Positions 1 to 64,000 of a DNA stretch of 64,000 nucleotides are shown here, one piece after another. The stretch's first letter is position 1, and each line of letters begins with the position of its first letter. The stretch comes from Symbiodinium sp. CCMP2592 (lineage: Eukaryota > Sar > Dinophyceae > Suessiales > Symbiodiniaceae). Where the stretch lies: contig CAJNDT010004946.1 of the NCBI GenBank assembly GCA_905221615.1, positions 425,309-489,308 on the forward strand, written 5' to 3'. A model generated the notes under the pieces. That model was given only the letters and a program-made list of their open reading frames with translations, was not told the origin of the DNA and did not search any database. The position numbers and the translations under genes were made by a program.

Positions 1-22
1 CCAACAGCACGGCAGAGACCCA

Positions 23-672
23 TTGATTTATTCTTTGGCACGTGTCGTCCTCCAACAGGAGCAGGAGATCAATCTGCTCAAACAGGACACGTCGCTGGTG
101 CTCTGGTTCAGTCCCGGGGGAGACTCCATCTTGAATCATCTGTACCGCACAGCAGTCGAGTTCAAGAAGAAACAGGCGGCCGAACCCACATGGGGCATGG
201 CACACATGCCGTTGAAACAAGTGATGGCGCTGTCAATGTTTCGAGAGCTCAAGGATCGCCACGCCAAGGTCTTGGCCTCTCAGGAGCTCACAAAACGAGC
301 GACGGACATGGGCTGGCGGGACACTCAGGGCTGGCATTTTCAACAATGGAACCCGAAGTTGAAGCACCTGGAGCTGGACAAACAGCGCTCGGCGATCCCC
401 GACATCGAGATGGCGAACAAGCTCGAGCATCTGATGGAGCATGTCAAGAGGGACGTTGTGCATCGCTTTCATTGTACCAGGAGGATAACGGAAACCATGG
501 ACAGCAAGGCAACGTTCAAGCTCGACCTGTCAGGAACAAGCACGCCGAGGAGATCTGGGACCTCCTGATAGAGTTGCAGGGCTGTTGCAAATTTCAGCTC
601 ATCGGACTGGGGTACCGGAGGGAACGACTGGGCCGGGGACCACTTGCTCAGAAGATCCACGGGCAGCTCCGG
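23..672 (+). pseudogene. Upstream module of a decayed USP-like gene
   Basis: The open frame from 23 to 568 gives about 181 residues with an alpha-helical, charged composition (start LARVVLQQEQEINLLKQDTS). From about 525 the coding sense seems to pass to another frame (NKHAEEIWDLLIELQGC, up to about 672), and then to the frame of the USP-like domain that follows. This needs two frameshifts, so I read the region as one decayed gene. The N-terminal segment resembles a module I recall from multi-copy dinoflagellate proteins, often near ubiquitin-protease-like or retroelement sequences. That is memory, not a search. No catalytic motif is visible in this part. It may begin upstream of the window. 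Confidence 0.4.
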
Positions 673-1490
673 TACTGAGGCGCATCTACATGAACCCGGC
701 AAATGCTTGTTACATGAATGCCTCAGTCCAGGTGTTGGAGTGGATGCTCTATGTCATGGGCCAGAACGTGGATGCTACGGGGACAGGTGCTGCTTTCTTC
801 ACTTCGAATGCCATGAACACCCAATGTATAACGCTCATGCAGGTTCAGGAGTGGCGAGACCTCGTCATTGGCTGGGCAGAGGTTCATAGACAGCACGATG
901 TGGGCGAATTTCTGGGCTATGTTCTTCCTGGAATGAACATGCTATCCTTTCAGGGGACTTGGCAAGCTCGTTGTCTTGCTCATGGGGGCGGTGTTCAATG
1001 CATCGACCAGGGGCCATGTACTCAGCCGTTCCTGCTACCTTTACCACGGGAACCACCAGGACTTCACACGGTTGTCAAGGTTCAGTCGATGATTAAGATT
1101 TGGCAGAATGGCAATGATCGTACACAAGGCCTTCGACATCCGCCACATGTGCTGACTTGGCAACTCATGCGCTTCAAGCGAAATCACGGACATGTTCAAA
1201 AGAACCGTCTGGAGGTGCAGCTCGACGATTCCCGTCTTCTGATGCCATGCTTTACTGATGACGGGTTAGCACGAGAGTATGTGAGCTACACACTTTTTGC
1301 GTACATAGTGCATCATGGGCTTACGCCCAGAAGTGGTCACCACACGGCTACTTTACTTGACCCCCCTAGGGGTGTCTGGCTTTGTGATGATGCTCGCATT
1401 CCTCAGTTGCATCAGTGCTTGCCACCGAATCATCGTCGAGACGCCTACATTCTTTTCTATTCTCGCGATACTGAGATTCCCGCTCGATGA
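585..1490 (+). pseudogene. Ubiquitin-specific-protease-like domain (C19 family), probably decayed
   Basis: USPs are cysteine proteases that remove ubiquitin from proteins. The Cys box is seen as NACYMNASVQVLEW with Cys at about residue 42 of this frame. It is followed by HDVGEFLGYV, which matches the usual 'HDAxEF' box. The His box is near the end (SGHHTATL, His about 252), with W-x2-DD downstream (Asp 268/269) and a closing DAYILFYSR, as in real USPs. At about 300 residues it is close to a minimal USP catalytic domain. The reading frame is joined to its upstream module only through frameshifts, and it is followed at once by a triplet microsatellite, so it is probably not expressed as a full protein. 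The frame up to about residue 30 is unlikely to be native. The family call is fairly firm and functionality is doubtful. Confidence 0.6.
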
Positions 1491-1660
1491 TCGATGATCG
1501 GTGATGATTCTTGATTGCCATGCTTTTACAAGGCCCTGCGGGGCGGTGGCAATGTGTCGGAGTCGCCTTAAAGTAAGGTTGAGCGCTAGAAGCGCCGGGA
1601 ACGAGTCCCGCTCAAGCTCGTCGCATGGCGGACTCTCTCCGCTGCGGGGAAATCTGAAAT

Positions 1661-1872
1661 CTACTACTACTACTACTACTACCACTACTACTCCTTCTAC
1701 TGATACTACTACTACTGCTGCTGCTGCTACTACTACTACGACTACTACTACCACTACTACTACGCCTACTACTACTGCTGCCGCTGCTACTACTGCTACG
1801 ACGACGACGACTACTACTATCACTACTCCTACTACTACTGCTGCTGCTGCTCCTACTACTACTACTACTACA

Positions 1873-1916
<44 letters not shown>

Positions 1917-1962
1917 GATGACAGCGACGACTCCGACGACGCCGACTGCTACTACTCCTATT
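1661..1962. repeat. Triplet microsatellite (TAC/TGC/TAG-type)
   Basis: About 300 bp of imperfect CTA/CTG/CGA triplets. It produces long artefactual ORFs on both strands (poly-Thr/Ala on plus, poly-Ser/Arg on minus, poly-Val in a third frame). A related triplet array lies at 29691-29849. Confidence 0.9.
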
Positions 1963-4900
1963 GCACAGCAACTAATGCGACTTCTACTCCTGCTGGTTGT
2001 TCAATGAGAGGATTGCACTTGTTCAGGAAGCAATCGTCCCCAAGCCCGACCTCATGAATCGATGCGCAGCCAAGACTCCAAGCATTGCTGCGCTAGTGGT
2101 AGAGAGTTCGTGCGCACGTACTCCATGCCTGTGACAGCTGCAGTATCTCGATGCACTCTTGCTTATACAGTATGGCTTTCACATGTCACTCAGCTTTCGT
2201 TGAAAAGGCTAATGACACAAGCTCTCCTTAACTTCTTTTATGTTACACACTATGTGGGTCGGGGCCAGGGCGGCTATCACAACAACCACGCATCGGAGTG
2301 TGCCTATGAAGAGCCACGGCAGCTGTGACCCAGGAAACCTCGCGGGCAACAAGTCGAGACTGCTGGCTTTGGACGACTTGTGACTCGCACGGAATGGTTG
2401 ATAGTTGGTCGACACATGGCAACTTGCACAAAAGCAAAGGGAGCACACTGCCGGCAAGCGTCAAGCGGCTAGCTGTGCGATACCTCGGCCGTGCACTTGC
2501 GTAGCGACTGTATCCAGCGGTGTAGTGCTTTTGTCCTCATACTCCAATCTCCTCTACCCCGGTATCCATCCAGGCACTGGCCAACTAGTAAGGCTCAGGA
2601 TCATGGGCCATCCTGCTGGGTTGGGGAACAAGGCTGGGGCAGGCGAATCCTGATAATGCATTTCAGTTCAAAGGGCCACTGCATCACGAAGTATTATAAA
2701 TCATAAAAAAACTGTAGGATGAACAATCTGAAAATCGCAAACCAGCACTCAACAGAGCAGTCACGTTCTAGATCCAACTGCATTTGATTGAATTAGATGA
2801 TGCAACAGGTCCGTTAATGTCAGGCATTGATGCCCCCCAGATCTTTCCAATCAATTTGTCTCTGTCGATATTGAATACATTTGGCTCTTGCTCGATCTGC
2901 TCCGGAATTCCTGACTTTGTAGGAACGGATTACAAATGGCTTTTTGCGTGTGAAGACATGTTAAGACCAATCTCGCGACTTTTTGTCAATGCCGCATGCA
3001 GCTTCGGGCCGCGAAGAGCAGTGCCAGTGGAGTCCACTCCAGTTGTAGCCTGATTTAGCCTGGAGTACTGTAATACTGTTAGTAATACTTGTACACTGAC
3101 AAGCGCTCGAGTGACGCTTCTCGGCAACCCATGCAGACAATTGCGGCCCATGCTGCGCAAGAACTTGCAGCACACGAAAATGGATGCTGCCAAGGCCAGT
3201 GGAGAACCCGCAGCCGCAATCACAATTGATTCTGGCACTATAAGTGATCAGGCAGATGCACATTCTGAATCATTCTCCTGGAAACATTACAGGATAGGAC
3301 GAGAAGGGTTTGCCTGTTGTGCCAGAAATGTGTATTCCGACTCATCGCTGCAGGTTGCTGTGGTGCTCAGCCTATGAACCTATTCCTTCTACGTAGCTCG
3401 AGATCTCCACGTAGCAGCGCAGCATGAAAAGCTAACTGCTGAGGGATGTTGAGGGTACATGCCCCGGCTAAGACATACGTCCGTGCACAAGTGCCCTTCC
3501 CGGTCCCTGCTGTATTTATGGACATGCCTGTCGTAGTTCCCAACATGCGCATTCATCGAAGTGGCTCGAAGCGCATGGACCAGGCTTCCAAAACCCTTGT
3601 GACAGCATTGACTCCGTAGGAGTGTCGCAGTGAGTGTATCGGGTCCGACCATGCTGACACGTCTTGAGCTTGGATTTGCCCTGCACATCTGGCCAGGAAG
3701 TGATGCTGTGAGAACCCATCACGGGCAATTGAGAACTAGCAAAAGTAAACACACCTTGGAAGGTCCAGGTGTAGAATGTAGCTCAGAAATGTTCATATAC
3801 ATATGCCACCAAGCATAACAGCAGTCGCTCATAGCACTTGTAATCAGAAGGCGCGTTAGCGAGATCGACAATAACAAACAGTGAGAACAAGGGTGGCATT
3901 GACTGCCATTGCTATTGTCGAAGAACTACGGTAACCGAGATCAGCTTCAAGTTTTGGTCGCAAACATAATTCGGCGAGAAGAACTTATGCAGAATCCTTG
4001 CCACTTTCAAAGGCCAAATGCCCCAGGAAGTCGCAGCAATCGTATGAAGGCGTGGTGCCCTCTGCTGTACCACCACGCCACCCAAACAAAATCAATTCTA
4101 CCAGCAGCCAGAATCTCTTCATGACACCTCAACAGCAGCCATTAGTTGCAGTTAGCTGACCGTAACAACACCGGTCTTGCATGGTCAGGTTCTCTGGGTT
4201 TTAGCCGGAGATCCGCTTGTAGCCCTCACCCTCTGCCGTGAGCGTGGGGTCGAACCATGCGGCCACGGAGAGGATGCCTGAGGTTGGGACTCAAAGGAGC
4301 CTCCCAGAGTCAGCAGTTTGGGGTCTTCGTGTATGGTTATGGGTGTCCCAGCTGGCACAAGACCCCAAGTCTGCAAAAAAATGGTCCACACGGCGAGCAA
4401 CGCCTGACCTAGACTCAGATGCTGCCACCTGCGAAGGGATCAGCAAAAGCAAGCATATTCTGACCTCGAAACTACTACTCCTCAGGGCAATCGTCCGTGT
4501 GCTGGCAAACCAGAGAAGACAATCAGCATCCGACGCAGCCCACACCGCTAAACGAATCGCAAGGCAAGTGGCCAATGCCCACCACACCAATGAGATGGTT
4601 GAAGGGGGCAGGGAAGGGACCGCCAATAGTCAATGCCTGAGAATGGTACAGTTGGCGGCTTCATTCAGATCTTCCGAACCACGCATGTACATAAAGAAAG
4701 AAGCCACGTGGCTTTAGATCTTGGCTAAGGTTGCTAATGTTCTAATGTTGTCATGTACGCAGCTGCTGCCACAGGGAGGAGAAACACGGCCCTTAATCTG
4801 AATACTAACCCGCCCAAACCCAACCGCTACCGGAAGATACCGGAATCTCTACAGTAGCACCTATGCAAATCCCGTCGTCAGCTTCCTCGGCCCACGTATT

Positions 4901-5436
4901 TCGTGATCTTGGAAAAGCATCAACATAGTCACCGAATTGCCTTCTTGATGTTATTGCCATAGTCATCACTGCTGCTTGAAATTCTTGTGTTACAGCCGCA
5001 GGCTCTGGTGTTGTCAGGGAAACGTGCACAGGCGCTGACCGTGGAAGAGTGGAAACATTTGCCTGCTTGCCTAAGCTCGTGATGCCGTTGCTGCAAGTAT
5101 GATTCTGATACGGTGCTACATCACCACGGTTAACAAACACCTGCTGTGTAATTCTCGATTGCCTTGTCGCTGCGATGTCTGTGTTGATACCTTGCTGTGA
5201 CGGTAGCAAGCTGCAAACGGGTTATCCATGCCAAGAAGAGGATAGTGGTGCCGTTGCAGTACTGTTGCTGCTGTATAGGTGTTGTTCTCAACTTTTAAAA
5301 GTTTCTGGTGATGCGATTACTGGCAGAAGCAGCAGCGCTTGTAGTGGTTGTTCTTGCTTGTTGTGGCGCGCCACGGCAAACTGTTCGCACCACCACTGCC
5401 GACTTGCTCTGGGTGTCGTCCTTGCCCTTCTGATTG
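1963..5436. other. Intergenic stretch, no gene recognised
   Basis: I see only short unrelated ORFs on both strands, none with a recognisable motif. The minus-strand ORFs at 4805-5209 and just to its right are Ser/Thr/Ala-rich. They could be remnants of a gene cut by the Copia insertion, but no continuity across the insertion is evident. Confidence 0.5.
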
Positions 5437-5441
5437 GAATT
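5437..5441. repeat. Target-site duplication GAATT, left copy
   Basis: Directly abuts the LTR terminus and matches 13459-13463. Five bp is the usual length for Copia integrase. Confidence 0.9.
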
Positions 5442-5748
5442 TGTTGATCGTTGGGGATCATGCCTGTTCTTCAAATGGCAGAGTGGGTGAGCTAACAGAC
5501 CATGGCACGGCGCTACACAGCGGACTCTTCTTTTCGGCACACAACCTGAAGTCTCAAGTGCAACAGCTTTAGCCTGAAGTTGTACATGTGGTAAGGCCTC
5601 AGCTGTCTTACAGTGCAACATCAGTTCATCTTTACATACTGATGTCTTCAGTTGGACTTCGTGTCCATGATTCTTTGGCCCAGTCATCAGACTTAAACCA
5701 AAGAGCAGCACAACATGAGCATGCGTTATCAGCAAGATCACTTCAACA
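5442..5748 (-). repeat. 3' LTR of the Copia element
   Basis: Identical 307-bp copy of the 5' LTR, immediately preceded in element orientation by the purine tract at 5749-5757. Confidence 0.93.
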
Positions 5749-5757
5749 CTCCTCCTT
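5749..5757 (-). promoter_or_regulatory. Polypurine tract of the Copia element
   Basis: AAGGAGGAG in element orientation, immediately upstream of the 3' LTR, the usual place for plus-strand priming. Confidence 0.75.
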
Positions 5758-5859
5758 GCTTGCTGCGTCCCGCAAACAAGCATAACTGTTGTGCTATGCG
5801 AATGTGGTGCTCCACACCACACTGAAAGTATGTCAAATAGGCCTTTGAACTATACACGC

Positions 5860-7284
5860 CTAGGCATTCTTCCAACGTGCGATCCATGCTGAAACTCTGT
5901 ACTTGTTGTTGATATCCTCCCATCGCAGCTTGCATCGGTAGCTCAAATCCTTGTGACGCCACAAGTACAGAACATAGCGAAGTTGCTTGTCAGTCACACC
6001 GGAAGACTCGAGAGAGGGAGATAACCTTTCGCAAAGATCTTCTTTGATTCCGGAAACCGGCTGTCCCTCCAGCCGTAGAGCACTTCGTAGATCTTCGCAG
6101 GTCATCAATTTAAGCGTATCTCTGCACACCCTTGTCCTCTCAGTTGCCGCCTGAGCCCCTGTAGGTGGTGTAGAAATTCGCCTCTGTGTTGGCGGGGTGA
6201 CGGACCTCGGCCTTGTAGCCGGTGTGGTATTTCCGGCTGTAGACATAGGTGACCTAGCCGTAGGCACCTGTGGAGTGGTTGGCATACTCGGCGTCCTCAT
6301 TGGTGATGGCGTCCTGGGAGTAGGTCGTGAAGACATGGTAGTTCTCCTCCTCAACCTTGGGGTCGCTGTGGTATCATTGGTCATCACAGCATCAATTTCT
6401 CTCCTTGCAGCAGCAGAAGCTAGTTGCCCCGCTTGGGCAAGCCTTTGCGCCTTACGGCATTTCTTATGCCATCGCAGGGCCCTCCGGTATCCACATCGAA
6501 GAAGTTCCCAAAAGCAAACTGCAACGATCGAAATGGCAAACATCATGACCAATAACTCCTCCCATGTCGTAGCCGGAAGCGGTTCTTTTGCTTCATCTCG
6601 GTGACCACGAGCTGGGCACACGCACTGAGCCAACACCATCAACACTGAAAGGAGTTTCAGCTTCATAGCTTGCACAACATTTGATGCAAAGCCCACAAAG
6701 CCCCAAAGCTGCAAAAGCTGATGTAGTCGTAGCTTCGATTGCATCTTCGTTGACAAGTCGGCAAGTTGCTCACTCCCTGGGGTGTGGCGTATCTCAAGAT
6801 TGCCCTCCTCAACTGCTTCCCGTACATAGTTGGCCCTTATCTTCAAATGTCGCGTACGCTGGCTCCCATGTCCGCCTGCCAGCATAGCAGCAGCGCTGGT
6901 GTTGTCCACTGCCAGGATGCGCTTCACCTGGGTTGGGTAAACTTCTGCAAGCAAGGCATACACAGAGTTCAACAAAGTACACCCCTGGGTGGCAGCGTAG
7001 AGCTCTGCTTCCATAACACTCAATGTAATGAAGCTCTGCCTGCCCGATTTCCAGGCCACCGGCGAACCAGCAAACGTTACAACAGCAGCCCCAAAAGACC
7101 TCCGACCGAACGGTGCATAAGAGGCGTCCGTGTAGGCAATGAGCTCTGCTTCTGTCATTGCACCAACAGGTCCCATCGTCATCTTGAGTTCTGCCGTGCC
7201 CGCAAGGTAGGCCAATAGTCTATTCCCCAGACGCACCACATACGAAGGTCGTTTTGCAACCAAGCTAGCAGCATGAGAAACGTA
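5860..7284 (-). CDS. pol: Copia RNase H followed by membrane segment and SAP domain
   Basis: A frame open from 7284 and shifted relative to the gag-pol frame. The first residues (YVSHAASLVAKRPSYVV, then LLAYLAGT) match the end of Copia RT/connection. RNase H follows with Asp46 (AYTDASYAPFG), Glu85 (LSVMEAELYA) and Asp120 (LAVDNTSA), numbered from 7263. After RNase H come a hydrophobic segment (ELLVMMFAISIVAVCFWELL), a basic Thr/Pro/Arg-rich linker, and a SAP-like DNA-binding helix pair (LMTCEDLRSALRLEGQPVSG). The last two modules are not part of classical Copia Pol but seem usual for dinoflagellate copies (recollection). There is no own ATG at the front, so without the lost RT it is not expected to be translated in phase with Gag. 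Confidence 0.8.
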   Translation of the reverse strand, partial: YVSHAASLVAKRPSYVVRLGNRLLAYLAGTAELKMTMGPVGAMTEAELIAYTDASYAPFGRRSFGAAVVTFAGSPVAWKSGRQSFITLSVMEAELYAATQGCTLLNSVYALLAEVYPTQVKRILAVDNTSAAAMLAGGHGSQRTRHLKIRANYVREAVEEGNLEIRHTPGSEQLADLSTKMQSKLRLHQLLQLWGFVGFASNVVQAMKLKLLSVLMVLAQCVCPARGHRDEAKEPLPATTWEELLVMMFAISIVAVCFWELLRCGYRRALRWHKKCRKAQRLAQAGQLASAAARREIDAVMTNDTTATPRLRRRTTMSSRPTPRTPSPMRTPSMPTTPQVPTARSPMSTAGNTTPATRPRSVTPPTQRRISTPPTGAQAATERTRVCRDTLKLMTCEDLRSALRLEGQPVSGIKEDLCERLSPSLESSGVTDKQLRYVLYLWRHKDLSYRCKLRWEDINNKYRVSAWIARWKNA

Positions 7285-10200
7285 TCATCTTCACCACAGG
7301 CTTATCATCCTCGCTCACAATCGGCTTTGATAAGTGTGGAACCCACTCAAAACCATGGCCCTGTAGGTACTTGATCTGGTCCTCTTTCAACTTTCCACTG
7401 TCTCGTACTGAGTACGCAACCAACACAATCCGGGAACCTCCAAACCAGGGCTTCGTGGAGTGTTTGAACTTCGGGTCAAAGAGCTGGTGGGTATGATCAC
7501 CATCCAAAGGCAACAGCCTGGCACTTTCTGGATACTCAACCTCCAAGGCACCTCCCTTGAAGTAGGATAAGCTTGCAACCAAGTTCTTCCCGACATTGTG
7601 CGCATCCACATGCTGTTTTGCTTCTATATCAGTCGTGATGGCTACCGCATTGAACTTATGCTCGGGCTCCAACTGCTTCACATACTTGATGAGCGCCCTT
7701 GTGCTTGCCGGAAACACTCCAGTAGCGTTCTTGACCCCTACAATGCCCCCATGAACGAAGGCACCTGCCGTCCAGACCTTTTGCGTATCCCGTTGGGGTC
7801 CAAAACGCTTCGGCGTAGGAGCAGTCGATGGCAGCATCCGCGCAAGGTTCTCAAGTTGGTCTGCCGTAAGGATCTCCTCCTCAAGCAGCCTCATTGCATA
7901 CTGCTCTGCCGGGTGTTCTGGATCGTACTTCAAGTGCAAGACCTCGTGTTCACTGTTCTGGTCCAAATCCGTGGCACCAACTTTTCCCTTCAACCTTCTT
8001 GTAGGCATTGGGAGCATTACTTCATACTCATCCAAGTCCACTATCTTGTCCGTCTCGACCAAATGGGGTCTCAAGTGGGTGGACGTCATGTAGGAGCCGT
8101 CTTCAAAGCGAATCAGGTGGCCCCCTCGCACTTCTAAGCTAGGACCAACATATGTTCCCGCCTTCCACCTCGAATCCAGGTCGTACTTCCCGCCCGTCCC
8201 GTAGACCTTCGAGCGAACATGAACTCTTGTTCCAAAAGGCAACATAGAAGTAGACTGGCGTAACAGCTGCTCCATCCTGTTTTGAACCGCGTAGTTCGCT
8301 GCTACGGCCCACGCTTCTTTCGGTAGGTCACTGCACATAAGGAGCCGCTTCACGGACGACTTCACCCACTTGACACCTGCCTCCGCCTTTCCGTTGGCCT
8401 GCGGAGCTTGTCCTTCTGTGTACGTGCAGAAAATCCCCCTCTCTAGAGCCCACCGCTTGATGGACTCCACACGAAGTTCACGTGCACGATCTGCGTGGAT
8501 GCGTGAGATATACAGCCCTTCCGCCTTCAAGCGCAGCACGACTGACTGCACAGCAGCTGTAACCTCACCCGCCGTCCTCGTCCTCAGCGGCTGGACTACA
8601 TAGATGGTCTGGAAGTCCATAGCATAGCCAACCTCATTGAACAAACGCTTGAACTCCTCCTCAGACAGACCACGGCACTCCTCCTCAGGTAGCTTTCGAG
8701 CTCCTCTCCTTTCAGTAACCTCTTCCATTGGGTCACCAAGAGCATCCTCAGGGAACACATTTCCAACGCCATATCCAAAATCGTCTGGTACTTCATGACC
8801 TCCAAGCTCCAACGGTATAAAATGATCATGCCCCAGTGCTTCCTCACCAGGTGGAAGTACATGTGGTTCCTCGGGCTTTGGCTCTTCTGCTGGTAGTACA
8901 TGTGGTTCCTCGGGCTTTGGCTCTTCTGCTGGTAGTACATGTGGTTCCTCGGGCTTTGGCTCTTCCCCTGGTAGTACATGTGGTTCCTCGGGCTTTGGCT
9001 CTTCTGCTGGTAGTACATGTGGTTCCTTGGGCTTTGGCTCTTCTGCTGGTAGTCCATGTGGTTCCTCGGGCTTTGGCTCTTCTGCTGGTAGTCTTGGCAT
9101 GGTGTACGCCCCGACTAGGAGGTAGCGATAGTCCTTGTGGTTGGGATCGGCTGCTTTGTGACGAAATGGCCCGGCTATGTCCAAACTAAGACAGTGCGAG
9201 GAGGGATGGCGTACTCGACGATGCGCTCTCCCCGTCCCGCTTGTAGTCACGCAAGTTCTGCACCGCTTATTGTAAGGGACGTGATTGTTCCTCACATGAG
9301 TGCGCCACATAGCCAACTCCTTGTCGGTGAACGTTTCCAGGAACTTGCCCGGCTCTGCATCCAACCTTTTCACCCATTTCATCATCTGCAGCGCCTCCGG
9401 CTCACGACCCCAATGGCGGATCGCCTCTGACACTGCCTCCTTAAACTCCATGGTCCAAGCTGCTCCATCACTCGTAGCTTGAGGGATCTCTTGCCCAAAG
9501 GTCAGGTTTGTAGCTATGTTTTCGCAAACTTCTTCCAAGCACATAACCTCCGTGAACATGTCCCAGGAGGCCGTGACCGACTCCCACTTATGGACGCCCC
9601 CAATCCGGACCACATCCATCAACTTTTTGCCCTCAATCATAGCGAACACGGGGTGTCCTCCATGATGGCTCCTTGCAGCCTTCGCCACCATCATAAGCCA
9701 CATCATCTTCTGAACCAGATCCACTCGCGCTGGCGGGCTGCCAATGATCCCGTCCACTCTGCCCGTCGCCGCTGCCCAAAGTAGTGCACGATACACACCC
9801 GCCACCATTCCCATGTCCTCTGCCTTGGAACGGTTGATGTCCACCTGTACCAACACACGGCCATCATCAAGCTCACGAAACGCTGGATCAACGCCTTTCC
9901 CAGGGCCTGCATAAAGATGAAGTACCCAAGGTGAGCTCATCATCCTCTTTCTGCGTTGTCTTGACCCTGGAAGAGCCCGTAGGTACGCCCAGCCGGACTT
10001 ATCATCCAAGTTCACATGCTCCGCCGCCAAAGAACGGTCCATCTCAGACCACGATGAAAATGGTGAGCCCTCTGAAACCATAGCTCGAAGTTGAGCTCCA
10101 CGGCCTCCAGCTCGAACGAAGTCCTCAAGGTGTCTCGCCCATGGCTTCTCCTGGTCCCAAAGCCAGATAGACTTCGCAGTAGCCCGGGTCGCATACTGGA

Positions 10201-12358
10201 GTTGCCTTAGTTTCTCGCACTCGATCTCGTAGATGAAGTCCAGCGCTTGATGTTCCGCAACCACTGGACAACGGCCGACCACAGTAGGACGGATTAGTCC
10301 ATGTTCCGGGTGGCGGATTGTGAGACCACCCCGCCTCGTCCAAGAAATTTGGCATCCCAAGTCTTGAACCAGCGCACCAAGGGGCACTATAGGGCCCGAA
10401 GAGTCACCACCAGACGTCCTTGTCAAAAGAGTCCCACTGGAGTTCTGGGCCAAGACCACCTCCTTGCCGTCAGCCAACTGTACTCTCACCCTTGCCGCAT
10501 CATCAAGCTCCGTTTCAGTTGCCTCCCGGAAAGGATGGGAAGCTCCAGAGTCGAGCAAGCCTGTGCGGCCCGTTCTTGGGTCGCAACCTGATCCCACAGC
10601 CCTGTTCTCCACATCCGTGGTGGAGTACGCAAGCATCTTCAGCTGCCGGATCTCCTTGAGCATCGCACTAGCCTCTTGCAACAACACCTTGAGCTCGCTC
10701 TCAGAGGCCTGCTGCGAGGTATCCGGAGCCGCTGTAGATGCCGAAGACGTAGAGGATGCTCCTGCCGCCGCAGCCGGAGTTCCAGCCGTTGAAGGTACCT
10801 CAGTAAAAGCTTTGATCGCCGGCGGCGCCTTTGAAGCAGCCTTCGCAGAGGGGCTGGCTCCACCGCCAGTCTTTGCAGGGCATTCTGATTGCTGATGTTG
10901 ATTGCTCCCACAAGACCAACATCGCCCCATCTTCTCCTTCCTCGTGAAAGCATGGGAGAACGTACATGCCGAGCCTTTGCTGCACCCTTTGTCCGTCAAG
11001 AAAAACCTGCACGATGGCTTGGCCTTTGCTTTCGGTTGCCCCGTTGGGCTTCCACCCTCAGCACCATCTGCCTTTTGGGCCGTCGTGGTAGAGGACGTAG
11101 TCACCGTAGCCGCCTTCACACTCGGAGTCGATGTATTGCCTGCACGTCCCCGAAAGGCCACTTGCTCCAGCTCACTCATCAAAGCCTGTTGCAAGTCTCT
11201 CGCTCCCTTGACTGTTGGCCTCGTATCCACCTCCAAGTTGTAGCGGAGCATGGAGACGCGGAAGGCGATGTCAGCATGCTCTGGTAACACCTTCTTCACG
11301 ATGGTGTCCAAGCCACGAACCAAAACACTGGCATCCGGACATTGGATACCAATGTCTGTTGCGCGGGCCATCCATCGAGCCCATTTCCTCAGCTCGGTCA
11401 CAGCATCCGCGGCAGAGCCGGCCTGGGCCGGCGTCTCCAAAGCTCGAAGAACTTGTTGCCTTTCTGCAATCGAGCCGGGCCTATACAACACCACCACTCT
11501 CGACAGCATTGCAAGCGAGCCCACCAACCTTGTAGACAACAGCTCGACCTTCACAGCTTCTGGAATGCTCGCCAGAATCATAGAGGAGGCCCTCTTGTCC
11601 ACCCTGGCCCACTTTGCATCACGAAGGAGGTCCGACTCGAAGTCCTCGGCCTTAATGGTGAGCTTGCCCACGTTGGATGCCGCGAGGTAGGCCTCGTAGT
11701 ACTTCGTGAGGCACGACATGATCTCGGACCACCATTGACCGCTGTTGTTGCTCAGGTCACCCATGTGGTTCTGGAGACCATGTAGCCAGTCTCCTATGTC
11801 AATGGCCGAGTTCGGCCCCAATTCTGGCAGCCTTGGCAGATCAGCCAAGCCCGGCTTCACCACCTCTGGCTCTCTTGTCCGCGACGATATCGACTCTGTC
11901 ATCGCATTCTGCAGCTGAGCCATCCCTTGAACCAGGGCTCCAAGAGGGTCCTGAAAGACCTGAGGTGCCTGGCCTGGGTGGCCACTTGTTGCCGCCTTCT
12001 GTTGCGGTGGATGTGATGGCTGTCCTCCTGCAGGTCCTTGCTCGTGCCCTCCAGCTCCACCTTGTCCAGGGTGCCTGCCCTTCAAGGGTAGCCACGTTCC
12101 TAGTGGATCTCTGCCAGAGTGCCCAGCATCATCTCGACCGCGTCGTGGATCACCACTTTCATTTCCTGAAGGTGCTGGTAATCCCGGGGCCGGTTGGGCT
12201 TTAAAAGGCTCACCTGCTGGCTCAGCAAGCGGTCGTCGTAGTCCACCTGAAATTCCTCCACGCCCGTCAAAAGGATCATCAGGAACGCCTCCATGGGGTT
12301 CAGGTAGATTTCCACGCGACTCATCAAAGCCTCCGCCGTCCGGTCCACGTGACTGCAC
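7265..12358 (-). CDS. gag-pol: Copia Gag-protease-integrase polyprotein with extra domains, RT missing
   Basis: A 1,697-codon frame. Seen in order (residues from 12358): Gag; a CCCH zinc finger at 450-469 (C-x8-C-x5-C-x3-H); a zinc knuckle at 480-493 (C-x2-C-x4-H-x4-C); an aspartic protease motif LLDSGASH (Asp 603); a Rossmann/methyltransferase-like stretch about 811-876 (WVLHLYAGPGKG, then GSPPARVD); the integrase zinc region near 1020-1040; and the integrase core with Asp1060, Asp1290 and Glu1326 (exact D-x35-E). A Pro/Glu repeat block is inserted between the first two acidic residues. After the integrase comes a region with HVD (1583-1585), His1633 and Arg1643 that fits a 2OG-Fe(II) oxygenase. 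The frame then stops where reverse transcriptase should start. There is no YVDD-like motif anywhere. The next frame resumes at RNase H, so about 250 residues of RT seem to be deleted at the junction near 7265-7285. Confidence 0.85.
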   Translation of the reverse strand: MQSRGPDGGGFDESRGNLPEPHGGVPDDPFDGRGGISGGLRRPLAEPAGEPFKAQPAPGLPAPSGNESGDPRRGRDDAGHSGRDPLGTWLPLKGRHPGQGGAGGHEQGPAGGQPSHPPQQKAATSGHPGQAPQVFQDPLGALVQGMAQLQNAMTESISSRTREPEVVKPGLADLPRLPELGPNSAIDIGDWLHGLQNHMGDLSNNSGQWWSEIMSCLTKYYEAYLAASNVGKLTIKAEDFESDLLRDAKWARVDKRASSMILASIPEAVKVELLSTRLVGSLAMLSRVVVLYRPGSIAERQQVLRALETPAQAGSAADAVTELRKWARWMARATDIGIQCPDASVLVRGLDTIVKKVLPEHADIAFRVSMLRYNLEVDTRPTVKGARDLQQALMSELEQVAFRGRAGNTSTPSVKAATVTTSSTTTAQKADGAEGGSPTGQPKAKAKPSCRFFLTDKGCSKGSACTFSHAFTRKEKMGRCWSCGSNQHQQSECPAKTGGGASPSAKAASKAPPAIKAFTEVPSTAGTPAAAAGASSTSSASTAAPDTSQQASESELKVLLQEASAMLKEIRQLKMLAYSTTDVENRAVGSGCDPRTGRTGLLDSGASHPFREATETELDDAARVRVQLADGKEVVLAQNSSGTLLTRTSGGDSSGPIVPLGALVQDLGCQISWTRRGGLTIRHPEHGLIRPTVVGRCPVVAEHQALDFIYEIECEKLRQLQYATRATAKSIWLWDQEKPWARHLEDFVRAGGRGAQLRAMVSEGSPFSSWSEMDRSLAAEHVNLDDKSGWAYLRALPGSRQRRKRMMSSPWVLHLYAGPGKGVDPAFRELDDGRVLVQVDINRSKAEDMGMVAGVYRALLWAAATGRVDGIIGSPPARVDLVQKMMWLMMVAKAARSHHGGHPVFAMIEGKKLMDVVRIGGVHKWESVTASWDMFTEVMCLEEVCENIATNLTFGQEIPQATSDGAAWTMEFKEAVSEAIRHWGREPEALQMMKWVKRLDAEPGKFLETFTDKELAMWRTHVRNNHVPYNKRCRTCVTTSGTGRAHRRVRHPSSHCLSLDIAGPFRHKAADPNHKDYRYLLVGAYTMPRLPAEEPKPEEPHGLPAEEPKPKEPHVLPAEEPKPEEPHVLPGEEPKPEEPHVLPAEEPKPEEPHVLPAEEPKPEEPHVLPPGEEALGHDHFIPLELGGHEVPDDFGYGVGNVFPEDALGDPMEEVTERRGARKLPEEECRGLSEEEFKRLFNEVGYAMDFQTIYVVQPLRTRTAGEVTAAVQSVVLRLKAEGLYISRIHADRARELRVESIKRWALERGIFCTYTEGQAPQANGKAEAGVKWVKSSVKRLLMCSDLPKEAWAVAANYAVQNRMEQLLRQSTSMLPFGTRVHVRSKVYGTGGKYDLDSRWKAGTYVGPSLEVRGGHLIRFEDGSYMTSTHLRPHLVETDKIVDLDEYEVMLPMPTRRLKGKVGATDLDQNSEHEVLHLKYDPEHPAEQYAMRLLEEEILTADQLENLARMLPSTAPTPKRFGPQRDTQKVWTAGAFVHGGIVGVKNATGVFPASTRALIKYVKQLEPEHKFNAVAITTDIEAKQHVDAHNVGKNLVASLSYFKGGALEVEYPESARLLPLDGDHTHQLFDPKFKHSTKPWFGGSRIVLVAYSVRDSGKLKEDQIKYLQGHGFEWVPHLSKPIVSEDDKPVVKMIRFSCC
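8850..9095 (-). repeat. 39-bp coding tandem repeat inside the integrase
   Basis: Six to seven copies of a 39-bp unit encode a 13-residue repeat, EEPKPEEPHVLPA, with small variations. It lies between the first and second catalytic Asp of the integrase, where this fold tolerates loops. High identity between units suggests recent expansion. Confidence 0.9.
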
Positions 12359-12373
12359 TCTATCTAAAACCTT

Positions 12374-13171
12374 TCACAGCATGTCCTTCAACTGCTGGTT
12401 CTCGTGTGCCAGAGCCTGACGTTCATCAAGGTGCACCTTCATCTCTGCGCGGACCTGCTTCTGAACCTCCGCCAAGATCTGCTCCTGGGTCAGAGAGGCA
12501 CTCGAGGATTCTTCGTGAGCTCTCTGGTCCGGAGAGTAAAGATGTGGGGCCCTCCTCGTCCATTGGGCCATAGTTTGCTCAGCTTCCGGAGTGAACAAAC
12601 GCGAAGTCCTTGGCGAAGGAGTCCGAAGAGCCTGGGTTGCAGTTCGCTGAGTTCGGGCTTCCATTATAGGGTTCATGGCCGCGCCGGCTTGGGCAACTCG
12701 CCGCTGAACAAACTCCCCGATCCTCGCAAACCACATGACCTGATTGGAAGGCGCTTGCTGTTGGGTCTCCGAAGGTAAAGCCTCGGGTGGAGAAAACTCG
12801 AAGCCTCCAACTTGCATTCGCACACCTCCCTGACTCGGTCCCACATCCACAGCTGAAAGTTCTGGTACTCCCGTAGGTAACGAAGTCCCATGATCGTCAC
12901 GAGTCATGGAATCCGAAGCACTTAGAAACTCAGCTGCCGTAGGCATCGGAGGGGTCCTTGAAGGTCGTGGCACGGTCGCCTGGTCCTCGCCAGACGGGTC
13001 CTGTATGCTGCCAATCCTTGCACCATTCATAACAGGCTCGCTGCTCAGAGCAGCATCATGCTGCTGAGCTTCCTGCTGCGTAGTAGCTGTCCCATAACTT
13101 GGACCATTAGTCTCACCCTCGAGCACGGTGGTACGTTTTGGGCTCATACCCTGTTGATCGTTGGGGATCAT
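12374..13171 (-). CDS. gag: Copia Gag, N-terminal part, ending at an in-frame TGA
   Basis: A 265-residue frame that is collinear and in phase with the large gag-pol frame below. Only the TGA at 12374-12376 separates them, followed in phase by KVLDRVQSRGPDGGG. The protein is Pro/Ser/Gln-rich and ends in a predicted coiled coil (SLTQEQILAEVQKQVRAEM), fitting the N-terminal half of a Gag. The start is uncertain: ATG 13171 sits in the LTR and ATG 13147 in the primer site, and the latter would be just downstream of a conventional transcript leader. The TGA could be a disabling mutation or a readthrough site. The CTG-TGA-AAG context shows no obvious readthrough element. Confidence 0.65.
   Translation of the reverse strand: MIPNDQQGMSPKRTTVLEGETNGPSYGTATTQQEAQQHDAALSSEPVMNGARIGSIQDPSGEDQATVPRPSRTPPMPTAAEFLSASDSMTRDDHGTSLPTGVPELSAVDVGPSQGGVRMQVGGFEFSPPEALPSETQQQAPSNQVMWFARIGEFVQRRVAQAGAAMNPIMEARTQRTATQALRTPSPRTSRLFTPEAEQTMAQWTRRAPHLYSPDQRAHEESSSASLTQEQILAEVQKQVRAEMKVHLDERQALAHENQQLKDML
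13139..13151 (-). promoter_or_regulatory. Primer binding site, tRNA-Met anticodon-arm type
   Basis: The 13 bases next to the 5' LTR, read on the plus strand, are TGGGCTCATACCC. This looks like a tRNA-Met anticodon arm with its CAU anticodon. Drosophila copia and Ty5 are known to prime from a half-tRNA-Met cut in the anticodon loop, and this fits that mode rather than a 3'-CCA primer. The candidate Gag start ATG at 13147 lies inside the site. Confidence 0.6.
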
Positions 13172-13458
13172 GCCTGTTCTTCAAATGGCAGAGTGGGTGA
13201 GCTAACAGACCATGGCACGGCGCTACACAGCGGACTCTTCTTTTCGGCACACAACCTGAAGTCTCAAGTGCAACAGCTTTAGCCTGAAGTTGTACATGTG
13301 GTAAGGCCTCAGCTGTCTTACAGTGCAACATCAGTTCATCTTTACATACTGATGTCTTCAGTTGGACTTCGTGTCCATGATTCTTTGGCCCAGTCATCAG
13401 ACTTAAACCAAAGAGCAGCACAACATGAGCATGCGTTATCAGCAAGATCACTTCAACA
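13152..13458 (-). repeat. 5' LTR of the Copia element
   Basis: A 307-bp direct repeat of 5442-5748, with no difference seen. In element orientation it runs from TGTTGAAGTGATC to CGATCAACA. It should contain the promoter and the start of the transcript. The first ATG of the long Gag frame (13171) lies inside its last 20 bp. Confidence 0.93.
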
Positions 13459-13463
13459 GAATT
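13459..13463. repeat. Target-site duplication GAATT, right copy
   Basis: Directly abuts the outer end of the 5' LTR and is identical to 5437-5441. Confidence 0.9.
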
Positions 13464-15006
13464 CGTTGCTGATTTTGTGGCTCTTGTCTTCTCGTGCTAG
13501 GCTATGTTGCTAATGCGAATTGCTTGCAGCGTTAGGGGGACTGTTGCTACAAGGACAGCTCCTAAACCTGTTTTAGGCAAGCAAAGCCAAGAAGCTGCAT
13601 CAGAGGCTGCGACGACAAGTGTCGCCGGGGCGAAAACGCGCAGGGCGCTGGGCTGAAAGAAGAAAAGGGCTAAAGTGCCCACACCTTGCACCACAAAGAT
13701 GCGTCTGGGTGACGCGCGCTACAGCAAAAAACGGATCAAGTCCCCTCAGATCTCCTGCTTTTCGAGCATGCTGGCAGGCTGATATTGCTCCCATATGCCA
13801 CAACACATCTCGCAATGGAACTTGTGCTTTGAACTCGCTTGGTTCCAGTTTTCGTCGGACTGAACAATCAGCCAACCCAGGTATATGGTGCTCGGGGTTG
13901 AGGTGCAGAAACGACTGAACAGATACTGAGTGTTGTTTGCAGAGGTGAATCAACCCGGCAAGCAACATCATGTAGGCCCACCGCATCCTTGCTCGAAAAG
14001 CTACAGCAGTTTACCAGTTCTTTGCACGGCAGCAGCAGCCAGCCCACCCAGGCAGGTACAAAGGCAAGTCCGAGATGTAAGGCCCAGTCACCGAGACAGA
14101 GATCACGGACACCGGCCACCTTCACCTGAACTGGAATATCTTGTTTTGCCTTTCCGATATGTCAGACACGCATGTCGAGTGTAATGCTACGTCGCTAGGT
14201 TGGTTTAAAGAACGATTAGCAGTCCGAAGTCAGCCCAAGGAGCCCCAGCAACAATGCATAATGGAAATATTTTGCATGTGCGGGCTATCCAATTATCTGA
14301 GAACTTGACCCTGGAATCTTCTTCGCTGCCGCAAGCCCGGCGATTTTTTTCGGAGTGCTGGGACAGCAGGTCTTATACGCATGACCCACCTGTGGCAAAG
14401 CCTATCTCGATAAAATTGAGAGTGTCGCAACCTGGCTCCTCTCTGACCTTCACCGAGGAGCCCAGCTCAACGCAGGGCTGGATGCCTCCAAGGGCATGCC
14501 ATACCTTTCTTCCGTTTCAGTTCATGGTCTCAAATTACCGAGGGCTGAGAAATTGTGCACGGCAGAAGCTTTAGCTGCCCTTACAGGGTGTGAATCCCGA
14601 AATACAGCGTGCCGTTCCATCTGTATGGACTTGGTCAATCCTATGTCTTTGCATGTGCACAAATACGCATAGCTCCTACCCAAAGAAAACTTGGGCTTCG
14701 CAGAAACGTCTATGTTCAAGCATCTTGCAAACCAGAAAATGCTAAGTCTCTGCTAATCTGTGCACCGAAGGCGAAACAAGCCAAAATCATGCGCTTAAGG
14801 CCACACCTGCAAAGCGACCCCCCTGATCTTCCTGATTCCCATTTCTTGCAGCCTGAGCGCATCTTGGAGGATGAGACAGGGTCGGCCAAGCAGCCAGCCC
14901 CGAGCCCTCCGGGAGGGAGCAAGAGAGAGAGATAGAGAGCGAGCGACCAGAAAAAACAAGGAGGTAGAGACCCAGTGTCCCGAAAGGACTTCCATCATCT
15001 CATCCA
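13464..15006. other. Intergenic stretch, nothing recognised
   Basis: Mixed-composition sequence with overlapping short ORFs on both strands and no motif that I can assign. Confidence 0.5.
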
Positions 15007-15148
15007 TTCAGTCTTTCATCCGTCCATCCATCCGTCCGTCCGGCCATCCATCCATCCATCATCCATCCATTAGTTCATCCGCCTACCCATCCATCCCATA
15101 TCATCCTATCCTATCCATTCGTCCTTACATCTATCTATCCATCCACTA
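15007..15148. repeat. ATCC-type tetranucleotide microsatellite
   Basis: Imperfect CATC/CGTC repeats over about 140 bp. Confidence 0.85.
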
Positions 15149-15172
15149 TCTATGAACCCGTTTATAAACAGA

Positions 15173-15445
15173 AAACAACATAATACGGGCCCATGTTTTT
15201 GCACATTGCCAGAAAGTACGCATGCCGACGATGCCCTAGCGGTGTGTTGGCTGTTAACAAAAGATTTCGTATATGTGCCTTGAATGTCAATGTCCATGTA
15301 TTGGATCCAAGTATGAAGTTCGAAAAACGTGATGGGCGGATGCACGTGGTCAAGTGGAGTTGAAGGTGCAGCTCTATTTGGAGGTGCATCCCTCTATGCC
15401 TCCGCGCGCGCGGGGGGGGGGGGGGGGGGGGAAACAACATAATAC
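15173..15445. mobile_element. Short SINE-like insertion with 14-bp target duplication and G20 run
   Basis: The 14 bp AAACAACATAATAC occurs at 15173-15186 and again at 15432-15445. Between them lies a 245-bp segment whose last 20 bases (15412-15431) are all G, preceded by a CGCGCGCG stretch. Flanking direct repeats of this length plus a homopolymer at one end are typical of target-primed retroposition. A GTTCGAA core near 15319 faintly recalls a pol III B box, but I cannot show a tRNA origin. The segment has no coding potential. Confidence 0.55.
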
Positions 15446-18400
15446 CCCGTATTCCGTGGCACTCTCCTTATAAACCCTTCTCGAAAAACCTTGTACAAAC
15501 ACTTCGGCAAACCCTTCTGAACCCGACATAACCCTCAAAGAATCACATACCCCTCCATAAAGCCCTCCTCTGGACCAATCAGTAAGCCTGTCCATAAACC
15601 CTCCTACATGCAAACCCTCGACCAAAATATGCGCAAATGCTGGCCCATATACTGGGATTCAGAAATGACTCAAGAAAACGACCAACAACGACTTGCTCTT
15701 CTCTAGCACTGGCGGGATTCGCAGACACAGAACTTGCAAGGCCAACTTACAGTCAATGCGACACCACGCGCACAGCACCCGGACATGCCGGCAACACCGA
15801 GAGGCTCGTCAATTTCGAGAACAATGCGAGACAAATGTATTGGAATGTACAATGAAGCCTATGTACCGGAGGACGCGGACATGCTTTGTCCACCACTTCG
15901 TCCACCAAGAGGGTTCAATTCGGGGCCAGCACGACTCGTCCACTTTCGCGACGCTGGTGCCATGGAGTTGCCGTTTCGAGGACAAATCATGACATATCAG
16001 CACGTCACTACACGCGCAGCGCTGTTTTGCGATACACAGCGACTCCTACTAGACCTGCACCGACGTACGGCAGCTTCAAGAACACTTAATTGTGCCATGC
16101 ACCCTCACTACAACATCACATCAAGAGCACTACATCTAACCATTCCGACAAAGTCATCACATCATGCCATCTCAAACACCCGCACAGAAAAACCACCTGG
16201 ATTGGAATTCACCATGGCTACTGGACTTGCGATTGTGAAGTGGAACCGGGACGTCGCAGGCACGACTGGACCCTGAGAGGCAAATCGCAACGTCGGCTCC
16301 GCTCAACAGGACATCACACAAAAGAATTCTGCTGCTCATGCGAAAATCTTGCTATCCCAAAAGGCAATCTCGACCCTCACCCCCATCCCAGACCCCTGAA
16401 TCCTGAGCATCGAGTCTAGCCTAGCAGTCAAGCTGTTCCCTCCCTGGACTTCGGAGTCTGCGAATTTGGAGACATCAAGCGCTTCGGATCGCTTTCAGAG
16501 CCTTGCCTACGAGGCCGACGCCCAGGCCTTGGTGGATGTCGATGTGTATCTTTACATCATCGGAAGCTGCTGTTTGACAAGTCGGGTAAGGCCAGCGCCT
16601 AGGGTCTGGGGCAATGTATTCCGCAATCTTGAGAGTGCATCGTTTTGGAAGTGTGTCGACGAGCAGCCGCCTACTTTCTGACGTTATGCACCCATTGTCT
16701 CTTCTCGGTGTGTACACTTCACTCATCCGTGTCCCTGCAGCGGAAACCTTACACACACTGGTCGAACAACATTTACACTGGTACCGGCTTGTCACGTCCA
16801 AACACTGCATCGGGCGGCTGCAGTTTGGCTGTGCCGCTTAGGACTGCTGGCTCGTTGAACTGTCTGCAGCCTTGAGGAACCCGGATTGTGCCAAGGGTTG
16901 CTATCTGAACAATCGGAAGCAGGAAATAGTAAGCTGTAGCTATAACTATAACTATTTGCGCAAGATAGTCAAACAATCTTTGGAGCTCTGCGACACACAA
17001 ACCACTACCACACCATCACAGAACTCTCCACACAAAACAACATGTGCCGGCTCTACATGCAGTAGGCTCGCTGGTACAGCTGGACAAAACGTCGCTTGTT
17101 GCGGGGACATTGCACGGTCATGCACATACAGCAGACAGATCCTGGTATACGTGTGCCGGCCAATCGCGAGTGCGGCACTTGACGGTGGAAGTGCGGGGCT
17201 TGCGCTTCTGGTCATGTCAGCATCTTCAACCCGTCCACGATGCGGCAAGACGTAAGCGACACTTCAAGCCCCTGGATCATTGTCATAGTGGTAGCTTGGA
17301 CTCGACACCTGAATCTCCGTTTCCTCACTGAGGGCCGCAAAGCGCAGGCAAGGAGCAACAAGCGCCGAGTTGGAATGTGGCATGCACAACGCGCTCGCGT
17401 GTAGAGAGAGCCATGGCCGCAGCACGTCCCTTTCTGCAGGTATATGCGAATAAACGTCCCAACTGAAAAGAATCACTCTGCGTCGTAATCTTGGGCTGTG
17501 ATGGCTTTATGACTTATGCTTCGGACAACAAAGTGTAAAGAGCATTTGCAGAGCTCACCCACTTGGAATCACTTGGAGGCACTGCAACGTTGCACTGCTT
17601 TATCTGCTTGTCCTGTCGTAATTACCTGACATGGTTTCTACAGTCAGCTGCCGGGGTGAAATGAGGATTGCGGCTGTCGTGTTTGCAAGCATGACCAGCA
17701 TTCACACCGACCTGGAATGTTGTACGCTGGAATAAAATTACAACTCACAAGGCGAGTGGATGCAAGCAAAAGAACTCTTGCTCCTGATGGCTGCCCCAGA
17801 AAGGTAGCGTCACTTGAAATAAGACTTCAGCCTGCTTCGCAAATTCCCTGAAACCCTTTGCAAAACTACTCGGTTGTCTAACTGTCTCTCATGTCCGGGG
17901 AAAATCTTCCAATGCAACCCCAGGCGGAAGCAACTCCCACGGCCGAGGGTCGGGGCTGCACTGCGCCTTGTTGGAGTTGCGACTTAAACTCAATGAGTGG
18001 CAGCCAAGGTGCGCTGCCAGTGCCTGGTCGCTCTCGTCGTGGGAAGCAAAAGCATGGCCTGGAAATTCAAGCTTCCAGAGTCTCAGAAATGTTATTATGC
18101 AAGGCGAGATTTCGAGGGCTTGGAGCTAGCTACTCTTTCATGGTCTCCGGATTGATTTCTGCAGGAGGTTTTGACGTCTGCCCTAATGCAATAGTGTCTT
18201 GCAAGGTTTCGTTGAAGACTTCGCAGCACCTCGACGAGAGCACCGGCTTCCGTAGTTTCCTCTACTCGCGCGGTTCCGGGAGTGGCATGCCTTTTTGCTT
18301 CTGCAGTTGCAAGGGCTCGTGCCTGTTCTTGTATGTGCTTGCGCTCAGCTGGCATGGTGCCTGTGAGCCATGAGCTGATTTAAGTGTTTCTCTCAGGTCT

Positions 18401-20909
18401 CAGGTTTGGTTTGCCACAAGCACTTTCAACTTTCAGAACTTGGAGTCGCTTCTACGGGGCTTCCTCGAGAGACGAGTGGCTTTCGACTCCCAAATACTTC
18501 TCTGAAGCTGTAGTCATGGCCTTCCTTCGGGCCATGACATGCCAGTGAAAGGGTGGAACAGGGTTGCAGCACCGGTAGGGACTGAAAGAGTTTTGGGCTC
18601 CTGAACTGCAGGGCCCGGGTCCAGGGCCTAAACTTGAGATCCAAGGCACCGAAAGCGATCCAGGCGGGAGCGAAGGCAGAGTCCAGGGACAAAGCCTGCA
18701 GAGGCTCTGCAAGCAAGGCATGGATCTCTCCGCTCGGGAAGCGGATGAGTCTGGGGTCTGCCTCGGGCCGATTGTAAAGCTACCCGTTTCGTGTCACGAT
18801 CTTGAGCGCTACCGTCGCATCTGAACATCGCCAAGGCCCTTTGTCTGTTTCTCTAGTAGTCTTGACAAGAGCACAGGCGGGAGGTTTTCTCAAGCGACGG
18901 CTCAGGTTGAAGCAAATTCGTATGGACTTGACTTGCCGTTGTACACAGGAACATGTCCCAAGCTTAGTCTTTCAGCCTAGAGATGGCAATTGGGCATTGA
19001 CCGAAGAGTTGTCTCTGACAGGCGCCGGCCATCTTAAAACGTAATGCAGGCGAATGCCATCGATGTGAACAAATCTCCTGATCCGAGATCAGTGGGACAG
19101 CCTGGAGTTAGCATGGCTGTGGCTGGCCTTGTGCAAGAACCGCCTGGCGAGCTCGTACCTGAAAGGTTCGGCGTTGAACGGAAGGCTGCAGCTTATTGCT
19201 ATGTGCCTTCTGCTAGGCCAGGCTCCAAATGATTCGGCATGCTCAGCTTTGCTGCAAGCCCTCACCAACTTGATTGACTGAAGTAGTGCGCGTCGACTCT
19301 TGCGTAGGTTGTTTCTACGAAAGTTTCTTCGACTGCCTGCTGGATCCATTTGAGGCTTAGCAGCGAAACCTTCCAATGACAGCACATACTGTAAGTCAGG
19401 GCACCTACAACGCCCGAGAAATGCCTTGCACAAGCAGCAGCCAGTACCCGCCGTTGTGTTGGTGCTCCGGCAAACGATGCAAAGGTTGTTGCTGGGCCGC
19501 ATGCCGTACGGACGATGATGTAATTCGCGAGTGGGGTTCGGCATTGACTTCAGGCTTCAGCCAAGACTCTTCCTGATCATGTAGTAGTAGCAGCCTGCAT
19601 ACATGGGCATGTGCAGGCAAGCCTGCGATTTGCAAATGTTTACTGCGTTGCATCAGCAACTCATGTGAGTGTCCACAGCTTCCCGGACGCTAGTAGATGT
19701 CCACCACGCTTGCCAAACACAGCTCATGTGGTGTGCTACAGTACGTCTCAAGGAGCCAAGTGTTGGTGAGCACACTTTTGAGTTGGCCAACAGACAACGC
19801 AGCGGGCCCCGAGAAGACTCACCAAGCGAGGTCTGCAGCGGTACATAACCTTGCTCAGCATCGCTGAAGTTCAGCCGCAGAAAAACATCAAACCAGTTGA
19901 CCAGTTGATGACTATAGGAGAGACTTCACCGACGGCACAGGTTGTCCTTAAGCCTTAAGCGGATGGTTCAGCAGGGTCAATCACTGCTTGGCTAACGGGA
20001 TTTCACGGTACAGTACTGCGCGAACTTCGTGACGACCCTGTTGGCATCACTACGCCCACTTGCAGTTGCCCCTGCAACTGTATATTGACACTCACGCAAT
20101 GTCAAACAACCAGGCAAAAAGCTCAATAGCTTCAGCCTGCAGTGAACCAGGCCACTGCCGCTGTAGGATACGCATTCATCAGCTGGTGCGCAACATAGAA
20201 CACCACCTTCCCCGACAGGAATGTGTGTGAAGCAGACCAAACCCAAACCGTCGCAATGCGCAGCATCCGGCAGCCGGCTGCGTTAGTTTGAAGCTGCAAC
20301 TACCCATCAGTTATACGGGGTCAACAACATCAATTCTGAACTCCGTGTCGGCGGGTCTCGGCCTGGACAGGATCCCTAAACCTGAAAACCTGCATCATCT
20401 GCAGCTAGGTATCGTTGGTCATGTTCAACATCACCAGTGAGGATATGTGCACCTGGGCACACGTGCTCATGAGTCTTGCAGGAGTACAGAGTTTACAGCG
20501 ACGAGCCTGGTGAACCTGTCCGCAAGAGCAAGCCAGCATGGAGTCAGCGGGTAGACAGTATGTTGGGTACATGCTTGCATGCCTTTGAGCCGGCACCGCT
20601 GAACTACCGGCTACCGACTCGGACTCGTGCCATCTTTCTGCTTTTGTGTTCATGTTGCAACACGCTGTAAATCTGTCGTGGTGCCGGTAGGGCCGCCAAA
20701 TGGTATGGGTCGTCCTGCTTCGAGATCGAGGATGAGGTATGTAAATGAGCAAACCGTATACAGGTTGCATCCACGGTTATGACGGCATCCGTACGACAGT
20801 CACAGACGAAAGAGATGCACAGGGACAACCCATTGAGCTGTGGGCATCTTGGTTGGGCTTTATGAAGTGTAATATGGGCTGAGTGACCGAGAATGCCTTC
20901 CACATCGTG

Positions 20910-20911
<2 letters not shown>
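15446..20911. other. Intergenic stretch, no gene recognised
   Basis: 5.4 kb with many short ORFs. The longest (about 160-180 residues, 15734-16276 and 17891-18373, plus strand) show no family motif, and overlapping frames are equally open, as expected by chance in this composition. Confidence 0.5.

Positions 20912-20943
<32 letters not shown>
20912..20943. repeat. GT dinucleotide microsatellite
   Basis: A (TG)n run of about 15 units with a degenerate continuation (GTGCGTGCG) to about 20970. Confidence 0.9.
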
Positions 20944-20947
<4 letters not shown>

Positions 20948-20999
20948 CGTAGGTGCGCGCGTGCGTGCTCCGCTGGCACAAGCCGTCGTCCGAAGCACA

Positions 21000-21610
21000 A
21001 CGACCAGGCATCATCAGCATCTGCAGTGAACCTGGCAGCGCCTTAAAGATTAATTTGACATCATTGCTACGATTCTCATTCAACCAACACGCACACAGCC
21101 ACACGCGCATCTTCAGCATCAGCGGGCAGTCATCTTCACATGATGGACAACCCCCAGACGATTCAACAACACTGATGGCGGGCTTCGTCCGAGTCCGGGC
21201 CGTGCACCAGCGCCTCCCACATCATTAACATCAGCCAGGAGTGCCAGCAGTGCCAGCTTTTCATCCAGTTGTACTTTGCCCGATGCACAAACCCGGCGCG
21301 CATCATCAGCATCAGCTGGGAGTTGTCTTCATGCGGTGTACAAGCACCACACACATCATCAACCACGGCTGAGAGCTGGTTTCGCACGATGCGCCACCAG
21401 CACGAGCATCATCGTCGTCAGGCGTGGGCTGTTCTTCACATAATTTGTTGCGCAGATCATCGACATCAGCAGCTACGTATAAGAGCTCAATCGTACAATC
21501 ATTTGCCCGATGCGCAACCCGGGCACGCATCATCAGCATCAGCTCGGAGACGATTTCGCCCGGTGCGCAACCCCACGGGCATCATGAGCATCAGCTGGGG
21601 AGTTGTCGGT
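21000..21610. repeat. Minisatellite with CATCATCAGCATCAGC core
   Basis: The core ATCATCAGCATCAGC, or close variants, recurs about every 50-110 bp together with CGATGCGCAACCC-like flanks. It is strongly diverged between copies. Confidence 0.7.
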
Positions 21611-23635
21611 TGCGACGCGGAACAGAAAGGCAGGGCGCCAGGCACCAGGGCAGCGGAAGGCGTGCCCAGAACCGACAGAGGGGAACGAGGGGACAAGCGG
21701 CAGGTATACAGTGGCTGAGTCTGCGGCCGTCCGGGGTTCCCAGAATGCTTCAGTGCTTGCTACGCATGTGGAGTTTGCAGAGAGCAAGCAGCCCGCCGCA
21801 TAGACCCTAAAGCGAAGTGGATCCTTAAATCAGAAATCGATACAATGACTAACATAGTACAAACCCGAACTATTGTTATCCATAATGTAAGGACCCTGAT
21901 ATATGTACGAGTTCCACATTTTTCAAAAACCTTGCATGTCGTGAATACTATAAAACGGTCAACGCCTTGCAAAAGTGTTATAAGTAGTGTTCTAAAAGGC
22001 ACCCCCAATGTTAAGCTGCCCCCATGCCCAATCCGGCTCCTCGAGGACTTGCTTCGACACCAAGAAGCAGGACTCGTAGTCCCCCTGCCCAGCGTTCTTT
22101 TTGAAGGCTCTTTTCCAACTGCGGAGTCTGCCGCCAGAATTCATATACCAGGACGAGAGTCAAAACTGTGGTATCAAAAGAAGTTGATCTGCCGGTTCTG
22201 CGGCATAGCATTTAAATCGATGCACGACTCCGGCAACAGAACGGGACCTCTTGAGTCATTCCGCGTCCTTGGTGGCCACAGATGCCAGACACGCAACAGC
22301 TGCATCGAAGGGGTAGGGCGGCGCAGACTGACATGAACCGTAGCGCCAAAAAATAGTGTGGTCACGGAGATTGATTGATGTGTTGTGTGGTCTGCATCTG
22401 TATACACTTCTATAGAGACTGACTGGAAGACCCATCTACACTGAGCTTGCATGATAGTCGAAGCAACGGTAAGCGCGCACACGTAAAAGCAGAACTACAA
22501 CTCAATGACTTAGAACCTGTGCACAGTACTACTCATGCACTCTTCCGCTACGATTACGAGGTACTTGATGTGCCCCGGCACCCTTCCGGCTGCGTCCCAC
22601 GCAAGGGCGCGGCGCAGACTAAGAAAAGAAGACCCAGCGTGACTCGCCGCCTGGCAGAAGAAGCGCGTTGACTGCGCGGCACGGGCATGGCCGTTCTCCA
22701 CCAGCGCTGAGGGAAGGAGCTCGGCCGGGTAGCCTGCATGGGCCCAACACTGGCCCAATGCACAAGGGTTCTGCTGATGGGGCTGGATTACATGCACAGA
22801 TGTGACGCAGAGTTAAAAAGTTACAAAGAAGCTGGCTCAGAGTACGCGCTTCCGTGTAGACTTGCTCAGGCCGCTCACGGGACTTACAGAAGCAGCGGCC
22901 GCAGAGGACGTGAAGAAAGCTCTAGTCAAGGGGCTCCCTGACCGTGCTGCCTCGCACAACGTGCTACTAAAACTTCTGCGTGCTGCCTCAGCCAAACGCC
23001 AAAAGTTGAGGTGGAATGCAAAACCTTTAGATCAAGGCAGAGTTCCCCTCAACCACGAAACAACAGAACTCTCATCAAAAAGCGGCGTGCTGCCTCGCTT
23101 TACATGCCTGCTTGCCACCTCAACTTTCTGTGGGACCGCGAGGTGGAATGTATAAGTTTTAGTAGCATGCATGTCGAGGCAGAATGCATTGGGAGGGCTC
23201 TGATCTAGGGCCGGAGCAGGTAGCAAAAGTGCTTGCCCTTCACCCTAAACTAGAGACTTTCAGCATGATAAGCCGCTACTGAAAGCCTTCCATGAAATCA
23301 AAGTGAGAGTTGGTGTTGTTACTGCTTCCGACGGAATCATCAGTCCCAAAAAGCCAAAACTCTGGCACATTTTGGCCTTCGGCTGGAACGCCTGGGATCG
23401 GCAAAGGTAGCGGACGGTGGACGAGGTATGATTTCAGTCATAGGTTTTGAAGGGTTGGTTCAACTCAGATCAAAGTACTAATACAAACTTCGTAAAGTAA
23501 CAGCTTCACGGAATCACCGAAGCGAAGACGGAATTGTGGATGCTCAGTGGCCCCCCGAGACTGCTGGCCAGGTGTGGACGATGGTAGCTCTTCCATGGTG
23601 CTGTGGTGACGCATGATGTTCAGGCAATGGGGGAT
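21611..23635. other. Intergenic stretch, no gene recognised
   Basis: The ORF at 21845-22336 (plus, 163 codons) lacks a recognisable motif. The remainder is short overlapping ORFs. Confidence 0.5.
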
Positions 23636-24140
23636 TGGCTGCGAAACGCCAAACCCTAAAAAGAGTGGGTGGGTGCGAAACCCTGAACCCGAAAAGGAGT
23701 GGGAGGGCGCGAAACCTTAAACCCTGAAAGGGGTGTATGGATGGGTGCGAAGCCTTCAACCCCAAAACGCGTGAGTGGCTACGACTACGAAGCATTCAAA
23801 CCCTAAAAGGGGTGAGTGCGAAACCCTGAACCCTAAACGGAGTGAGTGGCTACGAAACCCTCATGTCCGAAAGAAGGAGTGGAACCCCAAACCCTTCAGG
23901 GAAATGGGTGGGTGCGAAACCCCAAACCCTAAAAATGGTGGGTGGGTGCGAAACCTCCAAAAGGAGTGGGTGCGGCACCGCTGGGTGGCTACGAAACATT
24001 CAGACCCTGTAAAAGGAGTGCGTGGGTGCGAAACCCTGAACACTTAAAGGAGTAGCTGTGTGTGCGAAACCTTGAAGCCGAAAAGAGGAGTGGGTGACTG
24101 CGAAAAACTCAATAGAAGGAATGGGTCTAAACGAAACCCC
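23636..24140. repeat. Degenerate telomere-like minisatellite (AAACCCTAAA with spacer)
   Basis: About 12 units of roughly 35-45 bp, each with GCGAAACCCTAAACCCTAAA-like cores (many decayed to CCCTGAACC) followed by AGGAGTGGGTGG. The heptamer CCCTAAA is the complement of the TTTAGGG telomere repeat used by plants and reported for dinoflagellates. The array is interstitial here. Confidence 0.7.
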
Positions 24141-27100
24141 AAACTTGTCGCTGTTGACCGCCAATCATCGCGGGCCGCGGACCGCGCAGTGTCGCCACGG
24201 GCCGCCGTGTACAGCCAGGTGAACGCGGTCCACGTGAACGCGACCCGTTAGAGCTGTGTGGGAGTAGACTTCTCGAGGCTTGAACGTGTAAATCTAGGCA
24301 ATCATTGCACAACATGTTTCATCGAACTGACACAGATGGGCCTCGAGACTCGGAATGGTTGACTCGACGACCAAACGTTGTGCACGACTGGGGCCGCAAG
24401 ACGCGTCAAGTCCGAAGCCCGACTCTTCCCTCAATGCGGAATGACACAGGCCGCCATACAGTTAACGAGGGATTCATGTCTCCCCTTGACAAGTCGCTAC
24501 CGCGTCGCAAGCTCCGCCTCCTGCACACAAGCCGACACAAACCGTTCTGTGTTGGGCGAGGCGGCGAGGATGGGTTGCAAGTTCAGCGCACTGAGCATGA
24601 AGACAGCTGGGCTTGTTGGTACGGTGCTACAAGTACCTAGGCATGGTTAAGTGTCCTCAACCAGGTTCGGCACCTGAAAAGCCGTCACACGAACATGCAT
24701 GCTTCAACTCCACACGAATAAAAACATGCACACAACAACGTAGACGGGCATCGCCCCTCTGCTCTTGAACTGTATAAGCCTTATCCCCATTCTCTCTCTG
24801 CTCTCTCGCGAGGCCTATGAGGGCTCGTCTCTCTCTACGAACTACCTAGGCGCGGCGCAATTTCGCGAGACCAAAACGTTTCCCCTGAGATCCTGGCAGG
24901 GTTCGGATGGGATTCAGGAACACAACCAAAGTGCTTGACTCATGTGAGGGAATCAGCGACGTGACAAAAACGTCGCAATTTTCGAAGGCTACCCATCTCT
25001 CCCATGAATCAAGTTTGATACATCCGCCGTACCAGGGTCATCAATCGAACAATGGTCCAGCTTTTCTCAGCCGGAGTGACTCCGGGCGCTGCTGTGCCTT
25101 TCGCATCCCATGTATGGAATCAGCTGCCCTGCGGTTCTGTCGACACGCAGCAGTCCTATTTCAATACTGCTTCCAAGCTTGCGGCTCTGCTGGGAAGATA
25201 ACTTAGCAGACTTAGCCTCAGGCTGGAGCAAGACAACCTGCCGAATAATACTCTATGTCTTTCACTGCTAGAGGCCTAGTTGTACAACTTACAGGCCGAG
25301 AACACGGCATTTCGATCCAACAGCGTCAGCCAAGACAGACGCAGAAGAGCTCCTCGCTCGCTTCCAATCCCCCAGAACGGCTGGAGTACCTGTGGGAGCT
25401 TGCTCATGCGCAAGCTGCACTTTCATCATCAGCAGCAGTGACATGTGCTGGCAAATCTGTCAGAATGGTGGCTGTAGGACTGTAGGTGTAGATTCAGCGC
25501 CTCGCACGTACATGTTTCTGCCAACCCGCCCCCCCTGTCTTTGTCTAGTTGAGAGCAGCCCTCTTCGAAAAACGGGACGAATGCCTGCAGCAGACTGACC
25601 ATCTGCACCGGAATCCTTGCGGCAGGTGCTTCACGGAAGTGCACTTTAGCACGGAGGGCGTGAGCCTTTGGGTCTGAGATGCTACCGGGCGAGGTCTGCA
25701 GAGAAACATGTCAGCGATTGTGGATCTTCAAGTCTGGGCGAGTATGACCGTATGCTATGTCGTGGGTACAGGCTTAGGGCACCTGCACGTAGACAGCGGG
25801 CACTCCACAGGCTGAGTGCGAGAAGAGACCTTGCACCCTGAGGACACCTGGCTCGCTGTCCAGCCGAAGAGAAACCCAATGAGAACAAATGAGACAACTT
25901 AGCCGTAATTACTAGTAACGGTTGCTGTTGCCCTCCAGCCCTCCTCGAGTGGATTCTCGTTGCTGCCGCGGTTGGCAGACAGCTTCGCCTCGAATACGAC
26001 CCCGAGAAAGCTGTGCTTCTGGGGAGAACGGCTGTGGCATGGTATAGGAGCTATCACGCGTCAGTCAGAGCTTCTGTTTCATGTGACATAAGGCTTGATA
26101 GGAATTTAATCCACCATGTTGTGGCACAAGTGGGGAGGCTTCCATTTCCACTCCAGCATGTCATCAGAGCTCGCGATACAACATTTCCGTCCACTGCTTT
26201 GCAGAAGACCTGAACAACTTCGGGCTTCGGGTGTGCCACGATCAGCCCAGCGACTGCATAGAGGTGCCGTAGCCACTCCTCGAGCGACGAGCTTGAGACA
26301 CGAGGCGGGTCCCGAAGAAAATGCAAGGAGTTCCGAGAGCCAACTCACAGAAGCAAAGACATGCAGCAGGCAACCATGGTCGCAGCACTGAGCCAGGGCC
26401 TACTTGACTCGTGGGGTAGATGCATCACGACGGTGTCCGTCGATGCATCTGTGTGGTCTTTCGCGCCGTGCAAAGGCAGTTCCTCTGAAGGCCAAGTGAA
26501 GCCTGCCCCTTTGTTCTGTCTGCTTATGCTTTAAGCCCTGAAACTCAGAATCAAACAGCTGAAAGCAACTACCCCAGAGCTTACGAAGTGCAGCCGAAGA
26601 TGCATCTTCTGGATGGAGCGCCAAGCCCTTCAGCAGCGAGATCTCCTACACTTCGGCACGCTGCTTTCAAGACGTTTGATGGTAGTATAAATGTGGTGTG
26701 TGGAGGGGTCGGCAAAAGATTGAAAGGTGGTTTAGAATCAGACTACAAAGGTAAATCCAGAGAGTCCAAAATGCAAAGCAGGTTACGGAAAGAAAGACAA
26801 CTTGGATTCCATGGTTTACAGGGCTTGAGGCCGGTTGAGAGAGGATTCGAAAGGCAATGTCAAGAATGGGCACAAGGGTTTTCGCTGAATTCCAGATCGG
26901 GTGCAAAAAGAGGGTTTGAAGGAGGTCTGGAAATACTTTAAGGCGGGTTCCCGGACGGTGCACGGGTGATGAAACGAAGAGTTGTTTGAACATGATCTAC
27001 ATAGATAGAAGCGAACTTCAACATTGGTTTGATGCGGGTTTAGACCAGGAGTATATAAGAGTTATAAGAGCTTCCAATTGGCTAAAACGGTGTTTTTATG

Positions 27101-29690
27101 AACGTTTAGCCCCATCCCGAAATTTGCCCAACCCAAACAGCGCCACAGGCTGCCGGGACTAGGGGGCGGCAAGAGTCGGAAACTGTAAGCTTCCGCAACT
27201 TAGTACAACCCGCCCACGATCTGGACGGACTAAGTACTTCCAGCAACAGGCAGCTGCCGATCTGCTTCAAGCATCTACTAAGCTACTGAATACTTAGCAT
27301 CAGTGCGGCAACATGCCTCAGTTTTATTTTTTGCATGAAACTTCCATGAAATAGTAACTTGTCAGAGCACCAACCGTTGAAAAGTTCGATGTTGGAGAAC
27401 TCAGAAGCGAGTCACCACACGCTAATGCCCACGGTAGCAGGAGCTGCGAAAGCGCATGGACAAGAGGGTAGCGCAAAAGATTTTGCAGAAAGCAGGGGCT
27501 CAAAGTGCAAGAGATCCCCGTCGTTATGCAGTTCTGCATCTCTGCTCGAAGCTTTGCGGGACGGCACCGGTTTCCAGGTTGGGATGTAGGGCTCACCGAA
27601 GGTTTACAGGTCGCTCCAAGGCTTCTAGTTTAGAGCTTGCGTTCTTCAGGGTCTAGAAATTTGTATGTTGTGTTTGCAGCGGCTAGCGCATGCAGCTCAA
27701 GGCATCGACTCTCACGACTCGAAGCCGGGCGAGGAGGCTTTGAGGTTCAGGTCTGGTGGCTACAGGATCTTGCCGTCGATGGGTACTTGTAACTTACGGC
27801 TGCTGCATGACTAGTGAGAAGCTGGTTCAGCCATGCACACGAGGATGTTCACAGGTGCCGAAAGGGTCATTTTACGGTGGAAGTTCGGAGACAATGCATG
27901 AGGATATCAGATAATATTTCATGGAGGGGCTTCAACAACTGCATGCAAGTGGAGCGTTTCATGCACTGAGCAGGTCAAGCCAAATGCTGGATTTGCTAAT
28001 CTTTGCAAGGAATGCCTCGCCATCACAGACTTCCTCACTAGCATTCCAGCTCAGTGCTGCGTCCACCTACACGTACTGGTTGATAGAGTCATGGTGAATG
28101 TATTCTGCGGCGTGCTGGAACCCCAATCCAGAATCAGCATCTGCTTACTGCCAATTCCTGAAACACCATGTTGGAGGACGTGGCGGCTGCATGAGGATAA
28201 CTGCAGCCATGATCCCGAATCCCCACGTAGACGTCACCCTACAGGTGTTTCCGGGCAGTTGAACGCCGGAGTCCCAAGGGCTAGAATAGAACTGATCCTG
28301 CTCCAAGGTCAAGAGCTGGCTCCCGACCTAAGAGAGACGGCAAAAGGTGCTTTGCGCAGCAAAGGTAGCGATGCAAAGGTTTTTGTCTATCGCTTTACAT
28401 TCTACACTACAGTTGTGTTTTTCGTTCTGTCTGTTGTAGCTGAATATAGGCTCCAAGCTCCTGACCCGGTCACCGTTTTCGATCAAGCTCTGACGGCTGC
28501 CACCATTGAAATGACGTGCTTTCAAGTTGAAGCTCACATACACGGTCTTTCACCTAAGTTCCACCAGCTACAGACTCCTAAGGCCTGCACGAGACGGTCC
28601 AGGGCTTCGTGGCAGTAGCTGTCCAGTTGCACTGCACGCTGGTACCACCTGGAGCGGATCAAGGCCTACCCCGTCTTTGCCACGAAACGGCTCTTTTGCC
28701 GAGTTCAGGGGCTTTACAGTCTTTGTCCGAGGCCTTCAGCGCTCAGTTCGACAATCCGAAGTTCCCCGGAGCGATTCGCCAGTCGGAACGACTAAATTCT
28801 AAATCCTGTCTGCATGACTGTGCCTCGCGGTTTTGGATTTCTTGCTGTGTCGATTTCAACGTTTAAGAAATCTAGCCAAAGCAGCTGAACCAGCGAACTG
28901 CAAACCACTGACCATCTCTCTCGCTTTGTTAACCATCCTTCTCTTTCCCTCTAAGGCTCTATCACTCACTCTCAGCTGTTCAGTCAATCCAACCCCACAC
29001 AAATCAGAACCCACGTTACAGTGGGGCCGACGAGGCAGGCCGACAAGCTTTCGGCGATTCTGCTGCCGAGCGTCATCAGCGCATTTTCCTGGTCCCGCAA
29101 GGGTAGCACACATCCCCTGCACAACAAGAACAAGATAAGCCCAAATGTTATCCGCCTCGCCCCAGTCTTGTCTAAAGCCTGCAAACACACCCTTGAAACC
29201 ACCCAAAGGTCCAGGTTTTCCATGGCTTCGTAGACCTTGCCACGGAGAAGGGCAAAGCACGAGGCCGTCTTCCTGGGTGCCAGGGAGGATTTTGATGAAC
29301 CCTAAAGCTCTACACGCCCTTCAGCATCTAGGAAACATCCCGGATCCTAATTGTTGACGGAATCGGTGAATGTCCCTCGGCTGTGCAGCAATTTCACCGT
29401 CTGCAACTTGTAACCATGGCTAGTGTGAACCCTGAAGGGCTATTATCGGCGACTCTGCCCGGTGCTACATCCGAGCGTCGGGTCAGAAGCTCCTTGGTCG
29501 TCAGGCCAATGGCCTTCCAAATACCTCCGGTTGAAGGTCTGAGGGGAGCAGGATTCCAACCTTCTACAATGGACGCACGTCGATCCTAGCAAACCTTATG
29601 GCTTGGTTGACTTGGTGCCAAGCGCGAAAGCATCCGCGTGTTCCTGTTGTGATCTGTTGAACTGATAAGACTACTGATGCTACAATCCCA
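24141..29690. other. Intergenic stretch, no gene recognised
   Basis: 5.5 kb with short ORFs only. The longest, at 28091-28618 (plus, 175 codons), has a hydrophobic stretch (YRFTFYTTVVFFVLSVVAEY), but no start context, domain or neighbour supports a gene. Confidence 0.5.
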
Positions 29691-29925
29691 GCACTACTAC
29701 GACTACGACTGCGACTGTGACCGATAACTGCCGCTGCTGCTACTACTACTACTACTACTACCACTACTACTATATACTGCTACCACGACTACTACTACGA
29801 CGGCTACTACTACGACGGCTACTCCGACTGCGACTGCGACGACTGCATGCACATGTAGGTTTGTATATGATGTATGAATGCATGTATATATATATATATA
29901 TATATGCATATATATATATATATAC
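29691..29925. repeat. CTA/CGA triplet array followed by an AT run
   Basis: Triplets of the same kind as at 1661-1962 (29691-29849), then alternating TA with an ATGCAT centre (29885-29924), which is self-complementary. Confidence 0.85.
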
Positions 29926-31139
29926 AGACGCATACAATATAAACTTAGGTTGCTACGGCTGCGACGACTCCTACCGCTGCTGCTATGCTACGGGCCCTAC
30001 TGTGACAGGACCATACCGTACCCACATGCTCAGACCTGCCTCTTTCTCAATCCAACCTTGTTTGCCGGGGTGTCAGTGTCCATCTTACGACTACCCCCGA
30101 GGCCTTGACCGCCTAACAGACCCCACAAATGGTTGTGCTTTCGCACATCGTCAGAGCTTCCTTCAATAAAACCTGCGACAGCTACAACTCTGCACACACG
30201 TTCGCCCGACCCTCTCCGGGCGCCTGAGGCATTCCTCAGATCTCAAAGCAGAGGTTACACAAACTTTAGAGGCGCAGCACGCACTAGAGTCACACACTTC
30301 AGTGGGAACGGTCGAATCCGAAAGTCACACGCATGAGGGCTCAAGATGGAGCGAAATCCAGCCTTTCATGGTCTGTTCATGAAATAAGGACGTGTCTGCA
30401 AGTTGGCCATGCTGTTGCTGACCCGCAGGAAGACTTCAGGACGCCGAAACCGACAATTCGACGCTCGGGGTTTTTCACACCCCGAAAAGACTCCTCGTCC
30501 TCACTTTCTCGCTTGGGGTCTTTTCGCGCCTTCTTCGACCCCCAGGGTTTGGGGGCTGGGCAGAAGGAAGAAAATAATTTCTAAGTAGGCAAAAAACATC
30601 TCAATCGGTCATACAGGGTTTTGTTCACGCCCTGGGTTTGCCGAAAAAACAACAGAATAAAGATACATAACACAGGGAGACAACCAGGCAGAGAGACGAA
30701 GAGACTGAACGACAGAGGGACAGAAGCAACTGGGAAGAAAACGAGGGTGACAGAGGGAGAGAGAGAGAGAGAGACAGAGACAAAACGAGAGACGGAGGGA
30801 AACCAAGCGGGCCGAGGGAAAGCAGTGGAGAGAAAGAGGGAACGAGAAACAGAGGGACAGACACACTGAGTGACAGAGAGACAGCGAGAAAGAGGAACAA
30901 AACGACAGCGAGAAAGGGGGAGAGGAAGACAAGGAAGATGGCAGGGAAGCGGAGAAGGAACGAAGGGCAGCGGAAAGGATGAAAGGACTGGATTGGCAAC
31001 TAAGGGAAGGGAAAGATAAGGAGAGTTAGGGGAGGGGAGGGGGAACGCAAAAATCCAGAACAAAACGCGAGCGTGGAAAGGCAGTCTGCCAAAAGCCGCG
31101 GAACCGAGAGGCGAGAGGAGCTTGTCACAAGGGCATATA
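29926..31139. other. Non-coding stretch with a purine-rich AGAGACAGAGGGA block
   Basis: From about 30680 to 31040 the plus strand is almost pure purine with GAGAGACAGAGGGA-like repeats. The ORFs of 100-190 codons on the minus strand there are Ser/Leu/Pro artefacts of that composition. Confidence 0.6.
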
Positions 31140-31760
31140 GGCCCAGCAAGGAGCAAATCGCTCGAAAGAAACTAGACAATTTCAGACCAAGGAGCAAGCC
31201 GCTCAAAAGAGATTAGAAACATTGAGAACACGGGATCGCGCCGCTCGAAAGAGACTATTATAGAGAATTCCGCTCGAAAGAGACTACAGAAGGAGAACAC
31301 GGACCAAACCGCTTGAAAGAGAAACAAGGAGCAGACCGCTCGAAAGAGACAGAAAATTTGAGACAAAGAAGCAAACCGCTTGAATGGGATTAGAGAAATG
31401 AGAACACGGAGCAAGCCGCCCTAAAGAGACTAGATCATCTGAGAACAAGGAGCAAAGCGCTCGAAAGAGAGAAGCGAATTTGAGAACAACGAGCAGACTG
31501 CTCAAGAGGTTGAAAAGAATTCGAGAACAAGGAGCAAGCCGTTCGAAAGAGACTAGGGGTTTAGAGAAGATAGAGCAAAGCGCTCGCAAGAAGCTAAATA
31601 ATCTGAGAACAAGGAGCAAACCACTCGAAAACGACTAGAGATGTTTTTGAAAAGCATGAGCGAACTGCTCGAAAAGGACTAGCGAATCTGAGACCAAGGA
31701 GCGAACCCTTCGAAAGAGACTGAGCATGTCAGAACAAGGAGCAAACCGCTCCGAAAAACC
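31140..31760. repeat. 41-bp minisatellite A, left block
   Basis: Tandem units of roughly 40 bp built on GAGCAAACCGCTCGAAAGAG plus ACTAGAGAATTTGAGAACAA. Each unit contains the short inverted repeat GAGC-AAACC-GCTC. The units are diverged, by point changes and short deletions. Same orientation as 33180-35315. Confidence 0.88.
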
Positions 31761-31929
31761 ACCAAAGGATTTGTGATCAAAGAGCAAACCAAGCAGGAAG
31801 GCCGCGAACCGAACCGCAAACCGGAACCGAAACGCCAGGAACCGTCCACCCCTGTGAACCGCAAAAACCGCGAACCGCTGAACCGACACACAAAATCGAA
31901 CCGCGCGAACCGAACCGCATTTATCCAAC

Positions 31930-32458
31930 CCCCTCCATCCACCAGCCCTCCAACCCCCATCTCCATCCAGCCCTCCATCCAGCCAAGCTCCCCCTCCATC
32001 CACCAGCCCTCCATCCAGCCAAACCCCCTCCATCTAGCCAACCAGCCCTCCATCCAGCCACCCCCCCTCCATCCACCAGCCCTCCCCAACCAACCCCCTC
32101 TCCATCCACCAGCCCTCCAGCCCTCCATCCAGCCAGCTCCTCCGCCAAAGCACCCTCCATCCAGCCAACCAGCCCTCCATCCACCAGCCCTCCATCCAAC
32201 CAACCCCCCTCTCCAGCCACCAGCCCTCCATCCAGCCAACCCCCCCATCCAGCCAACCATCCACCAGCCCTCCATCCAAGTAACCAGCCCGCCATCCAGC
32301 CAGCCCCTCCAGCCAAAACACCCAGCCAGCCCCTCCAGCCAAAGCCGCCTCCATCCAGCCAACCCTCCTCCATCCACCAGCCCTCCATCCAACCTCCAGC
32401 CAGCCAGCCCCCTCCATCCAGCCGCCCCTCCTCCATCCACCAGCCAACCCCCCCTCCA
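31930..32458 (+). repeat. Minisatellite B, plus-oriented arm
   Basis: About 530 bp of CCATCCAGCC / CCCTCCATCCACCAG units. Both strands give long artefact ORFs (Pro/Gln/Ser on plus, Trp/Gly on minus). Confidence 0.9.
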
Positions 32459-32939
32459 TTGCGGGCTCGGCTGGGCTGTAGGGCCGGGGCTGGGGCGTTT
32501 AGGGCTTTTTCGAAATTGGCTTAAAGGTTTGGGTGCCACAAAGCTTTGACCCAAACGTTTTGACGGAAAGTATTGACAGGGTTTCCTTTTTAACTTGGTG
32601 TTTGAATTGGTGGGCCGGGATGCTGGGCTGGGCTGGGATCAGGGGCCTTTGGGAACTGGGCTGGATGGCGATTTGGGTGAGTTTTGCGACTGGAACCTGA
32701 TTTTGGGGGTGGGGTTGCTGGGGATGGGGTTGCTGGGGATGGGGGCTTGGGCTGGGGTCGGGCTGGCACTGGGTTTTGCGAGTGAAACCAGACGTTAATG
32801 CGGGGGAGTTTCATGACTCGACCTGGTTTTGGGCTGGGTTGGGCTTGAAATTGACGTTTTAGGGCGGTTCAACGCAAGCAATGACAAGCAATTTCTATTT
32901 ATGTCCGTCTTGAAGGTTTAGGGTGTAGGGTTGTGAGTC
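32459..32939. other. Spacer between the two inverted B arms
   Basis: About 480 bp of G/T-rich sequence with repeated GGGGATGGGGTTGCTG units. No coding motif. Confidence 0.6.
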
Positions 32940-33140
32940 GGGCTGGGGGTGCTGGCTGGATGGAGAGGGGTGAAGAGCTGGAGGGCTGGATGGAGGGCTG
33001 GTGGATGGAGAGCTGGTGGAGGAAGGGGTGGATGGATGGAGGGCGTGCGGGGGTGGATGTAGGGCTGGAGGGCTGGATGGAGGGTGGTGGAGGGGGGGTT
33101 GGCTGGAAGGCTGGACAGGAGTACAAATGGATGGAGGATG
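32940..33140 (-). repeat. Minisatellite B, inverted arm
   Basis: GGCTGGATGGAGGGCTGG units, the reverse complement of the B units at 31930-32458. Together the arms can fold back over a 480-bp loop. Confidence 0.88.
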
Positions 33141-33179
33141 GAGGGCCCGACTCAAACCCCATCTGAAAAACCGAAACGA

Positions 33180-35315
33180 ACCGAAACGAAACGCGGCTTT
33201 ACTGACCAAGCGAAAGAGACTGCAGAATTTGAAAAAAGGAGCAAACCGCTTGAAACAGACTAGGGAATTCAAGGACAAGGATCAAACCGTTCAAAGTGAG
33301 ACTGGAGAACTTGAACACACGAAGCAAACCGCTCGAAAGAGACTTGAGAATTTGAGAAAAAGGAGCAAGCCGCTCGAAGGTAGAGTCTAGCGTACTTGTG
33401 AACAAGGAGCAGGGGAGCAAACCGAGTAATTGACCGCACGAAAGAGACTAGAGAATGAGAACAGGGAGTAAACCGCCCGAAAAAACTAGAGAATTTGACT
33501 ATAAGGAGCAAACCGCTCGAGAAACACTATAGAGAATTTGAGAACAGGGAGCAAACCGGTCGAAACTAGAGAATGAGAACAAGGAGCAAACTTCTCCAAA
33601 GAGACTGGAGAATTGGAGAACAAGGAGCAAACCGCTCCAAAGAGGGTCGATAATTTGAGAACACGGAGTACACCACCCGAAAAAGGAACGAGACCAAACA
33701 ACTTGAGAACAAGCGGCAAGAACCGCTCGAACAGGACGAGGGAGTTTCAGAAGACGGAGCAAGCCGCTCAAAAGAGACTGGGGAGATTGACAAGAATGCA
33801 ACCGCTTCAACAGAACAGAAAAACGGAACAGAAAAAGGAACAAACCGGTCGAAAGGGACTAGCGAATTTGAGAAATAGTGGCAAACCGCTCAAAAGATAA
33901 GAAAAAGTCAATCAAAGGAGGAAACAGCTCGAATGAGACTGAAACAGACTAGGGAATTTGAGAACAAAAACCAAACCGCTCAAAACAGACTAGGGAATTT
34001 GAGAACAAGCGGCAAACCAGTCAGATTAAAGAATTTGAGAACACGGAGCAAACCGCTCGAGAAAAGACCAGGGGATTTGAGAACAGGCAGCAAACCGCTC
34101 GAAAGAGAGTAGAGAATTTGAGGACAAGGACCAAACCGCTCGAAATGCTCGAAAGACACCAGGGAATTTGAGGACAAGGCGCAAACCGTTCGAAGGGGAC
34201 TATACCAGGAGCGAACCTCTCCAAAGACATTAGAAAATTCGAGAATCGCTCCAAAGACACTAGAGAATTTAACAACACGGGAGCGGGAGCAATCCGCTCG
34301 AGAGAGACTAGAGTGACCAGAGACTATGAGAACAAGGAGGAAACCACTCCAAAGAACAGAAAAAGGAGTAACCTTTCCAAAGAGACTGGAGACTTTCAGA
34401 GCAACCACCAATCAGCTCGAACAGGACTGGCGGATTTTGAGAACAGCGAGCAAGCCAAGCGACAGAGACTAGAGAATTTTAGAACACGGAGCAAACCGGG
34501 GAATTTGAGAAAAGGAAGGGACTCGAAAGGGGCCAGAAAATTTGAGAACACCAAAAGCGAACCGCTCCAAAGAGATTAAACAAATTGAGAAAAGGAGCAA
34601 ACCGCTCGAAACGGACTCCGCAATTTGAGAACCAGGAGCAACCCGCTCGAAAGAGACTAGAGACTTTGAGAACAAGGAGCAAGCCGCTCGAAGGGGACTA
34701 GAAGATTTGAGAACACAACCAGCAACCGCTCGAAAGAGACTTGGGGGTTTGAGCACAAGGAGCAATCCAAGCGAAAGAGCCGCTCTCAGAAATTGGAGAA
34801 CTTGAGCAAAAGGAGCAAACTGTTCGACAACGACTAGAGCATTAGAGTAACAACCAGAAATCCGGTCGAAACAGACTAGAGAACTTCGGAAGAAACTATG
34901 GAGTTTCAAAACAGGGAGGAGCAAACCGCTCGAACGAGACTAAAATATTTGAAGTTTGACAACAAGGAGCAAACCGCTCGAAAAAGACGTGAAGACGTGA
35001 GACAAAGAAGCAAACCGCTCGAAAGGGACAGAAAACGGAGCAAAGCGCTCGAAAGAGACTCCAGAATTTGAGAACAAGGAGCAAACCAAGCGAAAGAGAC
35101 TATAGAATGTGAGAAAAAGGAACAAACCGTTCGAAACGGACTAGGGAGGTTAGTTGAGAAAAAAGGTATATACTCGAAATAACTAGAGACTTTGAGAACA
35201 AGGAGCAAGCCGCTCGAAAGCGAATGAATAGGGAATTTGAATATAAGGAGCAAACCGCTAGAGAGGGACCAGAGAATTCCAGAACAAGGAGCAAACCGCT
35301 CGAAAGAGACTAGAG
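33180..35315. repeat. 41-bp minisatellite A, right block
   Basis: About 50 further A units in the same orientation as 31140-31760. The best-conserved part is AGCAAACCGCTCGAAAGAGA. Minus-strand ORFs of 60-250 codons read the repeat as LLLVLKFSSLFRAVCSLF-like peptides and are artefacts. Confidence 0.9.
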
Positions 35316-35525
35316 AGCCCGCGCAAGGGCAGGAAGGCCGTTCAGGGCAGCGAGCCCGCGAACGGCTGAAAGCCTGCGAAGTCCGCCAAGGGCAGGAAGC
35401 TCGCGAAGGACATGGAGCCCACGAAGGGGGCGAAAGCAGGGTAGGAGGCCCGCGAAGGGCAAAGGCCAGCAAGCCCGCGAAGGGCAGGGAGCCCGCCATG
35501 GGCTGAAGCCCGAGCCCGGGAAAGC
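35316..35525. repeat. Minisatellite C (GCCCGCGAAGGGCAGG)
   Basis: About 200 bp of GC-rich units of roughly 18-24 bp directly following the A array. Confidence 0.75.
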
Positions 35526-38500
35526 GTGACAGTTTCGAACCCTGCATAGCAGCCCTGCTGCTTGGAGAAAAAACAAGCAACAGAAAGAACACATAAGCGC
35601 ACAACCACCTGGGCGACACCGGCACGTCCGGATGAAGCCTTGTCAAGAAGTAACATGAAGCCTTGTGCGGCCTGTCAAGGTGTTTTCAGCCCTCCTCAAG
35701 GCTTCATGTGTTCCTCCTGCATCAGGGCCATATGAAGCCCCCTGCAGGGCCCAATTAAACAAAACGTGCAGGGGGAGGGCATTCTTTAAGACCTCTATGG
35801 TCTGTTGGTTGCAAGGGGTACACGAGGCGACCTTCCAAAACCCGCCGATCTCGGTCTTAGGAATCTCGATCCGGGCTGCAGAAGGGCCACTGGAAGCCCT
35901 GTGCGCTGAGAGGAAGGCTTTTTTGGTCATGGATACGTGACGAGGGAGAAAAAAATCCGTGGGGGGGAGAGAAGGCTTCTTTTGGACCCAAGTTGGTGGA
36001 GATACAAAAGAAATCCTGGACAGGGCGGAGGGCTTGCTTCGGACTCTGTTCATGCGTGCTCGAAGAAGCTGTTGAGCGCCGGGCCGACCCAGCACAAAGA
36101 AAGCCCCGCCAGTACCCAAAATTAAACCTGCAGGTACCAAAAAAAGCACCCAGCCCTCAGAGCACACCCTGCAGGACTCTTGGCTGCACAACCCTATCGC
36201 TAAGTGACGAAGTGGACAAGTTTGACTGGACCTGCAAACCTTCGCGGTCAGGCTTCTTCCCAGTCCCGGCACTCCATGAGGCTTTGCGCGACCAGAAGCC
36301 TCGGGCACGGGAGGCCAAGCTGCGAGTCTCGGCCTATAGAGGTCCTACAGAAGCCGTTTGGGCGGTATAACTCGTTGCCAACCCATGCGAAACTGTTTTC
36401 TGCAAGCAAAGCTGCTTCAGGCGGTGGCTCTGCTCAGTTGCCTCGCCATACCTGCACGGGAACTGCGGGGCTTTGGGGCATGATCAGGGTGGGTTCACGT
36501 CTGAAACGATCATGTCATGAAAACCTGTCACTAGTGCCCAGCCGCTTAAATTGACTTGTGCTGGAATCTTGAGGTCTAGGCTGAACCTCTAACCCAGTAG
36601 TGCCCTGTGTTGACCGTTTCCTGTCATAGGTGCCAAGATGCTTCTTCAGCAAATGCAGCACCCGTCCTGGGTCCCACAACTTCATGCGTTCAAGGAGGTG
36701 TGGCGAGAAATCGGAGGCTTGTAGCCGAACGCTCGGATCAGGAGAGCATGCTGGGTAATGCCAGGTCTTGAAGCTTCTCGGTGTAGGGTCCAGCAACTGG
36801 CCCCCGGAAAACTCTTGGGAAGGTTGCCATGAGTGGACGAAAGCAACAAGTCTCTGTACTCGCGGTTCTTGAAGTAGCATTCCGCCAGCGTGTAAATCTC
36901 TTCCTGTGGTCAGGAGAAAGTCGCTACTGGCAACATGCAAAAGGCATGGTTCTGGTCCGGTCCGGCTGTCGGCTGTGGGCAGCGGCGGACTTCGTGCGCT
37001 AAGACACACACGCGTGAGACACCGATTCTTGTCCAGAGCAAAAGTATTGACATGAATCAGCCAGGACTTGTTCCCAAAAAAACTCATTTCACCCCGAACC
37101 TGCTCAGCCCGCAGTGAGACCAGCTTATCCGCGAAGAAGATGGCCGAGCCATACAGATGTCTCCTATGCAGGGGCCCAGCTTCCAATCAGTCTCGCATCC
37201 TAAAGTTGCGGCAGTCCCAATTTGCAGTTTGTCGTTGCGGCCAGAAAACCTACATGTGTCAAACCCTACTTAGTCCTGGAATCCTAGCAAATGCCTGCGA
37301 AATGGCATCAAGAAAGGCGATCTGTGGCACAATGCACTGCAGCATCGTTGCGGCTAAGGCTCTTTTCGCAATGCTGAAAACGTACAAGTTACAAGGAGAC
37401 ACTTTTGTTTGACCAAGGTGCTGAAAGGCATCCTGCACCAGCACCTTGCAAGATGAAGCTTTAAAAGCGGCCGTCGCATGCTCGGTGCCAGGTTGCAAAA
37501 GAATGTAAACCCTCTGGGTTGATGTGGTCCAGTCTCAGAGGCTCGTTTTCGGCACAAGGCACTCGAAGTCGGCTGCAGATACCATCGATCACAGGCTGGT
37601 CGTAGGTGACACCCATGGCGGAGCGTGCAGTAAGCAAGGCCTATACACTTCTAAGTTGCTTCTTTATCGCTGAATGTGTTTGCCCTTCCGCCGGGGCGTG
37701 CGGTATCGGTGTATCTCTGCAGCATGCAATTGCTTGCAAAGAGCGGTTTTTGGAAGTATGGACCGGGCACGAACATTTCAATTCGCGTTTAAGATGCTCG
37801 TTGTCCGGCCGATTACGGGTGATGGCTGCATCTCTGTAGTCCCATGTTGAGGGGTTGTCTAGCTTCAAAAGGAAGCGGCTACAGCATGGACATACCGGCT
37901 TGTCTTGCCATGTAATTTCTGGCTGAAGGGCCGTGGTTCAGCATTATCATTTACATGACCTCTGAAAGACCCCGAAGCAAACGCTGTAACGAGCCGCAGC
38001 GAGCGATCAGTCAGGGCTGCACCAGCTATTTCCATGCCATGGTAAAGCTACATAGGTGCCATCTGGCCTGTTCCACCCACGGCCGAGAAACCCAGAACAC
38101 TCACCCCTGGAACCTGCTGTTGACCATGTAATGAGCCTGCGTCATTGAGCCCGGCCTCTGCCGCCAAGCCTTGTCCTACTCTGATTGCAAAATGTTTGGA
38201 GCGAGCACCACTTAACAGCAAGACAATTACATCCGGTTCCGGAGTCATCTCGGGTTCGAGAACTTCGATAGAATGTGTTCGGCTAAATTGAATTCTCCAG
38301 CCCAAACCCCCAGCACCACCCTGTCCCCCGCTTAACGAAGGCCTACCTCAGGCAGCGTGGTGAGGTGCCACGGAGCCGCATCTGAGCCTAGAGCTGGCCC
38401 GAGTTCAGATCTGGAGCGTGTTTTGCTCTTTCTTGGTCTCTTGTTCTCCGTATCTCTCGATTCGCTTTTTGGGAAACCGAACCCGACACTGTCGTTGTCA

Positions 38501-38935
38501 CATCATTCCAAGCCTACAGATGCGTGTGCACGCACTGGGCCTGAATGCGTCTGAACTTCATCGGTTCATGCCTGACTCCAGTACAGGAGACTTAAAGAAG
38601 CTGCGCAAAACATACCGAAACCTCCACCATGATCTGGCACTGATAACGTGCGCAAGGCTGCTGTTTCCTTTCGCTCAGAGGTTGGGCCAGCTACTGTCGT
38701 GTTCGATTTCCCATGCGTGGCCTCTGTGCATGCCACGGCCACAGCCTCTGATACGCACGGCTTGCACAACAGGACGAGGACTCCGCTTCAAGAAGCTGGG
38801 CACCAGCTTGGTTCAGGAAATGCAACCGGGGGTTCTTAAACCCGGGAAAACAGTCTCGGACATGCACAGTGTATGCTGCTACACCAAAGTAGCAAATCTA
38901 AGATGCAAAAACCACATCTTAGACACCCCCGTCTA
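35526..38935. other. Host flank left of the viral element, no gene recognised
   Basis: Minus-strand ORFs of 221 (35643-36308) and 223 codons (36515-37186) are present but have no family motif and overlap other open frames. Directly before the viral terminus is a perfect 9-bp inverted repeat, TCTAAGATG at 38897-38905 with CATCTTAGA at 38915-38923. TCTAAGAG recurs at the element boundary (38932). Confidence 0.45.
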
Positions 38936-39004
38936 AGAGCAAGCAATGGCTAACCCCAGACCTCATACCCATGTACCCCCCCCCTATACTTTTAACCCAA
39001 TTCC
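38936..39004 (+). repeat. Left terminal inverted repeat
   Basis: About 69 bp matching the reverse complement of 60417-60484 with only a few differences. Shared blocks include GGCTAACCCCAGACCTCATA, CCCATGTACCCCCC and TATACTTTTAACCCAATTC. The C run is 9 on the left and 8 on the right. Confidence 0.9.
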
Positions 39005-39238
39005 CGAACAGGATGCCTAATCAAGCCTTCGAAACCATCCAAACCAAAGCCATTAGCCAAAACCCTCAACAAAAACTCTTGAAACCATCCAAACCAAAGC
39101 CACTAGCCAAAATCCTCAACAAAACTCTCAAAACCAAAGCCACCTAAGCAAAGCTTAGCCTCAACTAGTTCTAATGAGGTCTGGGGGAAGAGCCTTATCT
39201 GAAATTCTACCCCTAAAAGGATGTGTAAGAAGTGAAAT
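39005..39238. repeat. Left subterminal region with a 51-bp direct repeat
   Basis: GAAACCATCCAAACCAAAGC and the following CCA(T/C)TAGCCAAAA(C/T)CCTCAAC occur twice about 51 bp apart, with a third partial copy. The region is strand-asymmetric (A/C-rich). Its complement resembles the T/G-rich segment at 59440-59690 inside the right terminus. CTAAGC-AAA-GCTTAG forms a small hairpin near 39146. Confidence 0.65.
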
Positions 39239-39273
39239 AATATATTAACAATATTGTATTTTGTTAATATATT
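39239..39273. terminator. Hairpin at the end of the leftmost viral gene
   Basis: Perfect 13-bp stem AATATATTAACAA with a 9-base loop. The TAA of the minus-strand gene (39272-39274) is in or at the edge of the stem. Probable 3'-end signal. Confidence 0.6.
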
Positions 39274-40138
39274 ACATCAAGCAATCATCTATAGTATTTA
39301 GATAGTCCGTATCGTCTCTCACTTTTCTTTGTTTATTGTATGGAACTGTAGGTAAATACGGAAACCTTTTGTCCAAAAACCTTTCAAATGAAAAATCATC
39401 TTCAAAATGCACTTCTGCTATTCGTTTATTAATCCATCTAAAAATTTCATTTGAATACAATTTGTTTTTCAATTTGCCAAACTTCTCATTGTTGTTTATA
39501 TGTTGGAGAATTACAAAAAATGCACTTTCAACTTTACTCAGTTGTCTTTCAAGATGATTAACAAATTTTCTCTTTGTTTTATTCTTTTCATCTACATTTT
39601 TATCATAATCATTAATTATGATGTTTCGTTGCTTACTGTAAAATTGTTTTACCTTTTCATCAATAACAAATGCAGTATCGTATAATAATTTAATGTCATT
39701 GTAGAATTCAGCATTATAAAATTTGAATTCTGGTAATATAGTGTTGGACCATCGTATTGTCTTCTCAAATTTAGGAAATGGGTTTAATTTAACATAATAG
39801 TATATTTGTGAATCTAATTTCTTCTCTGTGTAATCTGTTATATCGTATTTATGTTTATCTTCAACTGCTTTAACCACATTTTCAAAATCTTCAATACTAC
39901 AATCATAAACATTCTCCTTAAAGTCTGTTAAAGTTTTACACACTTCGCATTCCTCATAACTGTATTTACAAATCTTTGTGATAATATTGACAGGTATATT
40001 CAGTTTATATAATGACATATTCTTTTGATTGAACTTACATGTAGCACATCTACTCACTTTGTCTTTAATAACGGTTTTCATCTCAATAACATTCAAGAAC
40101 TCACTAATAATTTCCTCCTGTTCATCATGACTGAACAT
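39272..40138 (-). CDS. Unknown viral protein with two Cys pairs
   Basis: 288 residues, Lys/Asn/Phe-rich. I do not recognise the family. The N-terminal 100 residues carry C-x2-C pairs, CATCKFN (about residue 31) and CEVCKT (about residue 64), that could bind one zinc ion. The rest is charged and predicted helical. It is the first gene inside the left terminus and reads towards it. The stop codon lies within a perfect 13-bp hairpin (39239-39251 with 39261-39273), like other genes of this element. Viral core gene by position and composition; function unknown. Confidence 0.7.
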   Translation of the reverse strand: MFSHDEQEEIISEFLNVIEMKTVIKDKVSRCATCKFNQKNMSLYKLNIPVNIITKICKYSYEECEVCKTLTDFKENVYDCSIEDFENVVKAVEDKHKYDITDYTEKKLDSQIYYYVKLNPFPKFEKTIRWSNTILPEFKFYNAEFYNDIKLLYDTAFVIDEKVKQFYSKQRNIIINDYDKNVDEKNKTKRKFVNHLERQLSKVESAFFVILQHINNNEKFGKLKNKLYSNEIFRWINKRIAEVHFEDDFSFERFLDKRFPYLPTVPYNKQRKVRDDTDYLNTIDDCLM

Positions 40139-40211
40139 TTACTCTCTACTATCTTAAGTCCTCAAGTCTTTAAGTCATTTTGTAAAATACAGAATTTGTA
40201 AAATACATTAT

Positions 40212-40493
40212 TCAACTATAAACCTTATGTTCATCATTATATTGTATTTCATAATATTCTAAGGTCTCTGTTTTTGGATATCTAATTTCTCCAGTGTTAA
40301 GTTTGTTTATATATACGTTTCTCTTATTCTTATACATCTCACTGTCTTTAACTAATGTTTTGTTAATTTGTTTTGGTTTATCAGTGAGCTTCTCCAACTT
40401 GGTTTCAATTGTTTCTAGCTTCTTCAGTATCTTTTGAAATCTCGTTACATTGGTTGTTTTCACATCATCATCATCATCATCTATATCTGACAT
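40212..40493 (-). CDS. Small coiled-coil viral protein
   Basis: 93 residues starting with an acidic Asp run (MSDIDDDDDDVKTTN), then a probable coiled coil (FQKILKKLETIETKLEKL). Family not recognised. Same orientation as its neighbours at 39272 and 40883. Downstream, TTTGTAAAATAC is repeated twice (40176-40205). Confidence 0.6.
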   Translation of the reverse strand: MSDIDDDDDDVKTTNVTRFQKILKKLETIETKLEKLTDKPKQINKTLVKDSEMYKNKRNVYINKLNTGEIRYPKTETLEYYEIQYNDEHKVYS

Positions 40494-40499
40494 ACTATA

Positions 40500-40882
40500 T
40501 AAAAAAGTTTTAGATTAAAATTTTTATACTAAAAGTTTTAGGTGAAGATGCGTTCCAAAATTACATATAAAGAGTAGAATTACAACTTTTTTCATAACTT
40601 AAAAACGTTATGAATAAAGTTCAAACTAATTAAGCAACAGCTTATGTGATGCTATTGAATGTTCCAACACTACTTCCCTTTCGTGTGCCCATCCAATGTG
40701 AAACAATACTTGCCGATTGTCAGGGGGTTGTTTTCTTCTCCTTCGTAGCGAAGCTTCGCGAGGACACGAAGCGTCCAAAACTGACATACTTGTCCTGTTG
40801 GATTTAAAAATGCATTTTTAAATCCAAGAGCTGGGGGATGCTTACGCATCCCTACCTGTCAATATATAACAGAAATAAATCT
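40500..40882. other. Intergenic region with a palindrome cluster
   Basis: No ORF. It contains TTCATAAC...GTTATGAA (about 40590-40613), the 12-bp palindrome GCGAAGCTTCGC (40748-40759), a perfect 26-bp palindrome centred on TGCA (40800-40825, arms GGATTTAAAAATG), and GGGATGC-TTAC-GCATCCC (40835-40852). The longest gene-free stretch among the viral genes proper. A replication origin or a cluster of 3'-end signals are both possible. Confidence 0.65.
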
Positions 40883-41272
40883 TTAATCCATCTTAATTTT
40901 ATTGTTATTATTTATATCTTCTATATCTTTTTTAAGTAAATCAATATCTGTTTCAATTTTCTCAACACGCTCTTCCAGTTCTTCCGGTGTTATACGAGAT
41001 TTGCCCCAACCTGTGTCACATATTTCAACGCTTCCTTCCTGCAAATTAGTATCTGGTTTAAATATATCGTCAGGACTTGTGTGTCTGCCACCACCAAATT
41101 TAGTATTCCTTTTATCAACCACGGTATTTGTTGTTATTGTATTCTTCTCCTTAACGGTTTTAGTCTCCTTGTGATAAAACTGTCTTTTACAACGACAGGG
41201 GATACAAGATACACCACGAGCATTAATATGAACTCCTTTATCATTGCTTTCTTCTGTTGAAGCCTCGCTCAT
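40883..41272 (-). CDS. Unknown viral protein with CxxC and C-terminal coiled coil
   Basis: 129 residues. The N-terminal part has a Cys motif GVSCIPCRCKRQFYH that could bind metal. The middle is Gly/Asn-rich (TKFGGGRHTSPDDIF), and the C-terminal 35 residues form a heptad-like coiled coil (LEERVEKIETDIDLLKKDI). Not recognised. It lies 5 bp from the broken small ORF upstream and is probably co-oriented with it. Confidence 0.65.
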   Translation of the reverse strand: MSEASTEESNDKGVHINARGVSCIPCRCKRQFYHKETKTVKEKNTITTNTVVDKRNTKFGGGRHTSPDDIFKPDTNLQEGSVEICDTGWGKSRITPEELEERVEKIETDIDLLKKDIEDINNNNKIKMD

Positions 41273-41277
41273 TTATA

Positions 41278-41429
41278 TTATTTAGATTTTTTAATATTCT
41301 TGAAATAATAACAAACAGCTTTCAAGAAGTCTAACAAGCTATAACAACACATTCTGTATCTAGGTGTTTTATTATATCTAATTTCTCTATCTCATTTATA
41401 ACCTCTAAATAGTCATCGTAATTAGCCAT
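41278..41429 (-). pseudogene. Tiny viral ORF split by a frameshift
   Basis: ATG at 41429 starts MANYDDYLEVINEIEKLD and runs 32 codons to a TAG. In another frame the sequence continues as LLDFLKAVCYYFKNIKKSK to a stop at 41278. A single-base indel near 41338 would join them into a protein of about 50 residues with a short hydrophobic C-terminal segment. Too short for a family call. Confidence 0.4.
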
Positions 41430-41468
41430 ATATTAATAACGATATAATTTTTCTATGTATTAATAATA
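41430..41468. promoter_or_regulatory. Divergent promoter region, ATPase / left gene cluster
   Basis: 39 bp, nearly all A/T, between two divergent ATGs. TATTAATAATAATG immediately precedes the ATPase start, an instance of the element's start-proximal motif. Confidence 0.5.
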
Positions 41469-42261
41469 ATGATTATACCCATAGTTAAACCTATAAATGT
41501 TAAAGAATGTGATTTTAAACAATCTAAATATGAAGTAGCACCTAAATTACCGTTTAGTCAAATAATAACAGGCCCTAGCGGTTCTGGTAAAGGAATACTA
41601 TTGCAATCAATGATACTGGATATTTACAGGGATGTCTTTGAAAGAATATATATCTGGTCCCCTTCAATTTCAGTTGATAGTAATTGGTTGCCAGTCAAAA
41701 AATATATTCAGGATAATTTGAAGGTTAATTTAGAAAAGGAAGAGTGTATGTTTGATGAATACATACCAGAAGAATTAGAAGCAGTGATAAAAAGACAGCA
41801 TAAAGTAATACAAAAATCAGAAGAAGAACGACCACAAAAAATTATTTTCAATACTGATAATAGTAGATGACTTCGCCGACAGTAAGGCTTTTTCAAGAAA
41901 CTCGCCTTTGCTAAATCAGTTGTATGTTCGCGGGAGACATAACGCAATCAATATTATAACAAGCACACAAAAATTTAATGCTTTAAGTCCTATCATTCGC
42001 GTTAATAGTCGTCAGTTATTCTTTTTCAGATTAAGAAACTACAAAGAAATTGAAACAATGGTTGAAGAGTTAAGCGCGGTATTGATTAAAAAATCCACCG
42101 TTGCTGATACTAAAAACCTCGCGGAAGCAAAGAAGCTATTATTAGACGTATATAACATAGCAACGGAAGAACCATACAGTTTTTTGTTTATCAACTTAAT
42201 GAAAAGTGATGTTAATGATATGTTTTATAAAAGATTTGATGCTAAATTGGTAATTGATTAA
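41469..42261 (+). pseudogene. A32/FtsK-HerA-like genome packaging ATPase, frameshifted
   Basis: Packages the viral genome into the capsid. The first frame (41469-41870, 133 codons) has Walker A TGPSGSGKG at residues 34-42, preceded by PFSQII as in viral packaging ATPases, and WSPSISVDSNW after it. The coding sense then moves +1 near 41840-41850. In the new frame Walker B reads ILIIVDDFAD, then SRNSPLLNQLYVRGRHNAIN and a typical ITSTQKF motif, ending at 42261. The total is about 264 residues, the usual size for Polinton-like viruses. Without the shift the Walker B half is lost. Loss of function or an assembly error are both possible. Confidence 0.85.
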
Positions 42262-42293
42262 TAATATTATGTTAAAATAACATTATTAATCAA
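42254..42293. terminator. Hairpin between convergent viral genes
   Basis: TTGATTAATAAT..GTTA pairs with TAACATTATTAATCAA over 16 bp, with a 5-base bulge and an AAA loop. The ATPase stop (42259-42261) and the stop of the opposing gene (42290-42292) both lie in the stem. Likely shared 3'-end signal. Confidence 0.65.
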
Positions 42294-42502
42294 AACAAGC
42301 TGTAATTACATATTTGAACAGGCAACCGATACATAATTTTATCACTCTTCTTTTCTTTTACTTCTTTTAGTTCTTTTATCATTTCTTTCAACACTTTAAT
42401 TTGTAATCTATCAATATTACTCAAATCTAAATCATTTTCATTAATATTATTTATTTGATTGATACAATCATTCTCATTATCTTTTGATATTCTACTACCC
42501 AT
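42290..42502 (-). CDS. Small protein with N-terminal myristoylation motif
   Basis: 70 residues starting MGSRISKDNENDC. Gly2 with Ser at position 6 fits an N-myristoyltransferase site, suggesting membrane association. The remainder is acidic/helical with KEMIKELKEVKEKKSDK and a short C-terminal hydrophobic patch. No family recognised. It follows the fibre gene in the same orientation with a 20-bp gap. Confidence 0.55.
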   Translation of the reverse strand: MGSRISKDNENDCINQINNINENDLDLSNIDRLQIKVLKEMIKELKEVKEKKSDKIMYRLPVQICNYSLF

Positions 42503-42522
42503 ATTATATTATAACTTATATT

Positions 42523-44820
42523 TTAATTACTATCGCTTCTATTTCCTTTACCTTTACCTTTCAACTTATTTACTTCCTTTTTCAGCTTATCTACTTCATT
42601 TATTGTTGCCTGTAAAGCACTCCATAGTATAGGTGTTGTAATTGTATAGTCAAACTTCAAATAACCATCTGTTCCTTCTTTTACTAAATTCTGCCATTCG
42701 TTTGGCATCTTCTTAGTTTCCATAAAATCATTAGCTATAAAACCACAGCAAGACTTACCTTGTATTCTACCATCAACAAAATGATATGTTTTCGGCTTAA
42801 TGTATTTTACTAATTCAACTGCTTTTTTGCTATTTAGTTCCTTTATATCTTTCTTTAGTCTTTTATCAGATGATGGTATTAATGACCCCGTATATGAAAG
42901 GTCCCCATAAACATCAACACCTGTATTTGTTGCATCTAACCTTGATAAATTATTATTACTTAATCTAATAAATCCATCTGTATCGGGATTATTTATTAGT
43001 ACTCTTTGACTACCTGAAACATCAGTATGTGTTATTTCCAAATTTCCTAATAAATGTACTTTACCTTCCGTTAATTGTATTTCCGGTGTGCTTCCTATCG
43101 TTCCTATGATAAAATTAATTGCTCTATCTGTATCGCCATTTCTTATATCTAAATCATAATCGCTTCCATTTAATGTTTCTTTAATGCCTGATGAATGTTG
43201 AAATAATATATCACCCCATACTCTTAAACTTGCTTCTGCTGTTATATCACCAATACTATTAAAAGTTTGATTGTTTGTGACTGCTCTGTTTAATGTTATT
43301 CCGTTGGTGTCGGTTAATTGCAGTGCTATTGTTGCTGTTGTTGGGTCGGTTGCTCTGTTTGCTTGAAATGAGAAATTTATTTCATCATTTGTTATTAAAT
43401 TTAAGGAATTATTAGCGTCTGCTCTTCTGTATATTTTGCTATTATTCCATATTAATATTTCATTGTTAAAAGTAGTAGCTCCGTTAAACCTTACGGTAGA
43501 ACTAAAATTAGAATTGCCACCATTCACATTAAGAACATCTGCAACTGCATTAGCTCCTATCCCTAACTTATTACATCTTACCGCGTTTGAATTGTTCATG
43601 TTTAAAAATAACTGTTGTGATGAGTCATTAGTTTGATAAGCATCAATACTAAAACCTCTAAATCTAATTTTCCCACTATTATTGGCAATCGCTACAACAT
43701 TACTGGCGTCTGTTGTTGGCTTGTAAATTGTTAATCCTGAATTATTAGAAATATTGAAATTATCAGTTTCATAAAATATATTATCTTTAAAATGTGTCGG
43801 TTTAAATAATGTTGTTCCACCCGTTGTATTATTGCATTCAATGTATGTATTTGTGTCAGTATCGTCATTAGTTCCGTTAATTAATCTTATAGCGTTAGCG
43901 GTTTCATTTATTGATAAATCCATTGATATGTTAGATTTAGTAGCATTAGTATATCGTTCAATGCTTGTGTTAGAGTTTGTTAATTCAATATCTCCCTTTA
44001 CTGTTAAATTATTTGTTAAGTCAATTTCACCTCCAACCGTTAAATTAGTTGTAATATTAGCATTATTCACGGATAAATCGTTATTAATATTAATATTTCC
44101 CGATGGATTTAAATTTAAATCTACAACGCTGTCGTCGCTTGTGGCATTTGATATAATTTTATTTCCTTGTAAAGTTATATAATTTGTAGCATTTTTAAAT
44201 ACACTAATAATTTTATCTCCTCCTCCCGTTTGATTGCTAAATAATAATCCTGTAGTGGGTGATATATTTATCGTCTCATTGTTTAATGTTAATCCACTGT
44301 GAATAATTGTAGGGGCGCTACAATCAATAATCGGAAATGTAGAAAACCTATTGGCAAAATCCGATTTAGGAACTCTCAAATCTAATAAATTATCAATTTC
44401 TGCATCAGTGTATCCACCGCCACCACCAGCACCTGCTATTAATGTATCCACCTCGCCTTTATTATAATAATTAGATGCTAGTACTGTGTTATTTTGATAA
44501 TTAGTAGATAAATTTGTATCTATCTGTGCTGATGTATAGTAGTTAGTAAATGTTGTGTCTGTCTCTGTTTTATTGTAGAAATTAGATGCTAATTGCGTGT
44601 TAGTTTGATAATTATTTGTTAAGTCGGTATTTATAGCGTTGATATTATTAAAATTTTGCAATTGTTTTGTGCTTAAAACTGCTATATCGTCTGTATTTGT
44701 TGCTATTTGTGCGTTGTTTCCTATTTCTGAGTTTGTAGCATATATTTGTGATAATTCAGTTCCACCTACAATAATAGTATCTGCTGTTAATGTGTTTGTA
44801 TTGTTTAATGTTAATGGCAT
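42523..44820 (-). CDS. Fibre protein with S74 intramolecular chaperone
   Basis: 765 residues. The N-terminal part has tail-fibre repeats (FYNKTETDT, YYTSAQIDT, YYNKGEVDT, YTDAEIDN) typical of trimeric fibres. Long stretches of Asn/Thr/Ile-rich beta-repeat follow (NLTVGGEIDLTNNLTVKGDI). The C-terminal 115 residues are a peptidase S74 / endosialidase chaperone: SDKRLKKDIKEL begins at Ser651, the expected self-cleavage serine. YIKPKTYHFV and CCGFIANDF follow, then a closing coiled coil (INEVDKLKKEVNKLKG). In this family the chaperone drives trimer folding and is then cut off. Likely the host-attachment fibre. The gene is open from end to end and starts at ATG 44820 after an ATTATTATA context. 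Confidence 0.88.
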   Translation of the reverse strand: MPLTLNNTNTLTADTIIVGGTELSQIYATNSEIGNNAQIATNTDDIAVLSTKQLQNFNNINAINTDLTNNYQTNTQLASNFYNKTETDTTFTNYYTSAQIDTNLSTNYQNNTVLASNYYNKGEVDTLIAGAGGGGGYTDAEIDNLLDLRVPKSDFANRFSTFPIIDCSAPTIIHSGLTLNNETINISPTTGLLFSNQTGGGDKIISVFKNATNYITLQGNKIISNATSDDSVVDLNLNPSGNININNDLSVNNANITTNLTVGGEIDLTNNLTVKGDIELTNSNTSIERYTNATKSNISMDLSINETANAIRLINGTNDDTDTNTYIECNNTTGGTTLFKPTHFKDNIFYETDNFNISNNSGLTIYKPTTDASNVVAIANNSGKIRFRGFSIDAYQTNDSSQQLFLNMNNSNAVRCNKLGIGANAVADVLNVNGGNSNFSSTVRFNGATTFNNEILIWNNSKIYRRADANNSLNLITNDEINFSFQANRATDPTTATIALQLTDTNGITLNRAVTNNQTFNSIGDITAEASLRVWGDILFQHSSGIKETLNGSDYDLDIRNGDTDRAINFIIGTIGSTPEIQLTEGKVHLLGNLEITHTDVSGSQRVLINNPDTDGFIRLSNNNLSRLDATNTGVDVYGDLSYTGSLIPSSDKRLKKDIKELNSKKAVELVKYIKPKTYHFVDGRIQGKSCCGFIANDFMETKKMPNEWQNLVKEGTDGYLKFDYTITTPILWSALQATINEVDKLKKEVNKLKGKGKGNRSDSN

Positions 44821-44865
44821 TATAATAATAATTAGATAAATTATTATTAGAATGTTAAATTATAT

Positions 44866-44958
44866 TTAATCGTAAACCGTGTAGCGATTTAGGATTAGAT
44901 ATTTCATATCTAATCGTAAACGGCGTAGCCCTTTAGGATTAAATCTTTGATTTAATCG
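44866..44958. terminator. Tandem hairpins between fibre and capsid genes
   Basis: TAATCGTAAAC(C/G)G(T/C)GTAGC..TTTAGGATTA recurs with a period of about 44 bp. The units include perfect hairpins GATTAGATAT-TTC-ATATCTAATC (44893-44915) and GATTAAATC-TTT-GATTTAATC (44937-44957). The capsid gene's TAA (44952-44954) lies in the second stem. Confidence 0.65.
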
Positions 44959-46372
44959 TAAACTTTAAGCCCTAAATCTTTTATTTCAACCACCTGTTCT
45001 GAAAGCATTGTAATGAACATCTCATCAGGCATATCATCAACTGGAATACTTGCTCCTGCTGGTTTAACTCTGATTAACATCTGCTGACCTGCGCGAGTAT
45101 TTATTCCTGTATAACTACTATCCGGCACTTTTTCAAAAGAGAAGCCAAAAATAAATTGTCTATCACGGTATTGTTTAAAATCAATTGAAATACTGTGTTG
45201 ATGAAATACCGGAAGGTTTAAGGCTTTTCTTAAATGATAGAAGCACTGAGTTAGAGAATTACAAGGATATTCTGGATACAATTTAGAACCTAATTGAATT
45301 TGAAACTCTAAATCTTTATTAATATCATAAATACCTTCTACTTAACTGTCGTGAGACTGATGAGGATGATAGAAACGGCAGAAACGCTTATTAGCATACT
45401 CATAACCTAAACTTGGGTCGTCTGTTCTGTAAAAGGTAATAAAAGAAGCAACTAATTTAGAAACGGAACGAACAACTGGAACATTAATATCGGTATAACC
45501 TGCTACTGATTGTGATTGTGTAGTATAAGTTGTATAAGTAATTGGTAATCCCTTGCCTTCTAACAAATGTTTTACGTATTCTGAGTTAAGATTATTGTCC
45601 AAAGAACAAATATCTGTGGATACAAAAGCGTTGTTTATTTCGAACAATTTTGAAGTGTTTGAAGCATTACCTGCGGGAAGTGCTACATCAGATGTAAAAC
45701 GGTATCCTATTGCGTTTGCTTCAGTGTTGTCATCAGGATTAATAATACAATCAGTATCGTTATTTACTAACTCCAATTCAATTGTTAAATTACCCATATA
45801 TTTTAATGGTAGCTACTTAAATTGAGAGAACAAGCCACATAAGGGTTTGAATCCAACAGTCGTTTGATTTTTGAAGCCTTGGCAATTAACAGAATTTACT
45901 TCATAGTCTAACTCAGCTCCTACATTATTAACTAATGTTTTAACTTCATCGTCATACCTATAGCCGAAACCTTCATTTGCTTCGTCTTTTCGTGCTCCTT
46001 GAGACATCAACTTAGAAAACATCTGATGAACACGATTGTAATTGTCAAAGTCTTCAACAACCTGATTACCAGCGATAATACGCGTTCTTCTGAAGAAAGA
46101 ATAAGGCGGTGCTAATGGTCGTAATTTCCGGTTAAGGTCTTGGTCTAAATTTTGAACTGTAAAGAATACACGAACACTTTGAGGGTCTAACCATCCGTTG
46201 TCTTCAGCATTTAACGAAATTTTAATACACGGTTTCCTGATGTAGGCTTATACACATTTGAACCTGACGGGTAAAATCTTACGCTTCTTCTATCAGTAAT
46301 ATAACTTGCTCCTTTGTTAAGTTTAAATGAGAGATTATCAACGAGTATATCCTCAGGACTGAATGTCTCCAT
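44952..46372 (-). pseudogene. MCP: Double jelly-roll major capsid protein, broken by a frameshift and two stops
   Basis: Forms the icosahedral shell. Pieces in order: from ATG 46372, METFSPEDILVDNLSFKLNK to about 46230; then, after an indel between about 46226 and 46235, NGWLDPQSVRVFFTVQNLDQ, FRRTRIIAGNQVVEDFDNYN and MFSKLMSQGARKDEANEGFG. An in-frame TAG (45813-45815) falls within GLFSQFK*LPLKYMGNLTIE, a strongly conserved MCP motif. The third piece ends in another in-frame TAA (45342-45344), then YPEYPCNSLTQCFYHLRKAL to the end at 44952. Total is about 473 codons, normal for Polinton-like viruses. After the first indel all pieces are in one phase, so the two stops are simple substitutions. 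Family call rests on the motif order and the hallmark neighbours. Confidence 0.85.
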
Positions 46373-46462
46373 AATTATATAAACTACTATAGAAAATTTA
46401 ATTAAATATAAATATAAATTTATATTTAATCAAATAGTTTAAAATTATATGAATTTTCTTTA

Positions 46463-46621
46463 TTAGTGTTCTTCTTCTTGTTTTTTTATCTCTTTAACTA
46501 TGTTAGTATCCTCCCCATCTTCAAGTAATTTTCTTATCTCTTCATAACTGTTATGTTTAAACTTCTTCTCTTTTGGTTGTTTCTCCACTTGTTCATAAGA
46601 TGATGAAATAAAGGAAAACAT
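46463..46621 (-). CDS. Short charged viral protein, 52 residues
   Basis: ATG at 46621, TAA at 46463. MFSFISSSYEQVEKQPKEKK is followed by NSYEEIRKLLEDGEDTNIVK and an acidic tail. The S-Y/F-x-E-I-x-x-L-x-x-G pattern recalls the short helical motif of PEX14/PEX39-type peroxisomal proteins. With so few residues that likeness may be chance. It lies between the capsid and lipase genes in the same orientation. Confidence 0.5.
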   Translation of the reverse strand: MFSFISSSYEQVEKQPKEKKFKHNSYEEIRKLLEDGEDTNIVKEIKKQEEEH

Positions 46622-46643
46622 GTATTAATATTATTTAGATAAT

Positions 46644-47284
46644 TTAATCAAACTGCTCTAAGAATTTTTCTTGCGTTATAGGTTCATTTCCTGCTTTATT
46701 ATGAACATTACCTATATCTTGATATGAATGATTTTGTAAAGGATCTAAAGTTCCTTTATTTAATGTTATACTGCCTCTATCAAACATACTAACTACATCA
46801 CCGGCTTTTCTTATTCTTAAGTTTGTTCCTGTGTCTTCTGGTCGTTGTCCTGAAACAAAAGGAGAACCATAACTACGACTTCTAAAAATATTACCATAAT
46901 CATTATTTATTTGCTGACCCACTGCTGAACCTAAGCTATGGCTAATAATATCAGTAATTCCTGTAAGTTTTTTACCATCTACTTCTATAGTTCCATCTCT
47001 AATAAATTTATCAACATCGTTGTATCTTTTGGTTTGTTGTGTTTGATGCAATGGCAGTTTTAAATCATCATATACATCTCTACCGCTTTTAGTTCCTGCT
47101 ATGTATAAAATACTGCCATTTTGATATATTCCGTCAGGATTTTCATAAGCTAATTTAAGTCCTTGTGTATCAGTTAAAAATGTTTCCGTCCCCGCCAATT
47201 CTTCCCTAACTTCTTCATTTAATTTATTTCTTGTATTAGGCGCTTCGTATAAAACTCTTCATTTCTTCTTTTATGCTTAAACAT
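46644..47284 (-). pseudogene. Lipase-like (class 3) protein, frameshifted near its start
   Basis: An alpha/beta hydrolase that could attack host or vacuolar lipids during entry or exit (inference). Numbered from 47198: nucleophile elbow ISHSLGSAVG (Ser88), acid GDVVSMFD (Asp134) and base NHSY (His157), in the class 3 lipase order. The elbow has Ser where Gly is usual (S-H-S-L-G). The only ATG that fits, 47284 (MFKHKRRNEE), is in a different frame. A one-base shift in the GAGTTTTATAC stretch near 47251-47256 joins it to LYEAPNTRNKLNEEVREELA and the lipase. Otherwise the frame has no ATG upstream of the catalytic part. Confidence 0.75.
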
Positions 47285-47324
47285 AATATAATTAACTTGT
47301 AAATTATTTCTAACTTAATTAATA
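47285..47324. promoter_or_regulatory. Divergent promoter, lipase / penton
   Basis: A 40-bp A/T-rich gap between divergent ATGs. TAATTAATAATG precedes the penton start. Confidence 0.5.
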
Positions 47325-48164
47325 ATGCTTAAATTTAAAAAAGTATATATTGATAGTAGTTATAAAGTCAATGGGACTTCATCCGATTTTATAATTGATT
47401 TGCCTGAAACAGTCCAACTTGAAGATAATATGCTATGTCAAATACACGAGGTAAGCATTCCCCATTCGTGGTATTCAATAAACAGCACAAACAACAATTT
47501 ATATTTTAGACATCAAGTTATACCACCAGGTGTTATAGCTGGTATAACTTATCGTAAAATAACAATTCCAGAAGGCAACTATACAGCAATTGATTTAGCA
47601 CAAACAATAGAAATAGCACTTAATTTGTTGGTTGATACAGTTGATAGACCAAATACATATTCTTTAAGTTATAACAGTTCAACAAATAAAATCACAATCA
47701 GTTCTAATTATGCTACGGTTATTTTTGTTGTTTTAACTGATGGTGAAATAGCGCCAGTAGCAGGAGTATTTAGCGACCCCGTTGATGTTAATAATTTAAA
47801 TTCAATCAACCGTGTCATCGGTAATACAACACCTGCTACGGATGCTTATACTAATGTAGCACCTTACACATCAGATTTTATAGACTTAGTCCCCTTCAAG
47901 AGTTTATATTTGCATTGTAATGAAATTAGCAATTACAACCAATTAACAGTAGCGGGTAATTCATCAATAGTAAAGAAAATAAATGTAACCGTGCCTTATC
48001 TTGGTGTAATTAACGACAATGAATTAAGCAGTGTTGATTATATTGATGTTAGTAATAAAATGCTTCGCAGATTGAATTTTAGACTTAGCAATAATTTAAA
48101 TCAGACGGTTAATTTAAATAATGTTGATGTCTCTTTCACTTTAACATTTTTCAGGGGTTCATAA
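47325..48164 (+). CDS. Penton / minor capsid protein
   Basis: 279 residues, open. The N-terminus KKVYIDSSYKVNGTSSDFII, with DLPETVQLEDNMLCQIHEVS and IPHSWYSI, is the signature I know from penton (single jelly-roll) proteins of Polinton-like viruses. GNYTAIDLAQTIE and a beta-rich remainder (VPYLGVINDNELSSVDYIDV) follow. In this virus class it forms the five-fold vertices beside the major capsid protein. Divergent to the lipase and first gene of a rightward group of structural and small genes. The 48164 stop is followed by AATATAG-A-CTATATT, a 7-bp hairpin. Confidence 0.8.
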   Translation: MLKFKKVYIDSSYKVNGTSSDFIIDLPETVQLEDNMLCQIHEVSIPHSWYSINSTNNNLYFRHQVIPPGVIAGITYRKITIPEGNYTAIDLAQTIEIALNLLVDTVDRPNTYSLSYNSSTNKITISSNYATVIFVVLTDGEIAPVAGVFSDPVDVNNLNSINRVIGNTTPATDAYTNVAPYTSDFIDLVPFKSLYLHCNEISNYNQLTVAGNSSIVKKINVTVPYLGVINDNELSSVDYIDVSNKMLRRLNFRLSNNLNQTVNLNNVDVSFTLTFFRGS

Positions 48165-48198
48165 ATATCTAATAAGAAAAATATAGACTATATTAATA

Positions 48199-48822
48199 AT
48201 GAGTGCTGAAGCAGTTGAGGAGGTTAAAAATGAAGAAGCTAATGAAGAAGTGGCTAATGAAGTTACTGAAGGAACCAACGAAGAACAACCCACAGAAAAA
48301 ATGAAACAAGAAGAGGCAATAACAGCCCCTATTGAAGAAACTAAAGAAGATGCAACACAACCAACAGTAAAACCAAAACCGAAAGCAACACCAAAGAAAT
48401 TAGCGCGAACAGTTAAAGTTTTAGAATTAGCAGAGTGTGAGCATTGCTTAAAGAAAATGACCCCCAAATCATTAAAACATACTCATCCTTATTATTGTTA
48501 GGGACAACCAACCGAAACATTACCAGTAAATAAGCAGAAGTCAAGTTATGGGTCAAAAATTGAACAAAAACTAAGAAAAGAAATTGAAGAAGAGATGAAG
48601 AAAAAATATGAGAATAAAGAAAATGATAAAAACGCTCAAAATGTAAAAAATGAAGTTGTTAGTTATTCTGAGCCCATTGAAGTTAAAACAAAAGCAAAGC
48701 CAAGTGTGCCAAGACAATTAACAGCAAGAGAATTATTAGAAGCATCTTATAATGAAATACGAAAAGCAAAGAGAGAAGCACATATTGAAAAAATAAACAG
48801 TTTTAAATCTAAAATGTTTTAA
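48199..48822 (+). pseudogene. Lys/Glu-rich protein with a zinc-like motif, split by one TAG
   Basis: The frame from ATG 48199 (after TATATTAATAATG) runs 100 codons to a TAG at 48499-48501 and continues in phase for 107 more codons to 48822. It has a low-complexity acidic N-terminus (EEVKNEEANEEVANEVTEG), then a probable zinc module CEHCLKKMTPKSLKHTHPYY ending in C just before the stop. After the stop come GQPTETLPVNKQKSSYGSKI and a basic coiled coil, EIRKAKREAHIEKINSFKSK. A C-x2-C, H-x-H, C arrangement with MTPKSLK recurs in proteins of algal giant and Polinton-like viruses (recollection). One substitution would explain the stop. Confidence 0.6.
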
Positions 48823-48837
48823 TATAAATATACTTGT

Positions 48838-49191
48838 ATGAAGAATAATATTGAAAGGGCAGAAATAGTAAGAAATGAATTATTAAAGATGAAAACATTT
48901 GACACAGATGAGAAATGTTGTATAATTGAAAATTATTCTTATCATTATTTAACAAATGTTAAGGGTTATGATGTCAATGATGAACTTAATAAACAGTTAG
49001 TCGTTTTACAAGCTTGTAGAAGAACTGAAAAACCTGTGGCAAAGCAGCTCACTCCACTAAACGAACTGAAAGAGCATTTAAACAATAATCAGTATGAGTT
49101 TCTTGATGAAGACACTGTAAAAATGTTATTGAATGAGATTGACAAGTATGTTATTGATTTTCCTGAAGAAGCACTTCAGTTCTTCAAATAA
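48838..49191 (+). CDS. Unknown viral protein, 117 residues
   Basis: Helical and charged (NNIERAEIVRNELLKMKTFD; LKEHLNNNQYEFLDEDTVKM), with three Cys and no recognised motif. Start ATG 48838 is 15 bp after the preceding stop. The following gene starts 50 bp downstream across a hairpin. Confidence 0.6.
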   Translation: MKNNIERAEIVRNELLKMKTFDTDEKCCIIENYSYHYLTNVKGYDVNDELNKQLVVLQACRRTEKPVAKQLTPLNELKEHLNNNQYEFLDEDTVKMLLNEIDKYVIDFPEEALQFFK

Positions 49192-49205
49192 ATAATGAAA
49201 TGATT

Positions 49206-49238
49206 ATTAATAATATTTATAATCTAAATATTATTAAT
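49206..49238. terminator. Perfect 14-bp hairpin between two small genes
   Basis: ATTAATAATATTTA (49206-49219) pairs with TAAATATTATTAAT (49225-49238) with a 5-base loop. It probably ends the transcript of the 117-residue gene and abuts the next start. It overlaps the first codons of the frame that begins at ATG 49200, arguing against that start. Confidence 0.6.
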
Positions 49239-49241
49239 ATT

Positions 49242-49562
49242 ATGAGTATGTTTAAGAGCAAACCAGAGTTTAAAAGAATGCCACAGGTTCAACAATACTA
49301 TGACATAGAAGATACTTTCGGCGTTGCCTCAAGAAGGAAAGAAATGGAAGATATGAAATTAAGAATTGAAGAAGCAGAGAATAGAGCTAAAAATATCAGG
49401 TTGAGGAATGATTGGATACAACATCAAAAGAAAAGTTTATATCAGGGACAGCTTGATGATATTAACAGACAGTTAGAGCGTCCGATGATGCCAGTAAGAA
49501 CAAAAGAGGAGCTAAAAAAGAAACAAGATGAATTAAAAGCGAATATGGCAAACTTAGTTTGA
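49242..49562 (+). CDS. Small coiled-coil viral protein
   Basis: 106 residues from ATG 49242 (MSMFKSKPEFKRMPQVQQYY), with a coiled coil in the middle (MEDMKLRIEEAENRAKNIRL) and at the end (TKEELKKKQDELKANM). I prefer 49242 over the upstream ATG 49200 because the extra 14 codons lie in a hairpin and read as IINNIYNLNIINI, a translation of the AT promoter. Function unknown; probably a virion or assembly protein by position. Confidence 0.6.
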   Translation: MSMFKSKPEFKRMPQVQQYYDIEDTFGVASRRKEMEDMKLRIEEAENRAKNIRLRNDWIQHQKKSLYQGQLDDINRQLERPMMPVRTKEELKKKQDELKANMANLV

Positions 49563-49593
49563 TTTTATTTTAATATTTAATAAAAATAAAATC
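49561..49593. terminator. 11-bp perfect hairpin overlapping a stop codon
   Basis: GATTTTATTTT with AAAATAAAATC, loop 11 bases. The TGA at 49560-49562 overlaps the stem. Confidence 0.6.
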
Positions 49594-49609
49594 TAACTTC
49601 TTGTATATT

Positions 49610-50644
49610 ATGATTAAAACATTAAAATCGGAATTGAAATTACGACCAACATACGATGAAATGATAGGAATGATTGAAGCACAAGGCGACCCTAACAGAC
49701 CATCAATTGAAACAGTAATAGACAGAAAGGCAACTATATTTAGAAATAATCAGTTCGGTAGTCAGTTTGATAATGTTGATTTTTTAGGATTGAAGAAGCA
49801 AGAAGAAGACAGAGCAAAAGAAGCAACGAGACAAGCACAATTAAGACAAGCAGGAATAGAAGCAGGAACAGGGACAATGCCTATTGCTTCAGCTGGTTTT
49901 CAGACACCTGCCGAAGTTTATGAAGCAATGGATGGTGGTGATGAAATGACAGGTGAAGAAATGACAAGAATAAGGACAGAAATGGAAAGATATTTACAAA
50001 GACAGAGAGAAGCACAACAAGCATCAGCATCTTCAGCAAGAGCTGATTTAGATGAAGCACATAGACAATCATTACCGGTTGGTGTTATGGATGATGGAGA
50101 ACCTTTAGTAAATATAGAGGAAGGAGAGGAAGAGGAAGAAGATTTTGACGATGACCCTGAATTAATACCAGCAGATGAAGATGAAACAACTAAAGCACCA
50201 GCCCAAGCGAGAAAGCACAAAGAAACTATAGATTATTCAACAAAAATAACAAAATGGCAAGATAAAAGCGTTCAAGAAAACGATATAAGATTTCAATTGT
50301 TTTTGCGTGGTATAGAACTGACACCTGAACAAGAAGAAGAAATATCAAAACTTAAAGTAAAAGGTAAGGGAAGAAATCAAACAAGAAAGGATTATTTAAT
50401 AAATTATATTGATGGATTAATGAAAACAGGTAGATGGACAGACCAAGTAAATGACCAATTACTACAAAAAAGAATGATAGAATGGCGAGAGATGAAGAAA
50501 GGAAAAGGTAAAGGTAGTAGTTCTTCATCATCAAGTGCATTAGATACAGCAAAAGATATTGCCATAGGTGGAGTAAAAGCCGGTGTAGAAACATTGGCAA
50601 AAGCAGGAGCAACAGCTTTAGCGAAATCATTTTTACCAGCATAA
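49610..50644 (+). CDS. Unknown acidic viral protein, 344 residues
   Basis: Start ATG 49610 follows TTGTATATT; no earlier ATG exists in frame. The N-terminus SELKLRPTYDEMIGMIEAQG shares the RPT(Y/F) motif with the next gene. The middle is low-complexity, with a Gln/Ala/Arg coiled coil and an acidic run (EEGEEEEEDFDDDPELIPAD). A basic/Ser linker follows (KKGKGKGSSSSSSS), then a C-terminal Ala/Gly amphipathic segment (IAIGGVKAGVETLAKAGATA) that could interact with membrane. Not a known family to me. Between coiled-coil and RS-rich proteins in the structural half, so a virion protein is plausible. Confidence 0.65.
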   Translation: MIKTLKSELKLRPTYDEMIGMIEAQGDPNRPSIETVIDRKATIFRNNQFGSQFDNVDFLGLKKQEEDRAKEATRQAQLRQAGIEAGTGTMPIASAGFQTPAEVYEAMDGGDEMTGEEMTRIRTEMERYLQRQREAQQASASSARADLDEAHRQSLPVGVMDDGEPLVNIEEGEEEEEDFDDDPELIPADEDETTKAPAQARKHKETIDYSTKITKWQDKSVQENDIRFQLFLRGIELTPEQEEEISKLKVKGKGRNQTRKDYLINYIDGLMKTGRWTDQVNDQLLQKRMIEWREMKKGKGKGSSSSSSSALDTAKDIAIGGVKAGVETLAKAGATALAKSFLPA

Positions 50645-50662
50645 AATATATATGTTTAATAT

Positions 50663-51391
50663 ATGTTAAGATTACGTCGCGAAGCCTCGCGAGGTCTTCT
50701 AACGAAGCGACCAACTTTTGAACAAATTGAAAGGGAAGCAAGAACACACAGATTAAAAATATTACCAGAAAGACAAAAAAGAACTCAACAAGGTATGTTA
50801 TTAGATGATGTTAATTTTGATGATTTTGATTTAGATAAGTATAATATAAGAAACCCTAACAAAGCAACACAAACGGATATGTTTAATGATAGTAGTAATT
50901 ATTCAAATGCTACATCAAATAGAAGTGTTAAAACAGCTATAGAAGGAAATGAAGATAAACAACAATCGCGTCAGGTTAGCTTATCAAGTGGGGAAAGTTT
51001 AGATAATGTAAGGTATAGAACAAGAATGTCCATAGCGGACGATTTAGCAACAATGGCAAGAGTAGGAGGTAATATTATTTATTACACAGGTCAGGGAATA
51101 GGTCAGGGTATAAATATGGCTGTTGATGCTTACAATTGGATTAACGAAGAAGAAGATGATGAAGAACCAGAGCCACCTGTTGATGAAGAAGTATTTACAC
51201 AAACGCAAGGCTTAATGAGAAGGGGTGCAAGTCGTAGCCGTAGTAATAGCCCTAGCGATGAGGAACGCGAAGCCTTCGCATCGCGTAGCGTACGCGAACA
51301 GCCAAGCGGAAGCAATCAACCAATGAGATTATTAAGAAGAGGAGCGAGTAGAAGCAGGAGTGAAACGCCACCAAAGAAAAACAAAAAATAA
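50663..51391 (+). CDS. Unknown viral protein with RS-rich tail and palindrome-encoded insert
   Basis: 242 residues. Residues 5-14 (RREASRGLLT) are encoded by a GC-rich palindromic insert (about 50675-50712). Next comes KRPTFEQIEREARTHRLKIL, whose RPTF echoes RPTY of the preceding gene, and an acidic DDVNFDDFDLDKY. A Gly-rich hydrophobic patch (GGNIIYYTGQGIGQGINMAV) is followed by an acidic stretch and twin Arg/Ser repeats (RRGASRSRS at two sites). A second GC palindrome encodes EREAFASRSVREQ between the repeats. Function unknown. Codon composition in the two inserts differs sharply from the AT-rich remainder. Confidence 0.6.
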   Translation: MLRLRREASRGLLTKRPTFEQIEREARTHRLKILPERQKRTQQGMLLDDVNFDDFDLDKYNIRNPNKATQTDMFNDSSNYSNATSNRSVKTAIEGNEDKQQSRQVSLSSGESLDNVRYRTRMSIADDLATMARVGGNIIYYTGQGIGQGINMAVDAYNWINEEEDDEEPEPPVDEEVFTQTQGLMRRGASRSRSNSPSDEEREAFASRSVREQPSGSNQPMRLLRRGASRSRSETPPKKNKK

Positions 51392-51405
51392 TATACTTAT
51401 TAATA

Positions 51406-51702
51406 ATGGGAATAGATGTAGTTGTTAAAAAATCTGATAAAAAGGATAAAAAATATGATGCTGTTATAGATGGTAAGAAAACCGTTTCATTCGGTGCTAC
51501 AGGCTACTCTGATTTTACTAAACATAAAGATGAAGAAAGAAAACAAAGGTACATAGCAAGACACAGTGTAAATCAAGATTGGAAGGATTATAACAGTGCT
51601 GGATTTTGGGCTAAACATATACTTTGGAATAAGCCTACAGTTGAAGCTTCAGTAAAAGATACTGACAAGAGGTTTAAAAATTTGAATATCAAGTTAAAAT
51701 AA
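51406..51702 (+). CDS. DUF5754-like viral protein
   Basis: 98 residues starting after TTATTAATAATG. TVSFGATGYSDFTKHKDEER, then KQRYIARHSVNQDW, AGFWAKHILWNKPTVEASVK and a terminal KRF are the pattern I remember for DUF5754, a small family of algal giant and Polinton-like viruses. Function unknown. The gene is open and its TAA lies in a 17-bp hairpin shared with the convergent gene. Confidence 0.7.
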   Translation: MGIDVVVKKSDKKDKKYDAVIDGKKTVSFGATGYSDFTKHKDEERKQRYIARHSVNQDWKDYNSAGFWAKHILWNKPTVEASVKDTDKRFKNLNIKLK

Positions 51703-51735
51703 TTTGATTATTTGTATTAATAATCAAATTATTTT
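51696..51735. terminator. 17-bp perfect hairpin between convergent genes
   Basis: AAAATAATTTGATTATT (51696-51712) pairs with AATAATCAAATTATTTT (51719-51735), loop TGTATT. The plus-strand TAA (51700-51702) and the minus-strand TAA (51729-51731) occupy mirror positions in the stem. The best example of the element's 3'-end signal. Confidence 0.75.
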
Positions 51736-51992
51736 TGTGTTTTTATTATCATGAACTCTTCACCAAAATATTTTTTATTATACCTATATGGTGAAGGTTC
51801 TTTGTTTGCCTTGTTTCTAGCATACCTAGCTCGTTCTTTTTCAGCCTTCTTCGCTAGGTAATCGGGGTCTCTTTCCTTTCTCAGCTTGTAGTACAACCGA
51901 GTATATAGCGCCAGTTGTTCCTTGACTTGTTCAAAGCTTAAGCTACTTGCGATATCCTCCATAGTTTGCGTTTTTTCGGTTTCCGATGCCAT
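51729..51992 (-). CDS. Small basic viral protein
   Basis: 87 residues from ATG 51992 (MASETEKTQTMEDIASSLSF); an in-frame ATG at 52010 would add six residues. A helical, strongly basic middle (LYYKLRKERDPDYLAKKAEK, ERARYARNKANK) suggests nucleic-acid binding (inference). Divergent to the polymerase gene. Confidence 0.6.
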   Translation of the reverse strand: MASETEKTQTMEDIASSLSFEQVKEQLALYTRLYYKLRKERDPDYLAKKAEKERARYARNKANKEPSPYRYNKKYFGEEFMIIKTQK

Positions 51993-52010
51993 CGTAATTA
52001 TCTTACACAT

Positions 52011-52111
52011 AATAAACGTTTTTCCTTTAAGTATGTTTTAACAAAACCCGGATTTTACAGAATACACTTAAAGAAATGAGATATTATATAAATAATAATA
52101 TCTGTAATATT
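52011..52111. promoter_or_regulatory. Divergent promoter upstream of the polymerase
   Basis: 101 bp with a perfect hairpin AGATATTAT-ATAAATA-ATAATATCT (52079-52103) followed by GTAATATTATG at the polymerase start. An in-frame ATG at 52076 lies before the hairpin, and its extra codons (RYYINNNICNI) merely translate it. Confidence 0.5.
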
Positions 52112-55100
52112 ATGACAAGAAAACTTATAAACACTTATATCCAGAACCTGAAAAGCATACGCGACGCCAAACAAGGCAAAACATCAAAACAAGTGATGAC
52201 CAACATTAACAACGTAATCAACTTATACGAGGACCGTAAAATCTCCCAATTCACAACAGCCGTCAATCTGATTAACGGGATGACCACGGGCAATGACAAA
52301 GCTAAGCAGAAAGGGATAAAGCAGTACGAAAAAGCAGTAGCCAAATACACCGACAAAGCCCCAATAACAGAGCGGATGAAAGCAACGGCAAAGACAGCAA
52401 GGAAAGCCCAAGGGCGCAAGAGAATTGTTGGGAAAACTGCCGAGCAACCGATATTAAAACGTAAGGCAATCGGTGGCTTAGCCACGAAGGCTAAGGAAAT
52501 ATTCAAAAACAGAAAAACTTACGATGTGAAGTATATGCTGTTTTCAAGTCAAAACCGCTCAGGGGCTAAAAGACCAGCGTTTAAAATAGACGGTGAGACA
52601 TACTACCCTTTAATGTTGGTTAATCGTAGTTCAGCAGGATATACAGCGCACGCCAACGTGAAAGCGAATGAGTTCATTGAAACACTGGTGTCCCGACGGA
52701 TAAGAAAATATCACAAGACAGAGGGACATTTGTATAAAAAGGTGTTTATGATAATGAACACCAGCAGTGAGTTTCAGAATTTAGGCGAGGTAAAGGAATA
52801 CGCCGAGGTCATTAGAATTGAAAGCGTTGAGGTGGTGGAAACGGACACTGGTGACTACGATGAAAAGGACCGGCCATTAAAGGAAGCCCAGAACATCAGC
52901 ACCTACTACCGATACATTCAGACCGAAGTTGATGGAGATGCCGAGACCATTAAGGAGGCGCTACAGAAGAAGAACTATAGAGAGAACGAGTGCTGGATAA
53001 ACGCCTTGCTGGAAAACTTTGAAGGAACTGAGCTGACGAAGGTAAAGCGACAACAAAAGAATGTAAAAACCTTAACCCGTGAAAAAGTCCTTGAGATACT
53101 GGAAATGAGTGAGGATGAATTCGTTAATAACGGGGCTTCTATAAATCAAATGGACAAGGTCTTCAAGTTTTTTAACATACCTGTTAGGCTGTATAACTTC
53201 ACAGGGGCGATGATTTATGAATACAACCCTCCTAATTATGAAAAGGGACGAGTAAAAGTATTCAGAGGCTTAGTGAAAAATAATCACATATACTTATTAA
53301 ATAACGACTTGGATACGTTAAAACACATCCAGCCAAAGGAGAACTTTAGCGCCTTCACCACGAGTAAGTTCTACATTACCGACAGAACCGAACCTGTTGA
53401 ATACAAAATGTTTGAGAACATAGACGAGCTACTAAAGATGACCGATAAAGAAGAATACTCCCTTATACACTCCGAGAACGATTTAGCAAAGGTGTTTCAT
53501 CAGCTCAGCGAGGCTGGATACAAACCACATATAAAGTATCAAGCGGGGCAGATTATGAATATATTCTGTAAGTTTTATTACAAAAACTTGAAGAAATATG
53601 TTAAATACAACATTGTATCACAGAGTTTGTCAAAGGACCGCCTTGACGAAGACGTGGTGGTTGATGACGAAGAGGTGTATAACAAAATAACTCAGACTAT
53701 GTTTAAACTGCAGAAGGAGCTGTTTAACGAAAGCCATTTATCCTATTATAACGAAGTAGATATAGAAATACTCAAGGAGTGTAAAACAATCGTTCCAACA
53801 GGTAGGTTTGTTGAAGCTGATGCGGTTAAGAAGGTAAGAGAAATAGATATTAACAAAGCTTTCACACACGCGGGAGCATCAATAACGAAAATACCCCGTT
53901 TTACACAGTTTGACATTTTTAGACCCTTTAACGAGAGTTGTGACATAAATCAGCTTAACAGCCTGACTTTATACATAGTAGAAGTGTATGAGGGCAACCT
54001 CTTCTTCAATAACAAGTTTTGTTTAGTATATGGCAAGTTTTTAAAGCAAATGCTGAAGGACAACGTTAAGCTTAACATATTATGGTATAAGCAACCAAGT
54101 AAAGTGTTCAAGGTGGATTATAAAAAACTGGTTGGGGAACTATACACAACGAAAATAACAAGCGACGAAAACCTCAACAAACAAACTCACAAAAAGCTGT
54201 GGAACATCAGCGTCGGCATGTTAGAGAAGTCGCATAACACAAGCCAGAGAAGTAGCACCTTTACTTCTTTGAGCGAGGCGTGTTATTATCAAAGGCTACA
54301 TGGAGGAAAGATATATGCAATAAGCGAGTGCCAGACGGAACTGTATGAAGTGAATGAGGACGAGATAGAAACGAAAGAGACAGAAGGAGCTAAATATTAT
54401 GTGTTAAGCACCTCTGAAAAGAAAACCTTAATAAACGGATTTATTTACATAAAGGAGCTGTTCCTACAGTATCACAACTTTAAGATGTATGAAGCATATA
54501 AGACACTGAATGATAATAATATCAAGGTATATAGTATTAAAACAGACTGCCTGACAATTCATGAAGATGATGTCCCGAAGGTGTGCGGATACATGTTCTT
54601 AACACACTGGAGAGAAGGACACCTTAAGTTCGGAAATGAAATTGGCGACTGGAGGCTGGAAGACAAAAAAACCATCACATTACCCACGCAGTTATACACA
54701 TATAAACACAACGAACTACCCAGCATCCCGAAAGTTACAAATGTCAATATCGCAGTAGAAGACGAATGGGACACTCGCCCGATATGCCAACAAATTATAA
54801 CACATAACCCTTGTTTAATCCGCGCCCGCTTCGCCGGTAGTGGAAAGAGTTATATAGGCGAATATTTCCAAAAAATGGGCTATAATGTTTTATTTGTAGT
54901 TCCAACCAATAGGCTTTTACAAGAGAAGGAAGTGGAAGCGACGACGTATAATCAGTTTTTCAGCATCGCTGTTGATGAGAATGCTGGAGAGAAACTACCG
55001 AGTTTTGATTACTCGCCTTTTAAGATAATCGTTTTTGACGAGATATATATGTCAAACTTATATGTCTTAGATAAGGTCAGGCAGTTTATAAAAAATAATC

Positions 55101-56117
55101 CTGATATAATCGTGGTTGCCACCGGCGACGTCAAGCAGTTGCAGGGAGTGGAAGTAAATTACCAACTGCCAGAACCCAGCGACGTATATGGACAACTGCC
55201 TTGATATAGTCTTTAGATACAGCATTTTCTTACAAATATGTAAAAGGGTAGGAGCGAAGGACAGCGAGGACGGCGAAAGAAACAGAGAAATAATAAATGA
55301 TATGTATGAAGACTTCTGGGAAAGGAAGTTGCCCTTTGAAGAGATTGTCCCGAAATACTTTGAAACCACTGGCGACATAATGGCATCGGAGCATAACATC
55401 GCATATACGAATATGAGGTGCAGAAACGTAGCAAACGAGATAAGGGAAAGGATGAACAAAACGAATAAATATGAAGTAGGGGAGGTACTCATAGCGAGAA
55501 AGTGGATTAAACAACCGAGGGTGAATGTGAATTTAAGGTATAAAATCGTGAGACTAAAGCCAGATAAGCTAGGGACACAAATAACACTACAAAATATAGC
55601 AAACGAGGAAGACGAGTTTATGTTATATGAGCCCATTGTAGATGCTAATTTTATTTACTCATACTGCGCCACTTGTCATTCAAGTCAAGGGGCGAGTGTA
55701 AAAGGAAGCATAACCATACACGAATACGACTTACCAATAGCAAGTAGGGAGTGGTTGTGGTGTGCAGTAACAAGGTGTGTTGATTTCAGGCAAGTCAAGT
55801 TTTACAAGAATGACGAGTATGATAAACGAATGAATAAAAATATGATTATGAGATATTTTAAGAACAAGGTGGAGAATTACAAAGTTCAAGACAGAAGAGC
55901 AGGAAGAGAGATAAACGAAGAAGCATACATAACGCCCGAATGGTGCTTACAGAGGTTTAAAAGCAGATGCGAGAAGTGCAACACACCGTTTAACTTTGAA
56001 ACCAAACAGGGTAAGTTATGTAGCAACTTCACAGCCCAGAGGCTTTGTAATGACTATAGTCACCATTCAGACAACTGTTGTGCCTACTGCTTGTGGTGTA
56101 ACGTAAGCTCACATTAA
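52112..56117 (+). pseudogene. DNA polymerase-helicase-HNH-like fusion, one frameshift
   Basis: Replicates the viral DNA. About 1,335 codons from ATG 52112. The N-terminal 280 residues are unassigned and basic. A Cys/His domain follows (NECWINALL, Cys about 294; KNNHIYLLNN, His about 392). The polymerase palm is family-B-like: motif A REIDINKAF (Asp579), a B-like KKLWNISVGML (about 697-707) and motif C YSIKTDCLTI (Asp812). No clear exonuclease motif is seen. An SF1 helicase follows: Walker A FAGSGKSY (about 909), Walker B IIVFDEIYM, motif III ATGDVKQLQ, and motifs V/VI CHSSQGASVKG and WCAVTRC. The C-terminal Cys/His module (CEKCNTPF, SHHSDNCCAYCLWCN) resembles an HNH/treble-clef. The frame changes near 55185 in a short TA run. 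The first frame ends at 55204, the second (ATG 55188) reads YMDNCLDIVF, the natural helicase continuation. One missing TA unit would explain it. Confidence 0.82.
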
Positions 56118-56160
56118 AAGAGGTTTAAAGAAATGGTGCGTTAAGATAATTAATAGTATA

Positions 56161-56781
56161 ATGAGTGAAAATAAGTACCAAAAGGGCAAAATATACAAAA
56201 TAACCGATGTGGCGTATAATGACTGCTACTACGGGTCAACTATTGAACCGCTGACGAAACGGATGATACACCACAAGCATAAATATTTCAACCAGAATAC
56301 ATCGCAAGAAACATGCGTAAGAAGTGTAAATAACATCTTTAATAAATACGGTTTTGAAAACTGCAAAATTGAATTAGTTGAAAACTTCCCATGTGCATCC
56401 AAAGAAGAATTAGTTAAGCGCGAAGGTCATTACATAAAAGATAACGAGTGCGTAAACAAACAATCTAATGTAGCGGGGCGAACTAAGGAGGAATACAGAC
56501 ACGAAGAGCGTGATAAACTCAATGTGCGCTCAAAAGAATATTACAGAAACCATGTGGAAGAAAGATGTGCATACCAAAAAGAATACAGCAAGAACAATGT
56601 TGAAAAGATAAGACAGCAAAAATTGAATTATCGTGAGCGAAACAAGGAAACCCTCACAACGCCTATCTCGTGCGGATGTGGTCTGGTTTTCCAACAACGC
56701 TCCCGAACCCGCCACGAAAAATGCAAGAAGCATCAAGAATGGCTAAAACAACAAGAACAACAAACCGAACAATCAGAATAG
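56161..56781 (+). CDS. GIY-YIG endonuclease with C-terminal zinc-like motif
   Basis: 206 residues, open. GIY-YIG elements: GKIYKIT (Tyr12), CYYGSTIEP (Tyr24-Gly25), Arg34 in LTKRMIHHK, and the metal-binding Glu88 in VKREGHYIKD. A long charged linker (KEYYRNHVEERCAYQKEYSK) leads to a Cys/His cluster CGCGLVFQQRSRTRHEKCKK that could bind zinc or DNA. Stand-alone GIY-YIG enzymes in viruses are usually homing-type or recombination nucleases. Here it sits between polymerase and integrase, all reading rightwards. The A/T-rich ATAATA..TATTAT hairpin after its stop overlaps the integrase promoter. Confidence 0.8.
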   Translation: MSENKYQKGKIYKITDVAYNDCYYGSTIEPLTKRMIHHKHKYFNQNTSQETCVRSVNNIFNKYGFENCKIELVENFPCASKEELVKREGHYIKDNECVNKQSNVAGRTKEEYRHEERDKLNVRSKEYYRNHVEERCAYQKEYSKNNVEKIRQQKLNYRERNKETLTTPISCGCGLVFQQRSRTRHEKCKKHQEWLKQQEQQTEQSE

Positions 56782-56806
56782 AAATAATAATATCTTGTTT
56801 ATTATA

Positions 56807-57727
56807 ATGACTTCTAAACAAGATATTATCCGCAATGTTTATTATGACCGCTCAGGGTTTGGGAGTAGGGCGACTACTTTGAAAGATGCCCGAGAGAAGG
56901 ATAAAAGTATCACGAAAGACGATGTTGAGGAGTTTTTTAGAAAGAACATTGAAGAGAAAAGAAAACCGCGTGGTGAGAATAGTTTTGTAGCACCCCACGC
57001 GCATTTTGAATATCAGGTGGATTTATTCTTTATAAGCAAAAATGATTTAGAAAACCAAAAATTCAGAATTGGGTTGGTTTTAATTGATATTTTCAGTAAA
57101 TACGCTGCTGTTATACCTATTAAGAGTAAAGAACCACCTGATATGTTGGCGGGAATAATGGAAGGACTACAAAAAATGGGGGATAAACCAAAAATGTTTT
57201 ACAGTGATGAGGAAGGGAGTTTATACAGCAAAACAGTTATAGAATATTTGGAGGGTGAGAAAATTGAGATACATAGAACAAGAGGGCATCCAGCGTTCGC
57301 GGAGCGTTTTATAAGAACATATAAAGATATGCTGTTTAAGCGGGTTGAAGCAGATGAGAAGAAAGGAAAGCAAAATATACAGTGGATAGATTATAATTCA
57401 GAGATATTATTAACATATAATAATAAAATGGTTTCATCAACTACAAAAATGACACCATTAGAAGCAAGGAAAAAGAAACATGAATTTGAAGTAAAATTGA
57501 ATATATGTTTACAGGCAAAACGCAATAGAACATACCCCGAAATAGAAGTGGGGAATAGTGTTAAAATAATGCGTAAAAAAGGCATTAGTGAAAAAGAACG
57601 CACCAGTCATTGGGTGAGAACCCCCCAAAAAGTAAAACGAATAGATAAGAAATTAGGACAAACATATTATCATTTGGAAAACGATGACAAACGAGGTTAC
57701 TTAAGGCACGAATTATTAAAGATGTGA
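56807..57727 (+). CDS. Retrovirus-type (rve, DDE) integrase
   Basis: 306 residues from ATG 56807. It inserts the viral DNA ends into host DNA. The RNase H-like core is visible: FEYQVDLFF (Asp72), LVLIDIFSKYAAVIPIKSK, KMFYSDEEGS (Asp134) and HPAFAERFIRTYKDML (Glu166). The D-E spacing is 31 residues, shorter than the classical 35. LLTYNNKMVSSTTKMTPLEA follows, then a C-terminal chromo/SH3-like DNA-binding part (VGNSVKIMRKKGISEKERTS). The frame is intact, unlike six other genes. An rve integrase is the hallmark of Polinton/Maverick-type integration. Followed by a GC-rich hairpin at 57750-57764. Confidence 0.88.
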   Translation: MTSKQDIIRNVYYDRSGFGSRATTLKDAREKDKSITKDDVEEFFRKNIEEKRKPRGENSFVAPHAHFEYQVDLFFISKNDLENQKFRIGLVLIDIFSKYAAVIPIKSKEPPDMLAGIMEGLQKMGDKPKMFYSDEEGSLYSKTVIEYLEGEKIEIHRTRGHPAFAERFIRTYKDMLFKRVEADEKKGKQNIQWIDYNSEILLTYNNKMVSSTTKMTPLEARKKKHEFEVKLNICLQAKRNRTYPEIEVGNSVKIMRKKGISEKERTSHWVRTPQKVKRIDKKLGQTYYHLENDDKRGYLRHELLKM

Positions 57728-57749
57728 AGAACCTGCCAACCATCCAGAG

Positions 57750-57790
57750 GTCGCGCATCGCGACTCTTCATCAGAAGACGAAGCGTCAAA
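57750..57790. terminator. GC-rich hairpins after the integrase
   Basis: GTCGCG-CAT-CGCGAC (57750-57764), TCTTC-ATCA-GAAGA (57765-57778) and GACG-AAG-CGTC in immediate succession. Same style as the GC palindromes at 40748, 50675 and 51262. Confidence 0.6.
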
Positions 57791-57799
57791 AGCAATGTC

Positions 57800-59430
57800 G
57801 CATTAAGATTTTAAATGTTTCTTGTGGTTGGTTCGTGCGTTGCTTCTTGTAATGGATCGTCCTACATATTCTAATCCGTGGTTTTCACGGTGTTCCGGGC
57901 CTTACACAAGTATCCTAAGCTGGCAAAGCGTAGTTTTAGACACAGCAGTTGGGATTTCTTCCTCTCTGTGGCAGGAAGGTCCGGTAAGCCCACAAAGTCG
58001 ACCCTACCCCGAGGCTCCTCAAACACGAAACCAAACAGCAGTCGATAAGACACTAACCTCAGCTGGAAAATTCAAAGAAAGCATCCCAGCCGGTCCCAGC
58101 CATTGAAATCTCTGCGTCGTCGGGGAAGGGACTTCACCTGGCGAGAGTGCATGTTCACCGTTAACTGTGTTGCGAGTGGGCTTGCTGGAAGGTTCAGTGC
58201 GAAAATACCGACACACGCAGATCCCCCACTGCTTTTTTCTGATCTTGAGCCTGGCTTCCGTGGAGAGCAGCACGGTCGTGTCTGTAATCAACCCGCACGC
58301 TTTCCCTCAGGCCTTGTCACGAGCCAAATTGCAAGAAAGTACCCGCAAATGACGCCGTTGACCTTCACATCGATGTTGTCGACAGTGTCGGTCAAGCTGT
58401 TCAACTTGCTTTCGAGTTTGTCGACCTTTTTGTCGACCTTCTGCTCAAGCCGAGCAACGGTCTCCTTGATATCGGTGCGGAATTCCTTGTTGCTGTCGTT
58501 GAAGCCGTTGTAGACGGCCATGAAGGCAAAGATAACGATGCCGGTGAAAATGCTCGTGGGCACTGTCGAAATCACCCTATCCAACCAGTCACTCGAACCA
58601 GCTCTTGGTTGTTGCACCTATCAGGGGCTATACTGTACGTGTGGAGTTTTACCTGTGTTTTGGTGCTGTTGCGGGCTTTTTGATAAATCTGCCGCGCTGC
58701 GTTTGTCTCCTTCCGTGACATGATGTTCAAGTCGCCTTCGTTGCTGGCTTCGGGGAAGGCAAACTGGAACGACAAACGTTGTCATCGCAGCGGCGCTGAG
58801 CAGCACGAGAACCAGCCTACGAATTTGAGCCATGGCTTGGTCCTTGGTCCAGCTGGACACTATCTGTCACGAAGTCTCACTAAGTGTAGCTGCAGCCGCT
58901 GCGGGCAAACACCCACGGCCAGCAAGGTGCGCGCAAACGTGCTCATTACACAGCAGTGGACAACCGCAGCAAGCTAGATTCACCCACAGCAAGCATGCCA
59001 GGCGCACCGGGTGGCCAACTCGACCAAAACGAGACATGGCTACCAGACTTTTCCACCGTTTCTTTAGAAATTTACGCCTACTGTCTGCAGGTAGTTGAGA
59101 TTTGAGCGCATGTAAGTGTGTTTTGCTCAGGACAACTGCTGGGTGTGTGTAAGGTACCCTTTTGGGGATACTTGCACTGGACATCCGAAATGCTAGCTGC
59201 CCGCCCAATGTTTGCTTGGGTTTCAACTACGAATTTTCGAAAGTGTACATGGGAACTCATCAAAGCGGGCGCCGTTTTGACTGCAGACTGCAAGTTGCAG
59301 AATAGAAGATCGGACTATCGTATCATTCAAATACGGGGGCCCAAATATCAGGACTGCCATTTGGTTGGCGCACGTGGCTTGATTCAGTGCAGAACTGCTA
59401 TGTTCGGATTCTACTGAATTTTCAAGATAC
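57800..59430. other. Host-like segment inside the viral element
   Basis: Between the integrase and the right terminal region the composition returns to that of the flanks. There are no viral genes. It contains the exon-like minus-strand ORFs described separately and otherwise short ORFs. Either cargo or a nested insertion, since the terminal inverted repeat lies beyond it. Confidence 0.55.
58345..58833 (-). pseudogene. Exon-like host-type gene fragment: signal peptide, membrane segment, coiled coil
   Basis: From ATG 58833 (context GCCATGGC) a signal-peptide-like start, MAQIRRLVLVLLSAAAMTTF, is followed after a frame change by FAFPEASNEGDLNIMSRKET and NAARQIYQKARNSTKTQ. A GTAAAAC that could be a splice donor comes next. 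Just beyond, a third open piece reads DWLDRVISTVPTSIF, a transmembrane segment (TGIVIFAFMAVYNGF) and a heptad coiled coil (VARLEQKVDKKVDKLESKLN). It fades near 58345 at a possible donor. The amino-acid quality is clearly gene-like. The frame change near 58770 means a frameshift or an unusual splice. Family not recognised. Confidence 0.4.
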
Positions 59431-59439
59431 CTTCCTGAG

Positions 59440-59717
59440 GAGCCTTTCCCAGTTCAGGGTTATGGTCTTTTGGGGATTTTCTATTAGGGTCTTACCCCAC
59501 ATCTCATGTTAGGATATAGGTTATTTTATGGTTGAGGGTAGGATTTGTTTAGGTGCTTTGGGTTTTGGATTGTGTTTTGGATTGTTGTTTTGGGTTGGTG
59601 GGTTGCTTTGTTTTCGGGATTGTTGCATTGGTTTTGGGAGGTGCTTTGTGTTTTGCGGGATTTAAGGGTTGAAGTGTTAGGCGGGTTGAGAATTGGGGTG
59701 AAAGCATAGGGGGGAGG
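59440..59717. repeat. T/G-rich subterminal segment of the right end
   Basis: Strand-asymmetric GGGTTTTGG/GGATTGTTG motifs, similar in style to the complement of the left subterminal region. It ends in GGTGAAAGCATAGGGGGGAG, a degenerate relative of the terminal inverted repeat. Confidence 0.6.
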
Positions 59718-60426
59718 TCAGGATGTGAGGTGTGGGGTTAGCTATTGCTTTCGTTTTTGTGGGTCAGGATTGTGGTAAGGTGGTGGATGTAGGTAGTGCT
59801 TTTGGTTTGGGTTGTATCAGGAAGGTCGGTTTATTAGGTGGTTAGAGAATTGGGGTCAGGATGTGAGGTGTGGGGTTAGCTATTGCTTTCGTTTTTGTGG
59901 GTCAGGATTGTGGTAAGGTGGTGGATGTAGGTAGTGCTTTTGGTTTGGGTTGTATCAGGAAGGTCGGTTTATTAGATGGTTAGAGAATTGGGGTGAAAGC
60001 ATAGGGGGGAGGTCAGGATGTGAGGTGTGGGGTTAGCTATTGCTTTCGTTTTTGTGGGTCAGGATTGTGGTAAGGTGGTGGATGTAGGTAGTGCTTTTGG
60101 TTTGGGTTGTATCAGGAAGGTCGGTTTATTAGGTGGTTAGAGAATTGGGGTCAGGATGTGAGGTGTGGGGTTAGCTATTGCTTTCGTTTTTGTGGGTCAG
60201 GATTGTGGTAAGGTGGTGGATGTAGGTAGTGCTTTTGGTTTGGGTTGTATCAGGAAGGTCGGTTTATTAGGTGGTTAGAGAATTGGGGTCAGGATGTGAG
60301 GTGTGGGGTTAGCTATTGCTTTCGTTTTTGTGGGTCAGGATTGTGGTAAGGTGGTGGATGTAGGTAGTGCTTTTGGTTTGGGTTGTATCAGGAAGGTCGG
60401 TTTATGAGATGGTTAGAGAATTGGGT
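59718..60426. repeat. Five tandem units of 138-157 bp, TIR-like
   Basis: Units start at 59718, 59856, 60013, 60151 and 60289. Four are 138 bp; the second is 157 bp because it ends with an extra GAAAGCATAGGGGGGAGG-type block. They look nearly identical to each other. Each contains TGAGGTGTGGGGTTAGCTAT followed by TGCTTTCG, and ends in TTAGAGAATTGGG, matching in order the terminal repeat (TATGAGGTCTGGGGTTAGCC, TATGCTTGCTC, GAATTGGGTTAAAAG). Confidence 0.88.
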
Positions 60427-60484
60427 TAAAAGTATAGGGGGGGGTACATGGGTATGAGGTCTGGGGTTAGCCTATGCTTGCTCT
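60417..60484 (-). repeat. Right terminal inverted repeat
   Basis: Reverse complement of 38936-39004. The outermost bases are GCTTGCTCT on this strand. It follows directly on the tandem TIR-like array. Confidence 0.9.
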
Positions 60485-63400
60485 AAGAAGAGCGAACAGA
60501 CTCGTATACACTGGACAAGCTGGGAGCAGAACCCGCCATGTTTCCAGTGATGCGGTGGGCTTAAGCTTCCGATCGCTGAATCTCAAGTCTTCAGGCACGG
60601 GATTCGAAGGCTAGGAAGTAAAGGGTCGGTACGCATGCTGGAAGGTCCGTTGTGGATGTTGTAGATCCGCTATAAATGCAAGCTTTCGTGGCGCCTCTAC
60701 ATGTCTGCGGATATCCTATCCTTTATTCGTGGACTTTCTTAGCACCAGGGTTGCAGTCTGCTTCAGCATTTACCGTATTTGGGCTGTGCGAGGGCAGTGC
60801 TCTTTCCGCAAGTTACCGCACCATGCATCTCATGACCCTTGCACGCCAACTTGAGGGCTCTTGAAGCTATGCATACTTGATCATAATAATACCTGGCAAA
60901 GAAATCAATCGAGTCGAGCGGCTGGGAACCACCAGGTTCTCACGCCTGCATTTTAACTAGCTTCGGCTGTGGCTCGAGACAGACGTGTGACAATCTCGGC
61001 CCTCTAGATGCAGGGCACATGCCTCGGCGTGTTCAACTTCTACCGAGACAACTGACTGGGCATGCATGCCGGATCTGCTTCCCAAACACCGCCGCACAAG
61101 TTATGAAGATCATATGCACATGTCGCATGTAACTTCTGTTTGCAAACGGCTCTTGCCACAACACATCTGATTAAAGTGGCTAAAGACGTCCGAGGAAGGT
61201 CTTCACACTAGGTTAGAAATCAGAGTCTCACCGAAGAAAGTCCCAGCAACCAAACCTTCAAGAACATCTGAAACTCTATACCACGAGCAAAGCTATGGCC
61301 TAAGCTTTGCGAGGAGTGGGCCGTCCCCGGGCAGCTGGCTCGTCTGGGCCTTTGAACATTGACTTAGATATGCTTAGATTCGGCTTAGATATGCAGTTGG
61401 TTAGCTGTTGGCTATTGAAGCCATGCTTTTCTGCCACGCACCCCTGTGTTTGCAATGCCGCTGTATTCAAACTTCTTCCTGCAAAGCAACTTTTGCAGGT
61501 TGCGAGGGTGAGAAGCTTGAGCTTCTACATTGTCTAAAACATTCTCCGGAGTGTGTAGGGCTTGTTCGGGCTTCTTGGTTTTTGGGAGCCCCACCCCCCA
61601 ACCCCCACCCTCTCGCAAGGATGGCAATCAAGTGTACACCAGATGTGAAAACATGGCCAACACGCAGCTTATGCAAAGCCTCGCCTTGAGTGGAATGGCA
61701 CTCGTGCTGGTCGTGAATTGGCACGGAGGTGTCTTAACAAGTGCGGCGGTCGGCTATCACAAAGAGCTGGGGTCCAAGGCACCGGCCACCCGCACAACGA
61801 ATCGCTGCATCTGCGGATCGTAAGATTCGACCCGACCCCACCTCAGCAAGGCTGCGACTGGGAAACTTCACTTCTCAAAATACGGCAGCAGGATGTGCCC
61901 GATTCCATCTACCTGCGAAATCCCCGACAGCCGATGAGGACTGCGACGCAGCGAAAGATACCCTTGAAAATCCGCTGCCTGTCTGAGAGCCTTGTTTCAC
62001 CATCGCATAGCACTTCCGAAAGTTGAATTTCACAAGTGTCATCGTAGACCATCCACAGGCACTCACATCTTCCAAGCTTCCAGCAACCGTCGAACATCCG
62101 CAACAGCATTTGGGCTCTGGCTGTCCATTGAACTCGGGAGACCGGATCAGGTCTATGATGATGACCATCCGCCCGATGAGCTGGTGACCATCCTCCGCGT
62201 GCTGAGGACGGACGACAGTCGGCTCAAGCGGGCCTACCGGATTACGACCTCCTCTCGGTCCTCCGCGCCGGATGCCACACCTGGCTCGGGCCTCAAGTGT
62301 CGGCCCCTAAACCGTGACGTTCAACAAAGAACGGAGAGCCCCACAAAGCACGGATTTGATGTGCAGAAAGTTTATGACGTTCACAGCCGAGCAGATCGAG
62401 ATCTGGCTCTTGCGCAGAGAGTCTCATCTTCAAGCTGCAGGTGGCTGTTGCTTAAGAGCTCAGCGACATCGTTAGGGGCGATGAGGCCGAGGTCGCAGTT
62501 CGGGGCCGATCTGGCTGCGAAGCTTATGAGGAGGCGGAAGGTCTGTTCAGCTGGGTCACAGCACCAAATGTTGATTCGGGCTGCGGGCTGCCACCTTACA
62601 CCCCTCCCCCCCATCATGCCTCAAACTGCACGACGTCTTGAATGCCCGCGTTCCCCAGATGCCGAGCAGATCAGACCCCTTCGCTTCCACCATTATGATT
62701 CTTGGCATGCCCGCCCTGCGAATCCTCATGGAGTCCTGACGTCCAAAACACTGTGCGCTGCTTCCCTGCCCCATTGCCTATCCAAATCCCTCACACCCCG
62801 CAGCACATCTCGCGAAGTCAAGCCTGGTCCCATCGCAGAAGGCTCCGGCGACACGGAAGAGCTAGCATAAGCCTCGAAACGAAAGAGCTAGCGAAGGCCT
62901 CGCTATCCGGTCCGTTAAGTTAAATCATGTCTTGGACTTCGAGATTTCGGGAGACAAGCTGCAGAATACCACGCGTGGAATTGCAGCGTTAACTACACAA
63001 CATGAACAGGATACAAACAAGCTGCATGCCAGCATTAGCCTGTCGCCGGTGTTGCGAGCAGCATGCATCGTTATGGCTAATTGTATTCGGTGCTGTCGGC
63101 CCTCCCTCAGACTCGGATCCAGAACTGCAAGATCGAACTGTACACGGGCGTGTGTGACACGATGTAGCAACGACCTCAGCCAACCAAGCCTACAACGAAG
63201 AAGCTCTTGAAGCCCTCCAAACCAAAAAGGCCAATGCCAGCAACCCGTTCTGCCCAGCCTCTGCCTGCTCGGTGCCTGTCACAGAGGGCTGGGGAGTGTA
63301 TGTGGGATGCGTCGGGTCAAGGGGTAATTTCACGGGGTGTGGTTGGGGTGAGGGGGGGCGGGGGGTGGCGAAGGCCAAAGCCAAGGTTGCAAGGCTTCCA

Positions 63401-63527
63401 CAGCGACAAAAGTGTCTCATGTTAACAGCCCCGCCCTGCCCTGCAGAAGTTGAAACAAGCAAGCTAGTAGACATGTCCTGGCTAACTGAGCTTGTGGCTG
63501 AATACAAAGTTTCGCTACATTAAGGCT
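60485..63527. other. Host flank right of the viral element, no gene recognised
   Basis: The longest open frame, 61992-62870 (plus, 292 codons), is Arg/Ser/Pro-rich without a recognisable motif and overlaps other open frames. I do not call it a gene. The remainder is short ORFs. Confidence 0.5.
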
Positions 63528-63590
63528 GACACACACACACACACACGCGGGCACACACACATGCAAACACACAACTACGCACACATGTGT
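63528..63590. repeat. CA dinucleotide microsatellite
   Basis: (AC)n with interruptions (ACACGCGGGCACACACACATGC). Confidence 0.85.
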
Positions 63591-64000
63591 ATACGATGAA
63601 AGCAACCCTGCATCCACTAGTTTGCCCAAGGAACAAAGTAGCCACCAACCAAATCAGTGATTCAATTGCAGGGTCAGGGAACAGTTGCCCATGAGCCGCC
63701 AAGGGCTCGAATTAGAACTATATATATTACCTGTATCTCTCGTTAAATCTATGTAAAAGGTGTATAGACCTACTTGTCGGGTATCTTGAGGAACTAAACC
63801 TTAACCTTTGGAAATATGTTGGGAATATACAGGGAATATCGTACTCTACTGCTAGGTGTGTGTATATCTATATGTATCTGTATACACACCTGTTCGCACA
63901 GCTAATGCATAAACCCACCTCTCTCTTTCCTCGCTAACTTATACCGGGTGCCGAGATGTCTCCAACTTATAACTGCTCCATGTACAGAAAGTGCAAACCA
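63591..64000. other. Right end of window, nothing recognised
   Basis: About 400 bp of mixed sequence with TATATATTACC- and GTGTGTATATCTATATGT-type stretches. No ORF of note. Confidence 0.5.

Follow-up and report, generated by a model that had tools for sequence, protein, structure and literature searches.

A variable GC-rich slot beside the integrase in a multi-copy family of integrated Polinton-like viruses

Polinton-like proviruses can number in the thousands in the genomes of protists. Variable accessory genes of distinct composition that occupy a single site within an element capable of integration are known as prophage conversion genes and from P4-satellite hotspots. By analogy, the family described here resembles them in possessing a variable accessory locus, and differs in that its carrier is a eukaryotic dsDNA provirus for which expression and benefit are proposed. 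Among Polinton-like viruses (PLVs), the endogenous elements of the 'Dino' major capsid protein (MCP) group are similar in being multi-copy and integrated and in having an MCP and terminal inverted repeats (TIRs) (Bellas et al. 2023, PMC10120064). These PLVs are generally 15–30 kb long, sometimes deviate in GC content, carry either an rve or a tyrosine integrase and occur in dinoflagellate and other protist genomes; unlike in the present family, no terminal cargo slot is described for them in the accessible text of that study. Tlr1-like helicases (pPolB-S1H fusions) share with our element a protein-primed palm joined to an SF1 helicase; they have a C-terminal HNH or GIY-YIG domain, to which the HNH-like tail of our element may correspond, and an rve integrase is found in Tlr1 as well (accessible text of Krupovic et al. 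2024, PMC11071308). Another fragmented PLV that joins polymerase and helicase in one protein is OmPLV, from the genome of the dinoflagellate Oxyrrhis marina, but according to the available part of its description the helicase is N-terminal, the exonuclease is full, the recombinase is of the tyrosine type and a target duplication is absent (PMC12721341). Nematode Mavericks are also Polinton-type elements that move cellular genes, their reported cargo being wosp proteases and krma kinases (accessible part of PMC10680173), whereas the present family has a fixed slot adjoining the integrase, many alternative genes and products with putative presequences. No cargo or conversion slot of a PLV was found in the open-access literature that we searched.

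The window analyzed here is a stretch of 64,000 nucleotides, for which the original prediction had proposed a whole PLV with inverted termini about 21.5 kb apart at 38936–60484. The inverted termini were borne out, but each end was misplaced by two bases: because the right termini common to sister copies fix the boundary, the element extends exactly from 38938 to 60482 (21,545 bp). Its termini read 5'-AGCAAGC and form inverted repeats, and the target was duplicated over 5 bp, CTAAG standing at 38933–38937 and again at 60483–60487. TIRs together with a target duplication of 4–6 bp are characteristic of PLVs. The repeats lie 21.4 kb apart, 52 nt of them are 94% complementary, and 69 of 74 alignment columns are identical between their outer ends. 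The left TIR (38938–39165, plus strand) matches the right end at 92% over its outer 78 bp and 59531–59750 at 70% over 225 bp; the right TIR (59446–60482, minus strand) includes a tandem array of TIR-derived units with TRF periods of 138, 157 and 295. The predicted abrupt switch to AT-rich DNA is real at 39.0 kb, where GC drops sharply from 0.535 to 0.301. However, the AT-rich block stops at about 57.75 kb, 2.7 kb short of the right terminus, and these last 2.7 kb, which the prediction had missed, consist of host-like DNA and the TIR-derived repeat array. The proposed dinoflagellate-type host is compatible with the 1.1-Gb genome, with FVxP-type presequences and with the abundance of these elements published for dinoflagellates, but no spliced-leader relic was found in the 64,000-nt window with up to three mismatches allowed, and the assignment is unproven. 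Rfam at gathering thresholds gave no match.

From the left, the element begins with a 288-aa open reading frame (ORF) (39272–40138, minus strand) that has no family match in Pfam or PHROGs. It is followed by a broken packaging-ATPase-like gene (41448–42258, plus strand; two overlapping frames, 41448–41867 and 41809–42258), whose product matches Pox_A32 below the curated Pfam cut-off (E=0.0013) and nothing in PHROGs. The next gene is open and encodes a 765-aa fibre with a C-terminal Peptidase_S74 chaperone (42523–44820, minus strand; PF13884, E=6.9e-8). The MCP gene (44955–46429, minus strand) is broken, its frame changing once and being interrupted by two in-frame stops; its product is a double jelly-roll MCP, as the prediction had expected of the capsid-like pieces. 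Searching PDB sequences with a profile of the MCP returned nothing useful. A 279-aa open penton/minor-capsid candidate (47325–48164, plus strand) adjoins the MCP and belongs to a conserved family with identities of up to 96%, one relative of which (P0226) matches PF19254/DUF5901 slightly under the cut-off (E=2e-5). Among public proteins, we found 368 relatives for the MCP, 331 for the penton and 247 for the polymerase. A 204-aa ORF (46647–47258, minus strand) had been taken for a lipase, an identity that is unsupported, since neither Pfam nor PHROGs nor a search of PDB sequences gave a lipase match; the sole hint of it is the string S-H-S-L-G-S, recognised by eye.

The right half of the viral genes is on the plus strand and comprises two open genes of 344 and 242 aa with no assigned function (49610–51391), a DUF5754 (Tlr6f) protein (51406–51702; PF19058, E=5.7e-20) and a broken Tlr1-like gene (52076–56117; frames 52076–55204 and 55188–56117). 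The latter encodes a protein-primed PolB palm followed by an SF1 helicase, the arrangement of Tlr1-like pPolB-S1H proteins, and an HNH-like Cys/His tail at the C-terminus. This tail is kept in relatives and has no Pfam match. Tlr1-like pPolB-S1H proteins further have N-terminal TP and vOTU domains and are devoid of an exonuclease domain; in this respect a Cys...His pattern was read by eye, and the relative that was modelled is without the N-terminal third. A free-standing GIY-YIG-type homing endonuclease (56161–56781; phrog_19446, E=7.4e-6; no GIY-YIG match in Pfam) precedes an open rve-type integrase (56807–57727; PF00665, E=0.0074, below cut-off; phrog_956, E=0.0036). PLVs are also marked by a double jelly-roll MCP, a penton or minor capsid protein, an A32-type packaging ATPase and a maturation protease; no convincing match to any protease was obtained among the window proteins run against Pfam. 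IMG/VR scans with the polymerase-helicase and with the penton returned no relative. With the exception of the lipase, the predicted gene set (MCP, penton-like, packaging-ATPase-like, polymerase-helicase, rve, S74 and GIY-YIG) is thus present at varying strength of evidence.

The view that this block is a PLV integrated in a eukaryotic genome is supported. It may be called whole in that both termini are present, but with breaks in the genes for capsid, ATPase and polymerase-helicase, the element is a partly broken, multi-copy provirus and not a working virus. The TIRs, the target duplication, the MCP, the polymerase-helicase and the rve integrase speak for the original reading of a whole PLV whose polymerase-helicase-HNH fusion, S74 fibre and lipase may mark a lineage of its own. 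Against it stand the three broken core genes and the literature, and we regard it as highly improbable: S74 is ubiquitous in PLVs, and an HNH domain fused to the helicase, there called N-terminal, is reported for Symbiodinium PLVs (n=12; both from the accessible text of PMC12220804). Fusions of helicase and HNH, S74 fibres and DUF5754 have all been published for PLVs and the lipase is unsupported, so the viral gene set gives no support to a new lineage.

Whereas the virus genes are ordinary, the element contains a new feature that the original prediction had overlooked, a GC-rich slot of 1.7 kb with host-like GC between integrase and right repeat (57728–59446, minus strand). The sister copies that the prediction had suggested searching for exist, as integrase relatives occur at at least 129 places in the same 1.1-Gb assembly. 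We compared 28 copies of the family, namely the window and ranks 2–28 of the 129 integrase places (L0xx), and found the slot at the same place between integrase and right TIR in 22 of them, with a length of 1.0–3.2 kb; in copies of types B and C, the right end was placed by sequence common to right ends, with no left repeat matched to it. In L041–L043 and L046 the genes are arranged differently and no slot adjoins the integrase, while L032 and L044, which carry RNase H/reverse-transcriptase-type ORFs behind the integrase, could not be judged and do not enter the slot counts. ORFs resembling the 344/242-aa gene pair were seen by eye in L041–L043 and L046.

Counted from 250 bp behind the integrase, slot GC is 0.44–0.54 compared to 0.32–0.37 in the adjoining integrase, a difference present in 22/22 slots. 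Similarly, GC3 is 0.58–0.69 in the 12 slot genes measured, but 0.20–0.22 in S74 fibre and penton and 0.31 in the integrase, with the polymerase-helicase intermediate at 0.47. This difference in GC3 argues against slots filled with ordinary viral accessory genes that act during infection, as pore, exclusion or virion membrane proteins would, are merely unusual in composition and are neither host-derived nor provirus-expressed, and so do the putative FVxP-type presequences. Such a reading, which we consider somewhat unlikely, gains from the putative pore-forming SLATT proteins common in cryptophyte PLVs (accessible text of PMC12220804) and from the confinement of both tested slot families to elements.

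Between copies, the slot ends align, while the interior is common to only 4 of 94 within-type pairs. L035 and L039 have different slot genes at 97.7% identity of their integrase DNA; for L031/L034, dS is 0.394 in the integrase and 0.053 in the slot gene, and L033/L037 show the reverse pattern (0.097 and 0.280, respectively). In 22 of the 28 copies, genes of distinct composition occupy a constant position and differ between related elements, as is characteristic of moron-type provirus conversion loci. The unrelated interiors of 90 of the 94 pairs would equally suit functionless host sequence that recombination or gap repair had passively captured close to the right end, as would the host-like GC and the failure to find a second copy of the window segment 57800–59247 in the genome. 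Passive capture is less easily reconciled with the genome-wide distribution of the two slot families that were searched. The membrane protein of L028 has four matches in the 1.1-Gb genome, all four in slots, and the NTPase of L048 is found in right-end slots at eight of nine loci, the ninth (C480) being placed neither inside nor outside a slot. As both families are almost confined to slots, no outside source gene was seen for either. At six of the L048-type loci the TIR lies 75 bp from the aligned frame on the opposite strand; stops are present in at least one row for seven of the nine, and the loci on C802 (twice) and C3558 resemble copies of one another.

For the slot gene of one pair, L022/L040, dN/dS is 0.26 and differences are distributed over codon positions as 42/20/63 (p=1.5e-5), a codon-level constraint that speaks against passive capture. 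The other slot genes gave dN/dS values of 0.62 (L035/L036), 0.65 (L031/L034) and 0.78 (L033/L037), and the L023 gene differs from its near copy on C4932 by three amino acids and zero synonymous changes; these observations fit relaxed or absent selection and count in favor of passive capture. For the integrase, dN/dS is 0.06–0.21 in six copy pairs (L035/L036 left out). None of the slot proteins tested matched Pfam at cut-off, the only exception being an RNase H ORF in L032 that is outside the slot counts, and PADLOC gave one weak match among 10 proteins (L028, E=0.0073). We do not claim the slot NTPases as crinkler-type effectors, the Pfam match being to general AAA below cut-off (L048, AAA_16, E=1.2e-5).

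ORFs with a basic start, a hydrophobic stretch and an F[VIL]x0-2P motif were found in 8 of 22 slots by a rule framed after examples had been seen, five of the eight cases being membrane-type and L035/L036 representing one case. On shuffled slots, the same rule yielded a mean of 0.25 and a maximum of 2 over 40 rounds. All eight ORFs are antisense to the integrase, and this single orientation, together with the recurrence of the two families and the constraint in L022/L040, renders passive capture unlikely in our judgement. Plastid-targeted proteins of class I in dinoflagellates are characterised by a signal peptide, an FVA/SP-type motif and a second hydrophobic segment. Five of the six membrane-type slot proteins have three hydrophobic segments, and the sixth, L040, is a frame without a start. 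In sequence, the starts resemble plastid presequences of peridinin dinoflagellates, which carry an FVA/SP motif to which class I adds a hydrophobic segment (accessible text of PMC3055265).

By analogy to phage conversion genes, we consider it probable that the slot is an accessory locus expressed from the provirus that conditions the host. The family would integrate by its rve integrase, giving the 5-bp duplication, and copy itself with the protein-primed polymerase-helicase, while a slot of 1–3 kb with host-like composition is kept between integrase and right inverted repeat. Different accessory genes fill it in different copies and would be exchanged between them. In the host nucleus, the integrated provirus would express these genes; several products, with a putative secretory/plastid-type presequence, would reach the endomembranes or possibly the plastid, and the slot products would condition the host to the benefit of the provirus, as those of prophage conversion genes do. 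The slot genes may therefore be a resident virus' means of changing its host. Only tentatively do we propose the more specific version of a dedicated, exchangeable conversion locus, in which host-tuned genes would be driven from the terminal repeat of a silent provirus and their products, sent by the secretory route to plastid or endomembranes, would alter host fitness or resistance against other viruses. If true, the exchangeable right-end locus would be for eukaryotes what conversion genes are for phages and defence hotspots for phage satellites. For any effects of the provirus on the host, a fixed slot whose host-style genes are interchangeable is a concrete place to search, the points of interest being the transcription of these genes, the destination of their proteins and any protection from giant viruses or other proviruses. 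Any dinoflagellate assembly can be subjected to a simple genomic test, which is to read the 1–3 kb that separate the rve integrase from the right TIR.

Of the slot genes recognised, the majority point inward from the right repeat and are antisense to the integrase; in L024 and L038 the longest ORF lies on the integrase strand, and in L026 it differs from the membrane gene. ORF length alone is a poor coding sign in these GC-rich slots: in the window, L027, L030 and L040, which make up four of the 13 type A slots, the longest ORF was reached by at least 11 of 60 Markov-resampled slots. AT-rich viral-looking ORFs open some slots (L031, L039). On its minus strand (58866–58291), the slot of the window contains what may be the relic of a gene for a membrane/coiled-coil protein; this gene is broken, extends over more than one frame and does not pass the presequence test. 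An intron with GT/AG-like edges, seen by eye, was dropped since a broken gene explains the frames equally well. The relic matches the membrane family weakly (E 0.046 and 0.12 with two seeds) and the coiled-coil ORF of L027 with E=1.8e-4.

The window's Polinton-like virus ends in inverted termini whose 52-nt arms are 94% complementary. Among the 12 sister copies with a right end of the window's class (type A), 11 have ...TGCTTGCT in common with it and diverge beyond, the exception, L038, showing an inner part only; this divergence sets the bounds of the element at the AGCAAGC start at 38938 and the last base at 60482. CTAAG lies on either flank, and the 5-bp duplication with 5′-AG...CT-3′ ends fits an rve integrase. 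PMC12220804 gives a duplication length of 4–6 bp. The right-hand 1.04 kb consists of the terminal inverted repeat (TIR) and a tandem array of TIR-derived units (59684–60425); repeated TIR units were also seen at the right ends of L023, L026, L027 and L029.

Pfam assigned the S74 fibre (PF13884, E = 6.9e-8) and the DUF5754 protein (E = 5.7e-20) clearly, and matched the integrase weakly, under the cut-off (E = 0.0074). Integrase relatives were scored at at least 129 places of the same genome, from 613 candidates, some rows being equal in score and possibly duplicated contigs. By hand count, in a sample skewed to the best candidates, 114 of the 129 lack a stop, and dN/dS is 0.06–0.21 across six copy pairs. 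The capsid protein has 368 relatives among public proteins, and the model of one relative, of modest confidence (pLDDT 51.6, pTM 0.44), matches the capsids of PBCV-1, faustovirus, poxvirus D13, ASFV p72, iridovirus and virophage; together these identify it as the capsid protein. The polymerase-helicase is identified through at least 247 relatives (among the 7998 candidates with most shared words), many of about 1330–1350 aa, and through modelling of one of them, P0001 (pLDDT 65.9): the model matches phi29 polymerase in its first part and Pif1/RecD2 helicases in its second. In the window, the capsid gene is broken by two in-frame stops (TAG, TAA) and one frame change, the ATPase gene is split over two overlapping frames and the polymerase-helicase gene is interrupted within the helicase; fibre, penton candidate, DUF5754, GIY-YIG and integrase genes are open. 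Virion production by this copy cannot be assumed; relatives whose genes are open do exist.

GC climbs to about 0.5 from 57.75 kb on, though the element continues to 60482, leaving a host-like "slot" of 1.7 kb before the right 1.04-kb TIR/array. In a genome search with 57800–59530 (41 rows, 82 candidates), 57800–59247 matched nothing but itself; one place on contig C180 starts at 59248, and the remaining rows fall on the edge of the TIR (about 59439 and beyond). C180 carries a mini-element (C180:47681–48498 = L019:7682–8499) with type A-like termini, a 5-bp duplication (TCTAG) and 199 bp of the window slot at 95% identity; it is a MITE-like derivative whose movement was probably in trans.

We examined the right ends of 28 copies: the one in the window, followed by the 27 integrase places ranked after it. 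Thirteen are of type A, four of type B (L031, L033, L034, L037) and five of type C (L035, L036, L039, L045, L047); L032 and L044 could not be judged. In L041–L043 and L046 the integrase adjoins minor virion genes and no slot is present at that place, indicating rearranged gene order within the family; these four, with a 342-aa integrase frame, form a related lineage. All 22 copies of types A–C have 1.0–3.2 kb between integrase and right end, with a slot GC of 0.44–0.54 versus 0.32–0.37 for the integrase. Right ends and the first few hundred bases past the integrase (up to about 600) align between copies, and slot interiors align (hits of at least 60 nt at E 1e-8) in four of 94 within-type pairs (L022/L040, L031/L034, L033/L037, L035/L036). 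Dinoflagellate Polinton-like proviruses (PMC10120064, PMC12721341), Tlr1-like helicases with HNH tails (PMC11071308), S74 fibres with helicase-HNH fusions (PMC12220804) and nematode Mavericks with cargo genes (PMC10680173) have been described; the searches made of open-access literature turned up no fixed, exchangeable slot beside the integrase.

The likeliest reading takes the slot for an accessory locus that is maintained at the end of the provirus. Passive capture of DNA is one main rival. The L022/L040 slot gene, with a dN/dS of 0.26 at a dS of 1.04 and codon-position differences of 42/20/63, counts against it; the higher ratios of L035/L036 (0.62, on very few changes), L031/L034 (0.65) and L033/L037 (0.78) and the three amino-acid and zero synonymous changes between the L023 gene and its copy on C4932 count in its favour. 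Integrase dS is far above slot dS in L031/L034 (0.394 versus 0.053) and below it in L033/L037 (0.097 versus 0.280), and L035 and L039 carry different slot genes beside integrase DNA of 97.7% identity; the slot thus has a history different from that of the neighbouring integrase. In a tree of the integrases of 21 copies, which leaves out L028 as too short and was read irrespective of support values, the slot classes are scattered.

In L022, L040, L023, L026 and L028 the slot codes for a small protein that combines a coiled coil with three hydrophobic segments (phmmer 6.5e-42 for L022/L040, 6.4e-14 for L026/L028, others weaker); the L039 protein has the same layout without a significant match. 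All four genomic loci found with the L028 protein lie in slots: C1580 (its own), C1946 (L023), C3447 (L026) and C4932, where an integrase precedes and right-TIR units follow. The L048 slot encodes an NTPase whose presequence-like start includes FVVAP. Its relatives lie at nine loci, own included. At six of them (C325, C2469, C513, C802 twice, C3558; the C802 and C3558 rows resemble duplicates of each other) 75 bp separate the TIR from the aligned frame on the opposite strand, C406 lies 1.1 kb behind an integrase, and C480 is the one locus without an assigned context; stops occur in at least one row at seven of the nine, C3657 and C325 excepted. The ORFs of other slots, 178 to 746 aa in length, reach no Pfam cut-off. 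The large ones (534–746 aa; L025, L031, L033, L034, L037) show by eye, where seen in full, an LRGGGK- or SGGGK-like string, and the three tested (L025, L033, L034) have no Pfam match at cut-off. L035 and L036 carry a 280-aa NTPase-type ORF and a separate 103-aa presequence-like ORF on the same strand, read as a split or spliced gene.

Presequence-type ORFs (ATG start, at least 80 aa, basic start, hydrophobic stretch, F[VIL]x0-2P within residues 13–36), resembling dinoflagellate plastid presequences, occur in eight of 22 slots (L022, L023, L026, L028, L035, L036, L039, L048), under a rule formulated after several examples had been seen. Every one of the eight runs antisense to the integrase. 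When the slots were shuffled, in 40 rounds, the average was 0.25 cases and no round exceeded two. Independent cases are fewer than eight, since L035 and L036 share 97% identity and membrane-type proteins make up five of the set. The window slot, like 13 others, fails the rule. Peridinin dinoflagellate presequences carry an FVA/SP motif, to which class I adds a further hydrophobic segment (PMC3055265). The other main rival is that slot genes are ordinary viral accessory genes. Some slots open with an AT-rich viral-looking ORF, GIY-YIG-like in L031 and by eye resembling the window gene 39272–40138 in L039. The slot genes have a high GC3, close to the 0.57 of an ORF of retroelement type in the flanking host DNA, and most of them point inward from the TIR; together with the presequences, this suggests expression from the integrated provirus. 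Under the reading as a maintained locus, products would be delivered to the plastid and might benefit the provirus.

In the left flank, Copia-like retroelement frames (5860–12373, minus strand), including an ORF of 1702 aa, show gag-knuckle, rve-like and RNase H-like strings by eye, and at 31147–35316 a long tract of ~41-bp degenerate repeats flanks a TCCA/TGGA-rich block on both sides.
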